This document shows positions 1 to 64,000 of a stretch of DNA of 64,000 nucleotides, one piece after another. Numbering within the stretch: position 1 is the stretch's first letter; the number at the start of each line of letters is the position of its first letter. The position numbers and the translations under genes are program-made. The stretch lies in the NCBI RefSeq assembly GCF_001605725.1, contig NZ_CP011530.1:2418001-2482000 (forward strand), given 5' to 3'. The notes below the pieces were generated by a model. It was not told the origin of the DNA, searched no databases, and saw only the letters and a program-made list of their open reading frames with translations. Source of the DNA: Mycobacteroides immunogenum. Lineage in GTDB: Bacteria > Actinomycetota > Actinomycetes > Mycobacteriales > Mycobacteriaceae.

Positions 1-1
1 C

Positions 2-865
2 ATCGATGGCAACCGATGGGTCGTCGGCACCAACGACTGCTCGATCGCTGCTGATGCCGTGATGGTCACGGGGCCCGGTCAACCGGAGCGCTCCGTACTG
101 CCCGAGCATCCGAATGTCCTCTCCATCGCGGAGTTTTGGCGCCGGTGTGCGGGTCCCATGCGGCTCACCGCAGAGCGTGTCGCAGTGATCGGCGGCGGCG
201 AGACGGCCGCTTCGGTTCTCAACGAGCTTTTCGGGCACCGCGTTTCGACCGTCACGGTCATCTCGCCCGGTGTCACTCTGTTTACCCGCGGTGAGGGTTA
301 CTTCGAGAATTCACTGTTCAGTGATCCGACCGGTTGGCTTCACCACACCATGGACGAGCGCCGCGACGCGCTGAACCGGACCGATCGTGGGGTGTTCTCG
401 GCGCGTGTGCAGGACTCGCTCCTGGCCGACGACCGCATCCGGCATCTGCGCGGCAGGGTCGCGCACGCCGTTGCCTTGGAGGACCGGATCAGGTTGACCT
501 TGCGCAGCGACCGCGCGGGCGAGCCGTCGGAGACTGTGCACGGCTTCGATCTGGTGATCGACGGAGCGGGTGCGGACGCATTGTGGTTCCTGCCATTGTT
601 CGACCAGAGTGCACTCGATCTCATGGAGCTCAAGCTCGGTGCTCCCGTGGATGGGAACGTGCTACAGGAGTCGCTGGGGCACGATCTGTCCGTCAACGGC
701 CTTACGCCCAAGCTCATTCTTCCAACCCTTTCTGGTCTGACCCAGGGGCCTGGGTTCCCTAATCTCAGCTGTCTTGGATTGCTGTCCGACCGGGTGCTCG
801 GTGGGCACAGCGGCACGGATTCGGCTCGTCGTGAAAGGAAAATAGTTGAGTATCAACCCATTTGA
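2..865 (+). CDS. mbtG: Lysine N6-hydroxylase MbtG, 3' part
   Basis: This is the C-terminal part of a flavin- and NADPH-dependent N-hydroxylase that hydroxylates the side-chain amine of lysine for mycobactin hydroxamates. The reading frame is open to the left edge of the window, so the start is missing; the first in-frame ATG (59) is not the true start. The visible part shows the second dinucleotide-binding motif (VIGGGETAA), the FTRGEGYFENSLFSD block and the C-terminal LSGLTQGPGFPNLSCLG block, all as I recall them from M. tuberculosis MbtG. The end overlaps mbtH by 20 bp, which implies one transcript. An ornithine N5-hydroxylase is the alternative, but similarity to MbtG is strong. Confidence 0.88.
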   Translation: MDGNRWVVGTNDCSIAADAVMVTGPGQPERSVLPEHPNVLSIAEFWRRCAGPMRLTAERVAVIGGGETAASVLNELFGHRVSTVTVISPGVTLFTRGEGYFENSLFSDPTGWLHHTMDERRDALNRTDRGVFSARVQDSLLADDRIRHLRGRVAHAVALEDRIRLTLRSDRAGEPSETVHGFDLVIDGAGADALWFLPLFDQSALDLMELKLGAPVDGNVLQESLGHDLSVNGLTPKLILPTLSGLTQGPGFPNLSCLGLLSDRVLGGHSGTDSARRERKIVEYQPI

Positions 866-1061
866 TGACGAGAGCGGCGAGTTCTACGTGCTGGTCAACG
901 ATGAGGAGCAGCACAGTCTGTGGCCCAAGGCTATTGAGGTTCCGGAGCAGTGGCGGGTGGTCTTCGGCGCGGCACCACGCGCGGACTGCGTGGAGTATGT
1001 AGAGGCCAACTGGTCGGACATGCGCCCGAAGAGCCTGCGCGACGCGATGGCGGGCAACTAG
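846..1061 (+). CDS. mbtH: MbtH-like protein
   Basis: MbtH proteins are about 70-residue chaperones that bind and activate NRPS adenylation domains. This 71-residue protein has the family signature: NPFDD near the N-terminus, LVNDEEQHSLWP, the two conserved Trp residues, and the SLRDAM ending. It starts at TTG (846), inside the end of mbtG, with a GAAAGG ribosome site about 8 bases upstream. It is the usual partner for mycobactin NRPSs and could also serve the C-A-T NRPS that begins at 3667. The 3' end is intact although a transposase relic on the other strand shares its CTAG stop region. Confidence 0.93.
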   Translation: MSINPFDDESGEFYVLVNDEEQHSLWPKAIEVPEQWRVVFGAAPRADCVEYVEANWSDMRPKSLRDAMAGN

Positions 1062-1530
1062 TTGTACCCGGCAGTTAGGTTGGTGACGGTCGGCTGATCG
1101 GGGGTTTGCCTCCGATGGCTGAGTGGTGTCGTCGATTGGCGTAGTCGTCAAGCTAGGGTGCAAGAGCTGCGCTGCGGGCGTCGTTGGTCGTGAAGACCTG
1201 CCGGTAGGCCCACTCGGTATGCAAGGTGCGGGTTGAATCGCTCCACTTTCCCGTTTTGCCAAGTGCAATGGGGTCTGATGAGCCCTGTGTAGAAACGCCG
1301 CGCAGGTGAGGCCTTGCTCGTCGGGCAGGATCTTGCATTAGTCCAGCCGCGGATGATCATCGACGACAGAGTGCACATAGTCGAATCCGGCGGGCGCTTC
1401 CAGCGATGGGTACATTGGCGAGACACCCCTAGCTCGGCCGCGACATGAGACACCGGACGGCGCCCCCGATGATGCGCTCGATCAGCAGCTGGCGACCATG
1501 AACCGTCAAACGAACATTCGCGTGGAACAC
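1058..1530 (-). pseudogene. IS481-family transposase relic
   Basis: Broken transposase read on the minus strand. Fragments in different frames match the order of an IS481 transposase: an N-terminal LTVHGRQLLIERI and HVAAELGVSRQC helix-turn-helix, a VDDHPRL-like catalytic stretch, RPHCTWQNGKVERFN, TEWAYRQVFTTNDAR, and a C-terminal HSAIGGKPPISR...TNLTAGYN followed by a stop. The relic is about 470 bp, against roughly 1 kb for an intact gene, so it carries internal deletions as well as at least three frameshifts. I see no clear terminal inverted repeats. It records an old insertion between mbtH and the PPE/NRPS region. Confidence 0.8.
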
Positions 1531-1738
1531 AAGGACTTCCGTGGTTTCGCAGAGACGTCAGACATCTCCACTAAGCCCGGAGGTCCTCCCCATTCACAAG
1601 ACCCAAACCGTGAGCCGTATTCCGGCACGTGCCGTCCTGTTAGGTCCTTGCGTGCGATGCTGGACCGGCCGGCACACCCACTTACCCACGTGATCGGACT
1701 ATTAGTGGGGGTTTGGGCACCGTTAGCACAGTTGATCT

Positions 1739-3277
1739 TTATTCCTCATCCGGCGTTGGTGTGCAGGGGGTTTCGTCGGAATCTGTGTTCCAAGTGGTCG
1801 GGAGCATGGGCGCAGTTCTAATGCCCTCCGCCGAGTTGGTATCGCGACCGATGTTTTCGCGCGAGGCTAGACCTGCCGCGGAGGTCGTGGCAGCGCCCTT
1901 TGGAACGGTGCCGGCTAGCCCAAGATGTTCGGTGCCACGAGTGGACGCCCGGTGCTGGCTGCGTGCTGCCCCGGACTGCCCACCGTAGTCGGCGTCAACT
2001 GTCACGTTCATGTCCATGTGTTGTGGTGCTGGGTCTTTCATTCGCGCGCCGCGTTTGCGTCGGGCCCTGGAGCGGGCAGATGCAGCCGCTGCTGCCGCCG
2101 CAGAGATTCCGGAGGCCGGAGCTTGGGCCTTGCTGCCCTCATTCAGCGTCGGTCCGAACTGGATGGCCGGTGGTTCGCCGGGCATCACACCGACAAGGTA
2201 CGGCGCAAAAGCGGCGGTAACGGTGGCCGGCGCGGGGGCCGGCGCTGGGGCAGACGGCGCAGGTGCAGTTGCGGTTGGTACCGGGGCGACTGTCGGTGCC
2301 AACGCGATCGCGGGAAGGGGCTCGATATGCTCGCGCGGTCTGTCGGTGGTGCTGCGGAGATCAGGCTGAACTTCTTCGGACGGTGCCGCGTCGACTGCGG
2401 GGGGCTGCAGATACTGCCAGGCCGCCACGATCAGCAGCGGTAACCAGAGCGGTGCCGAGAGCAATGCGGCCCAGAACAACCAAAATACTTGTGCAAAAAG
2501 AACATACGTCATCGAAGCTAGTACCAGTAGGAACGGCAACCAGGTGGCGAGCGCAGCGCCGGGGTTTCGTATGAAGTCTTCGATGATCTGGCGTAACGTG
2601 CCCAGCGGGTCGCGGAAGAAGTTCAACAGCTGATCTATGACGCTGTTGCTGCTGTCCAGCGCCGAACCGGATTCGGAAGCCTGAGCCTGCGCCGCGAGTC
2701 CGGACATGTCGGCGGCCAAACGGCTCATCTCGCCTCCGGGCGCCATGATCAGCGGAGCTGGTGTGGCCGGCGCGGCCGAGGCTACAGCGGTACTCGAAAC
2801 CCCTTGGTAGACATCCATCGTGGTAGCGGCCTGCACCCACATTCGAATGTAGTCGGCCTCGTTGAGTGCAATTGGGATCGTATTGACCCCAAAGAAGTTG
2901 GTACCAACCAAGACGCCATGGAGCATATGATTCGTTGCCAACTCGGGCAATGTCGGCATGGCTGACAAGGCCGCAGTGTAGGCGGCTGCACTTGTCTCGT
3001 GTAGCGCGGCGTTTGTGGCGCTAGTCGCGCTCTGCTGAGCAAGCCAGGTCAGGTACGACGCATGGCTGGCCACGTATTGGGTGGCGCTGGGACCCTGCCA
3101 TGCTCCTGCCGCTGTTGCCCCCAGTAGGTGTGTTAATTCTGTTGCAGCAGTGGAATATTCGGCGGAAAGTGCTTGCCACTGTGCGGCCGCAGCCAGTAGG
3201 GGGCCAGGTCCGGGGCCCGCGCTGAGCAGCGCCGAATGTACCTCCGGGGGAAACGCCATCCAGATCGGAGCAGACAT
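1739..3277 (-). CDS. PPE family protein
   Basis: PPE proteins are secreted by ESX systems and some act as solute-specific routes across the mycobacterial outer membrane. The first 180 residues form the PPE domain: MAFPPE at the N-terminus, the WQGPSA turn (WxG equivalent) near residue 60, and the YxxWVxxA region near 140. Residues about 245-290 are strongly hydrophobic and probably membrane-associated. A Pro/Ala-rich linker follows, then a C-terminal segment ([25 protein letters not shown]) and a basic RSRARRKRG stretch. No PE partner gene is adjacent. The gene diverges from an iron-boxed NRPS operon, so a role in siderophore or iron traffic is plausible but inferred. Confidence 0.93.
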
Positions 3278-3406
3278 CCGGCTAACCCTGTGTGTCCATG
3301 TGTTCGGCCCAATTGCATTCGGGCTTGACCGCCCGCTCCCGATTGTTCAACTCACAGCCTCTCCGTGATTTCAAGGCTTGCCCCTATGACCCATTCGCTC
3401 GGTAAA

Positions 3407-3425
3407 TTAGCATTGGCTTACCTAA
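3407..3425. promoter_or_regulatory. IdeR iron box
   Basis: This 19-bp element matches 15 of 19 positions of the IdeR consensus TTAGGTTAGGCTAACCTAA, with intact TTAG and CCTAA ends. It lies between the divergent PPE and NRPS genes, 130 bp before the PPE start and about 240 bp before the chosen NRPS start, so it could repress either or both when iron is plentiful. Confidence 0.75.
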
Positions 3426-3505
3426 TTTGTCGAGGGTTTCGTCGTGGATCTTCTGTTTGTGCAGCTCAAATCCGCCGTGCACTTAGCTCACCCTAACGAG
3501 ACGGA

Positions 3506-3524
3506 TTGAGATAGGCTAGCCTTG
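3506..3524. promoter_or_regulatory. Possible second, weaker IdeR box
   Basis: The stretch around TAGGCTAGCCT matches about 13 of 19 positions of the IdeR consensus and is palindromic at its centre (AGGCTAGCCT). It is closer to the NRPS gene than the first box. With two boxes in one divergent promoter, separate control of each direction is possible. The match is weaker, so this is tentative. Confidence 0.45.
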
Positions 3525-3666
3525 CCAAAGTAAAGATGGGCTTATCTACTTGCCATGTGGGGTGAATTCGACTCGCCTCGAAGCACTTTCGGCTCTGCGT
3601 CCAGCGCTGTGCGAATCCGAGGGTGAAAACCGCTGTGAATATGCGGCTTTAGTGGACAAAGGAGAC

Positions 3667-6600
3667 ATGAGAATGCCGTCGTCCCCAGCAGGTAGTGCGA
3701 CCGCTGCGGAGCGCTTGCGAATGCTGCGGGCAGTGCTTACCGAACGTGGGCTTACGGAATCGGCCTCGGGCACCCGGAATGTGACTATTCAGGCGCGATC
3801 GCCTCTGGCGGCGGTTCCCTTGTCTTCAACACAACGGCGGATGTGGTTCGCGCAGGCCATTTTTCCTGATGATGGGGCTTACAACATGCCGGTGGGCCTC
3901 CGGATTGAAGGCGCGCTGGATCTTGGTGCATTGCGCAGGAGCGTGGTCCGATTGATCTTCCGGCACGCCATTCTGCGCACCCGATACGGTCATGGCTCGG
4001 ACGGTGAGCTGACGCAGCTGATCGCGCCGGCCGAAGACATCGAGTTTCCGGTGGTCGACATTGACGCCGTATCGTCGGCGGCACTTGAGGGTACGGTGCA
4101 GGCCATCGCGCGGGAAATCATCGACCGGCCTTTCGATCTGGCTTCGGAGCCCCCGGTGCGGGTGGAGCTCCTGAGGGCGTCATCGCATGTCCATTTTCTG
4201 ATTCTGGTGCTGCATCACGTCGCAGCGGACGAGGTCACCTGGGATCTGCTGTTCGCGGATCTATCTGCTCAGTACGCTTTCGAAACCGGTCAGAGTGGCG
4301 CTGCGCCAATGACTCCGGATATTGAATACGCGGACTATGCGGTGTGGGAGCAACAGCGACTGCTGCGTGGTGATCTTGACGGCCAACTGCAGTACTGGGT
4401 CGATCGACTTACCCCGTTGCCTGCCGCTGTTGGTTTTCCTGCCATGCCCCAATCTTCAGAAGTCGACGGCACCGCAAGTGGGCGGTGCCGGTATGCGCTG
4501 CGGGACAGCACCATTGCGGGATTGCGCGATCTGGCGCGAGAGCACGAGACCACGCCGTTCACGATTGTGTTGGCGGGGCTAGCCTCGGTATTGCATCGGT
4601 ACACTGAAGCAACAGACGTGGTGATCGGTATTCCGGCGCTGATCCGCGATGTTTCTGAACTCGAAGGTGTCTGGGGAAATTTCACCAACACGCTGGCGAT
4701 GCGACTGCACGTGGAGGGTGGGTCGACCTTCCTGGACTTGCTGGCGCGCACCCGGTCGGCGTTTTTCGAAGCCTACGAGAATCGCGACATCCCCTTTGAG
4801 GCGATCATCGAAAGGGTCGCACCGCAACGAACAACCGGCCGTTCGCCGCTGTTCGAGGTCATGTTCGCGGCGACTCGCTCGGTCACAAGCGAATTGAGCT
4901 TGGCCGGAGTGACGACGACTGATCTGAGACTTCGCAACCCAACATCTATGTTTGAGCTCGCCATCGACCTGGTCGATGGGGAGGCGCTGGTGGCCACCTT
5001 CCGCACCGGAAAGTACGCGCCAGAATTCGTACAGCAAGTGCTGGAGCATCTCGCGTCGGCGTTGGCCCACGGAGTGTCGAATCCGGCGCAGCGCGTGCGT
5101 GATCTGCCGTTGCTCACCGAGCAGCAACAACAGCGCATCGTTCGCGACTGGAATGCCACGGCCGACGCCCGCCATCTCGTCAATACTCCACTACACAAAC
5201 TGTTTGAGCGGCATGTGCAACAGAATCCAGATGCCATCGCAGTCGTCACCGAGGGCGCCCAGCTCAGTTACGGCGAGCTGGACCAGAGTGCCGGGCGACT
5301 GGCCTCGTTGTTGCGCTCGATGGGCATCGGTAGCGACAGTCTCGTCGGAATCAACATGGAGCGGTCGACCAACCTCGCGGTGGCTCTGCTTGCCGTATCA
5401 AAGGCCGGTGCCGCGTTTGTGCCGCTGGAGCCGGCATGGCCATCGAGCCGGATAGCGGAGGTGTGCGCAAATTCTCGGATTGCGTTGGTGCTCACCCATG
5501 GTGATCCGGCGACAAGGCTGCCGAGCCTGGCGATACCGGTGCTGAATCTCGACGACGATCCCGCCAGCGCAAGCACCGTTCTCGCATCTTCGTTCGCCTC
5601 TCAGATGGCCGATCTCGCCTACGTCGTCTTCACGTCCGGTTCCACGGGCACGCCGAAGGGGGTGATGGTGTCGCATGCGGGAATCTGTAACCGACTGTTG
5701 TGGCAAGCCGATGTCCTGGGATTCGGTGCCGACGATGCCGCTCTGCACAAGTCGTCACTCGGTTTCGATATGGGAATCAACGAGATACTTCTGCCGCTGG
5801 TCTGCGGTGGCAGGATGGTCCTGCCGAAGCCGGGGGCAGAGTCGGACCCGGCGTACTTGCTCGATTTGATCGCGCGCACCGGCGTCACGTTCATCGATCT
5901 GGTGCCATCGCTGCTGGAAACAATGCTGGATCGGCCCGAGTTCGGTGACGCGACTCGTTCCCTGGCTTCGGTGTGGACCGGCGGCGAAGCGCTGAGCCCA
6001 GAGCTGCTCGAGCGCTACCTTTCCGTCTGTGCCGTTCCCATGTACCACGGGTACGGACCCACTGAGGCGACGGTGGCATGCACGTACGAGATCTTCCGGT
6101 CCGGCTCGCGCAGACATGGAGTGACCATCGGCACCCCGATTGGCAACTGCCAAGCCTTCATCCTGGACAAGACGCTGCACCCTGTACCGCCGGGCGTATC
6201 CGGCGAACTATACGTCGGAGGCGTGCAACTGGCACGTGGATATGTTGAAGATCCGGTCCGCACTGCTGAGCGGTTCGTCGCTGATCCAGTTTCGGGCGCC
6301 CCAGGTGCCCGTATCTATCGAACCGGGGATCAGGCACGTTTTCTCCCCGACGGAACCATCGAGTTCCTTGGGCGAGTGGACAATCAGTTGAAAATCCGGG
6401 GCCGCAGGATTGCGCCGGAAGAGATCGAGAATGCGCTCACCGCGCATCCATCCGTCCGCCGTGCTGTGGTGATGGGACAAGGCGACCGATTGGTTGGCTA
6501 CTGTGCTTGCGACGACACCGCGCTGACCTGGCTGCAGCTACGTGACTGGTTGCGTGAACGATTGCCGGAGCATCTGGTGCCGCCGGCCGGAACCATCCTC

Positions 6601-7041
6601 GACGCACTGCCGGAGTTGCCATCGGGAAAGATTGATCGCGCTGCGGTACAGCGGATTCCCGTCGAAGCGAGCGCCGCGACCGTCCCTTACCTTGAGCCGC
6701 GGTACGCCATGGAACGGGTGCTGGTGGACCTGTGGCTGGCGGTGCTCAAAGTTCCCCGCATCGGCGTTGACGACAACTTCTTCGACATGGGTGGGCATTC
6801 GCTGTTGTTGACTCGCGTTCAGGCCAAACTCTCTGAGCAGTTTGGGTTTTCTGTATCGCTGCTCGATCTGTACGCACATCCGACAGTCGCGGAGCTCGCG
6901 ACATTCCTGAACCGTGCCAGCGATCAGGACACCCAATCCGAAGTAACGGGCAGCGGCGGGCTCATCGCTGCGCGCAGCCGAGCCGAGCGTGGGCGAGATG
7001 CCCGGGCCCAGCGTCTATCACAGCAACGACAAAGGCGGTAG
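3667..7041 (+). CDS. Non-ribosomal peptide synthetase, C-A-T
   Basis: Single-module NRPS of 1124 residues. It carries a condensation domain (residues about 45-470) with the catalytic motif HHVAADE at 183-189, where the usual final Gly is Glu. An adenylation domain (about 495-1010) has the phosphate loop TSGSTGTPKG near 656, a YGPTEAT motif and YRTGD, and an NQLKIRGRRIAPEE hinge. A carrier domain has its phosphopantetheine serine at 1045 (GGHSL). There is no thioesterase. The start is ATG 3667, chosen because AAAGGAG precedes it; a TTG at 3550 is also in frame. The amino acid used was not deduced; FDMGINEI at core A4 holds the first selectivity residues. It is followed 8 bp later by the PKS gene. 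An N-hydroxylated amino acid or an MbtE-like role is possible. Confidence 0.92.
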   Translation: MRMPSSPAGSATAAERLRMLRAVLTERGLTESASGTRNVTIQARSPLAAVPLSSTQRRMWFAQAIFPDDGAYNMPVGLRIEGALDLGALRRSVVRLIFRHAILRTRYGHGSDGELTQLIAPAEDIEFPVVDIDAVSSAALEGTVQAIAREIIDRPFDLASEPPVRVELLRASSHVHFLILVLHHVAADEVTWDLLFADLSAQYAFETGQSGAAPMTPDIEYADYAVWEQQRLLRGDLDGQLQYWVDRLTPLPAAVGFPAMPQSSEVDGTASGRCRYALRDSTIAGLRDLAREHETTPFTIVLAGLASVLHRYTEATDVVIGIPALIRDVSELEGVWGNFTNTLAMRLHVEGGSTFLDLLARTRSAFFEAYENRDIPFEAIIERVAPQRTTGRSPLFEVMFAATRSVTSELSLAGVTTTDLRLRNPTSMFELAIDLVDGEALVATFRTGKYAPEFVQQVLEHLASALAHGVSNPAQRVRDLPLLTEQQQQRIVRDWNATADARHLVNTPLHKLFERHVQQNPDAIAVVTEGAQLSYGELDQSAGRLASLLRSMGIGSDSLVGINMERSTNLAVALLAVSKAGAAFVPLEPAWPSSRIAEVCANSRIALVLTHGDPATRLPSLAIPVLNLDDDPASASTVLASSFASQMADLAYVVFTSGSTGTPKGVMVSHAGICNRLLWQADVLGFGADDAALHKSSLGFDMGINEILLPLVCGGRMVLPKPGAESDPAYLLDLIARTGVTFIDLVPSLLETMLDRPEFGDATRSLASVWTGGEALSPELLERYLSVCAVPMYHGYGPTEATVACTYEIFRSGSRRHGVTIGTPIGNCQAFILDKTLHPVPPGVSGELYVGGVQLARGYVEDPVRTAERFVADPVSGAPGARIYRTGDQARFLPDGTIEFLGRVDNQLKIRGRRIAPEEIENALTAHPSVRRAVVMGQGDRLVGYCACDDTALTWLQLRDWLRERLPEHLVPPAGTILDALPELPSGKIDRAAVQRIPVEASAATVPYLEPRYAMERVLVDLWLAVLKVPRIGVDDNFFDMGGHSLLLTRVQAKLSEQFGFSVSLLDLYAHPTVAELATFLNRASDQDTQSEVTGSGGLIAARSRAERGRDARAQRLSQQRQRR

Positions 7042-7049
7042 ATCCAATC

Positions 7050-10000
7050 ATGCAGCACTCTTCGACATCGGCGGACCAACTTCAGCGCAAATGGTTGCGG
7101 GGCGGAGCTTTTGACCCCGATGGGCATCCTGCGTTGGTGGTGTTCCCACATGCTGGCGGTGGAGCGACGTTCTACCGCTCGTGGTTGACCAATCCCGACT
7201 TCTCGGTACACGTCGTGCAATATCCGGGTCGCGAAGACCGCATTTCCGAACAACTGCCGCCGAGTCTGGGCGCACTTGCCGATGGTGTGGCCGAGGCCTT
7301 GTTGACCTTGGGTGATCGGCCGCTGTATCTCTTCGGCCACAGCATGGGAGCGTTGGTGGCCTTTGAGGTCGCGCGGCGGCTGGAGGCGGTGGGCAGGTTT
7401 CGGCAGCTCCGGTTGTGTGTCTCCTCGTACACCGCGCCCCACCTCATCCGCAGTGGTGGATTGCGAAACATGGACGATGACGCGTTTGTCTCGTATGGCC
7501 GTTCGGCCACGGGCGAGGTGAGCGCCGCCAAGGGGGAAACCAGCGCATTCGATGTCGCGGCGCTGCGTGATCTGGTCGTCTCCGGTCTGCGGGCCGATTT
7601 TCAGTTGGTCGAGCAGTATCGGACCGACCCAAAACCTCCTGTGGATGCGCCGATCCTCGCGCTGTGGGGCGATGATGAGGCCATCGATCCTGCGGATATG
7701 GATCTTTGGGCGGATGTGACCCGGGGCGGCTATCGGTCGGCGACTTTCCCGGGCGGGCACTTCTATCTTGCCGCCGAGCGAGAAGCGGTTCTGGAGACGG
7801 TGCGGCAGTGGTGGGCAGAGCTCGATGGCGGTACCGGCCTGGCTGTGGCAGACGGTGGGTCAGATGCCAGCGCGGACCACGAGGTTCGCGACGACGACGT
7901 AGCGGTGATTGGCATCGCTGCGCGAGTGCCCGGTGCCACGAGTCTCGATGAGTTCTGGGCTAATCTCTGCGCGGGAGTGGAATCCCTCACGCATTTCACC
8001 GATGAGGAATTGCTGTCGGCGGGGGTTACCCAGGAGGAGCTGCGCGATCCGCGGCTGGTGAGGGTTCGGCCGATCCTGACCGATGTGGCCGACTTTGACA
8101 CCAAGTTTTTCGGATATGCCCCGAGCGAAGCCCGCTCGATTGATCCGCAGCAGCGGCTCTTTCTCGAATGTGCCTGGGAGGCAGTGGAATCAGCAGGCTA
8201 TGACCTACAGCGGTATGACGGTTCGGTCGGCGTGTTCGGGGGAAGTGCCGGCTCGACGTACTACAGAGCAGTCCTGTCGACGGACTACGGGAATCTCAAC
8301 GGTACCGAATATCTTCAGACGGCATTGGCGACCGAGAACGATTTTCTGGCGCCCCGGGTTTCCTACAAGCTGAACTTACGCGGCCCCAGCATCTCGTTGG
8401 GCACCGGTTGTTCTACCTCACTGGTGGCCATTCATCTTGCGGTGCAGAGCGTTTTGTCCGGCGAGTCCGATATGGCGTTGGCCGGTGGCGCCTCCATCAC
8501 CTTTCCGCAGACTGCCGGATACGTGGCTACCGAAAGCGGAGCCATATCCACGTCCGGTCGATGCCGTGCGTTTGATGCGTCCGCCGACGGCACGTTGGTA
8601 GGCGACGGCATCGGCATCGTTCTGCTGAAACGGGCGTCAAGCGCTGTCGCGGACGGTGATTCGATTCTGGGCATTATCAGAGGAACCGCTGTCAACAACG
8701 ATGGCGGGAACAAGGCCGGTTTCGCGGCGCCGAGCATCAGCGGCCAGGTCGAGGTCATCACGGAGGCCCTGGCGGTAGCCGAGGTGCCGGCCGAGACCGT
8801 TGACTATGTGGAGGCACATGGCACCGGTACTCCACTGGGTGATCCGATCGAGATCGCGGCTCTCCACAACGCTTTTCGCGAAGCGGGTGATACTCGAACA
8901 GAGGCCTGCCGCATCGGCACCCTGAAGCCGAATATCGGGCACACGGGCCCCGCTTCTGGCGTCCTCGCCCTCATCAAAGTCTTGTTGGCGTTTCGGCATC
9001 AGATGTACCCGCCTGCGGCCAACTTCACGGCGCCCAACCCGCAGATCGAGTTCTCGAAGAGCCCCTTCTATGTGGGTACACGCCTGCGGCGCTGGAATGC
9101 GCTCAACGGGAGGCCGCGCCGCGCGGGAGTTAGTTCGTACAGCATGGGCGGCACCAATGCCCATGCCGTGCTGCAGGAGCCTCCGGTTTCACGGCTGCCT
9201 GCCTCCGGTCAGGACGGCCCGCACCTGCTCCTGCTTTCCGCGCGAACTGCACCGGCGCTCGAGGCCGCAAGGAAGAACCTTGCGCTTCACTTGGCACGGC
9301 ATCCCGAACAAGATCTGGCAGCGGTTGCCGCCACATTGCGCCTCGGGCGGCGTGCTTTTAGTCATCGGTTCGCCGCGGTGTGTGCGGACACGGTGGAAGC
9401 CCAGCAGGTCCTTGAAGGCACGGGGCGCGCGTCAGTTCGCACCGGCATCGCGGCGGACAAACCCCGGCCAGTGGTCTTTCTCTTCCCCGGGCAGGGGAGC
9501 CAGTTCAGTGGCATGGGCGCACAGTTGTACGCGACGTCACCGGTATACCGCCAGCACATCGATGAGTGTGCGACTCGCTTCGAGCCGCTGATCGGAGTGG
9601 ACCTGCGCACGATGCTGTGCACGGGGGGCGATGAGGCTATGGATGCCGCGCTCATGCAGACCCGCCTGACCCAACCTGCGCTGTTCACGGTCGGGTACGC
9701 GCTCACGCAACTCCTCGGTGAATGGGGTGTGCAACCTGTCGCAATGCTCGGCCACAGCATCGGCGAGTTGGTCGCCGCCTGCGTTGCCGGGGTGTTCACG
9801 CTGGAGGAGGCGGTCCAGCTGGCGGCGATGCGCGGGGACTTGATCCAGCAGTGCGAGACCGGCGCCATGGCCGCGGTCGGCGCATCGCTCGATGCCGTCA
9901 CCGCGATGCTGCCGGCGGGAGTGTCAGTGGCGGCCGTCAACGGCCCCGAGCAAATTGTTGTCGCCGGCAGTGTGGACGGGATCGATGCACTCGTGGGTGA

Positions 10001-10862
10001 GGTTGCGAATGTCGGTGTGCGCTGTACTCGCCTGCCGGTGAATCGTGGCTTCCACTCCGCCCTCGTGGACCCGGCGATCGATCGATTCTCGGCCGCCGTG
10101 GCTCAGATGCGATTGCAACAGCCGCAGGTTCCGTTCATGTCCAATGTGTCGGGTGCCTGGATTACCGGGGCGCAGGCCACCGACCCCGAGTACTGGGGGC
10201 GGCAGCTGCGCGAGCCGGTGCAGTTCGCACGCGGCCTGGCCACGCTGTGTGCCGAGTACCCGGACGCGGTGCTTGTCGAGGTCGGTCCTGGTCATACCCT
10301 GCGCGGCATAGTTGCAGCGAATACGCCTACGCCCGAATTTGTTTCGATGCTCGGTGATCGGACCGGTGAGAGTGCGACCGTCGCCGCGGCAGCGGCCGGA
10401 CGCCTGTGGGCCGCGGGTGCCGAGCTGGCGTGGCAGCACTTCGGGGCACCGCGCCAGCGGGTACCACTGCCTACCTATCCGTTTGAACGGGAGCGGTTGT
10501 GGATGACTCCGCCGCGACCGGTCGCTGGCAAGCCTGCCAGGCAGGCGCCTATTGTGCCCGCCGCGCCGGCACCGCTCGTGGCCGGGACGGCTCCACAGGA
10601 CGATATGCCGGATTCCGCTGTGGTGAAACAGATCTGGTGCGATGCCCTCGGGGTGCCGAGTGTTGAACCAGATGACAACTTCTTCGACCTGGGGGGCGAT
10701 TCCCTGATCGCTGCCCGCATCGTGACGGCGATAGGGGAGCGCTGCCACATCAAGGTGTCGGTGGCCGAACTCTGGGATCAGGGCGCGACTCTCGCCGACC
10801 TTGTCGATCTGGTAGAGCGGCGCCGTGACAGCAACAACAATGCGGGAGAACAACTTAAGTGA
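7050..10862 (+). CDS. PKS with N-terminal thioesterase, TE-KS-AT-ACP
   Basis: The first 260 residues are a type II thioesterase (FPHAGGG, GHSMGA with Ser98, WGDDEAIDP, GGHFYL with the His). Type II thioesterases normally clear stalled carrier proteins as separate proteins, so this fusion is unusual. Next come a ketosynthase (from about 285) with Cys454 in GCSTSL and both His motifs (EAHGTGT, NIGHTG), an acyltransferase with Ser903 in GHSIGE, and an ACP with Ser1218 in GGDSL. The AT motif GFHS resembles malonyl-specific ATs. No KR, DH or ER is present, so this module would leave a beta-keto group unless another protein reduces it. The stop overlaps the next start (GTGA). Confidence 0.93.
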   Translation: MQHSSTSADQLQRKWLRGGAFDPDGHPALVVFPHAGGGATFYRSWLTNPDFSVHVVQYPGREDRISEQLPPSLGALADGVAEALLTLGDRPLYLFGHSMGALVAFEVARRLEAVGRFRQLRLCVSSYTAPHLIRSGGLRNMDDDAFVSYGRSATGEVSAAKGETSAFDVAALRDLVVSGLRADFQLVEQYRTDPKPPVDAPILALWGDDEAIDPADMDLWADVTRGGYRSATFPGGHFYLAAEREAVLETVRQWWAELDGGTGLAVADGGSDASADHEVRDDDVAVIGIAARVPGATSLDEFWANLCAGVESLTHFTDEELLSAGVTQEELRDPRLVRVRPILTDVADFDTKFFGYAPSEARSIDPQQRLFLECAWEAVESAGYDLQRYDGSVGVFGGSAGSTYYRAVLSTDYGNLNGTEYLQTALATENDFLAPRVSYKLNLRGPSISLGTGCSTSLVAIHLAVQSVLSGESDMALAGGASITFPQTAGYVATESGAISTSGRCRAFDASADGTLVGDGIGIVLLKRASSAVADGDSILGIIRGTAVNNDGGNKAGFAAPSISGQVEVITEALAVAEVPAETVDYVEAHGTGTPLGDPIEIAALHNAFREAGDTRTEACRIGTLKPNIGHTGPASGVLALIKVLLAFRHQMYPPAANFTAPNPQIEFSKSPFYVGTRLRRWNALNGRPRRAGVSSYSMGGTNAHAVLQEPPVSRLPASGQDGPHLLLLSARTAPALEAARKNLALHLARHPEQDLAAVAATLRLGRRAFSHRFAAVCADTVEAQQVLEGTGRASVRTGIAADKPRPVVFLFPGQGSQFSGMGAQLYATSPVYRQHIDECATRFEPLIGVDLRTMLCTGGDEAMDAALMQTRLTQPALFTVGYALTQLLGEWGVQPVAMLGHSIGELVAACVAGVFTLEEAVQLAAMRGDLIQQCETGAMAAVGASLDAVTAMLPAGVSVAAVNGPEQIVVAGSVDGIDALVGEVANVGVRCTRLPVNRGFHSALVDPAIDRFSAAVAQMRLQQPQVPFMSNVSGAWITGAQATDPEYWGRQLREPVQFARGLATLCAEYPDAVLVEVGPGHTLRGIVAANTPTPEFVSMLGDRTGESATVAAAAAGRLWAAGAELAWQHFGAPRQRVPLPTYPFERERLWMTPPRPVAGKPARQAPIVPAAPAPLVAGTAPQDDMPDSAVVKQIWCDALGVPSVEPDDNFFDLGGDSLIAARIVTAIGERCHIKVSVAELWDQGATLADLVDLVERRRDSNNNAGEQLK

Positions 10863-13800
10863 CAGTGGATATGAGTGCACCCACCGCCGAGACGGAGTTT
10901 GCCGACATTGCCATAGTGGGGATGCAGTGCCGCTTCCCCGGTGCCCAGAACGTCGGCGAGTATTGGTCTCTGCTTTCGGAAAAGCGAGAAGGCGCAAGAT
11001 CTTTGGATGGCCTGGAGGCCGTGCCCGGATGGGTTTACCGCGAGGCCGTCATCGAGGGAGTCGAACTGTTCGACGCCAAGTTCTTCGGCTACCCGCCCGC
11101 CGAGGCCGCGATGATTGATCCGCAGCATCGGCTCTTCCTCGAGTGCGCGTACCACGTGTTCGAGCAGGCCGGCTGCGACCCAGACCGCTACGAGGGACTG
11201 GTCGGCGTCTACGCGGGTTCCGGGCAATCGAGCTACCTCATCGCGAACGTGCTCCCTCATCTGGGGGTCAGCCCTTCCTCGGCGGACGCATTGCCTGCGG
11301 GATTCGCCAATTCGCCGGGGTCGCTTCCGGGCCGCGTCTCCTACCATCTCAATCTGACCGGCCCGAGTATTGCGGTCAGCACGGCGTGCTCGACGTCACT
11401 GGTCGCGGTTCACCTGGCATGCCAGGAACTGCTGGACTATCGATGTGACCTGGCTTTGGCCGGCGGAGTGAGCCTGAATCCACACCCCGGCAAAGGATAT
11501 CGGTACACGCCGAATGGGCCGCTCTCTCCCGACGGCCGCTGCCGGGCCTTCGATGCCGGCGCAGCCGGCATGTTCCCCGGCGACGGCGTGGGAGTTGTTC
11601 TGCTCAAGCGGCTGTCCGATGCACTGGCCGATGGCGACCGAATCCGGGCCGTCATCAAAGGAAGTGCGGTCAACAACGACGGACGCCACAAGACCGGATT
11701 CACCGCGCCCAGTGTCACCGCCCAGAGCGAGGTCATCATGGCGGCGCACGCGGTTGCCGGCGTCGAGGCGAGCTCGATTGGCATGGTCGAGGCACATGGG
11801 ACGGGCACGCCGGTGGGTGATCCCATCGAGGTGGCAGCACTGACCAAGGCATTCCGGGAATCCACCGACCGGACCGGCTACTGCATGCTTGGCTCGGCCA
11901 AGACAAATATCGGCCATACAGATACCGCAGCGGGGGTAGCGGGACTCATCAAGGCGGCGTTGTCCATCGAGCATGGTGTGATACCCGCGAATCTGCACTA
12001 CAGCGTCGAGAATCCACTGCTGGACCTTGCCGGCAGTCCGTTTCGCGTGGCCGCAGACACCATGGACTGGCCCGAGGGAGATGGACCGCGGCGCGCCGGT
12101 GTGAGCGCCTTCGGGATCGGCGGCACCAACGTGCATGTGGTGCTTGAGCAGGCCCCTGTCCATGCCGAGGTTGAGTCCCCAGGAACCGGGGGCAGCTCCG
12201 AGTCCTTGCTGGTTTTGTCGGCTGCCACGCCGACGGCGCTAGCCGAACAGTCCACGCAATTGGCAGATTATCTGCGCAGTAATAGTGAAATCAATCCAGC
12301 TGATGTTGCCGATACCCTCCAATTCGGCCGTCGAAAATTATCCTATCGACGTTCGGTGGTGTGTGGGTCGGCGAAGCAGGCGGCATCGCTGCTGACCGCT
12401 CCTGTCCAGGCGACTCGCGCGAATGATGGCGCGGTTCCGCTGGTTCTGCTGTTGCCGGGTGGTGGGGCGCAGTACGTCGGGATGGGCCGCGGACTTTACG
12501 AAACCGAGGTGGTCTTTCGGTCGTCGATCGATCAGTGCGCCCAGATCCTGTCGCAGCACTGCGATATCGACCTACGTAGCCACCTGTATGGGGACGGTGG
12601 GCTGGACGAGCAGCGACTTGATGTCGTTTTCCCGGCCGTGGTGGCCACCGAGTACGCCCTCGCCACCCAGCTCGCGGCTTGGGGGCTGACTCCGAGCGCG
12701 ATGCTCGGCCACAGCCTCGGTGAGTACGCCGCGGCGTGCCTGGCCGGCGTCATTGATATTGACCAAGTGCTGCCGTTGGTCTCCGCGCGCGGACGATTGT
12801 TCGCCCGTATGGGCGGCGCCACGACTAGCATTCTGCTGTCTGCGGCCGATGTCACGCCGCTGTTGAGTGGTCGGCTGGTTGTTTCCGGAATCACCGACGC
12901 GTCCTCGTGTACGGTATCCGGACCCACCGCCGAGATCGCGCTGCTGGAAAAGGAATTGGAACTGCGTGGCGTGCAATTCCAGCGAGTGCGGGTATCGATG
13001 GCCGTACATTCGCCCGAGTTGGATCCCGTGCTCGGCGAATTCGCCGATATCTTGGCCGGCGTTACGCTGCGTTCACCGCGAGTGCCGTACCTGTCGAATG
13101 TCACCGGCGCTTGGATCCGCCCGGAGGAGGCAACCGACCCGGGTTACTGGATCAGACACAGCCGCGAGCCGGTGCAACTGGCGGCTGGATTCGGTGCGTT
13201 GGCAGGCCTTCCGGGTGCCGTACTCCTGGAGGTTGGCCCCGGTCAGACCTTGACCCGGCTTGCCCAGCCGGAAGGTGGCGCCTCGTTCGCTTTCGCCACA
13301 ATGAGGCACCGAGACGACCGGCGCAGCGACCGGCGCGCGCTACTTGCCGCGGTGGGGAAGGCGTGGGAGTGCGGCGTTGATATCGACTGGAGCTTGTTGT
13401 CGGGTGATCGGCGTCCGGCACGCGTCGAGTTGCCGGGCTATCCGTTCGAGCGGCAGCGGTACTGGATCGCACCGTCCGACGGCGCACAGCCAACCGCCCG
13501 TCCGGATACGACTGTTCCGGTGTGGCGCAGCAGCACACCGGTGATTCCCGCCGCCGAGTTTCCTGCGGTTCGATGGCTGGTCCTGTTTGACGAAGGACCG
13601 ACCGCGCGGCAGCTCGCTGCGGAACTCGCCGAAACAACCGGCGCCGCAGTCGATCTGCTGGGACCGGGGCTGCCACCTCCTGCGGGCGAATACGAGCACG
13701 TCGTATTCCTTGCCGATGCCCACGGAATGGCCCCAGACCGTGCTCGGTATGCGCAACTGGCACATATTGTGGATGCCGCCGCTTCAGACGTGTCGGTTCA

Positions 13801-15907
13801 TGTGTGTATCTGCAACGCGTTCGATGTCACCGGGGTCGAAGACCTTGATGTGAACCAGTGGCTTGCGTTCGGAGCCGCGCAGTGGCTGCGCCGCAACACC
13901 GAAACGCGCACCGTGGATGTGCTGGACCTGGACCGGGCCGATGTTCGGGCGCTGGTCGCGGAGCTCTCCGTGCCGACCACGAATCGAACGGTCGCTTATC
14001 GCAACGGGCGACGGTGGATCCTGGACAGTGAGCCGCTCGAGGGTGCCGAAGCAGTGTGGTCGAATGCCGGCACATGGTTGCGCGGTGAGCCAATTGACGT
14101 TGTGGCCGTCCAGGGCTCGACACGGACATCGAATGCAGTGGATGACTTGTGCACCCGGTACGTATGCGCGCACTTACGAAGCGCCGGCATAGCCCTCACT
14201 CCAGGAACCGAGTTCACACGTGATGATTTGATCGCCAGGACGGGAGTGGTGCCGGACTATCACAAGATCGTGGACGCATTCGTGCGCATCTTGATCGAGG
14301 ACGGAATCGTCGCCGGCCACAATGGTCGGTTCCGAGTCCGCGAGGAAGCGCCGGCAGACGTTCCCGAACTCGGGCGCTGGTGCGCCGATAATCCCGAGCT
14401 GGCGACATGGGCCCAGCTCCTGGACCAATGCATGCGCGGCTACGACCAGGTGCTGCGCGGGCAGATCGCTGGCAATGAGGTGGTCACGCCGAACGGAGAC
14501 GACAGTCTGTATCGGAGCCTCACCGAACAACGCATTGCGCATAGCGATTTCGCAACGTACCGCGATCTGATCGGTGCGACACTCGCCGGGCTGGCCGTCA
14601 ATGCCACCCCAGGGCGGCCACTGCGAATCCTCGAAATCGGTGCGGGCCGTGGCTACCTGACGTGGCCGGTGGTCGACGCGCTGCGTGGTCTGCCGGCCGG
14701 CTCGGTCGAGTACCACGTCACCGATATCGGACGCTCATTTGTGGTGGCCGCCCAGCGGCAAGCCGAAGCGGAGGGTCTCGATTTCGTCCGATTCGCCTCT
14801 CTCGATATCGTCGACGATCCCGCCGGGCAGAGTCTGCCGCTTGCTGGGTTCGACGTTGTCCTGGCGTTCAACGTGCTGCATGTGGCACCGGATCTGCCGA
14901 CCGCTATCCGCAACACCGCGGCGTTCACCGCTCCCGGCGGCCTGATGTTCTTGCTGGAAGCCAAGACTGAGGAGCGTTGCGACTCGCTGATCGACCCGCT
15001 GTTGACCGGATGGCTAGATTTCGACGACGACGTGCGAACGGATTCACCGTTGGTGGCGCCCGAGCAGTGGGCAGGGCTGCTCGACGCGAATGGATTCATC
15101 GACGCGCGCGTCTACGATTCCGGTCCGGCGGGTGACCATGCGTTGATCGTTGCGGAGCGTCCCGAGCCGGTGCTTACCCTGGATCCGGACTTCGATCGCG
15201 CTATCGCCATGCTGCAGGAGATCGCGGCGTCCGAACAGTCGGAGCAACGCATCCTGCTCACGAGGCCAGACGAGCACTCCCTAGACGTGGCGCTGGTCGA
15301 AGGGTATGCACGCGGCACACTCACTGTTCGGCATCGTGCCGGTTTCGGAGATTGGACGTTTGTCGATATCTCGGCGTACGACGAGATCAGCGTTCCCCCA
15401 AACCGATTCGGTGAGGTGCTCGGAGCGCCCCCGGTACCCACGGTGGTGCTGGGTGGTTCGACTACCGTAGCGACACGTACTGAGCAGGAGCCGGCCCCGG
15501 TGCCGGATACGCCTGCTGCCTCATCGGCGAACGTCTCGTTCAATCACCGCCCGGCGCTGTCGACCGAGTACTGCGCGCCACGGTCGAAACTGGAGGAAAG
15601 TATCGCGGCGATCTGGCAGCGCTTCTTCGGGTACGACCGGATCGGTGTCCATGATCGTTTTCTCGAGCTGGGGGGCGAGTCGCTATTGGCCATGCAGATC
15701 GCTGCCGAGCAGCGCAATGCGCTAGGGATCGAAATGAGCATGCGTAAATTGCTTGAATCGGTCACCGTGGCGGATGTTGCCGCAGTCATGACAACACCGT
15801 CGGGTGAGTCTGAGACGTCCTCGAAACCTGCGCCGCCCGCGCGTCGCGGGCGTGCCGCGCTGCGTACCGCAGACGGAGTCATCCTGCTTGAGGGAGTGCG
15901 AGATTGA
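10859..15907 (+). CDS. PKS with C-methyltransferase, KS-AT-MT-ACP
   Basis: This 1682-residue module has a ketosynthase at the N-terminus (Cys177 in ACSTSL; EAHGTGT; NIGHTD) and an acyltransferase with Ser619 in GHSLGEY. Its AT entry motif reads GGGAQ instead of GQGAQ, and the selectivity motif reads MAVHS, so the extender unit is uncertain. Residues about 890-1060 look like a ketoreductase-fold scaffold without an NADPH loop. A methyltransferase follows with LEIGAGRG at 1258-1265, then an ACP with Ser1608 (GGESL). It should add one extender and methylate the alpha carbon, comparable to the C-methylated acyl parts of nocobactin-type siderophores. The GTG start and the TTG start of the next gene both overlap stop codons, showing tight coupling. 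Confidence 0.92.
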   Translation: MTVDMSAPTAETEFADIAIVGMQCRFPGAQNVGEYWSLLSEKREGARSLDGLEAVPGWVYREAVIEGVELFDAKFFGYPPAEAAMIDPQHRLFLECAYHVFEQAGCDPDRYEGLVGVYAGSGQSSYLIANVLPHLGVSPSSADALPAGFANSPGSLPGRVSYHLNLTGPSIAVSTACSTSLVAVHLACQELLDYRCDLALAGGVSLNPHPGKGYRYTPNGPLSPDGRCRAFDAGAAGMFPGDGVGVVLLKRLSDALADGDRIRAVIKGSAVNNDGRHKTGFTAPSVTAQSEVIMAAHAVAGVEASSIGMVEAHGTGTPVGDPIEVAALTKAFRESTDRTGYCMLGSAKTNIGHTDTAAGVAGLIKAALSIEHGVIPANLHYSVENPLLDLAGSPFRVAADTMDWPEGDGPRRAGVSAFGIGGTNVHVVLEQAPVHAEVESPGTGGSSESLLVLSAATPTALAEQSTQLADYLRSNSEINPADVADTLQFGRRKLSYRRSVVCGSAKQAASLLTAPVQATRANDGAVPLVLLLPGGGAQYVGMGRGLYETEVVFRSSIDQCAQILSQHCDIDLRSHLYGDGGLDEQRLDVVFPAVVATEYALATQLAAWGLTPSAMLGHSLGEYAAACLAGVIDIDQVLPLVSARGRLFARMGGATTSILLSAADVTPLLSGRLVVSGITDASSCTVSGPTAEIALLEKELELRGVQFQRVRVSMAVHSPELDPVLGEFADILAGVTLRSPRVPYLSNVTGAWIRPEEATDPGYWIRHSREPVQLAAGFGALAGLPGAVLLEVGPGQTLTRLAQPEGGASFAFATMRHRDDRRSDRRALLAAVGKAWECGVDIDWSLLSGDRRPARVELPGYPFERQRYWIAPSDGAQPTARPDTTVPVWRSSTPVIPAAEFPAVRWLVLFDEGPTARQLAAELAETTGAAVDLLGPGLPPPAGEYEHVVFLADAHGMAPDRARYAQLAHIVDAAASDVSVHVCICNAFDVTGVEDLDVNQWLAFGAAQWLRRNTETRTVDVLDLDRADVRALVAELSVPTTNRTVAYRNGRRWILDSEPLEGAEAVWSNAGTWLRGEPIDVVAVQGSTRTSNAVDDLCTRYVCAHLRSAGIALTPGTEFTRDDLIARTGVVPDYHKIVDAFVRILIEDGIVAGHNGRFRVREEAPADVPELGRWCADNPELATWAQLLDQCMRGYDQVLRGQIAGNEVVTPNGDDSLYRSLTEQRIAHSDFATYRDLIGATLAGLAVNATPGRPLRILEIGAGRGYLTWPVVDALRGLPAGSVEYHVTDIGRSFVVAAQRQAEAEGLDFVRFASLDIVDDPAGQSLPLAGFDVVLAFNVLHVAPDLPTAIRNTAAFTAPGGLMFLLEAKTEERCDSLIDPLLTGWLDFDDDVRTDSPLVAPEQWAGLLDANGFIDARVYDSGPAGDHALIVAERPEPVLTLDPDFDRAIAMLQEIAASEQSEQRILLTRPDEHSLDVALVEGYARGTLTVRHRAGFGDWTFVDISAYDEISVPPNRFGEVLGAPPVPTVVLGGSTTVATRTEQEPAPVPDTPAASSANVSFNHRPALSTEYCAPRSKLEESIAAIWQRFFGYDRIGVHDRFLELGGESLLAMQIAAEQRNALGIEMSMRKLLESVTVADVAAVMTTPSGESETSSKPAPPARRGRAALRTADGVILLEGVRD

Positions 15908-18900
15908 CCACTATCGACTACCTTTCCGCGTCCACACCGGGAGAGGAGATCATCCTATTCCGGGCATCCTTCGCCCAGCGGCGAATGTGGTTCCTGAGTC
16001 GACTCGACCCGGACAGTCACTACTACAACGTGCCGATTGTTCTGCATTTCCGCGGCGCCGCGCGCCCGGACGCGCTGCGACGCGCGCTGGCAGAAATGGT
16101 GGCCCGGCATGAAATCCTGCGCACAACGTTTGTCGAGGTGGATGGCGAAGTAATGCAGGCGGTGGCCGCTGACACGGCTATTACGCTGGCGATCAAGGAA
16201 ATCGAGCATTCCAGTGCGCAGTCTGTGTCGCCGATACAGCGTCCCGAGGTGCGCGCGGCGGTTCTCGACCTCGTGTGTGCGCCTTTCGACCTGAGCGCCG
16301 GTCCGTTGATGCGGGCACATCTACTCGACCTGCGGGACGGGGAGTTCCTCTTGGTGTTGACGATGCATCACATCATTGTCGACGGGTGGTCCATCGGTGT
16401 GCTATGCGAAGAGCTTCGCCAGCTGTACGTGGCCGAAGTGACAAGTGTGCCTGCGGCACTGCCGCCACTGGAACTTCAGATTGGCGACCTGGCCGAACAA
16501 GAGCACGACGTCATGTCCGGGCCCGTACGCGAGCGGCATCTCGCGTACTGGCGGTCGCAGTTGGCGGGCGAACTGAGCTCTCCTGCGCTTCCCTTCGATC
16601 GAAACAGGCCATCGGACAACGTTTTCCACGGTGCCACCCTGGACTTCACCTTGTCGGCCTCGGACACGGCAGCAATGGCCGCGTTCGGGCGCGACATGGA
16701 CGCGACCGTCTTTGCGACGCTGCTCGCGGCGTTCTACACACTGTTGTACCGCTATAGCGGCTCAGATGACCAGGTGGTCGGCGCCCCGATGGCGAATCGG
16801 GAAGACCACCGCGTCTCGGCGCTGATCGGGCTCTTCGTGAACACAATTCCGTTGCGTGCCAAGATCAAACCCTCCGCCGGATTCGCAGAATTGGTGAACC
16901 ACGTACGCGAGGTAACCCTGGGCGCGTACGAACACCAGGAGCTACCGCTCGAGCAGATCATCGACGAGGTCGCTCCTGCAAGGCTTCCCGGACGCAATCC
17001 TATGGTCGCCGTGCTGTTCGCGATGCAGAGCCCGCCGCCGACCGACCTTGATTTCGCCGGCACAGCCGTATCCTTCGTCGGGGTGCCGACAGGTACCACT
17101 CGCGCCGATGTGGAACTGCATTTCTGGCCTCTCGGGGAGCGCATCGGGGTGCAGTTCGTCTACAGCACCGAACTATTCGATGCGGCGACGATGGAGCAAA
17201 TGCGTGACGACTACACCACGCTGTTACGCGCGGCGATCGCGTCGCCACACTTGCCGATCGACCGCCTGCCGCTCGGTGCGCACGAGGCCTATCTGGCTCA
17301 GAGCCTGGCGCCGATGCTCCGGCACGCCGAGAGCTCCGTGGCGGTTATCGATAACGGTATGTCGCTCACCCACGCCGAATTACGCACGTATGCAGCACAA
17401 TTGGCCGTAGAAATGCTCGGTGCGCATGGCGAGACGGTGGTTCTCGTGCTCGAGCCCGGACCAGACCTCGTTGCCGCGACGGTAGCGGCGGTATCCGTAG
17501 GCGCACGCCGTGTCGTGTGGTTACCCCCATCGCTACCCGCCCCGTACCGGGAGCGCTCGTTGCGCGAGCTGGCACCCGCAGTTGTCATGAACGATGCCGT
17601 CGTGGCCGAACCGCGAGCGGGCGATGCGCCCGGTCCATTGAACACCGACGCGTCGATAGGACTTCTCGACAACTATCTCGCCGGCATTATCGTCACCTTG
17701 CTGCATTCCGGCCTTGCCAATCTGGTTGATCCAGAACCTGTTCCGCAGGTAGTGCTGACCGCCGATCGCCGACTGGCACCCCCCGGAGTATTGGGGGAGC
17801 TATGCGTCGGTCGACCGGGTGAGGCTGTGCTCCCTACGGGGATTGCGGCACGCATGCGCAGGGACACTTCGGTGCAGATCGCGCATTCTTCTCGTGGACG
17901 CGCTTGGGACGGTCACCGCTGGGCGGACCTGGCAACCGTCGACGCCGTGCTGATGCAGCACGAACTGATCGACGACTGTGCGGTACTGTCACGCCGAACC
18001 ATCTCGGGCACCACCGAATTGGTGGCCTATGTAGCGACTTCTGCACCGATTTCGGCGAAACGGTTGTCAGAATTCGCGCGCATGGTGCTACCGCAGTCGT
18101 TGGTACCGCGTGCATTCGTTCCTGTTCCCGCACTGCCGGTGACCACGACCGGAGTGCTCGACACCGCGGCGCTGTACCGGCTGCCGGTCATTGACGAAGA
18201 GCTGATCGCACAATGGTCGACGCAGTTACCCGATGGCACCCGCATACAGGCCGTGCCCGATATCGCTGAGACGCCGCGCATTCTTATCGGCGATCCGACA
18301 GCACCGTCCAAGCAGGCTTCGGGAGCGCCTGCGGCGCAACACGATGTCGACGAGCTCTCGGTGCTCGATGGCGGGCCACCGGTTGTTCCGGTGGTGGCGT
18401 CGCTGCCCGATGCGCTGGATCGTGCGGCACATGATGCGGCCACGACAGAGCTGGTCTTTCTTGACGAATCGGGTGCCGAGCGCACGCTGACGTATGCGGC
18501 GCTACTCGATGCCGCGCGACGTGTGCTCGGCGGACTACGCGCAGCGGGACTTGCTCCGGGAGATCTGGTGATTGTTCACCTGTCCCGCAACGACGAGTTC
18601 ATGGCGGGGATTTGGGGATGTTTCCTCGGCGGTATCGTGCCGGTGCCGGTGGCTTCGAACGCGGTCGGCGGCGCCGAGAAGTTGGCAACGGCCTGGGGTG
18701 CGCTCAACCAGCCATTGATCATCGGCGAGGCCGGGCAGCTTCAGATGCACCTGGCGGCGCGGGTGGCCCTGATCAGCGACCTTTTGGCGGGCAACCCAGA
18801 TACCGAGCACCATGAGCCCGATCCGGACGCGGTCGCATTACTGTTGCTGACCTCCGGTAGTACAGGGCAGCCGAAGGGCGTACAGCTCACACATCGCAAT

Positions 18901-21852
18901 ATCCTGAGCCGGTCAGCGGCGACCGTGCAGACGAATGCGTTCGCCCCGGCGGATATCTCGTTCAACTGGATGCCACTCGAGCATGTCGGCGGCATCGTCA
19001 TGTCCCACCTTCAGGACGTGTACGTGTGTTGTCAGCAGGTACACGCAGCCACCTCATGGGTGCTGGCGGATCCGCTGCGCTGGCTGTCCATCGTCGACCG
19101 CTACCGCGTGACCAACACCTGGGCGCCTAATTTTGCGTTCGGCCTGATCGCCGAGAGACTTGCCGAGACCCCCGATGCCAACCGGTTTGATCTGACCCGA
19201 TTGCGCTTCATTCTCAATGGTGGTGAGGCGATCGTGCCGCGTATCGCACGACGATTCCTGCGCATGATGGAAGGCTTCGGCCTACCGCGCAATGCCATGC
19301 GGCCGTCGTGGGGGATGTCGGAGACCTCGTCGGGTGTGGTTTTCTCCCAGAAGTTTTCTGTGGAAACGACCACCGATGCCGACGAATTCACCGATCTTGG
19401 TGAACCGATTCCGGGCACGCGATTACGGGTCGTCGGTATGGATGACGTGCCTGTTCCCGTAGGGAAGGTCGGGCGGGTGCAGATCAGCGGGCCAACGGTG
19501 ACACGCGGATACTACGCTGACCCAGAACGTACCGCGGAGGCGTTCACCGCCGACGGCTGGTTCGACACAGGCGATCTTGGCCGGATTCGGGCTGGTGCGC
19601 TGACGCTTACCGGCCGGGCCAAGGACATCATCATCGTCAACGGCGTGAACTACTCCTGCCATGCGATCGAGTCCGCGGTGGAGGAATCATCGATGGTGAT
19701 GGGCAGCTACGCGGCGGCGATCGCGGTGCGGCCGCCGGGCAGCGATACGGACGCGCTGGCCATCGTGTTCAGTCCTGCGGCCGGAACAGCGGAACAAGAC
19801 GTTCTCGCCGATGTCCGAGCCCGTGTGCTGGCGGTCGGGCCGAACCCTGATCTACTCATTCCTGTTCCGCCGGAGAGCATTCCGAAAACGGATATCGGCA
19901 AGATTCAGCGGAGCCTGCTGCGGCAACGGTTCGCTGAGGGTGAGTTCGCCGACGTTGTGCGCAGGGTGCGCACGTCCAGCACTTCCGTGGGCACCATTCC
20001 GAACTGGTTCTTTCGGCCGGTATGGCACCGGCGCGATCTCTTTCGGCCCATCGTTCCTGTCGAGGGCGCGGTGCTGCTGCTGGGTGATTCGGGGAACCTT
20101 GGTGCCCCGTTGGCGGATCGGTTGGCCGCACAAGGTGTACACGCGGTGCGCGCTAGCGTAGCGGATATTGCCGAGAGCTTCGGTTCGTCGACGCAAGCAC
20201 CGCCGATCCACACCGTCGTCTACCTCATCGCATCGCAGACAGACAGTGCGAAGACACAAGATAATCAAGATCCTTTGTCCAACAGCGTTCTTGATGTGGC
20301 GCGCATAGTTCGGAGCGTCACCAATGGACGTTTCGACGGGCCGCCTCCGGCGCTTTATGTCATCGGGGCTGGGATCGATCAGGTTACGGATGCGGACGAG
20401 GCCGATCCCGAGCTCGCCCCGATTCCGGTGCTGCTGCGTAGTGCAGTGGCCGAGACGGCGGGACTACGGGTCCGCCTTGTCGACCTGGGCCGCTCAGATC
20501 CAGCTGTCGGAGCTGATCACGTGGTGAGCGAACTGGGCAACTCCAACAATGACATTGAGGTCGCATATCGGGACGGCGTGCGCTGGGTAAAAGGGCTGGA
20601 ACGGCTGCCCGATGACGCCACGGCCTCTGCCGAGATTCCTGCTGGTGCTCTGCATCTGATCAGTGGGGGCCTGGGCGGGCTGGCCTACGAGCTGGCCCGG
20701 ATGTTGATAGAGCGGTTCGATGGCAGGGTCCTGCTGGTGGGGCATCGGGACCCGAATGAGCGACAGTCGGCGGCCTACCGGCGGTTGTCCGATATCGCTG
20801 GGGGTGAGGCGATTCGACTCAGGGTCGCTGATGTGTGCGATACCGACCAGGTGTGGGATGCAGTCAAGGGTACGGAGGATGAGTGGGGTACGGAGCTGGC
20901 TTGCATTTGGCATCTAGCTGGCGCCTATGGCGAACAATCGTTGGCCACCACGACTGATGCCGAACTCTCGGAAGTCGCGAGAGCGAAGATTGTCGGAGTT
21001 CGCGCTCTACATGATATTGCCTTGCGGCGCCAGGGTATTCGATTTGTGTCCTTCTCATCGGTCAATGGGTTCTTCGGCGGCTCCACCGTCGGCGGTTATT
21101 CGGCCGCGAACGCCTATCTGGATGCCTTTGCCCGCTATCAGCGCCGCACTGGTGTTGCGGCATATAGCGTCGCGTGGACGATGTGGGACCGCATTGGGAT
21201 GTCAGCTCAGGTAGAGCATCTGGAGGGCACCAGGGCTAGGGGGTACCACGTCGTCGGCCGTGCCGAAGCGCTGAGTTCGCTGCTTGTTGCACTTACCTAC
21301 GACGAGCCGCACGTATTGGTGGGTCTGGACGACACCAAGTACGCGATTCGTGCCCGATTGAGCCATGCGGCACCGGCGGGCCAGGTGCTGGTGGCAGATT
21401 TGCCGCAGGCCGCACCCGAGTGTGCGGACACTACGGTACGCGACAAGTACGACCGCATCGTGCCCACTCGGGTCGAGACGGGGGGCACCGTCCGCAACTG
21501 GATGGCGGCGCGCGACGACACCGAGCGGCGCGTGTCGGAGATCTGGCGACGAGTGCTCGGGTCTGACAACTTCGGAGTGACCGACAGCTTCTTCGATATC
21601 GGTGGGAACTCGGTGCTGCTAGCGCTGGCGCAGAGGCTGGTGCAGGAGGAATTCGAGTGTCAGATCGCCCTCGTTGATCTATTCCGGTATCCGACGGTAT
21701 CGAGTCTGTCGGCGTATCTGTCCAGTAGCGAGATCGCCTCCAATCCAGGCGGTCCCGATCCCGATCCTGTTGTGAGTGACCCCGGTCCCGGCGTGGGTAT
21801 CGACCGTGCACGGATTCGTCGGGAAGCGCGCCGCCGTCGCCGGACACAGTAG
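15904..21852 (+). CDS. Hybrid megasynthase, C-A*-AL-KR-T
   Basis: This 1982-residue protein has an odd domain order. A condensation domain (about 15-450, HHIIVDG from residue 155) is followed by a shrunken adenylation-like region (about 465-780) that lacks the TSGSTG phosphate loop and is probably inactive. An acyl-AMP ligase-like domain (about 830-1370) has an intact TSGSTGQPKG near 983, WGMSE and GRAKDIIIVNG, resembling FAAL-type loading domains. A ketoreductase follows (GGLGG at 1588-1592, Ser and Tyr1732 in YSAAN), then a carrier domain with Ser1903 (GGNSV). An AL-KR-T set could load an acid and reduce its keto group on the carrier. The tail is very basic. Start TTG 15904 overlaps the previous stop. 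Confidence 0.88.
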   Translation: MTTIDYLSASTPGEEIILFRASFAQRRMWFLSRLDPDSHYYNVPIVLHFRGAARPDALRRALAEMVARHEILRTTFVEVDGEVMQAVAADTAITLAIKEIEHSSAQSVSPIQRPEVRAAVLDLVCAPFDLSAGPLMRAHLLDLRDGEFLLVLTMHHIIVDGWSIGVLCEELRQLYVAEVTSVPAALPPLELQIGDLAEQEHDVMSGPVRERHLAYWRSQLAGELSSPALPFDRNRPSDNVFHGATLDFTLSASDTAAMAAFGRDMDATVFATLLAAFYTLLYRYSGSDDQVVGAPMANREDHRVSALIGLFVNTIPLRAKIKPSAGFAELVNHVREVTLGAYEHQELPLEQIIDEVAPARLPGRNPMVAVLFAMQSPPPTDLDFAGTAVSFVGVPTGTTRADVELHFWPLGERIGVQFVYSTELFDAATMEQMRDDYTTLLRAAIASPHLPIDRLPLGAHEAYLAQSLAPMLRHAESSVAVIDNGMSLTHAELRTYAAQLAVEMLGAHGETVVLVLEPGPDLVAATVAAVSVGARRVVWLPPSLPAPYRERSLRELAPAVVMNDAVVAEPRAGDAPGPLNTDASIGLLDNYLAGIIVTLLHSGLANLVDPEPVPQVVLTADRRLAPPGVLGELCVGRPGEAVLPTGIAARMRRDTSVQIAHSSRGRAWDGHRWADLATVDAVLMQHELIDDCAVLSRRTISGTTELVAYVATSAPISAKRLSEFARMVLPQSLVPRAFVPVPALPVTTTGVLDTAALYRLPVIDEELIAQWSTQLPDGTRIQAVPDIAETPRILIGDPTAPSKQASGAPAAQHDVDELSVLDGGPPVVPVVASLPDALDRAAHDAATTELVFLDESGAERTLTYAALLDAARRVLGGLRAAGLAPGDLVIVHLSRNDEFMAGIWGCFLGGIVPVPVASNAVGGAEKLATAWGALNQPLIIGEAGQLQMHLAARVALISDLLAGNPDTEHHEPDPDAVALLLLTSGSTGQPKGVQLTHRNILSRSAATVQTNAFAPADISFNWMPLEHVGGIVMSHLQDVYVCCQQVHAATSWVLADPLRWLSIVDRYRVTNTWAPNFAFGLIAERLAETPDANRFDLTRLRFILNGGEAIVPRIARRFLRMMEGFGLPRNAMRPSWGMSETSSGVVFSQKFSVETTTDADEFTDLGEPIPGTRLRVVGMDDVPVPVGKVGRVQISGPTVTRGYYADPERTAEAFTADGWFDTGDLGRIRAGALTLTGRAKDIIIVNGVNYSCHAIESAVEESSMVMGSYAAAIAVRPPGSDTDALAIVFSPAAGTAEQDVLADVRARVLAVGPNPDLLIPVPPESIPKTDIGKIQRSLLRQRFAEGEFADVVRRVRTSSTSVGTIPNWFFRPVWHRRDLFRPIVPVEGAVLLLGDSGNLGAPLADRLAAQGVHAVRASVADIAESFGSSTQAPPIHTVVYLIASQTDSAKTQDNQDPLSNSVLDVARIVRSVTNGRFDGPPPALYVIGAGIDQVTDADEADPELAPIPVLLRSAVAETAGLRVRLVDLGRSDPAVGADHVVSELGNSNNDIEVAYRDGVRWVKGLERLPDDATASAEIPAGALHLISGGLGGLAYELARMLIERFDGRVLLVGHRDPNERQSAAYRRLSDIAGGEAIRLRVADVCDTDQVWDAVKGTEDEWGTELACIWHLAGAYGEQSLATTTDAELSEVARAKIVGVRALHDIALRRQGIRFVSFSSVNGFFGGSTVGGYSAANAYLDAFARYQRRTGVAAYSVAWTMWDRIGMSAQVEHLEGTRARGYHVVGRAEALSSLLVALTYDEPHVLVGLDDTKYAIRARLSHAAPAGQVLVADLPQAAPECADTTVRDKYDRIVPTRVETGGTVRNWMAARDDTERRVSEIWRRVLGSDNFGVTDSFFDIGGNSVLLALAQRLVQEEFECQIALVDLFRYPTVSSLSAYLSSSEIASNPGGPDPDPVVSDPGPGVGIDRARIRREARRRRRTQ

Positions 21853-21909
21853 GCGGTTGAGTTCTTACTTGTACCGATTGTTTTTTGTACTGACATGAGG
21901 AGTGATGAG

Positions 21910-22710
21910 ATGACACAGATCGAGCTGAGTGGTGTGGCGGAGACAGCGATGTGGACGCTCTACACGCGCGCGAATGAAGCGCAACGGCCTGACGGGGTTT
22001 TGAAGGACCCGCAGTGTGTCGAGCTATTCGAGGCGATTGATTACCCCTATGAAAGCAAGTTCGGAAAAGATCAGACCGGCTTGCACGGCGAGAAATCTCG
22101 AATCTTCGACACCGTGGTACGCAGCTGGCTCGCCGAGAACCCCAGCGGCACCATCGTAGAACTGGGTGCCGGTCTGGAAACTCAGTTCCATCGTCTCGAC
22201 AACGGCACAGTTTCATGGGTATGTGTGGATCTCCACGAAGTGATTGCAGTGCGGGGAAAGTTCCTGGCTCCCAACGAAAGATGCCGTTACATTGCTGCCG
22301 ATGCTTGCGACGTGTCGTGGTTTGACCAGGTCGAACCAGGCCCCGTTCTTGTCACAGCGCAAAGCTTTCTCATGTTCTTACAGGAGGAGCAGGCGCGACA
22401 GTTGCTTGTTGCTATCATCGACCGATTTCCGGGTGTGGAAATCGTCTTCGACACGATTTCGCCGGCCATTTCCCAAAAAATGGTTAACGGATACAAGCCG
22501 ACCGAGAACTATGAATTCCCGCCCGCCCCATGGGGTATCAAGTGGAGCGACGTCGCCCCGCTACTTCATCGGTGGCACGCGGGTATCTCCAAAGTCGAGG
22601 TGCAGAGTTTCGGTGCCGTCCACGGAATCCTGAATGTGGTGAAGCCGCTGTTCCTTCGGGTTCCCCCGCTGCGCGGCATGCTGCCGGCCGTGGCGCATCT
22701 GAAAACGTAG
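21910..22710 (+). CDS. Class I SAM methyltransferase, TcmP/LCMT type
   Basis: Members of this family transfer a methyl group from S-adenosylmethionine, often to carboxyl or hydroxyl oxygens in natural products. The SAM-binding loop is IVELGAGLETQ near residue 80, with the characteristic acidic VDLHE strand end after it. The N-terminus has the family pattern of TALYTRANEAQRPDGVLKDP type. I chose ATG 21910 because AGGAG lies 6 bases before it; an ATG at 21895 is also in frame. It follows the megasynthase gene by about 57 bp and is followed by the formyltransferase, so it is probably a tailoring enzyme. The substrate is unknown. Confidence 0.85.
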   Translation: MTQIELSGVAETAMWTLYTRANEAQRPDGVLKDPQCVELFEAIDYPYESKFGKDQTGLHGEKSRIFDTVVRSWLAENPSGTIVELGAGLETQFHRLDNGTVSWVCVDLHEVIAVRGKFLAPNERCRYIAADACDVSWFDQVEPGPVLVTAQSFLMFLQEEQARQLLVAIIDRFPGVEIVFDTISPAISQKMVNGYKPTENYEFPPAPWGIKWSDVAPLLHRWHAGISKVEVQSFGAVHGILNVVKPLFLRVPPLRGMLPAVAHLKT

Positions 22711-22835
22711 ATAAGGGTCGCCTACTTGTCCAGGTTCTGAGGTCCATAGGCGAGATAAGAGCAGAAAAAACCATGGCTATCAATATGATTCGCAACCCCT
22801 GCTTTGGGGAGTGGTGAAGAGTTGAAGGGATTGTT

Positions 22836-23774
22836 ATGCGCGTAGTGTTTTTCGGGTATCAGACTTGGGGTTACCGGACTTTGCAAGCATTGATCGATTT
22901 GGGGCACGAGGTTGTGCTTGCGGTCACCCACCCCACGAGTGACGAGTCCTATAAGGCGATTTGGTCAGCGCCGGTCGACCAACTTGCGCGCGACCACGGC
23001 ATCCCGGCGCATTGCACCAAGAGGGTCGATGAGGAGACCATCGATTTAGTCAAGAGTGTTGAACCCGATGTTATCGTCGTCAATAGCTGGTACAACCGGA
23101 TGCCGGTTGAGCTCTACGATTTACCCCCGCACGGCACCCTGAACTTTCACGACTCGTTGTTGCCGAGATTTACCGGATTCTCCCCAGTCCTATGGGCTTT
23201 GATCAGTGGTGAGTCCGAGTTCGGATTGACCGTGCATCGAATGGACAGTGGGCTCGATACTGGCGACATCCTGGTACAGCGTTCGGTGCCGATTGGCCCC
23301 ACGGATACCGGCACCGAGTTGGTATTGCGCGGGATGGAACTGATTCCGGACGTGCTGGCAGAAGCACTGAGCGCACTGGAGTCCGGCTCGGCCGTTTGGC
23401 GGCCGCAGAACAAGTCCGAGCGGACGTTCTGTCACAAGCGTTCGGAGCGGGACAGCGCGCTCGATTGGGCGAGGCCGGCGGAGGTCCTGGAACGGTTTGT
23501 TCGTGCGCTCTCTGACCCGTACCCCCGGGCGTTCACCTACTACAACACCGAACGGATAGAGGTTTTGGAGGCGCGCGTGTCCGAGGCTAGATACGGCGGC
23601 ACGCCAGGGCGGGTGACCGTGCAGGAACAAGGCGGCGCGGTGGTGTGCGGTTCTGACGCTTATCGTGCCGAAAACCGCGGATTGGTGATTACCCGTATTC
23701 GGTGTGCTGACGGGAGCGAAGTCAGCGGCGAAGAATACTTCCGTCGCGGGGGATACCTATACAGCGGCAATTGA
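22836..23774 (+). CDS. FxbA-like formyltransferase
   Basis: This 312-residue protein belongs to the 10-formyltetrahydrofolate-dependent formyltransferases. The catalytic Asn and His appear in LNFHDSLLPRF and the Asp in DSGLDTGDI. The N-terminal FGYQTWGYRTLQAL and the GRYGGTPGR-type C-terminal portion resemble, from memory, M. smegmatis FxbA, which formylates hydroxyornithine for exochelin. Methionyl-tRNA formyltransferase is less likely given the context. A GAAGGGA ribosome site precedes the ATG. The genes that accompany fxbA in exochelin producers (fxbB, fxbC, exiT) are not in the window, so it probably acts on a hydroxylamine in this cluster's own product. Confidence 0.85.
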   Translation: MRVVFFGYQTWGYRTLQALIDLGHEVVLAVTHPTSDESYKAIWSAPVDQLARDHGIPAHCTKRVDEETIDLVKSVEPDVIVVNSWYNRMPVELYDLPPHGTLNFHDSLLPRFTGFSPVLWALISGESEFGLTVHRMDSGLDTGDILVQRSVPIGPTDTGTELVLRGMELIPDVLAEALSALESGSAVWRPQNKSERTFCHKRSERDSALDWARPAEVLERFVRALSDPYPRAFTYYNTERIEVLEARVSEARYGGTPGRVTVQEQGGAVVCGSDAYRAENRGLVITRIRCADGSEVSGEEYFRRGGYLYSGN

Positions 23775-23890
23775 TCTCGCCCGGCATAGCAGGTATGTCG
23801 TAGGTCAGGGGCCGCGAGTCCTGGGGGTGAGCCTCTTGGCTCCAGACCAGGCCGCGTCCCTTGGCCCACGAGAGGAAACGTCATACCCAA

Positions 23891-23989
23891 ATGAACGCCC
23901 GGCAGCAAGGGGAGTGCGTCGACGAGCTGTTGGTGGCGGCCGGTTACTCGGAGGCCGCGGCGATGCGCCATCCGGAGGTCGATTCTTGA
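23891..23989 (+). other. Short 32-codon ORF in the convergent gap
   Basis: In the 169-bp gap between the formyltransferase and irtB stop codons, an ATG-initiated frame of 32 codons has codon use typical of the host (Asp, Glu, Ala-rich, ends ...HPEVDS). It runs antisense into the 3' end of irtB. GAGAGGA lies some 12 bases before its ATG. I do not recognise it; it may be a gene remnant or chance. Confidence 0.2.
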
Positions 23990-25692
23990 CGACGCCAGAA
24001 CTCGGCGAAACGGCCTCCTAGCTCGGTGAGTTCGGCGATCGAACCCTCCTCAACCACCTGGCCGTCGTCAATGAACAAGACGTGATCGGCATTGCGGATG
24101 GCGCTGAGCCGATGGGCGATCATCACCTTGGTGCGGACGCGCGGATCGTTACCGATAGCGTCGGTGACTGCTGTCTCATTCTCGGTGTCCAGGGCGCTCG
24201 TGGCTTCGTCGATGAGCAGAATTGGCGCGGGTTTAAGGAGGGCGCGGGCGATGCTGACGCGCTGACGCTCGCCTCCGGACAGTGCGGTGCCGGCTTCGCC
24301 GACGCGGGTTTGTTCGGCTTGCGGTAGGCGCCCGATGATTTCATCGACGCGGGCCAGTGTGATGGCTTGGTGGGCCTGTTCCTCGTTTGCGCTGGGGTGG
24401 CCGACGAGGATGTTGTCACGGATGGGGCCGTCGAAGAGGTAGGGGTGCTGGAAGATCATGCTGACTTGTGCGCGGCGGGTCGCGGGGTTGAGGCTGGTGA
24501 TATCGGTTCCATCGATTAGGATTTGGCCGCTCTCGGGTTGTTGTAGGCCGGCGATGAGAGACAAGATGGTGCTTTTTCCGGAGCCCGACGGCCCGATGAT
24601 AGCGGTGGTGGTGCCCGGTTCGAGAGTGAAGTTGATACCGGTGAGCACGTGTTCGCTTGTGCCGGGGTAGCGGAAGGTGACATCGCGGAATTGGATTAGA
24701 GGGGCCGGCGTTTGGGTGCAGTCGAGGGTGTGTGCGGGTTGGTCCGCGGCATCCGCGGTGATGATGGTGTTGAGGCGTTCGAAGACGGCGCGGGAGTTTT
24801 CCACAGCGCCGGCTAGGTCGGCCAGGACGGTGAAGGGTTCCAGGAATCGCACGATTACAACCATCAGTGCGACGGCCTGGGGGGCACCGATTTCACCGTG
24901 CAGTGCCAGCATTGCTGTGGTGCCGGCCAGCAGGATGAGCGCGATTTGGCTCACTACGCTAAATAGCAGTTGTCCAGGGATTTGAAATAGCAACAGACGC
25001 ATGGTGGTACCGCGCGCGGCGGCGACGGCTTGGCCGGTTTGGCTACGCGCCGGTGTGACGCGTCGGCTAGCGCGCAATGCGGCTTGGGTGCGTGCGAATT
25101 CCAGAATGCGTTCGGTTAATACGCTGTGGGCCTGGGTGTCTGCCTCATCGGCCGAGCGCACTATGCGGATTCCGGCCAGCAGCGCGCCGAGTAGCAGCGG
25201 CAAGGTGATCGCGGCGGCGACCCCCAACTTCCACGAAATGAAGAACAGTCCGATAGTGATGGCTGCGGGCAGTAACGCCGCGCCGATCAGCGGGGTCAGT
25301 AGATTGGTGATGAATCCCACCAGTTCGGGCCCGCCGGATGAGATCGCCTGGCGCGCTAGGGCAGTGCGTTCGGCGGTGAACCAGCCAAGAGGGATATGGG
25401 TGAGCCGGTCGGCGACCTGGTGCTGAGAGTCGTTGAGCAGCGCGAATCCGATGCCGTAGCCGGTGCGTGCTAGCGCGGTGTCTACGATCCAGCCGCCAAC
25501 GGTGACTGCGGTCAGCATTCCGAGCCAGGGCAGGGCGGCGGCCGCGGCCGCGCCGAACAGCGCGCCAAGTAGAGGCACCAAGAGCAGACAACTTGCCGCC
25601 CTTAGTGCCACCGAGGCCACCGCGAGCACGCTATATGTGTACAGGGCTCCGCGATGCGTGGACGGAATCAAGCGGATCAGGCTAGAAAGCAT
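23944..25692 (-). CDS. irtB: ABC transporter IrtB
   Basis: IrtB is one half of the IrtAB heterodimer that imports ferric (carboxy)mycobactin across the inner membrane. At 582 residues it matches the usual length of about 580. Residues 1-300 form the six-helix membrane domain; the nucleotide-binding domain has Walker [10 protein letters not shown], the signature LSGGERQR and Walker B ILLIDEAT. I set the start at ATG 25692, preceded by GGAGGG and overlapping the irtA stop by one base; a longer upstream frame starting at 25746 would run into irtA. The fused arrangement irtA-irtB is as in M. tuberculosis. Confidence 0.93.
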   Translation of the reverse strand: MLSSLIRLIPSTHRGALYTYSVLAVASVALRAASCLLLVPLLGALFGAAAAAALPWLGMLTAVTVGGWIVDTALARTGYGIGFALLNDSQHQVADRLTHIPLGWFTAERTALARQAISSGGPELVGFITNLLTPLIGAALLPAAITIGLFFISWKLGVAAAITLPLLLGALLAGIRIVRSADEADTQAHSVLTERILEFARTQAALRASRRVTPARSQTGQAVAAARGTTMRLLLFQIPGQLLFSVVSQIALILLAGTTAMLALHGEIGAPQAVALMVVIVRFLEPFTVLADLAGAVENSRAVFERLNTIITADAADQPAHTLDCTQTPAPLIQFRDVTFRYPGTSEHVLTGINFTLEPGTTTAIIGPSGSGKSTILSLIAGLQQPESGQILIDGTDITSLNPATRRAQVSMIFQHPYLFDGPIRDNILVGHPSANEEQAHQAITLARVDEIIGRLPQAEQTRVGEAGTALSGGERQRVSIARALLKPAPILLIDEATSALDTENETAVTDAIGNDPRVRTKVMIAHRLSAIRNADHVLFIDDGQVVEEGSIAELTELGGRFAEFWRRQESTSGWRIAAASE

Positions 25693-28292
25693 CAGACGTT
25701 CCCTCCGGCAAGAGCACTCGAGGGCTCGTGGCGGTGGCCCTCCCATAAACGCCGATACCGGCCATTGTGTGCGAGCAGATCGGTGTGGGTACCGGTCTCG
25801 ACGATCCGACCGTGATCGAGGACCACGATTTGGTCGGCATCGGCGATGGTATGCAGGCGGTGTGCGATGACAAGTACCGTGCGATTGTCGATGAGCTTGG
25901 CCAGAGCCTGTTGCACCAGGTATTCAGATTCAGGGTCGGCGAATGCGGTGGCTTCGTCCAGTATCAGGATCGGGGTATCGGCCAGCAGTGCGCGGGCGAT
26001 GGTGAGCCGTTGCTTTTCGCCGCCGGAGAGCTGTGTGTTGGTATCCAACATGGTGTCGTAGCCGTGTGGCAGCCGCAGGATTCGGTCATGGATCTGCGCG
26101 TCACGCGCCGCGGATTCGATGTCGGTGTCGGTGGCCTCCGGGAGTGCCAGCGCGATGTTCTCCCGAACCGTTCCAGCGACGAGCTGCACATCCTGGAAAA
26201 CGAATCCCACCTTGGCATACAACTCATCGGGGGTGAGCGCCCGAATATCGTTGCCGTCGATGCGGATAGCGCCGCCATCGACGTCGTGGAATCGCGCCAA
26301 CAACGAAGCCAACGTCGACTTGCCCGAGCCGGACGGTCCCACTAGCGCCGTCACGGTTCCGGGCCGCAACGTCACAGTCACATCATGGATGACAGGAATG
26401 CTGGGTCGATAACCAAACGTCACGCCCTCAAACGACACCGACGACGTGCCGTCGGCCGCGGCTGGTGCGTCGACTACATCAAGTTCGGTTTCGTCGAGCG
26501 CATTGGCGATGTGGCGGGCTGCCTCGAGACCGCCGCGAATACTGCCGAGTCCGTAAGCGATTCCCAGCAACCGGGCGCCAAAGGTAGTGCCGAGCACCAG
26601 GAACGGCAGCAGCGTCACGGGTTGCATGGTTCCGGACACGACGAACAACGTGCCAGTCGTGGCAATGAGCCACAGGAAGGTCGTCGGTCGGGTGACCAAG
26701 TCCATGAACGTCTTCCTCCCAATGAACGGCCGCTGCCAGTCATTGAGGAATCGGAGATAGTCGTCGAGTCGACGCTTGAATGAGGATGCCGCGGCGCCGC
26801 CGAATATGCGGATCACCGGCTGCCCTTCGAGATACGCGGTCGACTCGCCGCTCATCCGGTTTGCCCAACGTGAGGCTTCGATGATTTTCGGTCCGCTCTG
26901 GTACATCATCGCCATCATCGTCAGTAGGTAGATGAGGATCGGGATGAGCAGGATGAGCGCCATCCGCCATTCGATGACGAACAGATACACCAACACTGCG
27001 ACCGGTCCGACGACGGCCGCTACGGCGTCGGGGATCGAGTGGGTAATCAGATAATGCAAGGAGATCGTGTCGTCTTGGATGAGCTTCTTGACCGGACCGG
27101 AACCGCGCTGGGTGAACCACCCCAACGGAACTCGGGAAAGCTTGTCCAACAGTCGTCGCCGGATGCTCGCGCTGAAGCGAAGGTCCACGACGTGTAACCA
27201 CAGGGTGAGTGCCATTCCCAGAGTAGCGCCCAGCACCAGCAACACCACGAAGATGAATCCGGTCTGTCGCAAACGAGTTTCGTCCGCACCGGCCAGCAGC
27301 TGACGCGTCAACTCGACGAGGACAACAAAAGGTGCCAACTCGACCAGAGAGATGACCGCCTGTAACGCACCGCCGGCGATCATCTGTTTCTTGACGGGTT
27401 TCAGCAGCTCGCCAGCGCCCTGTGATCGCCATCGCCCTTGCGGGGCAGCGGGTTCGGCAATCGGTGCGGGTTGTGCCGCTGTGGATGGAAGCGTCTCCGG
27501 TTGCGTTGCTGCGTATTTCGGCGTGGCTGGCTTAGGTGCCTCGGTGTCTCCGCGGCGGCTTCCCATCGCGCGGCCGAATGTCCAGTATGCGGCGGCGTGT
27601 ATCTCGGCCTTAGGGAATCCGAATTCGTCCTTCAGCCGCTTGCGTAGATGCTTAAGCGAGCCCGATTCAGAGGTCGCCCACCCGTACCAGTTGGACCAGT
27701 CGCGGCTCTCGATAGCTGCTGCCAGCGAGGTCTCATCGATGCGATCTACCCAATGCAGTTGGCGCCGGGCATGATCAGTCAAAGGTATCAACTCATCGTC
27801 GGGGCTGTGCCGCTCCAGGTACACTTCGACATCCACATCGGCGGGCAGCGCGGACATGATTGAGTTGATCGCTGGAATGGAAGCAGAGTCGCCGATCAGA
27901 AGGAATCCGGCCGGAAGATCCTCGGGCACTTCGAAACGCGCGGAACCGAAGGCCACCACCGGGATGGTCATCCCAGGTTGTGCGGACGCTGCCCACTGGC
28001 AGGCGGGGCCGGCCGGCTCATGGATGACCACATCGATGCTGAACTCGCCCACGTCCTCGTTGGTCGTGACGATCGTGTAGGCCCGTTGATGCTCGGTGGC
28101 TCCGCCGTCAGGATCAGGGAACCAGAATCGGAGCCATTCCGCCGGGGTGTGTAGGAGGTCTTCGAAGAGTGTCGGTGCGGACATAGTGATGCGTACGCAG
28201 TTCGGTGCGACGGGTGCGGTGCCGACGACTGTGGCCACGTGATCGCGCGCCCCGAGTCCGCGCAGCATCGCGCCCTGGAAGCCTCTACCCAT
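25692..28292 (-). CDS. irtA: ABC transporter IrtA with siderophore-interacting domain
   Basis: IrtA imports ferric mycobactin-type siderophores and reduces the iron with an FAD domain. Residues 1-270 form the siderophore-interacting, FAD-binding domain (QRAYTIV flavin motif). Residues about 300-570 form the membrane domain and about 610-860 the ATPase ([24 protein letters not shown]). The length of 866 is near that of M. tuberculosis IrtA (859). A Pro/Ala-rich linker joins the first two parts. An IdeR box lies 34 bp before the ATG, so low iron should induce it. It presumably returns the product of the neighbouring NRPS-PKS operon, or mycobactin, to the cell. Confidence 0.94.
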
Positions 28293-28325
28293 GCTTATGT
28301 GACCTTTGTTCGTGCCCGCCTGTAC

Positions 28326-28344
28326 TTAGTGCATGCTAACCTAA
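28326..28344. promoter_or_regulatory. IdeR iron box upstream of irtA
   Basis: A 19-bp element starting TTAG and ending GCTAACCTAA matches 15 of 19 positions of the IdeR consensus, with its right half perfect. It sits in the 66-bp gap between the MHS transporter stop and the irtA start, correctly placed to block transcription of irtAB in iron-replete cells. Confidence 0.85.
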
Positions 28345-28358
28345 GGCGTATGGCCGGG

Positions 28359-29750
28359 TCAGGTGCGAACGCGGTCGGCTTCCTCGGTCGGTTCGCTGCA
28401 CGGAATGTCTGTTCCGGCTATTGAGGCCCCGGCCGTCTCGATCAGGAGGGGCAGGGCACAGAGCCCGATCACGCAGGCCAGCATGAGATAGGCGGCAGGA
28501 AACAGGTCCCAGCCGGTTCTGTCCACCATGAGGTCGTTCACCAGCGGTGCGGTCCCACCGAACGCCGCGGTGGACAGGTTGTACGAGATCGCGAAGCCGG
28601 CATAGCGCACCTGGGTGGGAAACATGCAGGGGAAGGTCGCGGTGATCGTCGAGAGCTGCGGTATGTACAGCAGGCCGAGGACCGCGAAACCGACGATCGC
28701 CCAACCGAATCCCTGCCCCATGAGCCAGAACATCGGCAACGAGAGCACCAGTAGCCCGGTCAGCGAGAACAGCCACATCGGTTTGCGTCCTACGCGGTCG
28801 GACAGAGCGCCGCAGAAAGGCAGAAAAGCCATCATCGCGACTTCTCCGATGAGAATCACGATCTGCCCTTGGGTCTCGGACATGCCGAGCCTGGTCTTGA
28901 GGTACGTGGGCTGATAGCTGAGCAGGGTGTAATTGGTGATGTTGAGCGCGATCACCAGCAGCATCATCACGATCATGGGCCGCTTGTAGTCACGCACCAG
29001 ATCCTTGAGCCGCTCGAAGGCCGTTTCCTGGCCCTGAGGCTCCTGTTCCTGCATTTCTTTGAACAACGGCGGGTCATCGAGCCGGCTTCGCAGATACCAG
29101 CCGATGAGCCCCATCGGAAGCGCTACCAGAAAAGGAATCCGCCAACCCCAGGCGTGCATGGCCTCATCGCTGAGGGTGGCATCCAGGACGAGGACAAAGG
29201 CTGCCCCGATGGCGAACCCGCCCAAGGTTCCGAACTCGAGGAACGAGCCGTACTTGCCGCGCTTCTTGTCCGGTGCGAATTCCGCCATGAATGTCGCCGC
29301 GCCGCCATATTCACCGCCGGTAGAGAAACCCTGGACGACGCGCAGCAGGATCAGCAGAGCCGGCGCCGCCATCCCGATGGTTGCCCAGCTGGGCAAAACA
29401 CCGATCAGCGAGGTGGACAGGGCCATGAGCACGATGGTGATCGCCATGACACTCTTACGGCCCAACCGATCACCCAGCGGTCCCCAGACCATGCCCCCAA
29501 GCGGACGCAGCAGAAAGGAGATCGCGTAGCCGAGCATGGTGAACGCTGTTCCCAGCGTGGGGAAGAAGGCCTGCGTCAGGAACGTGGTGGTTGCCGCATA
29601 GACGCCATAGTCGTACCACTCGGTGGCGTTGCCCATCGCCGATGCCGTGATGGCCCGGTGCAGCTGGCGCCGGCCCTCGGATGAACGGAAGTCCGGTCTC
29701 GGAAGCGGATTGGGTTCCGTTTCACCCTGATTGGGGCCGGCGGCCGGCAT
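28359..29750 (-). CDS. MHS-family (ProP-like) compatible-solute transporter
   Basis: This 463-residue protein is a 12-helix proton symporter of the metabolite:H+ symporter branch of the MFS, which takes up proline, betaine or ectoine. Family marks are the N-terminal MGNATEWYDYGVYA, the GDRLGRK loop between helices 2 and 3, RVVQGFSTGGEYGG in helix 4, and SDRVGRKP in the second half. The ATG at 29750 overlaps the ectD stop by one base (TGATG). As the last gene of the ect operon it should recover leaked or external ectoines. An upstream frame extension is available but runs through ectD. Confidence 0.9.
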   Translation of the reverse strand: MPAAGPNQGETEPNPLPRPDFRSSEGRRQLHRAITASAMGNATEWYDYGVYAATTTFLTQAFFPTLGTAFTMLGYAISFLLRPLGGMVWGPLGDRLGRKSVMAITIVLMALSTSLIGVLPSWATIGMAAPALLILLRVVQGFSTGGEYGGAATFMAEFAPDKKRGKYGSFLEFGTLGGFAIGAAFVLVLDATLSDEAMHAWGWRIPFLVALPMGLIGWYLRSRLDDPPLFKEMQEQEPQGQETAFERLKDLVRDYKRPMIVMMLLVIALNITNYTLLSYQPTYLKTRLGMSETQGQIVILIGEVAMMAFLPFCGALSDRVGRKPMWLFSLTGLLVLSLPMFWLMGQGFGWAIVGFAVLGLLYIPQLSTITATFPCMFPTQVRYAGFAISYNLSTAAFGGTAPLVNDLMVDRTGWDLFPAAYLMLACVIGLCALPLLIETAGASIAGTDIPCSEPTEEADRVRT

Positions 29751-30658
29751 CAGGAAGTGCTCGGCGGTCGGGGAGTCAGCGGGGTGAAATCTCGAGCCGC
29801 GATGTACCCCGGGCGCGGTTCGTAACCGGCAAAGGGTCGCAGCGGAGTGTTCTCCACCGAATTGAACACCAGAAACACGTTCGACCGCGGATATGGGCTG
29901 ATGTTCGAGCCAGACCCGTGCATCAAGTTGCAGTCGAACCACAAGGCGTCCCCGGGCTGGCCGAGGAACAGTTCAATGCCGCTCGTCAGTGCGGCCTCCG
30001 CCAAGGTTTGTGTAGAGGGAACGCCAACCTCTTGCTCTACCAATGACTTCCGGTGGTTATCGCGGGGAGTGGCGCCGACACACGGATAGAAGGTGCGATG
30101 CGTGCCCGGCATCACCTGCAGAGTCCCGTTGTACGCGACGTTGACGGTCAGGGCGATCGAGCAGGACACCGTGCGCATCTGAGGCAGTCCGTCCTCGGTG
30201 TGCCACGTTTCGAAGTCCGAATGCCAGTAGAAGCCGCGACCCCGGAATGCGGGCATCGCGTTGATGCGTGACTGATGCAGATACACGGGCCCGCCCAGCA
30301 GCTGCTCGGCGACATCAAGCACACCTGGTGAGCACGCCACATCCATTACCACCGAACTCAAGACGTGCGCTTCGAAGATGGAGCGCACCTCCTGGGATCC
30401 GGCTTCCCGGATGATCCGCGGATCATCACCGAGTCGTGCTGGCACCCTGTCGATCTCGTTACGCAACGCGCTGACAGTGGCGTCGTAGACCGTGCTCGGC
30501 CGGATCAAGAAGCCTTGCTCGGACATTTGGGTGAGCGCTGGTGGGGCCAGCGGGCCACCATCGGTACCGCCCCACACCACGGGTTCGCTCCGGACGATCG
30601 GCGGCTGCTCGGCCTCCAGGCGGCTGGGGTAGCGATCGGTGATCGCGGGCGCGCTCAT
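29750..30658 (-). CDS. ectD: Ectoine 5-hydroxylase EctD
   Basis: EctD is an Fe(II)/2-oxoglutarate dioxygenase that converts ectoine to 5-hydroxyectoine. The iron ligands are visible in WHSDFETWH (His-x-Asp) and in LMHGSGSN (distal His), and the family signature FRGRGFYWHSD is intact. The start at ATG 30658 overlaps the ectC stop in an ATGA, giving 302 residues, close to the usual length of about 300. Its presence means the cell can make hydroxyectoine as a stress protectant. Confidence 0.95.
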   Translation of the reverse strand: MSAPAITDRYPSRLEAEQPPIVRSEPVVWGGTDGGPLAPPALTQMSEQGFLIRPSTVYDATVSALRNEIDRVPARLGDDPRIIREAGSQEVRSIFEAHVLSSVVMDVACSPGVLDVAEQLLGGPVYLHQSRINAMPAFRGRGFYWHSDFETWHTEDGLPQMRTVSCSIALTVNVAYNGTLQVMPGTHRTFYPCVGATPRDNHRKSLVEQEVGVPSTQTLAEAALTSGIELFLGQPGDALWFDCNLMHGSGSNISPYPRSNVFLVFNSVENTPLRPFAGYEPRPGYIAARDFTPLTPRPPSTS

Positions 30659-31047
30659 GACAGTGCGGGCGCAGCCGGGTATGCGCCGGACTCGTCGTGG
30701 ACCTCCCGTCCAGTGACGGGAGGGTTGAACACACACATCATGCGCATCTCGGTGTCGGCGGAAAGCTGGTGCCGCTCATTGCCATCGAGCAGGTACATGC
30801 TGCCCGGGCCGAGGGTGAACACGTCCCCGTTCTCCAGGTTGGTCAGCGTGCCGGTGCCTGCGGTAAGCCACACGGCCTCGATGTGGTGCTGGTAGTGGAA
30901 GACGTGGACAGTGCCCGCGTCGATGGTGGTTTCGTGGAAGGAGAACCCGACTCCGTCATCCGCCAGCACGATCCGCTTGCTGTGCCAGCCTTCACCGCTG
31001 ACATCGCGTTCGGTACCCGTGATCTGTTGGGTAGTACGGACGATCAA
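30655..31047 (-). CDS. ectC: L-ectoine synthase EctC
   Basis: EctC is a small cupin that closes N-gamma-acetyl-diaminobutyrate to ectoine. This 130-residue protein has the expected SFHETTIDAGT and the cupin metal motif with Glu and His residues (HHIEAVW; NERHQL), and the GPGSMYLLDG turn. It lies 43 bp after ectB and overlaps ectD by 4 bp. Confidence 0.96.
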   Translation of the reverse strand: MIVRTTQQITGTERDVSGEGWHSKRIVLADDGVGFSFHETTIDAGTVHVFHYQHHIEAVWLTAGTGTLTNLENGDVFTLGPGSMYLLDGNERHQLSADTEMRMMCVFNPPVTGREVHDESGAYPAAPALS

Positions 31048-31090
31048 GATACTTCCTCTCTCTCGTTGTTTGTTCTGGTGTGATGTGGAC

Positions 31091-32371
31091 TTACTGAACA
31101 GATTCCGTGATGGCTTCGCGCAGCGTGGAGATGCCGATATCGAGCTGCTCGTCGGTGGTGGTCAGTGCCGGCAGCAGTTTGACAACCTCGTCCTTGGGGC
31201 CGGACGTCTCGACCAGCAGCCCTCGCTCGAACGCGGCCCGACTCACTCGCGGTCCCCGCTCCGCATCGGCGAATGCGATGCCCTGCACCATGCCGCGGCC
31301 GCGGATCGACACTGAGTCGTCATCGGCCACCAGGGCCGTCAGTTCGTCATGCAGCCGGTCGCCCTTGCGGCGCACGTCATCGCTGAATGTGCTGTCCTGC
31401 CAATACTTCTGCAAGGTCGCGGTCGCGGTGACGAACGCGGGGTTGTTTCCGCGGAAGGTTCCGTTGTGCTCGCCGGGAGCCCACTGGTCCAGATCCGGAC
31501 GGATAAGTGTCAGTGCCATCGGCAGGCCGTAGCCGCTGATGGACTTGGACAAGGTCACGATATCGGGCCGGATGCCGGCGTCCTCAAACGAGAAGAACGA
31601 ACCTGTGCGGCCGCAACCCATCTGGACGTCGTCGACGATCAGGATGATCTCGCGTTTGCGGCACAGATCGGCCAGTGCCCGCAGCCATTCGGCGCGCGCG
31701 ACATTGACACCACCCTCGCCCTGGACGGTCTCGACGATAACCGCGGCGGGCTTGTTGAGACCGCCGCCCTCGTCGTCGAGCACCTTCTCAAACCAATGGA
31801 AGTCCTCGGTGACGCCGCCGAAATAGTTGTCGTACGGCATGGGCGTCGAATGCACCAGCGGCACTCCGGCGCCCGCGCGCTTCATCGAGTTACCGGTCAC
31901 TGCAAGCGATCCCAGTGTCATTCCGTGGAATGCGTTGGTGAAGCTGATGATCGATTCGCGCCCGGTGATGTTCCGCGCCAGCTTGAGCGCGGACTCCACG
32001 GCGTTGGTTCCGGTTGGGCCGGGGAACTGCACCTTGTAGTCCATACCGCGGGGCGCCAGGATGGTCCGCTCGAATTCTTCGAGGAACTGCTGCTTGGCGA
32101 CGGTGGCCATATCGAGGCCATGGACCACGCCATCGGTGGTGAGGTAGTCGATGAGGGCGGTTTTCAGCACGGGATTGTTGTGCCCGTAGTTCAGTGCGCC
32201 GGCGCCGGCGAAGAAGTCCAAGTAGCGCTCACCGCTGGTGTCGGTGAGCCAGGATCCGGAGGCGGATACGAAGGTGGTCGGCCAGGTGCGGCAGTAGCTC
32301 CGCACCTGCGATTCGCGCTCATTGATGACCCTAGGCAGCCCGGCTTCCTGAGCGGGCAAGGTGGCGGTCAT
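31091..32371 (-). CDS. ectB: Diaminobutyrate-2-oxoglutarate transaminase EctB
   Basis: EctB is a PLP-dependent class III transaminase that makes L-2,4-diaminobutyrate from aspartate semialdehyde and glutamate. The PLP lysine is in TLSKSISGYGLP, the aspartate in VDDVQMGCGRTG, and the N-terminal YLDFFAGAGALNYGHN is characteristic of EctB. It is 426 residues, a usual length. The start at ATG 32371 has AAAGGGG upstream; a longer frame to 32407 lacks a better site. It is 28 bp after ectA. Confidence 0.95.
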   Translation of the reverse strand: MTATLPAQEAGLPRVINERESQVRSYCRTWPTTFVSASGSWLTDTSGERYLDFFAGAGALNYGHNNPVLKTALIDYLTTDGVVHGLDMATVAKQQFLEEFERTILAPRGMDYKVQFPGPTGTNAVESALKLARNITGRESIISFTNAFHGMTLGSLAVTGNSMKRAGAGVPLVHSTPMPYDNYFGGVTEDFHWFEKVLDDEGGGLNKPAAVIVETVQGEGGVNVARAEWLRALADLCRKREIILIVDDVQMGCGRTGSFFSFEDAGIRPDIVTLSKSISGYGLPMALTLIRPDLDQWAPGEHNGTFRGNNPAFVTATATLQKYWQDSTFSDDVRRKGDRLHDELTALVADDDSVSIRGRGMVQGIAFADAERGPRVSRAAFERGLLVETSGPKDEVVKLLPALTTTDEQLDIGISTLREAITESVQ

Positions 32372-32399
32372 TTCTGTATCCCCTTTCGGCCCAATATTT

Positions 32400-32945
32400 T
32401 TAGGCACTGTTTTTTGGGTGATCTAGGTGTTTCAGCGGAGTGAGCCGGAGCAGCGGCTCGGCCTCGTGTGCGTCGGGAAACAGATCTACGCCAAATCCCG
32501 TGGATTCGGTGAGTTCCATGTCCCGCCGGCGGGCAAATCCGGCGAATAACGCACGCGAGGCGGTATTTGACTGTGTGACAGTGGTTTCCATGATCAGGGG
32601 TTCGCCCTGCGAGGTCGCAAGAGAATCCGAGAGCCAAGCCAGCATGCTGGCGGCTAATCCTTTACCACGATACGCCTCATCGACACCGACCTGCCAGATC
32701 ATCAGTGAACCAGAGGGGCGAAGATATCCGGAGACAAATCCGATGGGGTCGCCGTCGACGCGTGCAACGGCCGAAGTAGAAGAAAAATCGGTGCACCACA
32801 ACAGGTATGAGTATGAAGAATTGAGATCCAGCACCCCGGAATCGCGGGCTATGCGCCACATGTGGCGAGCATCCGACTGAGTCGGGTGGTTAAGCGTCCA
32901 CACGGGGGTACAACGTTTTTCAGTCTGCAGTTCAGTATCGACCAC
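32400..32945 (-). CDS. ectA: Diaminobutyrate acetyltransferase EctA
   Basis: EctA is a GNAT acetyltransferase that transfers acetyl from acetyl-CoA to diaminobutyrate. The acetyl-CoA loop appears as VGVDEAYRGKGLAASML and the substrate-side NSSYSYLLWCTDF is typical of EctA. The 181-residue frame starts at GTG 32945. It is the first gene of ectABCD plus transporter. The 225 bp before it carry a CRP-type site, but I see no clear sigma recognition boxes. Confidence 0.94.
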   Translation of the reverse strand: MVDTELQTEKRCTPVWTLNHPTQSDARHMWRIARDSGVLDLNSSYSYLLWCTDFSSTSAVARVDGDPIGFVSGYLRPSGSLMIWQVGVDEAYRGKGLAASMLAWLSDSLATSQGEPLIMETTVTQSNTASRALFAGFARRRDMELTESTGFGVDLFPDAHEAEPLLRLTPLKHLDHPKNSA

Positions 32946-33088
32946 TAAAAATCACCATCACGCCAACGTTTTTCGTATCAACTCGGGTTTCGTACCGTTC
33001 GACCGTAACCACATCGACACCCGAATAGCCAGGACCGGCACCGGTGAACCGCGCCAACTGATGGCGTTTGCCGAGGGTATCCGCGTGA

Positions 33089-33104
33089 TGTGACCCTCGT
33101 CACA
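33089..33104. promoter_or_regulatory. CRP (cAMP receptor protein) site
   Basis: A perfect TGTGA-N6-TCACA palindrome, the consensus for mycobacterial CRP, lies in the gap between the FUSC stop and ectA, about 145 bp upstream of the ectA start. The position fits activation of an ectA promoter, linking compatible-solute synthesis to cAMP. Binding is inferred from sequence alone. Confidence 0.65.
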
Positions 33105-33170
33105 TTATTGTGTGACTATGAGAACTTGACGGGATCTTGACGGCTACGCGCTGAGATTGCCGGAGCCAGG

Positions 33171-34814
33171 TCAGCTGTGGCCGGCGAAGCGGCGCTCCCA
33201 GCGGTCCGGGTCGTCGAGCATCTGTCCGGGTGGTGTGGCCCAGCATGCGGCCACCAGGTCGTAACCGTGGTGAATGAGTGCGGCGTGGGCGGGCCAGTGC
33301 GCCTCCAGCCACTCGGGCTCGTTGTGCGCGCTGTCCAGGCCCGCCCGAATCGCGCCTTCGAGTTCGAAGGACAGATCTCGGGCCTCCGCGTAGGCGGCGT
33401 CGTGTGCGGGCTGCACTCGTGCGGCCGCGACAAGTCCGAGGGCCGCGGTGCGAATCCGGGCCTCGGTGAACGTGAAGGTCCGTCGGTGCGCGCGCGGTGC
33501 GATCAGATAGATAGCGGCCATGGCCACCGCGACGCCGATCATCGTCTCGGCGAGCCGGTCGCGCACGATCGTGGTGACCGACCCCTGGAGAGTGACCATG
33601 CCCGCCGAAAGTAGTGCGATCGGGGTCACGAACATGACGGCGACCGCGTAGTTGCGTGGCAGGAAGAGCTCGGTGCAGAACTGCAGTATTGCTACCGCCG
33701 CAATGAGTGTGTACCCGGTGAGGGACAGCTGGTACAACACCGCGAAGAGGGCGAGGCCGATGATGGTTCCGGCGAAGCGGTGCAGTCCGCGCACCGTGCC
33801 ATGCAGCCGGTCGGGTCCCATGTGGACGATCACGAGGGCGCTCAGGATGGCCCATTGCGGCCGGGCGAGGCCGACGGCTGCGCTGATGACCCCCGCGCCC
33901 AGGCAGGCGATCCCGACGCGCCAGGCGGTGATGGTCGCGTGTGAACGGAGCCGTATGGATCGTCGCAGCCGGTACCAGATGCTGGGCCGTACGACGAGAA
34001 CATGGTCACCGGGGATGAGATGGTCGAGCACCATCTTGTTGCCGACGGCGATTTCAGTGAATCGGCGATGGGTGTCCAGCATGGTGGTCACCAGGTGTGA
34101 ATCCGACTGCGTCGACAATCCGGCGTCGTGCAGGGCGGTCCATGCGGCCGAGATGGCGGCGCCGGCGCTGTGGCGCGCATCGACCGACGCGTTGCCCGGC
34201 TGGGCATAGATATCGACAGCATCGACCGCTCGCTGCGTGGCGACGCGTTCGGGTTTGCGGCGGTCGACAACGGCGCCTGTCATCGAAACAATCACCGCTG
34301 CAAGGGCTCCCAGGCTCGCGCAGGTCAGGATCCGTATCGGGCTCACACCCCATTCGGTAGCCCCGAGTGCGCCACCGCACACCAGGACAAAGAACAGCGC
34401 TCCCGGCGGACCCAGCCGTAGGGCTGCCACGGTGTACACCACCGGGACGGCGACGGCTGTCAGGGTGATGATGGTGGCTGCTTTACCGGCGGCGCCTGCG
34501 GGCGCGCCGGTGCCCACCGCCACCCCGACCGCGGTCACCAGCATCAGCGCGATACCTGCGGTTGCCACCACGGCGGCGCGCACCCGATAGGGGCGGCCTT
34601 CGCCATATAGGACCGCGAAGGCGCCGTAGGTGACGTAAAGCGCGGCGTTCGGGTAACCGGCGGCGACCACGAGTGCTCCGGGAATGGCGACGGCGGCAGC
34701 GGCGCGCAGCCCGATGCTCCAGCGCCGGCCGGCCGGAGGAGCGGAAAACAGGATGGAACGGGCCCGGGCGATCTGCGGAAGTGGATCCGGCGATTCAGGC
34801 GCGGGCGGGGTCAC
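33171..34814 (-). CDS. FUSC-family membrane protein
   Basis: This 547-residue protein has the layout of FUSC/AaeB-like proteins: two sets of closely spaced hydrophobic helices (about residues 30-180 and 325-460), each followed by a soluble part. Families of this type are linked to export of aromatic acids or other toxic solutes; the substrate here is unknown. The start is GTG 34814, just 3 bp after the MerR stop, so the two are probably cotranscribed and the regulator may control this exporter. Confidence 0.8.
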   Translation of the reverse strand: MTPPAPESPDPLPQIARARSILFSAPPAGRRWSIGLRAAAAVAIPGALVVAAGYPNAALYVTYGAFAVLYGEGRPYRVRAAVVATAGIALMLVTAVGVAVGTGAPAGAAGKAATIITLTAVAVPVVYTVAALRLGPPGALFFVLVCGGALGATEWGVSPIRILTCASLGALAAVIVSMTGAVVDRRKPERVATQRAVDAVDIYAQPGNASVDARHSAGAAISAAWTALHDAGLSTQSDSHLVTTMLDTHRRFTEIAVGNKMVLDHLIPGDHVLVVRPSIWYRLRRSIRLRSHATITAWRVGIACLGAGVISAAVGLARPQWAILSALVIVHMGPDRLHGTVRGLHRFAGTIIGLALFAVLYQLSLTGYTLIAAVAILQFCTELFLPRNYAVAVMFVTPIALLSAGMVTLQGSVTTIVRDRLAETMIGVAVAMAAIYLIAPRAHRRTFTFTEARIRTAALGLVAAARVQPAHDAAYAEARDLSFELEGAIRAGLDSAHNEPEWLEAHWPAHAALIHHGYDLVAACWATPPGQMLDDPDRWERRFAGHS

Positions 34815-34817
34815 ACG

Positions 34818-35450
34818 TCATTTCATACCGTGCCTATGCCGGTAGGCGCGCTGTTTACAGGCTGGGGAGCAGTAGCGCTGCGGGCGGCCCTTGCCGTGGG
34901 TGGCCAGCTGCCTACCGCAGAAACCGCAACATCCGGCTTGGCTGTCGGTGGTTTCGTCACCCATTGGGGTGGACGCGTAACAGGCGCTGCGTGCCGCGGA
35001 CACCAGGTCGGTGCCGGATGCGCGGCCACGTGGGGTGCGGATGCGCAGTTCGCCGTCCAGGTATGGGCAATCCACGATGTCTTCGTTCTGGCAGCACAGC
35101 AAGTGGTTGAGGTACTCGCGAGCGCGGTCGAGTTGTTCGATCCGTGCGGAGATCTCCGCGACTTGCTCGGTGACCGCATTGCGCCAGGTATTCGGTTGAG
35201 CCGAATGGGATGTCACGACGGCGGCCTGGCGCAACGGCATCATCCCGGTGATGCAGCACAGATATGCGATGCCGATGCGTCGCAGGTCTCGCTCGGTGTA
35301 GGTGCGGCGGCCACTGTGTTGCGGTGGCGAATTGAGCACGCCTTGCTTCTCCCACCACCGCAGTGTGGACGGCGCCAGGTCATACAACGCGGCGGCTTCG
35401 CCGATGTTCACCGTGGCTTCCGTGGTGGCGGGTCTTGGCATCAAGCTCAC
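34818..35450 (-). CDS. MerR-family regulator with C-terminal zinc-finger
   Basis: The N-terminal 75 residues are a MerR winged helix (IGEAAALYDLAPSTLRWWEKQGVL, then RRTYTERDLRRI). A coiled dimerisation helix follows, with a Cys pair (LLCCQNEDIVDC). The last 40 residues, CGFCGRQLATHGKGRPQRYCSPACKQRAYR, hold a CxxC...CxxxC pattern typical of a small zinc-binding finger. Extra Cys residues suggest metal or redox sensing. It is 210 residues long and sits directly before the FUSC gene. The effector is not known. Confidence 0.8.
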   Translation of the reverse strand: MSLMPRPATTEATVNIGEAAALYDLAPSTLRWWEKQGVLNSPPQHSGRRTYTERDLRRIGIAYLCCITGMMPLRQAAVVTSHSAQPNTWRNAVTEQVAEISARIEQLDRAREYLNHLLCCQNEDIVDCPYLDGELRIRTPRGRASGTDLVSAARSACYASTPMGDETTDSQAGCCGFCGRQLATHGKGRPQRYCSPACKQRAYRHRHGMK

Positions 35451-35464
35451 CTCACCATTGAAAC

Positions 35465-35478
35465 TTAGGTAACCCTAA
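35465..35478. promoter_or_regulatory. TTAGG/CCTAA inverted repeat before the MerR gene
   Basis: A perfect inverted repeat, TTAGG-TAAC-CCTAA, lies 15-28 bp before the MerR start. It could be the regulator's own operator. It also resembles part of an IdeR box (about 13 of 19 positions in the wider match), so iron control cannot be excluded. Confidence 0.5.
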
Positions 35479-35523
35479 CTTGCAAGGAGTTGCCGTTGGC
35501 GCCGCATTCGGCGTGGACAGCGC

Positions 35524-36732
35524 CTAGCCCAAGAGGGTCTGTCCGAGGTATCCGTCTTCGACCGTGCCGGGCGGCATGACGAACACGGCGGATCCCACCG
35601 CGGTGTTCCACTGGTTGAACTCGTCCCTTTCGGATAGCCGTTGCTGTACGGGAACGAACTGCGTGGCGATATCGCGTTGGTAGGCCGCGAAAATCAGGCC
35701 CGAGTTCGACGATGTGCCGGGCAATGGCGCGTCATCGAAGTTGTATGGGCGGCGCAGGAACTTCTCGTGCGGATTGCGGTGGCGAGCAAGAGCGATATGT
35801 GAGGTGGCGGGGATTACCGGGATACCGCCGCGGGTCATCGTCAAATCGGGTTCGTCGGATTCCTTGTCGCCCGATAGGGGTGCGCCGTTGTCTGACCGCC
35901 TGCCCATGATCAAATCCCGCAGCTTGCGATCCAACTGGTCCCATCCGTCCAGATTCATGGTGATTCGCCGGAGAACCAGAAGCGTTCCGCCCCTAAGCCA
36001 CTCATGGTCTTCGCCGTGATGCCACAGCAGGCTGTCCAGCTCTGGGGTGCTGGGGTTAACGGTGCCGTCGACCTGTCCCATGAGATTGCGCATCGTGCCC
36101 CCGGTGGGGTCTTCGGGGCGCGGTGTGCGGAACCCGTTCTGGCGCCACCGTTCAACGGCCAGCGAGCGCACATTCTTGAGCAGCACCCGAGCCGTGTGCG
36201 CCACCAGCAGTGGGTCCTCGGCGCAGATTTGCAGCAGTAGATCGCCTCCGCACCAACGCTTCTCGAGCCGATCTGTGGAGAACGCCGGGAAACTCCGCGC
36301 CGAGGCGGGGCAGCTGTCGGCCAGGCCGGCCTTCTCGAACACCGATGGGCCAAGCCCCGCCGTGATAGTCAATCGTGCTGTGGAGACTGCCAATTCCGGT
36401 TCGGTATCGGCCAGTGCGGGACGGCCCTGGGTCAACCTGGCCGCATCGGTGCTCCACAGCCGCAGAATCGACTTCAGGTTCTCGCGTACTGCCCGCGGAT
36501 CTGTGGCGTTTCCTGGCAGCAGATCCAGTGCCAGGAACATCGCGTGTGCTTGTGGCGCAGTTGCGATCCCGGCTTGGTGTTCGCCGTAAAAAGGTTCGAT
36601 GGCGGGTTCGTTGTTCGGTCGTGCCGCTTGAGATTGCGCGGACCACACCGACAGGCCGGCCCCCGCGGTGAGGGCTGCTGCCGCACCACCTCCGACGATG
36701 AGCCCGCGCCGGGACAGAGAACGAGACGTCAT
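35524..36732 (-). CDS. Tat-exported DyP-type peroxidase
   Basis: Dye-decolorising peroxidases are haem enzymes; EfeB-type members act outside the membrane with iron or copper handling proteins. The N-terminus has a twin-arginine signal (SLSRRGLIVGGG and a hydrophobic stretch ending near SQA). The catalytic GxxDG motif is present as GQVDGT, and the proximal haem His lies in the region HIALARHRNPHEKFLRRPY. The start ATG 36732 is 2 bp after the PCuAC stop; 402 residues. The upstream extension of the frame is not coding. It forms an operon with the copper chaperone and the GntR gene. Confidence 0.9.
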   Translation of the reverse strand: MTSRSLSRRGLIVGGGAAAALTAGAGLSVWSAQSQAARPNNEPAIEPFYGEHQAGIATAPQAHAMFLALDLLPGNATDPRAVRENLKSILRLWSTDAARLTQGRPALADTEPELAVSTARLTITAGLGPSVFEKAGLADSCPASARSFPAFSTDRLEKRWCGGDLLLQICAEDPLLVAHTARVLLKNVRSLAVERWRQNGFRTPRPEDPTGGTMRNLMGQVDGTVNPSTPELDSLLWHHGEDHEWLRGGTLLVLRRITMNLDGWDQLDRKLRDLIMGRRSDNGAPLSGDKESDEPDLTMTRGGIPVIPATSHIALARHRNPHEKFLRRPYNFDDAPLPGTSSNSGLIFAAYQRDIATQFVPVQQRLSERDEFNQWNTAVGSAVFVMPPGTVEDGYLGQTLLG

Positions 36733-36734
36733 GG

Positions 36735-37199
36735 TCAGGGCTGGTAGTTCTCGTTGCCGCCTGCGAAGTCGCGGATCTGGGCGGTCATGGGCTTTGTCGA
36801 ACCGTCCTGGAAGGACAGCGTGATGACAACATCCTGGCCAGGACGCAGGGGAGTGGTCAGTCCCATGAGCATCACGTGATCGCCACCAGGAGAGAGCTTG
36901 TGCTCGCCGTTGGCCGGAATGACGACCCCGCCCTCCTTGGGGCGCATCAATCCGCCGGGAGTGACCTCGTGGAGTTCCACCGACTTCGCGGCGGGTGAGG
37001 TCGCGGAGACAATGCGCGCTTCGGTGGATCCGTTGTTGTGGACCGTGCCGAACACCGAGGTCATAGACCCATCGGGTGCGGATTTGGCCCACTGGTCGGT
37101 AATGGTTACCTCGGAGGCCTGCTCGGCAGGGGTGGACTCATGCGCCGAGCAGCCGGCGAGCAATGACAGCGCGACTGCTGCCGGGATGACGATCTTCAC
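36735..37199 (-). CDS. PCu(A)C copper chaperone lipoprotein
   Basis: PCu(A)C proteins hold Cu(I) in the periplasm and pass it to copper enzymes. This 154-residue protein starts with a lipoprotein signal (LSLLAGC lipobox, Cys at 17) and has the family copper motif with His in VELHEV, Met in GLMRPKEGG and the HVMLMGL block. It lies 6 bp after the GntR stop and 2 bp before the peroxidase. Confidence 0.9.
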   Translation of the reverse strand: MKIVIPAAVALSLLAGCSAHESTPAEQASEVTITDQWAKSAPDGSMTSVFGTVHNNGSTEARIVSATSPAAKSVELHEVTPGGLMRPKEGGVVIPANGEHKLSPGGDHVMLMGLTTPLRPGQDVVITLSFQDGSTKPMTAQIRDFAGGNENYQP

Positions 37200-37205
37200 G
37201 TTCAG

Positions 37206-37922
37206 CTAGTCGTGCGGATGGTGGGGAAAGTTCCGCCCGGGCTGATCACGGCGCAGCCTCAGCTCGGCGAAGAGCTGCTCGGTGGCTGACTTGGCGGCTC
37301 CGGTATCCCCGGCGATGACGGCCTCGACGAGCCTGGTGTGTTCATGCTCGAACGAGCATTCCGCGCCTATTGGATTGCCGCGCATGTAGTGGTCCATCAA
37401 GCCCAGTAGCGATTCATAAAGCTCCAGGTAGAGGGCGTTGTGACTGGCGGCGACGACGGTCCGGTGCAGTGCGATGTCGGTAGAGATGGCGTCCTCGACG
37501 TCCTGGGGTGCGACCTGCCGGGGTGTCCACAGTTCGTTGCGGCGCCGCAGCAGCGCACGCAGCTGCTCGATGTCATCTTCGTCACGTCGCTGGGCGGCGA
37601 GGCCTGCGGCGGTCACTTCCAGGGTCTGCCGCAGCTCGATGAGATCGCGATCGCTGGCGGCGGCGAAGTAGTCGGCGATGGCCGCGCCGCTGCCGCCGAG
37701 GGACAGCACATAAGTACCGGAGCCTTGGCGTCTTTCGAGCATGCCGGCATGGACCAGGGCCTGGACGGCCTCTCTAATTGTGTTGCGGGAAGTCCCGGTG
37801 AGCTCACACAATTCAGGTTCGGTAGGGATGCGAGCACCGATGGCCCAGCGTCCCGACCGAATCTCCTCGCGGAGTTGTTCGGTGACCTGGCCAATCAGTG
37901 TCTGGCGACGGACCGGCTGCAT
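37206..37922 (-). CDS. GntR/FadR-family regulator
   Basis: The first 75 residues are a GntR winged helix (ELTGTSRNTIREAVQALVHAGMLERRQGSGTYV). The rest is an all-helical FCD ligand-binding domain (EVTAAGLAAQRRDEDDIEQL; HRTVVAASHN). The 238-residue protein is the first gene of an operon with PCuAC and the peroxidase, and is divergent from an MFS exporter, so either or both may be its targets. The ligand is not known. Confidence 0.9.
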   Translation of the reverse strand: MQPVRRQTLIGQVTEQLREEIRSGRWAIGARIPTEPELCELTGTSRNTIREAVQALVHAGMLERRQGSGTYVLSLGGSGAAIADYFAAASDRDLIELRQTLEVTAAGLAAQRRDEDDIEQLRALLRRRNELWTPRQVAPQDVEDAISTDIALHRTVVAASHNALYLELYESLLGLMDHYMRGNPIGAECSFEHEHTRLVEAVIAGDTGAAKSATEQLFAELRLRRDQPGRNFPHHPHD

Positions 37923-37963
37923 GACGGCTCATCGTAGCGTGCGGTGGATATCACGTTGAACTA

Positions 37964-37979
37964 ATTCATCCATTCATCC
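37964..37979. repeat. Tandem ATTCATCC pair in the GntR/MFS divergent region
   Basis: The octamer ATTCATCC occurs twice without a gap in the 93-bp region between the divergent gntR and MFS genes. A complementary GGATGAA at 38007-38013 overlaps the MFS ribosome site (GAGGAGGA). This could be an operator or could fold over the ribosome site. Confidence 0.4.
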
Positions 37980-38015
37980 TATGATTTGCCGGGCTGCTTT
38001 TGAGGAGGATGAACG

Positions 38016-39260
38016 GTGACCGCGACCCTGCGTGACGAAACCCATGCGATCTCGGCTTCCGCACTGAGGCGCGGGCGCTTGATGGTGCTGGCCGCGATCC
38101 TGCTCTTCGCGCTGTGCCTGCGTTCGGCGGTCACCTCGTTGAGCCCGCTGCTGACGCAGATATCGCATGAGATCGGATTCGGTTCGGCGGTCATCGGTGT
38201 GTTCGGGATGCTGCCGACTGCCATGTTCGCGGTGGCGGGACTGATTACACCCGCGCTCACCGAGAGGTTCGGCCTGGAACGCACCACGCTGGCCGCGGTC
38301 GTCGCCACCGTCATTGGGATGGCCGCGCGCACCGCGATGAACTCGACCAGCGGGCTGTTGGTGCTGTCGTGCGTGGCATTGCTCGGCATGGGCATCGGCA
38401 ACGTGGTGATTCCTCCGCTGGTCAAGCGCTACTTCTCTCATCGCGTCGCGCTGATGAGCGCGGCCTACCTCACGGTGCTGCAGATCGGTACCACAGTTCC
38501 GGCCCTTACCGCGGTGCCATTGGCCCAGGCTTACGGATGGCGGTTCTCCCTGGCGGCGTGGGTGCTGGTTCCCGTCGCTGCGCTGTTGCCATGGATCGGT
38601 GTGGTCATCGCGCGGCGCGGCCACGATGTCGAAGACCATTCCGCTGATTCACATCCCGATTCTTCTGCCACCGGGCAGGTTTGGCGCTCACCGCTGGCAT
38701 GGGGCATGGCCGGCATGTTTGGCATGACATCGCTGGTGACGTATTCGATGTTCACCTGGATCCCGGCGATCTTGACCTCGGCCGGTGGTAGCGCCGCGTT
38801 GGGCGGCGTGATGGTAGCGCTCTTCTCGGCAGTGGGATTCGTTGGCACGCTTGCCATCCCGCCATTGGCCGCGCGCATGCGCAATCCCTTTGGGCTGGTG
38901 ATCGCGTGCCTGGTGTGCTTTCTGATCGGGTTCGCCGGACTGTTGTGGCTTCCGATGACAGCGACCGCCGTGTGGGTGATTGCGCTCGGGTTCGGTCCGT
39001 CTACCTTCCCGTTGGGGCTCACACTGGTGAATCTGCGCACCCGTACGCCGGCTGGCTCGGCCGCCCTGTCGGGCTTCACTCAGGGAGTCGGCTATGGGGT
39101 CGCGTGCCTGGGCCCCTTGCTGTTCGGCGTGCTGCACGATGTGAGCGGCGGCTGGTACGCGCCGTTCGGCCTCCTGGTTGTCGCGATCACCGTATTGGGT
39201 ATCGGGGCGTTCCAGGCCTGCAAGCCCCGGATGCTGGAAGACACCTGGAACCGCGGCTGA
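38016..39260 (+). CDS. CynX/NimT-type MFS transporter
   Basis: This 414-residue protein has 12 predicted helices and the N-terminal pattern of the CynX/NimT group (LRSAVTSLSPLL, GLMGT-like GIGNVVIPPLVKRYFSHR in helix 4). Family members export cyanate, 2-nitroimidazole or other small solutes. It starts with GTG 38016 after a strong GAGGAGGA site. It is divergent from GntR and probably regulated by it. Confidence 0.85.
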   Translation: MTATLRDETHAISASALRRGRLMVLAAILLFALCLRSAVTSLSPLLTQISHEIGFGSAVIGVFGMLPTAMFAVAGLITPALTERFGLERTTLAAVVATVIGMAARTAMNSTSGLLVLSCVALLGMGIGNVVIPPLVKRYFSHRVALMSAAYLTVLQIGTTVPALTAVPLAQAYGWRFSLAAWVLVPVAALLPWIGVVIARRGHDVEDHSADSHPDSSATGQVWRSPLAWGMAGMFGMTSLVTYSMFTWIPAILTSAGGSAALGGVMVALFSAVGFVGTLAIPPLAARMRNPFGLVIACLVCFLIGFAGLLWLPMTATAVWVIALGFGPSTFPLGLTLVNLRTRTPAGSAALSGFTQGVGYGVACLGPLLFGVLHDVSGGWYAPFGLLVVAITVLGIGAFQACKPRMLEDTWNRG

Positions 39261-39305
39261 GAGGTACTGCGAGGTACCCGTACCGGACTTGCGGCGCTTC
39301 CGGAC

Positions 39306-39322
39306 TCACGGTAAATCCGTGA
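39306..39322. terminator. Hairpin between convergent MFS and DoxX-like genes
   Basis: TCACGG-TAAAT-CCGTGA forms a perfect 6-bp stem with a 5-base loop in the 68-bp gap between two stop codons, as expected for a bidirectional terminator. There is no clear T run. Confidence 0.5.
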
Positions 39323-39328
39323 CTGTGG

Positions 39329-39718
39329 CTACTTGTCGGTCTTTGAGGGCCGCAAAGCATTGATCGACAGCACGGCGTAAGTCGCGAGCAAGGAGCTCGC
39401 GGCGAGTGCGTTGAAGCTGAGATCCCGGGCCCTGGCGTGAGCGCCAACCGCAAGTGAGAAGTAAAGCGTCAGCATCACCAGGGTCAGTTTCGCGATCGCG
39501 GGTACTCGGGTGCCGATGAACAAGCCGGCCGCCGAGGCCCCTTTCACCAGGGGAAACAACCACCGTCCCTGCTGCGGAAACTGCACTGTGTCCAGGCATT
39601 TGGTGACGTAGTCAATGGGGCGCACACACAAGGCCGCGTCCACGGCTTGGAAGGTGGCCAGCAGGGTTAGGGCGCGCGCTTGCTGCGAAGTCTCGATCAT
39701 GCGGTTAGTAGAACACAT
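39329..39718 (-). CDS. DoxX-like small membrane protein
   Basis: About 129 residues with four hydrophobic segments, in the pattern of DoxX-like proteins (FQAVDAALC, FPLVKGASAAGLFIG, PAIAKLTLVMLTLYFSLAVGAH). The function of such proteins is not well defined; some belong to redox or membrane-stress complexes. Two start codons compete: ATG 39718 (AGGAAA upstream) and ATG 39700; a longer frame to 39841 looks non-coding. It converges on the MFS gene. Confidence 0.6.
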   Translation of the reverse strand: MCSTNRMIETSQQARALTLLATFQAVDAALCVRPIDYVTKCLDTVQFPQQGRWLFPLVKGASAAGLFIGTRVPAIAKLTLVMLTLYFSLAVGAHARARDLSFNALAASSLLATYAVLSINALRPSKTDK

Positions 39719-39942
39719 CCGAGCCGAGTTTCCTAGGGAACAGGGCAGCTTCTTGTTCCCAATCATGTTGGCATACAGGATATTTAGGTTTACCGTGCAC
39801 CACGCCACGCACCGACTCGGTCGCGGGCGATGAATTCGCACGCTGTTTGCTAACAGGAAACACGTGGGCGCTAGAGGATATTCGCGTACGTTGTTCTAAC
39901 TAGAGTACGTCACAGGCCGAGAATTGTTCACCTACTACTCTA

Positions 39943-39968
39943 TGTTAACCGACTCAGAGTGTGTTAAC
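39943..39968. repeat. Paired TGTTAAC motifs upstream of the MmpL gene
   Basis: TGTTAAC occurs at 39943-39949 and again at 39962-39968, a 19-bp period of about two helical turns. Both contain the palindrome GTTAAC and lie just before the chosen mmpL start, so they could bind a dimeric repressor. No regulator candidate adjoins except the SARP gene. Confidence 0.35.
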
Positions 39969-39977
39969 GTCCCCAGT

Positions 39978-42275
39978 ATGCAGCCAATGGTGGACCGCAC
40001 GAACGCACAAGGACTTCTCGGAGTGGTTGCTGGAATAGTGCAAAAATCTCCGAAACTATTGGTTTTCCTTGGAGCTTTGTTTGCCATCTGCGCGGGTATC
40101 TACGGCCTGCCGGCCAGCCAACAGCTACCTGCCGGCGGCTACGACGTCCCGAACTCGGAGTCGATGCAGGCTCAGCAGATGTTGCAGGACAAGTTTGGAG
40201 TCGGCGGCAATCCGATCTACTTCACTGTGACCTCTCAGAACGGGGCTGCCGATGCCGCCGCGTTGGCCGCGGGACACCGGGTACTCACCGCGCTGAACGA
40301 ATCCCCGTATATCCGGCAGGTCACCTGGTGGGGCGCAGTGCCCGCCGGCGCTGCGAACCCGCTGCTGTCCAAGGACGGTAAGACGGGGCTCGTGGCGGCC
40401 CGCCTTGAGGGGGATGACACGGATGCGCCTGCGCGCGCACGTAACCTGGCCGATCCCCTGATAGGAGATCGCGATGGTGTCTCCATTCAGGCCGGAGGGC
40501 AAGCCCTCACCTACGACGCCGGAAATAGGCAGTCGCGCGAAGACCTGATCGTCATGGAAGTCATCGCATTTCCAGTCACTTTCCTCGCGCTGGTGTGGAT
40601 TTTCGGCAGTCTCGTCGCCGCGCTACTCCCGCTGGCTGTTTCCGTGTTCGCGATCGCGGGCACAACGGCGGCCCTCAGTGCTCTAAATTTAGCCACAAAT
40701 GTCTCTATTTTTGGCGTTAACGTAGCTACCGCGCTCAGCTTGGCGCTTGCTATCGACTACACCTTGTTCATCGTGAGCAGGTACCGCGAAGAACAGTCGG
40801 CGGGTGCGACACCGGAGCGCGCATTCCATGTGACGATGCTGACCGCTGGGCGAACCGTGCTGTACTCGGCGCTGACGATGGCGTGTACGGTCGCGGTGAT
40901 GCTGGTTTTCCCTCAGTATTTGCTGAAATCCCTCGCATACGCCAGCTTGTTGAGCGTTCTCCTATCTTTGATAGGTGCTCTGGTTCTAGCTCCTTCTTTG
41001 CTATTGATCCTGGGCCACAGGCTGGAGCGTTTCGACATACGCAAGGGGTTCGGCAACCTTTTCAAAACCGGCAAGGTTGGTTCACAGGCAACCAGCGATC
41101 GTGTTTGGGCTCGTATCGCCGCTTTTTCCACCAACCGGCCCATTATTGTGGTGGTAATGGTGGGAGCTATCCTTCTGCTACTAGGGCTACCGGTCCTCGG
41201 GATAAAGATTGCGTATCCCGATGACCGTGTTCTGCCGGCATCGCAGACGGCGCGTTTAGCGGGCGATATTGTGCGCACTGAATTCAGTCAGAATTTCACG
41301 GCGGATACGCGAATTCTGATTGGAGACAATGCGCCGTCGCGTGCAACCATCGACGACTACGCGATGAAGATCTCTCAAATCCACGGAATTCAATCGGTCA
41401 GTGCCCCGAATGCGACATTTGTAGACGGCCATCGAGTGGGCCCCGGCGATGCCGGGCGGGCAGGTATTGACGGCACCGGTGCCTATATCTCCTTGAGTAC
41501 GGATACCGATCCGTTCAGTGATCTGGGCAAGCGGCAGCTGGAGGCCATTAAGAGTGTGCCCGCGCCCGGCCCAGTGCTCGTGGACAGCTTGGCTCAGCGG
41601 AACCTGGACAACATCGGCGGGATCACGGACCGGCTGCCGTTGGTCATGGCCGCCATCGCAGTGGTGACATTCGTGCTGATCTTCCTGATGACGGGCAGTG
41701 TGATCTTGCCCATAAAGGCACTGGTGATGAATCTGCTGTCGCTGTGTGTGGCCTTTGGTGCCTTGGTGTGGATCTTCCAGGATGGGCACCTGGGTGGCCT
41801 GGGTACCGTCGCCACCGGCCACTTCACCGCGTTCATCCCGCCGCTACTTGCTTGTATCGCCTACGCACTGGCCATCGACTACGAAATATTCGTTCTCTCG
41901 CGGATTCGCGAAGCTTGGCTGGTCTTGCCCGACAACACCCCGAACCGCAACAAACAGGCAGTGGCGTTCGGGCTCATTCGCACAGGCCGAATCGTTACGG
42001 CCGCGGCCACCGTGATGATCGTGGTGTTCATCGCTATCAGCGCAGGCCAAGTGGCATTCATGCGGGGTCTCGGAGTTGGCCTGGCTGTTGGTGTGGCAGT
42101 GGACGCATTTCTGGTCCGCCCATTGCTGGTTCCAGCGTTCATGCAGCTGATGGGACGACTGAACTGGTGGGCACCGGGTCCTCTTGCCCGCTGGCATCAG
42201 CGCTGGGGTCTGGTCGAAGAGCCGGAAATTGCCGCCGAACCGGTAGTGGCACGCGAGCCGGACCCGGTGCGCTAG
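39978..42275 (+). CDS. MmpL-family RND transporter
   Basis: MmpL proteins use the proton gradient to export lipids or siderophores. This protein has 765 residues from ATG 39978, with 12 predicted helices in two halves and a soluble porter loop after helix 1 (about 45-190). The proton-relay Asp-Tyr pairs appear in AIDYTLFIVSRYREE and AIDYEIFVLSRIREA. It lacks the large second periplasmic loop and long C-tail of some MmpLs, resembling the MmpL11-like, YdfJ branch. In-frame starts at TTG 39924 and ATG 39942 are alternatives; no good ribosome site is seen for any. It lies before the SARP cluster and might export that cluster's product. Confidence 0.87.
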   Translation: MQPMVDRTNAQGLLGVVAGIVQKSPKLLVFLGALFAICAGIYGLPASQQLPAGGYDVPNSESMQAQQMLQDKFGVGGNPIYFTVTSQNGAADAAALAAGHRVLTALNESPYIRQVTWWGAVPAGAANPLLSKDGKTGLVAARLEGDDTDAPARARNLADPLIGDRDGVSIQAGGQALTYDAGNRQSREDLIVMEVIAFPVTFLALVWIFGSLVAALLPLAVSVFAIAGTTAALSALNLATNVSIFGVNVATALSLALAIDYTLFIVSRYREEQSAGATPERAFHVTMLTAGRTVLYSALTMACTVAVMLVFPQYLLKSLAYASLLSVLLSLIGALVLAPSLLLILGHRLERFDIRKGFGNLFKTGKVGSQATSDRVWARIAAFSTNRPIIVVVMVGAILLLLGLPVLGIKIAYPDDRVLPASQTARLAGDIVRTEFSQNFTADTRILIGDNAPSRATIDDYAMKISQIHGIQSVSAPNATFVDGHRVGPGDAGRAGIDGTGAYISLSTDTDPFSDLGKRQLEAIKSVPAPGPVLVDSLAQRNLDNIGGITDRLPLVMAAIAVVTFVLIFLMTGSVILPIKALVMNLLSLCVAFGALVWIFQDGHLGGLGTVATGHFTAFIPPLLACIAYALAIDYEIFVLSRIREAWLVLPDNTPNRNKQAVAFGLIRTGRIVTAAATVMIVVFIAISAGQVAFMRGLGVGLAVGVAVDAFLVRPLLVPAFMQLMGRLNWWAPGPLARWHQRWGLVEEPEIAAEPVVAREPDPVR

Positions 42276-42290
42276 CGGCCTGTTGGCCGC
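42275..42290. terminator. GC hairpin between convergent mmpL and SARP genes
   Basis: GCGGCC-TGTT-GGCCGC is a perfect 6-bp GC stem with a 4-base loop beginning at the mmpL stop codon and lying before the SARP stop. It fits a bidirectional mycobacterial hairpin terminator without a T tract. Confidence 0.55.
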
Positions 42291-42316
42291 ATTGGGCCCT
42301 AGGGGGGCGCGCACAC

Positions 42317-43069
42317 TCAGGCGGTGGCCCACCGAGTATCGGTCAATGCGCTGCGCAACGACTTGGACGGCGCCACCCTGAGCTCGTCATAGAGAAGCTT
42401 CTGCACCTGGCGAAAGATGTGGGCGGCTTCGGCATGGCGGCCGAGCATGCGGAGAGCCACGATGTGGCTCTCCCAGATCTTCTCGTTGTACGGCATCTCC
42501 AATGTGAACTGGTGAGCGACAACCGCAGCCTTGTGGAAACGCTGCAACGCCAGGTAGCAGTCGAGCAAGACTTCCTGGGCAAGCTCCTTGTGGGAGTTCA
42601 GCTCACGCAGGAACCCCTGTGCCCGGGCACTTTCGGGCATGGCGGCAAACGGAACGCCCCGCCACTGTGCCAGTGCGTTCTCCAGCATTGCCACGGCAAT
42701 GGAAGGAACCTTGGTTTGCAATGTGACGGCTTCATTTACCGAGTCGATAAATTGATGCGCGTCTACATCTCGGCGGTGAATATCGAGGAAATAGCCGGAT
42801 CGGCCTGCTGTTTGCAGAATATCGGAAGTCGCGCCTTCGGTATGGAGCCATTGTCTTAAACGGCGTACATGGGCATGTAATGCGTTGATTGTATCTTTAG
42901 TAGTCTCATTAAGACCGAGTTCCTCAATCAATTCATCACGCTGCATGACCTCCCGCGGACGAATGGCGAGCAATGCCAACGCGCACTGAAGTCTTACCCC
43001 TGATGGGATGCAGATTCGGTCGGTGACCCTTACCTGAACGGGTCCCAACAGATCGATTTGTGCATGCAT
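42317..43069 (-). CDS. SARP-family pathway activator
   Basis: SARPs (AfsR/DnrI group) switch on secondary-metabolite operons. This 250-residue protein has the minimal layout: an OmpR-type winged helix (residues 1-95, LLGPVQV, RLQCALALLAI, LHAHVRRLRQWL) and a bacterial transcriptional activation domain (about 100-245) of paired helices. There is no ATPase or sensor domain. It is divergent from a 16-gene run whose first gene carries direct repeats of the SARP type, so it very probably controls that run. An EmbR relative is the other option, but the FHA domain of EmbR is absent. Confidence 0.88.
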   Translation of the reverse strand: MHAQIDLLGPVQVRVTDRICIPSGVRLQCALALLAIRPREVMQRDELIEELGLNETTKDTINALHAHVRRLRQWLHTEGATSDILQTAGRSGYFLDIHRRDVDAHQFIDSVNEAVTLQTKVPSIAVAMLENALAQWRGVPFAAMPESARAQGFLRELNSHKELAQEVLLDCYLALQRFHKAAVVAHQFTLEMPYNEKIWESHIVALRMLGRHAEAAHIFRQVQKLLYDELRVAPSKSLRSALTDTRWATA

Positions 43070-43093
43070 CGATAAGGCCCCCTACAGCTACCA

Positions 43094-43107
43094 GGTTTGG
43101 TTAAACC
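43094..43107. promoter_or_regulatory. GGTTT/AAACC inverted repeat before the SARP gene
   Basis: An inverted repeat (GGTTT-GGTT-AAACC) lies 25-38 bp before the SARP start, in a likely promoter or operator position. No cognate regulator is identified; the TetR gene at 56894 is one candidate. Confidence 0.3.
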
Positions 43108-43238
43108 CATGGTCATGTTTGCGTATTGAGCTTAGCCGTAAACGAAACCCATGTCATCTTGAGGATCGGCCAGGCGGTGTCGGGAAAATGACTCTGACAA
43201 GTAGCTGCACTGCACCTGTAGTACCTATATCGACCATT

Positions 43239-43264
43239 TCAGAGACAAGTCAGCATCGTTTCAG
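43239..43264 (+). promoter_or_regulatory. Putative SARP operator: three TCAG repeats at 11-bp spacing
   Basis: TCAG begins at 43239, 43250 and 43261, exactly 11 bp apart; the outer two sit in the longer identical octamer TTTCAGAG. Direct heptamer repeats in 11-bp phase are the known binding pattern of SARPs, which bind as head-to-tail units on one face of the helix. The repeats are about 60-85 bp upstream of the aldehyde dehydrogenase start. The rest of this 253-bp gap shows no gene. Confidence 0.6.
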
Positions 43265-43322
43265 AGGGCTCTGGCACTGTCCTGCCGAAGGTCGGAAGAG
43301 AACCACGGACAGAAGGGCACAC

Positions 43323-44945
43323 ATGACGATCAGCGACACCGCGCCCGCGGCGACACTGGTCTCCTACGGGAGCTATATCGGTGGCGAACAAGTAACTGAC
43401 GACCGGTGGATATACGTTGCTGACCCACGTGCAGTGCTTGAAGATTCGTTTGCTACTTTGACTCTGAAGCGACGGTTGGACTCCGGTGAGCAGCAGTACA
43501 GCCCGGACATGACGGGCATCGTGGGCCGAGTCGCCGTCGGCACGGACGCGCAGATGCGCGCCGCCATCGCGGCCGCGGCCCGGGCCGCCAAGGTATGGCG
43601 CGCGGCCCCACTGCAGGTGCGGGTGGATGACTTCCTCGCGCACCTGGGTGCGCAGATTCTCGGCCAGCGGGAGAAAATCGAGCAGATGGCCCTGTATGAG
43701 GGTCATCCCCGGGAACTGGTGAAATGGGAAGTCTCGGGCTGGCTGGCCACCACGACCCCGCAGTCCAGAGACTTTTACCGCAGCCAGCTGTGGTACGAGA
43801 CGTTCGACGGGGACTCACGGCGCATCGTGCGCCGCTGCGCCGACGGCGTGGTGTGCATCAATCCGCCGGCGAACGCGCCCATGTCCAGCGCAATGCTCGC
43901 GGCCACCAGTGTGATGGCGGGCAACGCCGTGGTTATCCGTGCGCCCAGGTCTGTACCGCTGGGTGTCTTCTACAGCATGATCGAGATCATCGCCCCTGTC
44001 CTCGAGGCTGTCGGGGCGCCCGTGGGCACGATCAACGTGGTCTGCTCCGAGCCGGCACCGGCTTTCGAGCAATGGTTGGACAGTCCGCTGGTCAACGACA
44101 TCATGTACTTCGGGGCGGTCGAGCCCGGGCTCGAAATCGAGCGCCAGTGCGTGGCGGCAGGTAAGAAGCCGATCCTCGAACTGGCCGGCAACGATGTCGT
44201 CGTGGTGTGGTCGGACGCCAATCTGGACTACGCTTCTGATGCTCTCCTCGAGGCGTTCTTTGGCTCCGGACAGCTCTGCATGATTCCCAATCTTGTTGTA
44301 GCTCATCCTGATATTGCCGATGATCTCATCGCTCTGGTCATCGCGAAGGCTGCGGCCATCCGGATTGGATACCCCGACGAAGACGGTGTGCTGTTATCTC
44401 CGGTGCTGCGGCACGACAAGTTCCACAGCGTCCTGGGCGACGCTCTGGACAACGGGGCTCAGTTGTTGGCCGGTGGCGGTAGCGTGCATGTCGACGGCTC
44501 TCCGTCGGAGACCGGAATGTTTTTGCAGCCCACGGTTATCCGTGTCGATGGGCTGAAAAACTCACGCAGAGTAAAGGCTGTCGAACACGAGACCTTCTTT
44601 CCCTTGCTGCCGATCGTGGTGCCGGACGGCAGCGACGGCGACTTCACCGTCTCGACGGTCGTCGACTTTGTGAACACGAACCTGTATGGGCTGCGCAACT
44701 CACTATGGTCAAGTAGCGCAACGATTATCGATACGTACGTGGCGAACGTCACCAATACCGGCATCATCAAGGTGAACGAATCGCATATCGCGTTCGGTGC
44801 GCCGCTGCCCACGCATGGTGGAACCGCCCTGACGGGTGGGGCATTCGGCGAGGCGAACTATCCGGCCCTGCGCACTTCCCACATCCAGGGTGTGGCGATC
44901 TCCTACACCCCGCATCCGCCGCGGCACTACAAGGAGCAGTCATGA
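43323..44945 (+). CDS. NAD(P)-dependent aldehyde dehydrogenase
   Basis: This 540-residue protein oxidises an aldehyde to an acid, or works with CoA. The catalytic Glu is in ILELAGND and the nucleophilic Cys in FFGSGQLCM, so the site is intact; the NAD motif ANAPMSS and the conserved TNTGIIKVNES region are also present. The start is ATG 43323 with AGAAGGG upstream; the frame continues further upstream without support. As first gene after the putative SARP operator, it opens the cluster and overlaps the next gene by 4 bp. The substrate is unknown; an amino-aldehyde made by the amine oxidase downstream is a reasonable guess. Confidence 0.87.
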   Translation: MTISDTAPAATLVSYGSYIGGEQVTDDRWIYVADPRAVLEDSFATLTLKRRLDSGEQQYSPDMTGIVGRVAVGTDAQMRAAIAAAARAAKVWRAAPLQVRVDDFLAHLGAQILGQREKIEQMALYEGHPRELVKWEVSGWLATTTPQSRDFYRSQLWYETFDGDSRRIVRRCADGVVCINPPANAPMSSAMLAATSVMAGNAVVIRAPRSVPLGVFYSMIEIIAPVLEAVGAPVGTINVVCSEPAPAFEQWLDSPLVNDIMYFGAVEPGLEIERQCVAAGKKPILELAGNDVVVVWSDANLDYASDALLEAFFGSGQLCMIPNLVVAHPDIADDLIALVIAKAAAIRIGYPDEDGVLLSPVLRHDKFHSVLGDALDNGAQLLAGGGSVHVDGSPSETGMFLQPTVIRVDGLKNSRRVKAVEHETFFPLLPIVVPDGSDGDFTVSTVVDFVNTNLYGLRNSLWSSSATIIDTYVANVTNTGIIKVNESHIAFGAPLPTHGGTALTGGAFGEANYPALRTSHIQGVAISYTPHPPRHYKEQS

Positions 44946-46084
44946 TCCTGGAAACCACCGGTACCGCGTACGAAATCACGGAGAATCTGTTGCCGGGAAT
45001 CCTCGACGCGCTCGCGGAGGACCCCCTGCGTGAGCTGGAGTCGCCGGGTAGCCGCGGAATCGAGATTTTCCGCAAGTTCAATGGGCCTGCGCTGGTCATC
45101 CCCACGGCACATTCCGGGGTCGGCGCCACCCCCTTGGAAACGGTGGCGGTGATGCGTGCGATCGCCACCAAATCGCCATCGCTGGCGGTAGCGACCGCGA
45201 TGCACCATTTTTCGGTCGCTACGTTGTTTACCTTGGCAGATAGCCTGCAGGCCAGCGGATTTGAATGGGCGATGCTGGAGGTGATCGCATCCCAGCGCAT
45301 GCTGGTCTCCTCTGCCTTCGCCGAGGGCAGTCCAGGGCAGAGCGTGATCTCGCCGACTGTCACGGCCCGGCGGGCGGCAGGCGGTGTGATAGTCAACGGT
45401 TCCAAAAAGCCCTGCAGTCTTTCGGCATCCATGGACTTTTTGTCAATGAGCATGGCTCTACCAGCCCAAAACGGAGCTGCCCCGGAGACTGTCTTCGCGC
45501 TGATCCCCGCGCAAACCGAAGGCGTCACTATTCATCCGTTCTGGGGTACGGACATCCTGGCCGGCGCGGAAAGCGATGAAGTCCGTCTCACCGACGTGTT
45601 CATCGACGACCAACTGACGGTGCCGGCCAACAACGAGGGTGGCGCCCTGGATTTGTTGCAGACGATCGGATTCGTCTGGTTTGAGCTGTTGATCACCAGC
45701 TGCTACCTGGGGGCGGCTACCGCCCTGGCGGAGAAGGTGTTCCAGCGACGCCGGGCCTCGTCGAGCGTGCTATCGGAGCTGTCGGTACGTCTGGAGACGG
45801 CTACCTTGCTGCTGGAGAGAGTCGCGATGCATTTGCAGTACGAAACGGTGGACAACCGTTCCTTGGTGGGCGCCCTCCAAGCCCGTTACGGTGCGCAGGA
45901 CGCCATTCGTGATGCCGCGGCGCTATCCGTGGAAGCCCTTGGCGGAATCGGCTTTATCAGCTCGAACGACATCGCCTACCTGTCGAGCGTCTGCCAATGT
46001 GCGCCCTTCCATCCGCCCTCACGGCTATCGCTGGCCGACGCTCTGGCGCGCGCGGTCATCGGCGAACCGCTGCGCCTGGACTAG
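44942..46084 (+). CDS. Acyl-CoA dehydrogenase-like flavoprotein
   Basis: The 380-residue protein follows the acyl-CoA dehydrogenase fold: N-terminal helices, a flavin-contact region (SSAFAEGSPGQ), a beta domain (GGVIVNGSKKPCS) and a C-terminal helical part with EALGGIGF. The usual C-terminal YEGT segment, which carries the base in many members, is replaced by a Cys/Pro-rich stretch (CQCAPFHPPSR). It may therefore use another base or catalyse a different flavin reaction. ATGA overlap with the aldehyde dehydrogenase gene points to a common transcript. Confidence 0.82.
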   Translation: MILETTGTAYEITENLLPGILDALAEDPLRELESPGSRGIEIFRKFNGPALVIPTAHSGVGATPLETVAVMRAIATKSPSLAVATAMHHFSVATLFTLADSLQASGFEWAMLEVIASQRMLVSSAFAEGSPGQSVISPTVTARRAAGGVIVNGSKKPCSLSASMDFLSMSMALPAQNGAAPETVFALIPAQTEGVTIHPFWGTDILAGAESDEVRLTDVFIDDQLTVPANNEGGALDLLQTIGFVWFELLITSCYLGAATALAEKVFQRRRASSSVLSELSVRLETATLLLERVAMHLQYETVDNRSLVGALQARYGAQDAIRDAAALSVEALGGIGFISSNDIAYLSSVCQCAPFHPPSRLSLADALARAVIGEPLRLD

Positions 46085-46100
46085 GGGAGAGGACACCAGC

Positions 46101-47378
46101 ATGTCAGTAACAGCAAGGCCGCAGGCGCCGACTGCCGCGCATATCGCCCGGATATACAAAACGCATCTCAGCAGTGGCCGCGCCACCTTGGGCGACATAT
46201 TCGGTGGCCACATCGAAACATCCTCCGACGGAGCCTGGCTCACCACCGCGGAAGGTGTGCGTTTCCTCAATGCCGGTGGATACGGCGTCGCCCTCGCCGG
46301 ATATCGGCACCCGGTCATCGTCGAGCACATCCGTCGACAGCTGGATCACCATCCGGTGTCCTCCCGCATGTTCTACGAACCGGCCGCCGCCGAAGCCGCG
46401 GCCGCACTGGCCGCCATCACCCCCAACGGTCTCGACCGCATTCACTTCGCGTGCTCGGGTGCCGAGGCCACCGAGGCCGCCATGAAACTCGCACGCCTGA
46501 ACGGGTGCCGGCGGTTCATTTCGATGACGGGCGGCTACCACGGAAAAACGCTGGGCGCACTGTCCTTAACGGCGCGGGAGGTGTTCCAGGCCCCGTTCCG
46601 GCCGCTGTTGCCCGGAGTGAGTCATGTGCCGTACGGAGATATCGGGGCACTGCGCACCGAACTTGCGATGAGCACGGCGCGCGCGTGCGTGATCGTTGAA
46701 CCGGTACAGGGCGAGGCCGGCGTCATCATTCCCCCCAGCGGGTATCTGGCGGGTCTGCGTGCGGTATGCGACGAGTACGGGGCGCTGCTGGTCGCCGACG
46801 AGATCCAAACCGGACTCGGCCGGCTTGGGCAGTGGTGGGGCGTGGACCGGGAGCATGTCATTCCCGATATCTTGTTGTCCGGCAAGATGCTTGGTGGTGG
46901 AGTGATGCCTGTCTCGGCGGCCATCACCACTACCGAGTGTTTCCGCCAGCTCGACCGCGACCCCTATCTGCACACCTCGACATTCTCGACCAGCCCGCTG
47001 GGCATGGCAGCGGTCAGCGGGGCGCTGCGCGTAATTGCCGAGGAGGGACTCGTCGCACGGGCCGCGGCGCTCGGGCAGATTCTCCTGGACAGGATCAGTG
47101 CGGCAAGCGCGCAGTGGTTCGCCCCCGAGCACGTGCAGGTGCGCGGCCGCGGATTACTGATCGGTATCGAGTTCGCAGACGCCTCGATCGTGGGGGACCT
47201 GTTGATCGAGCTCATCAGCAACAACATCATCGTCAACCACTCACTGAATTCTGATCACGTCCTGCGGTTGACACCGCCGGCCGTCATCTCCGATGAGGAT
47301 GTCGAATTTCTCATCCAGGGCTACCAGAACGCGATTGAGCGGGTGGCCGTCCGTGCCAAGGCAGCGCTGCCCGGCTGA
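46101..47378 (+). CDS. Class III PLP aminotransferase
   Basis: This 425-residue enzyme moves an amino group between an omega-amino compound or ornithine-like substrate and a keto acid. The PLP lysine is in LLSGKMLGGG, the aspartate in VADEIQTGLGR, and the pre-cofactor segment in SGAEATEAAMKLAR. The nearest familiar relatives are ornithine, acetylornithine and 4-aminobutyrate aminotransferases. The start ATG 46101 has GGGGAGAGGA upstream. Together with the amine oxidase and aldehyde dehydrogenase it suggests handling of an amine or diamine. Confidence 0.88.
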   Translation: MSVTARPQAPTAAHIARIYKTHLSSGRATLGDIFGGHIETSSDGAWLTTAEGVRFLNAGGYGVALAGYRHPVIVEHIRRQLDHHPVSSRMFYEPAAAEAAAALAAITPNGLDRIHFACSGAEATEAAMKLARLNGCRRFISMTGGYHGKTLGALSLTAREVFQAPFRPLLPGVSHVPYGDIGALRTELAMSTARACVIVEPVQGEAGVIIPPSGYLAGLRAVCDEYGALLVADEIQTGLGRLGQWWGVDREHVIPDILLSGKMLGGGVMPVSAAITTTECFRQLDRDPYLHTSTFSTSPLGMAAVSGALRVIAEEGLVARAAALGQILLDRISAASAQWFAPEHVQVRGRGLLIGIEFADASIVGDLLIELISNNIIVNHSLNSDHVLRLTPPAVISDEDVEFLIQGYQNAIERVAVRAKAALPG

Positions 47379-47414
47379 TCACACATAAGCACACAGAAGT
47401 AGGAAGGACAGCTC

Positions 47415-47912
47415 ATGCGTACCGCACAACTGATCGTCGACTCCAGCTCCCATCCCGATGAGGCGTATCGCGCCATCGCTCAATTCGAGGAGTACCCCCA
47501 ATACGTCGAGGACATCTCCTCGATCACCGTGCGATCGGACGACCCGAGCGCCCTGGTGCCGGAAACCACCTACAGCGACTGGGAAGTGATTTTCCGCAAT
47601 GGCCCACTGCGCTGGACCGAGGTCGACTACCACAACCCCGTTGACCGCAGCATCGCCTTCGAACAGCTATCAGGTGACTTTGAGGTTTTCCGGGGCAGAT
47701 GGCTGGTGGAACCCGGCCCGGTCGGATCCCGGGTCAGTTTCGAAGTCACCTTCGACTTCGGGATTCCCAGCCTGGCAGGGGTTCTCGAGCCCATCGCCGA
47801 ACGTGTACTCAAAGAGAGCATCTTCACCATAATGTCCCGCACCATCGCCGACGTGCGGCCGGTGACCCGCGAGAGCCTGGGACTGGCCGCCGAATCCGTC
47901 GCCGCGCGCTGA
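47415..47912 (+). CDS. START/SRPBCC cyclase-like protein
   Basis: A 165-residue single-domain protein of the polyketide cyclase/COQ10 fold: alpha-helical AYRAIAQFEEYPQYVEDISSI early, RWTEVDYHNP in the middle and a long C-terminal helix. These proteins bind hydrophobic or aromatic ligands and sometimes catalyse ring closure. No polyketide synthase is nearby, so its ligand is unclear. Confidence 0.8.
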   Translation: MRTAQLIVDSSSHPDEAYRAIAQFEEYPQYVEDISSITVRSDDPSALVPETTYSDWEVIFRNGPLRWTEVDYHNPVDRSIAFEQLSGDFEVFRGRWLVEPGPVGSRVSFEVTFDFGIPSLAGVLEPIAERVLKESIFTIMSRTIADVRPVTRESLGLAAESVAAR

Positions 47913-47949
47913 CCCCAACTCCTACGAAAAGAATTAGGGGACAAAGAAT

Positions 47950-48438
47950 ATGGACCACATAAACCGTTTCGAGACGAAGACCACGTTCGGGCTGTTGCGT
48001 GCCGAATACTTCGTCGGCATGACAGTCTCAGGGGCTCTCCTGATCTGGAACATCTCCGATGTGCGGTGGCTGCCGGCGATCTTGTTGTTCAGCTACATCG
48101 ATCTGGTCGGCTATATACCTGGTGTCATCGCCCATTTCACCCAAAAGCGAGAACCTCTACCGAAGTACTACTACGTCCTCTACAACACCATGCACAGTTT
48201 CTTGACTCAGTCGGTGGTCATCGCACTGTGGGCGTACTTCGTGGGATGGGAATGGGCGCTCCTCGTCATCCCGCTGCACTTGTGCGGAGACCGCGCGCTG
48301 TTCGGAAACTTCATGAAGCAGTTTTCGATTCCCTTTGAGCCCAAAGCCATACCTGAGTTTCAAGAATTCGAGCAGAAGTTGAGCCAGCGCACTCAGCACT
48401 CCACGAAAGCGCCGGGATATGCCGACATCGCTGGATGA
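47950..48438 (+). CDS. Unrecognised integral membrane protein
   Basis: This 162-residue protein has about four hydrophobic segments (near 22-35, 42-60, 88-105 and 108-120). Conserved-looking polar residues lie at their edges: HSFLTQ, LHLCGDRALFGNFMK, and a PKYYYVLYN loop. I do not recognise a family. It overlaps the flavin reductase gene by 20 bp and sits within the operon, so it could anchor the pathway to the membrane or act as a membrane oxygenase or transferase. Confidence 0.7.
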   Translation: MDHINRFETKTTFGLLRAEYFVGMTVSGALLIWNISDVRWLPAILLFSYIDLVGYIPGVIAHFTQKREPLPKYYYVLYNTMHSFLTQSVVIALWAYFVGWEWALLVIPLHLCGDRALFGNFMKQFSIPFEPKAIPEFQEFEQKLSQRTQHSTKAPGYADIAG

Positions 48439-48958
48439 GTATCGGCGGCTGCGCCACAGCCGTACCGATGTAGACCGGACCCGCACCCTCAGCTTCTACC
48501 GAACCCTGTCATCCACTGTCAGCATCGTCTCGGCGATGAGCGATGAACTCGGGCCCCTGGGGTTGACAGTTTCCGCGGTCACCGCGGTCTCCGCTGAGCC
48601 GCCCCTGTTGTCCGTCTGCCTGGCCCACGAGTCGCAAACCCTGCGCGCTGCCGCGGAATCCGGACGCTTCGCGGTCCATGTTCTGCAAGCGCACCAACAA
48701 GGCTTGGCCACCGAATTCGCCACCACGCACACTCCGAGGTTCCGTGGGCACGGATTCGAGCACTCCTTCGGGGTGCCGATTTTGACGGAGGCCGAAACCT
48801 GGTCCGTCTGTGAGGTTGTCGACACATGTGGATACGGCGATCGGACGCTGCTGATAGGGCACGTCATCCACACCCACGAAGGCGCCAAGAACGCACCGCT
48901 GGTCTGGCACGACAGCAGCTTCCTGCCCGTCACCGAACATCAAGAGAGGGATCAATGA
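48419..48958 (+). CDS. Flavin reductase (HpaC-like)
   Basis: This 179-residue protein belongs to the flavin reductase-like FMN-binding family (FYRTLSSTVSIVSA, GLTVSAVTAVSAEPPLLSVCL, FAVHVL). Such proteins use NAD(P)H to supply reduced flavin to partner monooxygenases and halogenases. The flavin-dependent halogenase two genes downstream is the obvious partner. It overlaps the preceding gene by 20 bp and the next by 4 bp. Confidence 0.88.
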   Translation: MPTSLDEYRRLRHSRTDVDRTRTLSFYRTLSSTVSIVSAMSDELGPLGLTVSAVTAVSAEPPLLSVCLAHESQTLRAAAESGRFAVHVLQAHQQGLATEFATTHTPRFRGHGFEHSFGVPILTEAETWSVCEVVDTCGYGDRTLLIGHVIHTHEGAKNAPLVWHDSSFLPVTEHQERDQ

Positions 48959-50373
48959 ACGGAATAGAAATCGGGCACCTCGCCGAGACCGCCCCCATCT
49001 GGTGGCCAGACTCGCCGGCGAGTGCGCCCGCGATCACCGACGGGCACCACGACGTCGACGTGCTGGTGATAGGGGCCGGTCTGGCCGGGCTGACGGCCGC
49101 GTACTTCGTCACCGAGTTACGCCCGGAACTGTCCGTAGCGGTGCTGGAAGCCAAACACGTGGGTGCGGGCGCTACCGGGCGCAGCACGGGCATCGTCTCG
49201 CCCGGCTTGAGCATGCCGATGGCCGCGTTTCGGCGCAAGTACGGCGATGATGCCGCCATCGCCTCGTTCGACGCCACGTTCCACGGCGTCGAACTACTGC
49301 GTGACCTGGTGGCCAAAGAGAACATCGATTGCGATGCGCGCAATGAGCCGCACACCCTCGTCGCCCTCACCGACCGTTCGCTGGCGCGCATGGTCACGCA
49401 TCTGGAAAACCTCGCCGAACTGGGCCGTGAGGTGCCTTGGCTGAGTTCCCAAGAAGTCACCGAGTGGGCCGGGCCGGGCTACAAGGCGGGATTCGCCTAC
49501 CGCAATGCCATGGTCGTGGACCCCTACCGGTTGGTCACCGGCCTGGCTGACACCCTGCGCCGGCGCGGTGCCGCGGTGTACGAGCACAGCCCGGTGATCA
49601 ACGTCGAAGCCGACGCCACCGGGGTATGTGTTTCCACGGCACGTGCTCAAGTGCGGGCCCGGCGCGTCTTCCTGGCCACCGACGGCTACTCCGGGGGCCT
49701 CAATCCGCTGAAATCTTCCGTCATTCCGCTGCGTACTCATCTACTGGCGACCGCACCACTGACCGACGCGCAACTCGCGGAATTGGGTTGGTCGGGTCGG
49801 GGCGCCATCATCGATCAACGAACCTTCTTCAACTACTACCGTATGTCCGCGGACAAGCGGGTGGTATTCGGCGGTGGGCCCGCGTTTGTGCCGTCGCGAG
49901 TGCCTTCTCGAGACATCAAGAGATCTCGGGTAATTCAGCAGCGTGTCCGTCAGGAACTGACAGAGCGATTCCCGGTTCTGGCCGACGTCGAAGTTGACGC
50001 CGCCTGGTCTGGCATTACCGCCAGCTCCTTTGATCGCAACCCGGTGGTGGGTCCGGTACCAGGGATGGACGGCCTCTGGTTTGCCGGAAGTTGGTGCGGA
50101 CATGGGTTTTCCACGTCGGTGGACACTGGCTGGCGTTTCGCCAAGACCCTGGTGGGCGAACCGTTGCCGTCCAACATCCCATGGTTCCGCTCGGGCGCTC
50201 AGCGTGTGCCCACCACGCTGCTGCGCAACGTGGCCATCGGCGCCTACTTGAAGGCCCTTGATGCCGCTGACGCGCTGGACACTAAGACCAGCGCGCCGCC
50301 GCAGCAGTCGCGACCAGTCACGCGATCGCAGACAAGCACGGGTACAACGACATTGGCGGAGGCAGAGAAATGA
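48955..50373 (+). CDS. FAD-dependent amine oxidase, DAO/PuuB type
   Basis: This 472-residue enzyme belongs to the D-amino acid oxidase-like group that oxidises amines or amino acids. The FAD motif is VLVIGAGLAGLTAAYF near residue 40, followed by GAGATGRSTGIVSPG, typical of PuuB-like oxidases that act on polyamine derivatives. The C-terminal FAD region (PGMDGLWFAGSWCGHGFSTS) is intact. The start ATG 48955 overlaps the reductase stop (ATGA), and the end overlaps the halogenase start by 4 bp. Substrate unknown. Confidence 0.86.
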   Translation: MNGIEIGHLAETAPIWWPDSPASAPAITDGHHDVDVLVIGAGLAGLTAAYFVTELRPELSVAVLEAKHVGAGATGRSTGIVSPGLSMPMAAFRRKYGDDAAIASFDATFHGVELLRDLVAKENIDCDARNEPHTLVALTDRSLARMVTHLENLAELGREVPWLSSQEVTEWAGPGYKAGFAYRNAMVVDPYRLVTGLADTLRRRGAAVYEHSPVINVEADATGVCVSTARAQVRARRVFLATDGYSGGLNPLKSSVIPLRTHLLATAPLTDAQLAELGWSGRGAIIDQRTFFNYYRMSADKRVVFGGGPAFVPSRVPSRDIKRSRVIQQRVRQELTERFPVLADVEVDAAWSGITASSFDRNPVVGPVPGMDGLWFAGSWCGHGFSTSVDTGWRFAKTLVGEPLPSNIPWFRSGAQRVPTTLLRNVAIGAYLKALDAADALDTKTSAPPQQSRPVTRSQTSTGTTTLAEAEK

Positions 50374-52112
50374 CGACACCAGAACTGGCACATAATCACG
50401 ATGTGATCATCGTGGGCGGTGGGATCGGTGGCTCGACCCTGGCGGCCATTTTGGCGCGGCATGGGGTGCGGGTGCTGATGGTTGAAGCCAGCGGGCATCC
50501 GCGGTTCGCGATCGGCGAGTCGACGGTCCCGGAAACCATTATGGGACTGCGCAACCTCGCGTTGCGCTACGACGTCCCTGAGATAGGTGACCTGTCGGCG
50601 CACGGCACCCTTTCGAAGAAGGTCAGCTCGGGATCCGGAGTCAAACGCAATTTCAGTTTCGTCTACCACCAGGAAGGGATGCGGTCCAAGCCCACCGAGT
50701 ACACCCAATACCCCACCTGGGGACCACCGATCGGTCCGGACTCGCATTTTTTCCGCCAAGACGTCGACGCCTACATGTACCAAGTAGCCCTCTCCTACGG
50801 TGCCAAGGGCCTCACCCACACCCCGGTGACCGATGTGACCTTCGGCGCCGAGGAGGTCACCATCGAGACGGACGGTGCAGGCGAGTTCACTGCCAGCTAC
50901 CTCGTGGATGCCGGGGGAATGCGCAGCATCCTGGGCGAGAAGCTGGATCTTCGAATCGACCCGCCCTACCGGACGAAATCGCGCACCATTTTCAGTCATT
51001 TCACCGGAGTGCGGCCGTTCGACGATGTGGTGGAAGCGCAAGCGCGCCAAGGAGCGGTGAGCCCGTTCAGTCAAGGAACACTGCACCACCTGTTCCATGG
51101 CGGCTGGGCATGGGTGATCCCCTTCGACAACTACCTGGGATCCACCAGCAGGCTGTGCAGCGTCGGAATCAACTTGGATCTGGACCGCTACCCGGTTCAG
51201 CCCGAACTATCGGCGGAGGCGGAATTCTGGAAGCACATCGGCAGGTTCCCCGATTTCGCCGCACAAATGGCCGGCGCCAGTGCGGTACGCCCCTACACTG
51301 CTTCACGGCGCAGCCAGTTCGCGTCGAAGCAAGTGGTCGGCGACCGGTGGTGCCTATTGCCGCATGCCTCGGATTTCATCGATCCGCTGTTCTCCAGCGG
51401 CCTGGCTGTCACGGTGATGATCCTCAATGCGTTGGGGCACCGGCTGATTGACGCCGTGCGGAACAACTGCTTCAGTACCGAACGGTTCTCATATGTCCAG
51501 GAATGGACCAAGCTTTCGTTCGACTACTACGACAAGCTGGTCTCCGCTTCGTACACCAGCTTTGACAGTTTCGAACTGTGGAACGCCTGGTTCCGGGTCT
51601 GGACGATCGGAACCCTGTACGGCGTCAACGGGCAGATGGAGGCCTCATTCGACTTCGATCGGTCGCACAATCGATCCGCTTTCGGGGTGCTGGAGTGCGC
51701 ACCGTACCGTGGCATCCAGGGCATCGACAACACGGTCATCTCCGCCATGTTCAATCGGGCTCTGGCGGCCATCGACGAATATGACGCGGGGCTGATCGAC
51801 GCGGCACAGGCTCAGCAGCAGATCTATGCCGCGCTGCGCGAAAGTGAACTCATCCCGGGATTCTGGAACACCCTCGATCCCGCGGATCAATGCCCGTCGG
51901 GTGCCTTCACCTTGTTCTCGATGACCCGGATTCTCACCTGGGGCAAGTATCAAAGCCCCGAGCATGTGCGCGGGCAGTACTTCAAGTCCGGGTTTGGTCC
52001 CGTCATCAAAGAAGCCGCCAAGTTCTATGGCGGTACTGTCAAAACCGGTGTCCGCGAGGCGAATCATGCGATACGGGACATGGTGACCTCGAGAAACAGC
52101 GACTGGAAGTAG
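50370..52112 (+). CDS. Flavin-dependent halogenase
   Basis: This 580-residue protein has the marks of a flavin-dependent halogenase: GGGIGG at 16-21, the GEST segment at 49-52, a candidate catalytic Lys in the GVKRNF segment near 92, the WxWxIP signature at 246-251 (WAWVIP) and FxDPxxSxG at 336-344. WxWxIP separates halogenases from ordinary monooxygenases by keeping substrate away from the flavin. A flavin reductase gene lies two genes upstream. The lack of an adjacent carrier protein suggests a free substrate. It could install chloride or bromide on an aromatic or electron-rich ring. Confidence 0.88.
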   Translation: MTTPELAHNHDVIIVGGGIGGSTLAAILARHGVRVLMVEASGHPRFAIGESTVPETIMGLRNLALRYDVPEIGDLSAHGTLSKKVSSGSGVKRNFSFVYHQEGMRSKPTEYTQYPTWGPPIGPDSHFFRQDVDAYMYQVALSYGAKGLTHTPVTDVTFGAEEVTIETDGAGEFTASYLVDAGGMRSILGEKLDLRIDPPYRTKSRTIFSHFTGVRPFDDVVEAQARQGAVSPFSQGTLHHLFHGGWAWVIPFDNYLGSTSRLCSVGINLDLDRYPVQPELSAEAEFWKHIGRFPDFAAQMAGASAVRPYTASRRSQFASKQVVGDRWCLLPHASDFIDPLFSSGLAVTVMILNALGHRLIDAVRNNCFSTERFSYVQEWTKLSFDYYDKLVSASYTSFDSFELWNAWFRVWTIGTLYGVNGQMEASFDFDRSHNRSAFGVLECAPYRGIQGIDNTVISAMFNRALAAIDEYDAGLIDAAQAQQQIYAALRESELIPGFWNTLDPADQCPSGAFTLFSMTRILTWGKYQSPEHVRGQYFKSGFGPVIKEAAKFYGGTVKTGVREANHAIRDMVTSRNSDWK

Positions 52113-52120
52113 CCCCGGTC

Positions 52121-53440
52121 GTGAGCAACGCAGCGGTGCTGGCCGCGGGGGCCTTGCCCAAAGACGTGTCCCTGATCTTTTTCGCCGACCTGGTTATCTT
52201 GTTAGTGGCGGCTCTCGCATGCGGGGCGGCCGCCAACAAGATCGGGCTACCCAAGATGGTCGGCGAGATCGCCGCGGGTGTCCTGCTGGGCCCCACGGTA
52301 TTTGGGCGACTTTTCCCGGAAACCGCGGATGTACTTTTTCCCTCGGCCGGTGCCGGTTCGGAAATCATCTCGGGCCTGTGCCTGCTGGCGGTGGTGCTGT
52401 TGGTCGGGGTCGCGGGCATGCATGTCGACGTCGACAAGCTCAAGCAGCGGCTGGCCGGTATCGCCGCGATCAGTGCGTTGGGGCTCGCCATACCGTTGGC
52501 CGGGGGTATCGCGATCGGATACATGGTGCCCGAACCGCTGCGGCCAGCCGCCGTCGATCGCACGGTGTTCGCGTTGTTCCTGGGCACCGCGGTAGCGGTC
52601 TCGGCGATACCGGTGATTGCCCGGATCCTGATGGATCTGGGCCTGGCATCGCATGAGATCGCACAGGTGATCCTGGCCGCCGCGATCATCGACGATGTCG
52701 CGGGGTGGCTGCTGCTGTCGGTGGTGACCGGCATGGCCGCCGATGCCGGCGCCGGAGGCCTTGCCGCTCTGAAAATGGCAGCTGTGGCCATCGCCGCGGT
52801 CGCCGCGCTGGCGGTGCTGGTCCGCCCCGCGCTACGGAAGCGGCTAGCACGCCAGTGCTCGCGGTGGAGTGCCCCGACATCCACTACGGTCACCGTGGCC
52901 ACCATCATCGTGTGCGCCACCGCGGGCCAACTACTGGGTTTTGAACCGGTCATCGGGGCCTTCTTCGCGGGCATATTGGTGACCGCGGCGACACCGTCGG
53001 GCAGCCGAGTCCATAAACCGTTGCATGCCATGGCTGTTGCTTTCTTCGGTCCGATATTTTTCGCGACCATCGGGCTGCAGCTGGACCTGGGCAGGCTGCT
53101 CTCCGGACCGGTGCTGGCGCTGACCGCCACCATATGTGTGGTCGCGGTTCTCTCGAAATTCCTCGGTGCGGGGCTGGGCGCCAGGATCAGTGGATTCAGC
53201 TGGCCCGAATCCATCGCGATAGGAGCGGGCCTCAACACGCGCGGTGTCATTCAGATCGTGATCGCCATGGTCGGGGTGCGATGCGGGGTGTTCAGCCCGG
53301 AAGTGTTCACCGCACTCGTGGTAACCACCATCGCCACAACAGCGATCGCCGGTCCGGTCCTCACCCGCGCGCTGGCGCCCAGCCGACTTCCAGTGGCTCC
53401 GGTTTCCAATCCCACGAAAGAGCCCGCGCTCAACCGATAA
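52121..53440 (+). CDS. CPA2-family cation/proton antiporter
   Basis: This 439-residue membrane protein has 12-13 predicted helices and the CPA2 core: KMVGEIAAGVLLGPT early, AVSAIPVIARIL in helix 5 and the ion-binding AAIIDDVAG in helix 6. It starts at GTG 52121, 8 bp after the halogenase stop. A few CPA2 members export metabolites or sense small molecules; here it may serve resistance or ion balance for the pathway. Confidence 0.85.
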   Translation: MSNAAVLAAGALPKDVSLIFFADLVILLVAALACGAAANKIGLPKMVGEIAAGVLLGPTVFGRLFPETADVLFPSAGAGSEIISGLCLLAVVLLVGVAGMHVDVDKLKQRLAGIAAISALGLAIPLAGGIAIGYMVPEPLRPAAVDRTVFALFLGTAVAVSAIPVIARILMDLGLASHEIAQVILAAAIIDDVAGWLLLSVVTGMAADAGAGGLAALKMAAVAIAAVAALAVLVRPALRKRLARQCSRWSAPTSTTVTVATIIVCATAGQLLGFEPVIGAFFAGILVTAATPSGSRVHKPLHAMAVAFFGPIFFATIGLQLDLGRLLSGPVLALTATICVVAVLSKFLGAGLGARISGFSWPESIAIGAGLNTRGVIQIVIAMVGVRCGVFSPEVFTALVVTTIATTAIAGPVLTRALAPSRLPVAPVSNPTKEPALNR

Positions 53441-53469
53441 ATTCCTGCAAAACAAGGGAAGTGATAGTC

Positions 53470-54456
53470 GTGCCCGAGAAAACCGTCAACACCGGCGACC
53501 CGGTGGCCGCCATTGCCGCATACGCTGACCATCCCAGCGCTTTCATTGCCTGTAACGACGACACCAGCCACTTCAGCACACCGGACATCGCCGGAATTGT
53601 CGCCTATCGCCGCCGCGGCCGAACGGTCTTCGTGCTCGGCGGCCCGTTCGCCGCCGGGCCGGAACGTGGTGCCTTGCTCGACCGGTTCCTCGACGAGATT
53701 GTCGCGGGCCGCAACATGGTCGCGGTGCAAGTCCGGCAAGAGGACACCGCATTGTTCGCGTCTCGCGGCTTCACCGTCGACCAATTTGGCAGCTCTTATT
53801 CGGTGCATCTGGCCGATTTCACCAAGAAGGGCAAGCCTCTGGCCAAGGTCCGCCAGAACGTCTCGCGGGCCGGCCGTGAGGGCACAGCGGTGCGCGAAAT
53901 CGATATCGCCAACGCACCAGGCGAATTGGAGGAGATCGACCGTACATGGTTGCGCGCCAAAGGGTGGCACGTCAAAAAACTCGACTTCATGGTGGGGCAG
54001 CGAGCCGGGCGTGGCAGTGATCGCAAACGGTTGTTCATCGCCGAGCGTGAAGGGCAGGTCACCGGCTACATCTCGTACTCGCCGGCATTCGGAGCCAGGC
54101 CGGGTTGGCTGTATGACCTGACCCGCCGGCACCCGGACGCTTCGGTGGGCACCATTGAGATGATCAACCTCGCGGCCATCGAGCAGTTCCGCGGCGAAGG
54201 CGCCGGTTGGCTGCACCTGGGTCTGACGCCCTTCGCGAGCATCGGTGAACAATGTCCCGATGGATCCAGCGGCGTGGTGCGCTGGATGGTGCGTCAACTC
54301 GCCGAGAAGGGCGACAAGGTCTATCCGGCCAAGACGCAAGAAGCGTTCAAACGTAAATGGGCGCCCCATGTCATCGAACCGGAGTACCTCGCGTTCGCCA
54401 ACGGTCCGCGCCTTTCGTCGGTATGGCACCTGTTGCGCTTGACCAATGCCCTCTAA
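53470..54456 (+). CDS. Aminoacyltransferase-like protein (DUF2156/LPG synthase C-terminal domain)
   Basis: The 328-residue protein corresponds to the cytosolic double-GNAT domain of phosphatidylglycerol lysyltransferases (VLGGPFAAG, QVRQEDTALFASRGF, RQNVSRAGREG, RTWLRAKG, EMINLAAIEQF, GLTPFASIG). Full-length enzymes of that kind move an amino acid from aminoacyl-tRNA to a lipid, but the membrane half is missing here, so a soluble small-molecule acceptor is possible. GTG 53470 was chosen, with AAGGGA about 10 bases upstream. Inside a biosynthetic operon it may aminoacylate the product. Confidence 0.8.
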   Translation: MPEKTVNTGDPVAAIAAYADHPSAFIACNDDTSHFSTPDIAGIVAYRRRGRTVFVLGGPFAAGPERGALLDRFLDEIVAGRNMVAVQVRQEDTALFASRGFTVDQFGSSYSVHLADFTKKGKPLAKVRQNVSRAGREGTAVREIDIANAPGELEEIDRTWLRAKGWHVKKLDFMVGQRAGRGSDRKRLFIAEREGQVTGYISYSPAFGARPGWLYDLTRRHPDASVGTIEMINLAAIEQFRGEGAGWLHLGLTPFASIGEQCPDGSSGVVRWMVRQLAEKGDKVYPAKTQEAFKRKWAPHVIEPEYLAFANGPRLSSVWHLLRLTNAL

Positions 54457-54516
54457 ACGCATACCTGTGCAAATACATTCGCCAAAATCACCCACTTTCA
54501 TCCGGAAGGCCACACC

Positions 54517-55272
54517 ATGACAACCATGAGCGCGCAACCTGGCAGCCTGAGCCGCGCCGAGCAGATGCGCTTCGCGCGGGTCGCAGTGGCCGCCCAGGTG
54601 AAGTCTCTTCCCGGCACCATCCGGGCCCGGCTCGGACGCGCTGATTCCAGTGCGCTGGCCCGTGAAAGCGCCCCGCCGGATTCCGCGCTGGCGTTGGACG
54701 CCGAACGTTTTGTGACAGAGCACTACACCACGAGCTTGTACAACCATTGCTTGCGTTGCTGGTACTTCGGGGATTTCTTCGCCCAGCTGGAAGGCCACCG
54801 ATATGACCCTGAACTGCTGTACATTTCGAGTCTGTTTCACGACGTGGCGCTGACTCGCCAGTTCCGTGACCACCGCCCCTACGCCTGCTTTGCCGTCGAG
54901 GGCGCGGACATTGCCAAAGAGTGGCTTTCGCGGAACAACGCCACCGATGCCTTTGCCGCCGGCGTGGCCGAAGTAATCGCCGCTCATATGGATGTACATG
55001 TGCCCTCCGGCTCGGCCACCGGAGTTGAGCCGTATCTGCTCCACGAGGCCGCCCATCTTGATGTGGCAGGCACTCGTGCGGCGCAGGTGCCGTCGACTTA
55101 CACGCGCCTGGTCGCACGGCGGCATCCGCGCACCGGCTTCGCCCGCGCGTTCAGCGATGCGATGAAATACGAGTCCTTGCAGCGCAGGGCATCACGGGCA
55201 GCGGTGCTGTGGAAGGTAGGCATGGCAATCCCGATCAACACCAACCCGCTGGATTCGGCGGCGCACCGATGA
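54517..55272 (+). CDS. HD-domain hydrolase, cyanamide-hydratase-like
   Basis: This 251-residue protein carries an HD metal site: His in TSLYNHCLRCW, the His-Asp pair in SSLFHDVALT, and further His in AAHMD. The order and the FAVEGADIAKEWL stretch resemble cyanamide hydratase-type HD proteins rather than nucleotidases. Real activity is unknown. GGAAGG precedes the ATG. It lies between the aminoacyltransferase-like gene and a membrane protein gene. Confidence 0.72.
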   Translation: MTTMSAQPGSLSRAEQMRFARVAVAAQVKSLPGTIRARLGRADSSALARESAPPDSALALDAERFVTEHYTTSLYNHCLRCWYFGDFFAQLEGHRYDPELLYISSLFHDVALTRQFRDHRPYACFAVEGADIAKEWLSRNNATDAFAAGVAEVIAAHMDVHVPSGSATGVEPYLLHEAAHLDVAGTRAAQVPSTYTRLVARRHPRTGFARAFSDAMKYESLQRRASRAAVLWKVGMAIPINTNPLDSAAHR

Positions 55273-55303
55273 CGGCGATGTACAGACGTTGGGGCGGTGG
55301 CGC

Positions 55304-55747
55304 ATGACGCGATCGGCGGCCGCAGAGCCCAGCGGTGGCCTGCTGGGGCCGGTCATGGCGGTGTTCGGTGCGGTCTTCGTGGGGCTGGGCATCTGGGGGG
55401 CCAGCGACCCGGCATCATTCGGCAGTACCATCGCGAATTTCGGTGTGTACAACCCGCATCTGATCCACGATTACGCCGTGTGTTCCATCACCTTTGGCAC
55501 GGGGCTGTTGTTGGGTTGGCGGGCACCGGAGTGGCGCGCGCCGACACTGATCTTGGCTGCGATCTGGAATGGCCTGCATGGCTATTTCCACATCGTTGAC
55601 ATGGACATGGCCAACACCAAATTTCTCGGACCCGTCGAAGCGATACTGCTGTGCTCGACCAGCGCGGTGCTGGCCGCACTAGGCATACGGGAATGGCGGC
55701 GCATCAACAGATCTAACGCTGAACACCAGGAGATGAGGGAGCAATGA
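55304..55747 (+). CDS. Small membrane protein, four helices
   Basis: This 147-residue protein shows four hydrophobic segments (about 12-32, 48-67, 74-90, 100-120), with Asn-His pairs at their borders (NPHLIHDY, NGLHGYFHIVD). I do not recognise a defined family with certainty; small DoxX-like or DUF4345-like proteins are comparable. The ATG at 55304 is preceded by a G-rich site, and the end overlaps the hydrolase gene by 4 bp. Confidence 0.65.
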   Translation: MTRSAAAEPSGGLLGPVMAVFGAVFVGLGIWGASDPASFGSTIANFGVYNPHLIHDYAVCSITFGTGLLLGWRAPEWRAPTLILAAIWNGLHGYFHIVDMDMANTKFLGPVEAILLCSTSAVLAALGIREWRRINRSNAEHQEMREQ

Positions 55748-56637
55748 GCGCGAGGCTCGAGGAGAACCGCCACAGCGTCAACACTGACCACGGCCGCCTC
55801 AGCTACCTCGATATCGGCACCGGCCCGGTCGTGGTGTTCGTTCACGGAGTGCTCACCAACAGCCTGCTCTGGCGCAACGTGGTGACCGCGGCCGCGGCAA
55901 CTGGGCGGCGCTGTATTGCCCTGGATCTGCCCGGTCACGGACGCACATCCGTTCCGGCGGCACATGTCGACGTCACCCTGTCTGGGCTCGCCGAACTTGT
56001 CGTCGCCTTCCTCGACGGCATCGGAATCGACCAGTTCGACCTGGTGGCCAACGACACCGGGGGAGCGGTCGCGCAAATCATGGCCGCCGGCCACCCCCAT
56101 CGAATCAGGACCTTGGCCCTGACCAACTGTGATACCGAAGGTCACGTGCCGCCGAAACTGTTCAAACCGGTAGTGGCGCTGGCCCGGCCATCACTGATGG
56201 CCGCGATCGGTCCACGATTTTTTGCGCGGCCCGCAGTGCTCAGAACGCTCTTGGGTGCTGGCTATCGGAAACCCGGCCGCCTGCCGGACGACATCGTCGA
56301 ATCGTATGGACGGCCCGTGTTTGGCACCGCTGAGTCGTCACGCTTCCTGTCAAAGATGCTGCGGGCCATGGATACACGTGACCTTGAGGCTGCGCGCGCC
56401 GGTCTGGCGGCGTTCAGCAAGCCAACGTTGATCGCGTGGGGGCTAGGGGACTACTTCTTTCCACTCAAGTACGGGCAACGCCTGGCCGAACTTTTCGGTG
56501 GTCCCGTGACCTTCGAGACTGTGCCCGACGCCAAACTGTACTTTCCCGATGAGGACGCAGATCGGCTTCTGCCGCTGCTGTACAGACACTGGGATTCGGT
56601 GGGTCAGCGGGAACCCTCCGCCGAGGTGGGGGGTTGA
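55744..56637 (+). CDS. Alpha/beta hydrolase-fold protein with altered active site
   Basis: This 297-residue protein has the oxyanion motif VHGVLTN and DLPGHGRTS. The nucleophile elbow reads ANDTGGA, so the nucleophile would be Asp, as in epoxide hydrolases and dehalogenases. The usual catalytic His near the C-terminus is absent: the expected position falls in DAKLYFPDED. The Trp that follows Asp in haloalkane dehalogenases is Thr here. It may be a binding or atypical enzyme. ATGA overlap joins it to the membrane protein gene. Confidence 0.8.
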   Translation: MSARLEENRHSVNTDHGRLSYLDIGTGPVVVFVHGVLTNSLLWRNVVTAAAATGRRCIALDLPGHGRTSVPAAHVDVTLSGLAELVVAFLDGIGIDQFDLVANDTGGAVAQIMAAGHPHRIRTLALTNCDTEGHVPPKLFKPVVALARPSLMAAIGPRFFARPAVLRTLLGAGYRKPGRLPDDIVESYGRPVFGTAESSRFLSKMLRAMDTRDLEAARAGLAAFSKPTLIAWGLGDYFFPLKYGQRLAELFGGPVTFETVPDAKLYFPDEDADRLLPLLYRHWDSVGQREPSAEVGG

Positions 56638-56638
56638 G

Positions 56639-56827
56639 ATGTTGGAGATGAAGCCCGACTGCGAGAAATGCGGAGCACCACTGAATCACGGCGCAACCGC
56701 ATGGATTTGCAGTTATGAATGTACGTTCTGCCCCCAATGTCACAGTGCCCTGAAAACGTGCCCGAACTGCGGTGGCGAATTGACGACACGCCCGCGGAGG
56801 GGAACATCTACCGCTCCGGCTTCATGA
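56639..56827 (+). CDS. Small zinc-ribbon protein (DUF1272)
   Basis: A 62-residue protein with three CxxC pairs (CEKCGAPL, CTFCPQC, CPNCGGEL) and one more Cys (ICSYEC), typical of the DUF1272 family of small zinc-binding proteins. Function is unknown. The ATG begins 2 bp after the hydrolase stop region, with GAGGTGGGG upstream. Confidence 0.82.
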   Translation: MLEMKPDCEKCGAPLNHGATAWICSYECTFCPQCHSALKTCPNCGGELTTRPRRGTSTAPAS

Positions 56828-56893
56828 GTCCGTCGATTTCCAGATACCGGGAGTCGATTACAAAATAGAGTTCAGAGAGTAGTATCAGGGTCT

Positions 56894-57529
56894 ATGAGCG
56901 AATCCAAGCCGGGTCGCCGCGAGCGCTATGCCGCGCTGACACGCTCGGCGATAGTCGAGGCCGCCAGAATGCTATTTGTCGACCGAGGGTTCGACGACAC
57001 ATCGGTGGACGACATCGCCGACGCGGCCCAGGTGAGTAAAGGTGCCATCTACCACCACTTCAAAGACAAACAAGAGATATTCATCGACGTGTACCGCGAT
57101 GCCACCAAAGGTGTCATCGAAAACGTCGTGAAGGTTCTCATCGATGTACCCGCCGGGTCATGGGATCGGATTGAAGCCGCGGCGAGCGCGGTGATCAAGG
57201 GATACACCGACAACCGTGAGCCGCGCGTGCTCGTACGTCAGGTCATGGGTGTGCTGGGCGCGGAACGCACCCAGGCACTGGAGGGTGAGTTGGCGCTACC
57301 CCTCATACGTACGCTGCTTACCGAAGCGGAAGAGAACGGCGAATTGCGGGACCTCTCGATCGAAAAGGCTTCCCAGCTGATTTTCCGTGTTCTGTGTGAA
57401 TCTTCGTTATTGATCGCCAATTCCGCCGATTACACCGAAGCGGCGCAAGAGGTGGAAACAGTGATGTTGTACATGTTCGCCGGACTGCGTAAACCGCCGG
57501 CGACCGCACGCGCACGGCGTAAGAGCTAG
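56894..57529 (+). CDS. TetR-family repressor
   Basis: The first 60 residues form a TetR helix-turn-helix (ARMLFVDRGFDDTSVDDIADAAQVSKGAIYHHFKDKQEIF). The rest is a helical ligand domain. It is 211 residues long. The 66 bp before it hold two GTCGATT copies 21 bp apart, which may be its operator. It stands after the biosynthetic run and before a START gene; it may also bind the AGTCGGT repeats at 59157-59311. Confidence 0.9.
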   Translation: MSESKPGRRERYAALTRSAIVEAARMLFVDRGFDDTSVDDIADAAQVSKGAIYHHFKDKQEIFIDVYRDATKGVIENVVKVLIDVPAGSWDRIEAAASAVIKGYTDNREPRVLVRQVMGVLGAERTQALEGELALPLIRTLLTEAEENGELRDLSIEKASQLIFRVLCESSLLIANSADYTEAAQEVETVMLYMFAGLRKPPATARARRKS

Positions 57530-57538
57530 CAGAGCCTC

Positions 57539-57994
57539 ATGGAGACCATCGAGGTACGCCGCATCATCGCTGCCCCGATTGCCGACGTTTTCGACTGGGT
57601 CAGCAACGCTGATAATTACACCAACGCGCCGCTGTTCGTGGCGGCCAAGCTGGTACGTCCCGGCAGCGGTGCCGCATATGGAGCCGGCGCCATTCGGCGA
57701 TTCATCTTCCCCTTCGCCGTTGTGCACGAAGAGATCACACACTTCGACCCACCCCACTCATTCGGCTATCGCGTCATCAAGAGCAACCCGCCGGTGCGGC
57801 ACGAAGGCGGTGCGGTAGTCCTGACGTCAACTGCCCAGGGCACGAACCTCGTCTGGTCGTCCACCGCCGAGCTTCGGCTGCCCGTTCTCTCCGAACAAGC
57901 AACGCGACTGGTCTTGCCACGGCTATTTGGTCGAGCATTCTCTCAGGTCCTCGACGCTGCGCAATCCGCGCTTGAGGCTCGCGCCACCCGATAG
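57539..57994 (+). CDS. START/SRPBCC-family protein
   Basis: A 151-residue protein with the polyketide-cyclase fold: IAAPIADVFDWVSNADNYTNAP at the start and a long C-terminal helix after LVLPRLFGRAF. It follows the TetR stop by 9 bp, so both are probably on one transcript. Ligand unknown. Confidence 0.78.
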   Translation: METIEVRRIIAAPIADVFDWVSNADNYTNAPLFVAAKLVRPGSGAAYGAGAIRRFIFPFAVVHEEITHFDPPHSFGYRVIKSNPPVRHEGGAVVLTSTAQGTNLVWSSTAELRLPVLSEQATRLVLPRLFGRAFSQVLDAAQSALEARATR

Positions 57995-58000
57995 GGCCGT

Positions 58001-59122
58001 CTAACGGGTGTTGTCGGTACCGCTCCAGCGATCGCGTTCGCCCAGGCCGGGTGCCCAGCCCGCGGCGGGGCGGCCCGCGTATGCAGGCACCGCGCGGTGA
58101 ATCCCGATCTCGGGAATGTGGTTATGCACCACGATGCCGGATTCTTGCAGCGGACCGGCAATATCGGCCAGGGTGAACGCTTCGTTAGCGTCCAGGCAGC
58201 CGCGGCCCGCGAGATGCTCGCTGTTGAGGAGCTGCGCGGCCATCACCTCGGCGGCCTTGGCGGAACCGAGGTACCACCCGCTGCAGGTGATGATTCTGGA
58301 ATGCTCGAAATCGGGCGTTTTCAAGGAAACCCAAATGGAAACGGGCTCCTGCGTGGGGGTCTCAAACCTGCGCTGAAATCTCAAGAACGGCCACAACGGA
58401 AGCCGTCCCAAGATGTCACGCTTGTTCAAGCGCACAATCCAGGAGTTGAGTCGGCGGTTGTCGATGTAGCAGTAAGCGCGAACCATGCGGCCTGCGGCCA
58501 GCCGCTGCACCCAGCCGTCGTTACGTTCGGACCATCCGATGCACTCGGTGTCACCAATCGGCTCCGGGAACGAAATGACCACCGCGTCATGAGAGCCCGA
58601 GTAAGCCCCGTGCCGCCCTGATGTGGTGAAGTTTGCGTGGACCATCCGAATTCCTTCGGTGCCCCGATACCCATTCCACGGCAGCGGTACGGCGATCGTG
58701 ATGCGCCCCTTCCAGTACCGGTCAAACGAAAGTAGATCTCTGACAACCAGATTCGTTACGCCTGGCGCGAGACCGGCATTCAGCACAACGGTCCCTGAGG
58801 CATTCAGATATTGGTTCCGCAACCCTTGTTGTGCGGACATCTCGGTGATGGCGAGGCTGAGCAGCTTGGCCCCGGTGGTCAACGCAATCCTTTCGGCCGT
58901 GTAGTTCAGCGGCACCGTGTTCACAACGATGTCCGCTTCAGCCATGGCTTCGGCAACGGAATGCTCATCCTCGAGATCGACATAGACGGAATCGGATTGT
59001 CCATCGGGAGTGCGCAGGCCCCGCACTACATTCCAGTGACGGGCACTGAATACATCGCAAACAGCCTTGCCCAGCGCCCCCGATGCGCCAATGACAAGAA
59101 CCTTCGGCTGGATATTGCTCAT
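58001..59122 (-). CDS. Saccharopine dehydrogenase-like NAD(P)-binding protein
   Basis: This 373-residue protein has an N-terminal Rossmann motif (VLVIGASGALGKAV) and the layout of saccharopine dehydrogenase-like oxidoreductases (DLEDEHSVAEAMAEADIVVNTV, NAGLAPGVTNLVVRDL). It converges with the START gene, 6 bp apart. The substrate is not known. Its promoter region carries AGTCGGT repeats, so a local TetR or other regulator probably controls it. Confidence 0.8.
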   Translation of the reverse strand: MSNIQPKVLVIGASGALGKAVCDVFSARHWNVVRGLRTPDGQSDSVYVDLEDEHSVAEAMAEADIVVNTVPLNYTAERIALTTGAKLLSLAITEMSAQQGLRNQYLNASGTVVLNAGLAPGVTNLVVRDLLSFDRYWKGRITIAVPLPWNGYRGTEGIRMVHANFTTSGRHGAYSGSHDAVVISFPEPIGDTECIGWSERNDGWVQRLAAGRMVRAYCYIDNRRLNSWIVRLNKRDILGRLPLWPFLRFQRRFETPTQEPVSIWVSLKTPDFEHSRIITCSGWYLGSAKAAEVMAAQLLNSEHLAGRGCLDANEAFTLADIAGPLQESGIVVHNHIPEIGIHRAVPAYAGRPAAGWAPGLGERDRWSGTDNTR

Positions 59123-59156
59123 GAGCAGGGCGCTCCCTTCGGTCTAACTAATGTCA

Positions 59157-59311
59157 AGTCGGTGAAGCAGCTGCCCTCAAAGTAACCGACTTCGAGTCGG
59201 TAGGCAAGTAGTAGTCGGTTGCAATATTTCGGTATGGAGATAGCGGCCGGGCTGCCGCGATGACTGGGAATCGGAATCGGTGTACCGATGTGCGGAGATT
59301 CCTGAGTCGGT
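59157..59311. promoter_or_regulatory. AGTCGGT operator-like repeats
   Basis: In the 219-bp gap upstream of the dehydrogenase gene, AGTCGGT occurs at 59157, 59195, 59213 and 59305. An inverted ACCGACT at 59185 pairs with the second copy to give a perfect 17-bp palindrome with a TCG centre (59185-59201). This looks like a multi-site operator, with the TetR at 56894 a candidate binder. Confidence 0.55.
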
Positions 59312-59341
59312 CAGTGGCTGATCGTGTTGTGGTGCAGACGA

Positions 59342-59698
59342 TTAGCGCAACTGCACGACGTCGAAACGGTTCCCCTCGGGATCCTCCAGGGTGACGAAAT
59401 CGGCTGCCGGCGGGCGCGGCCAGTCGATGCGTTTGGCGCCGAGGCCGAGGAGTCGCGTCACCTCGCGTTCCTGGTCGTGTGTGTAGAGGTCCAGATGGGT
59501 ACGCGGAGGTACCTGCGCGACCGAATGCCGTTTGTCCAGTGAGAGGTTGGGGCCGACACCGCTTCGCGGCGCCAGTACCGCCCAGTCCTCACTCGGTGCT
59601 TGGCGTGGGGCGTAGTCCAAAGCCGCGGACCAGAACCGTAGCTGGCGGTCCAGGTCGTCGACCCGCAGGACTATCGCGCCGATGCGTACCGGAGTCAT
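59342..59698 (-). CDS. Glyoxalase/bleomycin-resistance-like protein
   Basis: This 118-residue protein has the vicinal oxygen chelate fold: IGAIVLRVDDLDRQLRFW at the start, HLDLYTHDQEREV in the middle and TLEDPEGNRFDVVQ at the end, a typical small VOC protein. The ATG overlaps the START gene stop by 4 bp. Substrate unknown. Confidence 0.85.
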   Translation of the reverse strand: MTPVRIGAIVLRVDDLDRQLRFWSAALDYAPRQAPSEDWAVLAPRSGVGPNLSLDKRHSVAQVPPRTHLDLYTHDQEREVTRLLGLGAKRIDWPRPPAADFVTLEDPEGNRFDVVQLR

Positions 59699-60198
59699 AC
59701 CTTCATGCTGACAGTTGCCGCGAGCCTGTTCAGTGTTTCTCGCATGGCTCGATGATTTACCGTGGGAAATCGCGCCAGCTCGAGCAACCATGGTGCGATG
59801 TTGGTTGAGTAATCGAAGGTTTCCCGCACCAGGGTTCGTGTCGGCGTCAGCGGTTCCAGCTCGTATCGCCAGGTGTGCCGGCCGAAGTTCTGCCAGGCGA
59901 TTCGGTACGGTTCGTCGAATTCGGTGACGACATTCGTCAGCCGGCCGCGGTGCGTGAGCGCGACGGCCGCTTGGACGAGCGCGGAGAGGGTCAGATTCGA
60001 CGGCCTGGTGCGCATTCGCATGGTGAATATCGCGCCCGGATGGAGGCGGTCGGGTGCGTCCAGCATGGGAGTGCGCACCGCATCCGTCCCGTCGAGCGCG
60101 GCATGATTCGCCGGATTGGCCAGCACATCGAATATCCGTGACGCGGCGCTGTCGATAACCAGCTCGACGGCCACGGTGCGATCCTCGGTCGGTATCAT
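59695..60198 (-). CDS. SRPBCC-family protein
   Basis: This 167-residue protein of START type has the pattern DSAASRIFDVLANPANHAALDG early and ETFDYSTNIAPWLLELA near the C-terminus. It is the first gene of a two-gene operon with the VOC protein, and divergent from a MarR gene that may control it. The ATG at 60198 was chosen; no strong ribosome site is seen. Confidence 0.8.
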   Translation of the reverse strand: MIPTEDRTVAVELVIDSAASRIFDVLANPANHAALDGTDAVRTPMLDAPDRLHPGAIFTMRMRTRPSNLTLSALVQAAVALTHRGRLTNVVTEFDEPYRIAWQNFGRHTWRYELEPLTPTRTLVRETFDYSTNIAPWLLELARFPTVNHRAMRETLNRLAATVSMKV

Positions 60199-60223
60199 TA
60201 GGCATATGATAGGCACGCGCACA

Positions 60224-60237
60224 TCATTTAACAATGA
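60224..60237. promoter_or_regulatory. TCATT/AATGA palindrome, likely MarR operator
   Basis: A perfect 5-bp inverted repeat with a 4-bp centre lies 26-39 bp before the SRPBCC start and 25 bp before the MarR gene, in the divergent promoter gap. Its position and AT-rich sequence fit a MarR operator. Confidence 0.45.
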
Positions 60238-60261
60238 ATATGATCGGACGATTCGACTAGT

Positions 60262-60726
60262 GTGGTGCCCGTGGCGCAACAGAATCCCGAAGGCCGGCCC
60301 GATCTCGCGGCGCTGATGGTTCCGCTCGGCCGGTCCTTGATGCGTGCGGAGTTGCCTCTTTTGGAGGCGCACGGTGTATCGATGTGGGCCTACGCCGTGC
60401 TTACGGCATTGCGCGACAATGAGGCAAGCAGTCAGGCCAGCCTGGCCGATGCCATTGGCGCCGACCGTACCCGCATCATCGCGGTACTGGACGATTTGCA
60501 GGAACGGAATTTGATCAATCGGCAACCCGACCCCAGTGATCGGCGAAGCAATCTGCTCTCACTGACCGCGGCCGGCCGCAAAACCGTTGCGGCGGCGCAG
60601 AAAGCGATTCAAGACAACGAAAGACGGATCTTGGCCGGCGTATCGGCGGCGGATCGCGACGCATTCTTGCGCGTACTGACGCATTTGGCGAGCCTTGGCG
60701 ATGCGGAGATCGCGCCCAGAAGCTAG
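60262..60726 (+). CDS. MarR-family regulator
   Basis: A winged-helix regulator of about 154 residues (MWAYAVLTALRDNEASSQASLADAIGADRTRIIAVLDDLQERNLINRQPDPSDRRSN). GTG codons at 60262, 60265 and 60271 all could serve as start; none has a strong ribosome site. It is divergent from the SRPBCC-VOC pair and its stop overlaps that of the monooxygenase gene by 4 bp on the other strand. Confidence 0.9.
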   Translation: MVPVAQQNPEGRPDLAALMVPLGRSLMRAELPLLEAHGVSMWAYAVLTALRDNEASSQASLADAIGADRTRIIAVLDDLQERNLINRQPDPSDRRSNLLSLTAAGRKTVAAAQKAIQDNERRILAGVSAADRDAFLRVLTHLASLGDAEIAPRS

Positions 60727-62204
60727 GCCGCTGGCGAGATCGCCTTCGATGCGGCGGTACCGAACCGCATGTTCTCGTCAATCCGATCGCGGTGGAACGC
60801 AAGAAAATCCAGCACATAGTTGTGCCGGATGGCCCACGGCCCCGACACTCCCGAGCGCGGCATATGGGCATCTCCACGCTGCACGTATCCGGAAGACAGA
60901 TTGAAGAATGGCCGCGCTTCGAGTTCCTCGCCGTGACGGTCCGGATAGGCGTGGGTGTATCCGCGCCTATCCATGTAGTCGAGAAGCCGCACCACGGCCC
61001 GCGCGCTCAGATCGGCGCGCAGTGTCCATGACGCATTGGTGTACCCCACGCTCCATGCGGCGTTCGGCACGCCCTCGATGAGATAGCCCTTGTAGATGAA
61101 CCGGCTGGGGGAGTCGATGGGGAGGCCGTCCACACTCAACGCGATGCCCCCAAAAATCTGCAGGTTCAACCCCGTTGCGGTGATCACCACATCGGCAGGC
61201 AGTTCCTCGCCCGAGCCCAGCCGGATACCAGAAGGGGTGAAGGTGTCGATGGTGTCGGTGACCATCCGGACTCCGCCGTTGCTGATGGCCTCGAAGAGGT
61301 CGCCGTCGGTGTCTGCGCACACGCGCTGATCCCACGGGTTGTAGCGCGGCGTGAAGTGCACATCGACCGGGTAATCGGCGGGGAGCAGCTTGGTGATGCG
61401 GCGCCTGAGGAACCATTTCGCGAAACCGGGTGCCTTGCGGCATACCTGGTACATGATCCAGTTGAATCCACCCAGCCAGATGCGTGCGAAATGTTGGACA
61501 ACGCTGAGTGGTAGCACTTTTCGAGCTAAATTCACCACCGTGTCGACGCGGGCGATCGGGTAGATGTAGCTCGGGGAACGCTGCAGCATGCTCACCTTGG
61601 CGCCGGCGCGCGCCAGCGAGGGCACCAGGGTAATGGCCGTGGCGCCGCTGCCGATGACCGTCACCTGCTTGCCGGCGCAGTCCAGGTCCTCGGGCCAGTG
61701 CTGGGGATGGATCAATTGTCCGGAGAAGTTCTCCACCCCGGGGAACTCCGGCGTGTATCCATCGTCATAGTTGTAGTAGCCGGTGCACAGGTACAGGAAC
61801 CGTGCGCGATAGGTCATCGTCCCTTCCGGGGTCTCGACGCGCACTGACCAGGTATCGGTGCCGGTTCCGAAGTCGGCGCCAGTGACCTTCGCGGAGAAGG
61901 TGATACGCCCGGCGATGTCGTAGTCCCGGGCAGCGTGCTCCAAATAGTCACGAATGTCCGCACCGTCGGCGATGGTGTTACGTTCGTGCCAGGGGTGGTA
62001 GCCAAAACTCAGCGTGTAGATATCGCTGTCGGAGCGTATTCCTGGGTACCGGAACAGGTCCCAGGTTCCGCCGATGCGTTCGCGGCGCTCGACGATGCGG
62101 AAACTGCGTCCGGCGGCGCTCAACCGGATGGCCGCATTGATGCCGGAGATTCCGGCACCCACGATGAGAACGTCTACGAGCTCGTCTCTCGACATATCCG
62201 ACAT
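60723..62204 (-). CDS. Baeyer-Villiger-type FAD monooxygenase
   Basis: This 493-residue protein has the FAD motif VGAGISGINAAI, the second nucleotide motif VIGSGATAITL and the BVMO fingerprint FxGxxxHxxxW as FSGQLIHPQHWP. Such enzymes, which include EthA of M. tuberculosis, use NADPH and oxygen on ketones or sulfur compounds. The length fits EthA-like enzymes. It converges with the MarR gene. The natural substrate is not known. Confidence 0.9.
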   Translation of the reverse strand: MSDMSRDELVDVLIVGAGISGINAAIRLSAAGRSFRIVERRERIGGTWDLFRYPGIRSDSDIYTLSFGYHPWHERNTIADGADIRDYLEHAARDYDIAGRITFSAKVTGADFGTGTDTWSVRVETPEGTMTYRARFLYLCTGYYNYDDGYTPEFPGVENFSGQLIHPQHWPEDLDCAGKQVTVIGSGATAITLVPSLARAGAKVSMLQRSPSYIYPIARVDTVVNLARKVLPLSVVQHFARIWLGGFNWIMYQVCRKAPGFAKWFLRRRITKLLPADYPVDVHFTPRYNPWDQRVCADTDGDLFEAISNGGVRMVTDTIDTFTPSGIRLGSGEELPADVVITATGLNLQIFGGIALSVDGLPIDSPSRFIYKGYLIEGVPNAAWSVGYTNASWTLRADLSARAVVRLLDYMDRRGYTHAYPDRHGEELEARPFFNLSSGYVQRGDAHMPRSGVSGPWAIRHNYVLDFLAFHRDRIDENMRFGTAASKAISPAA

Positions 62205-62249
62205 GATGCTCCTGATCGTCGTTGATGAGACAACATCTGATCCATCACG

Positions 62250-63515
62250 CTACCTCGTGAGGGGTGCCCGATAGCCCGAGAGTGCTTGCAAGACCGGTGC
62301 GGCGGCTCGGGCTGCCATCACCGCGTATGCCTCTTCGGTCTGCATCGCGATGTCGCGCGGATCCCGGGAACCCTGCTCGATCCGGTCCCGCACGAAGGCG
62401 AGTTCCACGACTTGCGCCGCGAAATTCTTCACCGCGGCAGCTCCAGGACCTCCGCTGATTCCTCTGGCCGTCGCAATAGCGTGTTTGCGTTCCTTGAGTG
62501 ATCCGAGCCAGGTTGCCTCATTGGGGGTGATCAGCCCGGCTGCCACCATGCCCGGTAGCTTCGCGGCGACCACGCGCTGTTCCTTGCGCCGGCTCCGCAC
62601 GCCGACCACGATCATCAGCACGAACATCGGCACCATCCACAACACGTACACGGCCAGGTAGCCCTTGAATCCGAGGAAGGAAGAGCCGTTCCATAGCCCG
62701 TGCATGAGCACGGCGACCAGGTATCCAGCCGCGATGCAGAGAAGTTTCCCTGCGGCACTGCGTTGCCGCAGGGCGTAGTACACGCCGACGCCGGTCATGC
62801 TCGTGAACAGCGAATGCGCGAACGGGCCGAGTCCGAGGCGGACTATCGCGGTCAGCACCGACTCGCCGAGGGTGTTGCCACTACCTATGTAGGCGATGTC
62901 TTCGAGCCATGCGAATCCGGCGGCGGTGATGCCCGCGTACACCAGGCAATCGGTCAGTGAGTTGAGTTCAAGGCGGCGCCGACCCGTCAGCATCAGGAGC
63001 AGAAATGCGCCCTTGGCGGCCTCTTCGATGAAGGGCGCACGGATGGCGACCGACGCGAAGGACGTGCTGCCGTCCGGCGAGCCCAAGGCCACCTCAAGAA
63101 CGATCGAGACGATGACGGCGAGTGACGCGCCCCAGACAAACGCCAGTACAAGGAGCCGTGAGGGCTCGGGTTCCCAGCGATCCAGCCACAGATAACACAG
63201 CACCACGATCCCGATCGCGACGCTGGAGAGAACCAGCCCGATCATCGCGCCGACCGGATTGGACAGGAGCAGGCCCGCGATGATCAACCCCGTCACCAGG
63301 GCAAGGGCGATGATGACGCCGATCGGCGCGCCCACCTTCTTGATCCGCTGGCCGAATCCGGGCATGGGCGGCATAGGTGCGGGCGTGGGCGCGTAGGACA
63401 CCACCGAAGAGTAGCTGTGCGCCCACTGGCTGGTGTCGCGACGGCCCGTCGGCGTTGCCCGTCGGGGTGGCCGGGTTTGTGCTGGTGGAGGGCGGTCTAG
63501 TAAGGTGAACTGCAT
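62250..63515 (-). CDS. PrsW-family intramembrane protease
   Basis: PrsW-like proteins are membrane-embedded metalloproteases with conserved Glu and His residues. This protein has 8-9 predicted helices, the catalytic-type EEAAKG motif in helix 3 or 4, and the HSLFTSMTG and HGLWNG segments with the other metal ligands. The first 50 residues are Pro-rich and cytosolic. The ATG at 63515 gives 421 residues; GTG 63401 or 63404 would be shorter alternatives. It is divergent from rpsA. Confidence 0.85.
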   Translation of the reverse strand: MQFTLLDRPPPAQTRPPRRATPTGRRDTSQWAHSYSSVVSYAPTPAPMPPMPGFGQRIKKVGAPIGVIIALALVTGLIIAGLLLSNPVGAMIGLVLSSVAIGIVVLCYLWLDRWEPEPSRLLVLAFVWGASLAVIVSIVLEVALGSPDGSTSFASVAIRAPFIEEAAKGAFLLLMLTGRRRLELNSLTDCLVYAGITAAGFAWLEDIAYIGSGNTLGESVLTAIVRLGLGPFAHSLFTSMTGVGVYYALRQRSAAGKLLCIAAGYLVAVLMHGLWNGSSFLGFKGYLAVYVLWMVPMFVLMIVVGVRSRRKEQRVVAAKLPGMVAAGLITPNEATWLGSLKERKHAIATARGISGGPGAAAVKNFAAQVVELAFVRDRIEQGSRDPRDIAMQTEEAYAVMAARAAAPVLQALSGYRAPLTR

Positions 63516-63612
63516 CTCTGCCGAATGTGCGGAGGTAAAAGCGCGTCCGCAGCTGAGGCTAGCTGCACCAGCATTGTCCCTACTACACAACCTGTCCGGA
63601 GCAACCCCACAC

Positions 63613-64000
63613 ATGCCAAGTCCCACCGTGACCTCGCCGCAAGTAGCCGTCAACGACATCGGCTCGGCCGAGGATTTTCTCGCCGCTATCGACAAGACGA
63701 TCAAGTACTTCAACGATGGCGACATCGTCGAAGGGACCATCGTCAAGGTCGACCGCGACGAAGTTCTTCTTGACATCGGTTACAAGACCGAAGGTGTCAT
63801 CCCGTCCCGCGAACTCTCGATCAAGCACGATGTCGACCCCAACGAGGTCGTTTCCGTGGGCGACGAGGTCGAGGCCCTGGTTCTCACCAAGGAAGACAAA
63901 GAAGGCCGCCTGATCCTGTCCAAGAAGCGCGCTCAGTACGAGCGGGCGTGGGGCACGATCGAGGAGCTCAAGGAGAAGGACGAGGCCGTCAAGGGCACCG
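63613..64000 (+). CDS. rpsA: Ribosomal protein S1, 5' part
   Basis: The frame starts MPSPTVTSPQVAVNDIG and continues through the first S1 RNA-binding domain (GDIVEGTIVKVDRDEVLLDIGYK), as in mycobacterial ribosomal protein S1. It runs off the right edge, so only 129 codons are seen. S1 binds mRNA on the 30S subunit. The gene anchors the window to a core chromosomal region. Confidence 0.96.
   Translation, partial: MPSPTVTSPQVAVNDIGSAEDFLAAIDKTIKYFNDGDIVEGTIVKVDRDEVLLDIGYKTEGVIPSRELSIKHDVDPNEVVSVGDEVEALVLTKEDKEGRLILSKKRAQYERAWGTIEELKEKDEAVKGT

Follow-up and report, generated by a model that had tools for sequence, protein, structure and literature searches.

A probable SARP-linked VlmO-type N-N bond gene cluster in Mycobacteroides immunogenum that carries a predicted flavin-dependent halogenase and lacks VlmB

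Enzymes that form N-N bonds are few and sought after. The valanimycin cluster (vlm) of Streptomyces viridifaciens contains SARP genes, and its amine is made by valine decarboxylase. The VlmH/VlmR/VlmA/VlmO set links an alkylamine and an amino acid via an N-N bond (PMC9379638; PMC11705231), LPG_synthase_C is the family used for VlmA (PMC9379638), and D51, H82, H110 and D114 are the essential iron ligands of VlmO (PMC11705231). In the azodyrecin clusters (ady/azd) of Streptomyces, a fatty acyl group is converted via an aldehyde to the amine (Ady2, Ady4; PMC9379638). The same 2022 study already mentioned Trp-halogenase-like (PF04820) genes near some VlmA genes, without a product, and for these groups its main text gives no product, mycobacterial case or division between VlmB and a DAO-family oxidase.

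The window analysed here, 64,000 nucleotides of M. immunogenum (contig NZ_CP011530.1, positions 2,418,001 to 2,482,000), contains a biosynthetic cluster with a SARP gene and a flavin-dependent halogenase gene and without a backbone synthase, a description that a sequence-only reading had proposed and that our analysis supports. The 17 open reading frames it named are present, open and ordered on the strands as described, and their domain names agree with the Pfam matches given below, of which Acyl-CoA_dh_M and DUF998 both fall below cut-off. The overlaps it reported are also there, of 4 bp at 44942-44945, 48955-48958 (if the DAO gene starts at 48955), 50370-50373 and 55744-55747, and of 20 bp at 48419-48438, between the VlmO-type and flavin reductase genes; several of the listed frames probably start too early. 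Its limits (42317..57994) were too narrow, as an MmpL gene at 39924-42275 probably belongs to the cluster. The absence of PKS and NRPS genes holds for the cluster itself, where none is needed if the amine comes, as proposed, from an aldehyde dehydrogenase and a class III aminotransferase. An NRPS/PKS set 20-39 kb upstream looks like a separate siderophore locus.

The same gene order recurs in four Nocardia loci (L124, L125, L126, L128), with SARP in the same divergent place (minus strand), then the aldehyde dehydrogenase, acyl-CoA dehydrogenase-like, aminotransferase and START genes, followed by VlmO, flavin reductase and DAO (whose listed order varies between loci, frames having been read from stop to stop), halogenase and CPA2 antiporter; the recurrence shows that the close arrangement is no accident. 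Streptomyces coelicoflavus is an example of a Streptomyces with an orthologous cluster (L026 and L098). Of the five parts that are conserved in the valanimycin/azodyrecin N-N pathway, four (VlmH-like, flavin reductase, VlmA-like and VlmO-type) lie in the cluster with the amine-supply genes:

43323..44945, + strand, aldehyde dehydrogenase-fold enzyme (Aldedh 1.4e-51; ORF from 43119, likely start 43323)
44942..46084, + strand, VlmH-like flavin N-hydroxylase, acyl-CoA dehydrogenase superfamily (Acyl-CoA_dh_M 5.9e-6, below cut-off)
46101..47378, + strand, class III aminotransferase, predicted amine supply (Aminotran_3 2.7e-82; ORF from 45891, likely start 46101)
47415..47912, + strand, START/SRPBCC protein 1 (Polyketide_cyc 1.9e-21; in 81/91 VlmO loci)
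47950..48438, + strand, predicted VlmO-type membrane hydrazine synthase (D51, H82, H110, D114 present)
48419..48958, + strand, flavin reductase, VlmR-like (Flavin_Reduct 1.3e-33; in 63/91 VlmO loci)
53470..54456, + strand, predicted VlmA-like aminoacyl-tRNA-dependent transferase (LPG_synthase_C 3.8e-53; in 69/91 VlmO loci; ORF from 53134, likely start 53461 or 53470)

The VlmO-type protein (162 aa), earlier described as an unknown membrane protein, has no match in Pfam or NCBIfam; its family has no sequence match among solved structures, and a fold search with its AlphaFold model, of low confidence (mean pLDDT 67), found no match. Its D51, H82, H110 and D114 are identical, down to their numbering, to the iron ligands of valanimycin VlmO (PMC11705231), and are conserved in 91 of 91 VlmO sequences. 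The VlmH/VlmR-like pair and the VlmA homologue are linked to the VlmO-type gene in the window, the pair being assigned via homologues in VlmB-type loci; the VlmH-like family is present in 82 of the 91 VlmO loci, including 46 of the 50 VlmB loci. An aldehyde dehydrogenase or NAD_binding_4 reductase was seen in 79/91 loci, and 79/91 also have a class III aminotransferase, the proposed counterpart of Ady4 (PMC9379638). To judge from these homologies, the cluster very probably joins two nitrogens through the opening steps of azoxy antibiotic biosynthesis, and its product should read as a hydrazine derivative of an amine plus an amino acid, probably halogenated. Of the small halogenated amine suggested earlier, halogenation probably stands, but an amine without an N-N bond is very unlikely; the VlmH/VlmR/VlmA/VlmO set had gone unrecognised.

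Counterparts of VlmH/VlmR, VlmA and VlmO are common to the vlm and window clusters, but the latter has neither VlmB nor a tRNA synthetase gene, would take its amine from the aminotransferase, and adds the DAO oxidase, halogenase, HD protein, CPA2 antiporter and MmpL. The amine supply likewise resembles that of azodyrecin, and Ady3/Ady10, Ady7 and Ady6 have counterparts (PMC9379638), whereas Ady8 (VlmB), the Ady9 desaturase and the Ady1 methyltransferase are absent from the window cluster, and its halogenase and DAO set it apart from the azodyrecin clusters. VlmB, the fifth part (a diiron azoxy synthase) by which an aliphatic azoxy cluster of the valanimycin/azodyrecin kind is recognised, is missing from the cluster, which instead encodes:

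48955..50373, + strand, DAO-family FAD oxidase, proposed VlmB replacement (DAO 1e-61; ORF from 48826, likely start 48955)

With a VlmB profile built from proteins that NCBI names VlmB-like, the 91 VlmO loci fell into 50 with VlmB only, 26 with DAO only, 15 with neither and 0 with both (Fisher p 1.6e-12, relatedness ignored). In 5 of the 15 a DAO gene lies just outside or on an adjoining locus, giving VlmB 50, DAO 31, neither 10, both 0. The best DAO score among VlmB loci is 18.6 bits and the lowest among DAO loci, whose scores are diverse (201-795 bits), is 201 bits; at E 10 none of the 26 DAO-only loci matches VlmB. A search of the window's own genome with one VlmB query sequence, and for VlmB alone, gave a best E of 1.59 (38% over 55 aa, with a stop). 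Quick trees built from the VlmA-like and the VlmH-like proteins require at least four changes of type, and a relatedness-aware comparison left 5 independent pairs in each tree, with opposite types in 2-4 of them and like types in 0, a number too small for significance. Because VlmB and DAO alternate, we propose that the DAO-type oxidase replaces VlmB, and the alternation points to a possible branch after the VlmO step with a named enzyme, DAO. The ten loci with neither suggest that either enzyme may be dispensable, or that another may act. In Nocardia pseudovaccinii a DAO gene (L135) lies ~20 kb, on the same contig, from an AurF-family N-oxygenase gene (L033, AurF 3.2e-95) that adjoins ferredoxin/oxidoreductase and halogenase genes, so in this species genes for a DAO and for a diiron enzyme can lie in one region.

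Directly after the DAO gene lies the halogenase gene:

50370..52112, + strand, predicted flavin-dependent halogenase of the CtcP/PltM/PrnC type (Trp_halogenase; motifs intact)

Flavin-dependent halogenases carry GxGxxG, WxWxIP and FxDPxxSxG signatures and a conserved Lys; the window protein has GGGIGG at 16, K92, WAWVIP at 246 and FIDPLFSSG at 336, motifs in common with tetracycline 7-halogenase and PltM. Tetracycline 7-halogenase (CtcP) is its best solved relative (4.4e-120), PltM also being among the closest, and on this comparison with solved relatives a tryptophan-type reading was dropped for the CtcP/PltM/PrnC type. CtcP and PltM take phenolic rings as substrates; no source of such a ring is evident in the cluster. 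Unlike these two enzymes, the window halogenase belongs to a subfamily of its own that is tied to VlmO-DAO clusters. Among the 74 VlmO genomes this close subfamily (at least 1046 bits) was seen in 11, only with the DAO type, and lies 12-18 kb from VlmO in 10 of the 11 and on another contig in one (G1287). It is absent from nine DAO-type genomes; G665, G485, G546, G703, G1101, G1274, G1050 and G1159 have no halogenase match at 1e-100, and G1184 has one of just 548 bits on another contig. The best-ranked match in plasmid records is 41.7% identical (48 of 48 records below 60%), and 28 of 40 relatives of the genome match at E <=0.001, the best at 29% identity (2.6e-16) and none closely. The VlmA groups with PF04820 genes likewise combine a VlmA neighbourhood with a Trp-halogenase-like gene (PMC9379638). 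With the subfamily tied to an N-N substrate, the substrate of the halogenase becomes guessable.

We favour, with moderate confidence, a SARP-linked VlmO-type N-N bond pathway with a halogenase, in which DAO is proposed for the oxidation otherwise made by VlmB and halogenation follows. The aldehyde dehydrogenase and aminotransferase would convert a fatty acyl group, via an aldehyde, to a primary amine, which the VlmH-like enzyme and flavin reductase would oxidize to a hydroxylamine; the VlmA-like enzyme would esterify the hydroxylamine oxygen with the amino acid of an aminoacyl-tRNA, and VlmO would rearrange the resulting ester, creating the N-N bond of a hydrazino acid. The DAO-type FAD oxidase would then give a hydrazone or azo compound, the hydrazone option being modelled on its glycine/sarcosine oxidase relatives, which act on a C-N bond, and the halogenase would place Cl or Br on an electron-rich carbon, with MmpL and perhaps CPA2 serving export or tolerance. 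Because the usual finishing enzyme is absent, with a flavin oxidase and a halogenase in its stead, the product of the cluster may be a halogenated N-N compound of a new kind. A rather unlikely, more specific form is a non-azoxy VlmO branch in which halogenation at the nucleophilic carbon of the hydrazone or azo compound, possibly with loss of CO2, yields an aliphatic hydrazonoyl halide or alpha-halo azo compound; we know of no biosynthetic pathway to either group.

An ordinary azoxy pathway with added halogenation, in which the HD protein, halogenase, DAO or a distant diiron oxygenase makes the azoxy group, is credible but doubtful. The remaining azoxy core enzymes are present, the HD protein recurs in the four Nocardia loci, and N. 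pseudovaccinii offers the AurF-family gene beside redox partner and halogenase genes; the own-genome VlmB search and the 26 DAO-only loci argue against it. That the halogenase homologue is instead a monooxygenase, or acts on another substrate, leaving the N-N product without halogen, would suit the nine DAO-type genomes lacking the subfamily, but with intact motifs and named halogenases as closest solved relatives it seems improbable. We give very little credence to a small halogenated amine without an N-N bond, for which aminotransferase, oxidase and halogenase are all present, since it offers no reason for the presence of VlmO, VlmA and VlmH homologues or for their close linkage.

The favoured VlmO-type pathway would widen the range of N-N chemistry to mycobacteria, a group in which it is very uncommon: among 396 genus genomes VlmO gave one clear match (the window's own genome) and one marginal. 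As had been claimed, no described mycobacterial counterpart emerged from the literature searched, nor any report of a mycobacterial case or of VlmB/DAO alternation.

The transport and flanking genes are:

39924..42275, + strand, MmpL/RND exporter (Pfam MMPL 3.2e-69; outside the earlier limits)
52121..53440, + strand, CPA2 cation/proton antiporter (Na_H_Exchanger 2.3e-52; ORF from 51890, likely start 52121)
54517..55272, + strand, HD-domain protein near the cyanamide hydratase family (HD 1.3e-5; PDB 6dk9 1.6e-6)
55289..55747, + strand, small membrane protein (DUF998 below cut-off; member by position only)
55744..56637, + strand, alpha/beta hydrolase (Abhydrolase_1 2.3e-25; NDTGG, with Asp, at the nucleophile elbow)
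56639..56827, + strand, DUF1272 protein (7.5e-23; ORF from 56549; member by position only)
56894..57529, + strand, TetR regulator (TetR_N 1.1e-19; member by position only)
57539..57994, + strand, START protein 2 (Polyketide_cyc2 1.4e-16; member by position only)
58001..59122, - strand, SDR-like protein, possible member (L033 has a gene of 40-42% identity close to its SARP and halogenase genes)

MmpL, the probable exporter of the product, is a neighbour of SARP or VlmO in L099 and the four Nocardia loci and lies one gene from SARP in L036. In loci of Nocardia and Rhodococcus, too, CPA2 comes after the halogenase, and it occurs in 9 of 26 DAO loci versus 0 of 50 VlmB loci. The HD protein, which matches TIGR03401 (NCBIfam) at 4e-19, below cut-off, also recurs weakly (29-33%) before some Streptomyces halogenases, and genes 29-33% identical to the alpha/beta hydrolase occur in L013 and L036. 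START protein 2 was not supported as a conserved member, nor was its relationship to the START genes in L035 and L036, and a prodiginine link was dropped, the PigE and PigA matches (NCBIfam) being far below cut-off.

The regulatory features are:

42317..43069, - strand, predicted small SARP activator (BTAD 1.3e-21 and Trans_reg_C 1.6e-9)
43237..43266, + strand, possible SARP site (two copies of TTTCAGAG at a spacing of 22 nt, ahead of the aldehyde dehydrogenase start)

SARP target promoters carry direct repeats spaced 11 or 22 nt, and an exact repeat of at least 8 at either spacing arose in 7 of 2000 mononucleotide shuffles. Promoter and terminator scans gave matches no more than chance. A general SARP box was rejected, no such exact repeat occurring in L124, L126 or L128; L125 has ATTTCAGTG twice, 11 nt apart.

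Inspection of the open reading frames bore out the genes, order and strands of the sequence-only reading, in which a SARP regulator gene diverges from 16 close-packed genes running from an aldehyde dehydrogenase (ALDH) to a second START protein (START2), the last ending at 57994; the overlapping junctions (4 bp at four, 20 bp at one) are present, and the names given to the genes match our domain searches. The small membrane protein, DUF1272, TetR and START2 are counted as cluster members by position only, and two genes are proposed as additions to the cluster:

39924-42275, MmpL exporter (addition), in six related loci either adjacent to SARP or VlmO or one gene away
42317-43069, minus strand, SARP gene, divergent from the ALDH-to-START2 genes
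58001-59122, minus strand, SDR-like gene (addition), with a 40-42% relative near a SARP gene and halogenase of Nocardia pseudovaccinii (L033)

The key to identifying the cluster is a 162-aa membrane protein, for which no match was found in Pfam or NCBIfam. A protein search with a cut-off of E 0.001 gave it 789 relatives, one of them labelled 'DUF4260 domain-containing' by a source; a weak DUF4260 match has been given for the azodyrecin protein Ady6 (PMC9379638). According to a review, the valanimycin membrane hydrazine synthase VlmO requires D51, H82, H110 and D114 (PMC11705231). All four are present in the window protein with identical numbering, and none of them varies in an alignment of 27 sequences or in any of the 91 sequences taken from VlmO loci. 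The window protein of the LPG_synthase_C family (PF09924), which was used for finding the aminoacyl-tRNA-dependent transferase VlmA (PMC9379638), fits as a putative VlmA counterpart, as the acyl-CoA-dehydrogenase-like protein and flavin reductase fit as those of the N-hydroxylase/flavin reductase pair VlmH/VlmR, and the ALDH and PLP aminotransferase correspond to the proposed start of azodyrecin biosynthesis (PMC9379638). We make these assignments from the ligands, the VlmA family member and the existence of loci carrying these genes alongside proteins named VlmB-like.

The diiron azoxy synthase VlmB is part of canonical azoxy clusters, and a single-query search of the M. immunogenum genome found no credible VlmB. 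Using a profile built from 26 sequences of the family named VlmB-like by NCBI, we compared 91 VlmO regions (the window plus 90 fetched, the majority with some 9.5 kb per side); the first count was 50 with VlmB only, 26 with only DAO, the FAD oxidase family of the window cluster, 15 with neither and none with both (Fisher p 1.6e-12, ignoring relatedness), and 8 of the 90 came from genomes found via the halogenase, which inflates the DAO share and leaves the exclusion unaffected. DAO scores are well separated (top 18.6 bits in VlmB loci vs a minimum of 201 in DAO loci), and the 26 DAO-only loci gave no VlmB match even at E 10. Two of the 15 'neither' regions (L026, L024) are half-regions with DAO on an adjoining locus and three (L188, L192, L194) have DAO just outside, so the count becomes 31 DAO and 10 neither; of these ten, L101, L129 and L130 have a VlmO with all four ligands, and about 9 kb of flanking sequence contains none of the remaining pathway genes; L117, L132, L143 and L144 are close to or at the ends of their contigs, which leaves L127, L133 and L134.

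On quick trees of VlmA-like (69 rows) and VlmH-like proteins (81 rows) the type switches at least 4 times, too many for a single ancient split to account for the alternation; independent pairs number 5 per tree, opposite in 2-4 and same in 0, too few for the test to reach significance. A complication is N. pseudovaccinii: its cluster has DAO (L135), and about 20 kb off a further region (L033) pairs a halogenase with an AurF-family gene (3.2e-95). This N-oxygenase, accompanied by a ferredoxin-fused oxidoreductase (L033:7456-9920), is a possible third way of finishing the pathway; the species has two halogenases of the window's subfamily (L033, L036). Two DAO-type loci without a window-type halogenase (L113, L136) carry VlmJ/VlmK-like (DagK, PrpD) genes, and the DAO branch may thus also use serine-dehydration tailoring.

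Motif inspection showed that the window halogenase retains GxGxxG, WxWxIP, FxDPxxSxG and the Lys; among solved proteins it is nearest to tetracycline 7-halogenase and PltM, and its relatives (about 40%) from Pseudomonas protegens, Burkholderia and Serratia are probably PrnC. Among 79 loci fetched by similarity to it, 26 have halogenases 54-63% identical (Streptomyces or relatives, Nocardia, Rhodococcus), and VlmO, class III aminotransferase or first START genes lie nearby, within the sequence examined, in 23 of these (exceptions L020, L023, L033) and in none of the 53 loci at 46% or less; VlmO was present in all 14 genomes checked. Of 74 VlmO-bearing genomes, 11 have a member of the subfamily (1046 bits or more), all 11 with a DAO-type locus, 12-18 kb from VlmO in 10 and on another contig in G1287. 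Of eight weaker matches (404-603 bits), one is near the G1338 cluster (530 bits); the others are on separate contigs or, in G1153, far off. Within the 91 regions, the halogenase (8/26), CPA2 antiporter (9/26) and HD-domain protein (5/26) accompany DAO loci vs 0/50 VlmB loci in each case. The subfamily is absent from nine DAO-type genomes, so the halogenase is an add-on to the DAO branch, not common to all of it.

From the observed gene content, intact motifs, conservation and VlmB/DAO alternation we infer a pathway that, by published logic, would convert a fatty acyl group via aldehyde, amine, hydroxylamine and O-aminoacyl hydroxylamine to a hydrazino acid, with DAO oxidation then taking VlmB's place. 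DAO relatives include glycine oxidase and sarcosine oxidase, which oxidise the C-N bond adjoining a carboxylate; since a hydrazino acid has such a bond, the most likely product would be a hydrazone. An electron-rich carbon is required by flavin-dependent halogenases, and in an aliphatic pathway with no gene for aromatic chemistry the obvious choice is the hydrazone carbon, so we speculate that the halogenase might act there. Literature listings on azoxy compounds with halogenases, on VlmO/VlmB in Nocardia or mycobacteria, on hydrazine, PrnC and hydrazones, and on azoxy products with halogen gave no product for such a cluster, and no paper was listed for Mycobacteroides with halogenase; an earlier description is possible.

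A VlmO search with a cut-off of E 0.001 had matches in 2 of 396 genomes from the genus (M. immunogenum itself and one marginal match, 34% over 83 aa), 12 of 298 from the order, 8 of 394 from the class, 15 of 148 from the Nocardia genus and 63 of 295 from the genus to which G796 belongs and which includes Streptomyces. Mycobacteroides stephanolepidis has a protein 78% identical to the window VlmO, along with a partial halogenase at 87% identity, and it is therefore unlikely that the cluster is confined to the window's strain. The gene order, which the sequence-only reading proposed to seek in other actinobacteria, is closely matched in four Nocardia loci (L124, L125, L126, L128), suggesting exchange with Nocardia. 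Two copies of TTTCAGAG, at 43237 and 43259 and thus spaced by 22 nt, precede the likely ALDH start (43323), an arrangement that is no more than suggestive as regards regulation; a repeat as good arose in 7 of 2000 mononucleotide shuffles. L125 has ATTTCAGTG twice, 11 nt apart, and no such exact repeat was found in L124, L126 or L128.

The alpha/beta hydrolase (55744-56637) has Asp at its nucleophile elbow (NDTGG), as is also typical of haloalkane dehalogenases and epoxide hydrolases; by eye the usual catalytic His seems absent, and its place beside a halogenase is an odd pairing. Elsewhere in the window, 59-30736 holds a hybrid NRPS/PKS set (C-A-PCP; TE-KS-AT-ACP; KS-AT-MT-ACP; C-A-KR-PCP) with a formyltransferase, a PhyH dioxygenase, a partial Lys/Orn N-oxygenase and a pair of ABC genes, of which one has a siderophore-interacting domain; the whole is probably a separate, unusual siderophore locus.
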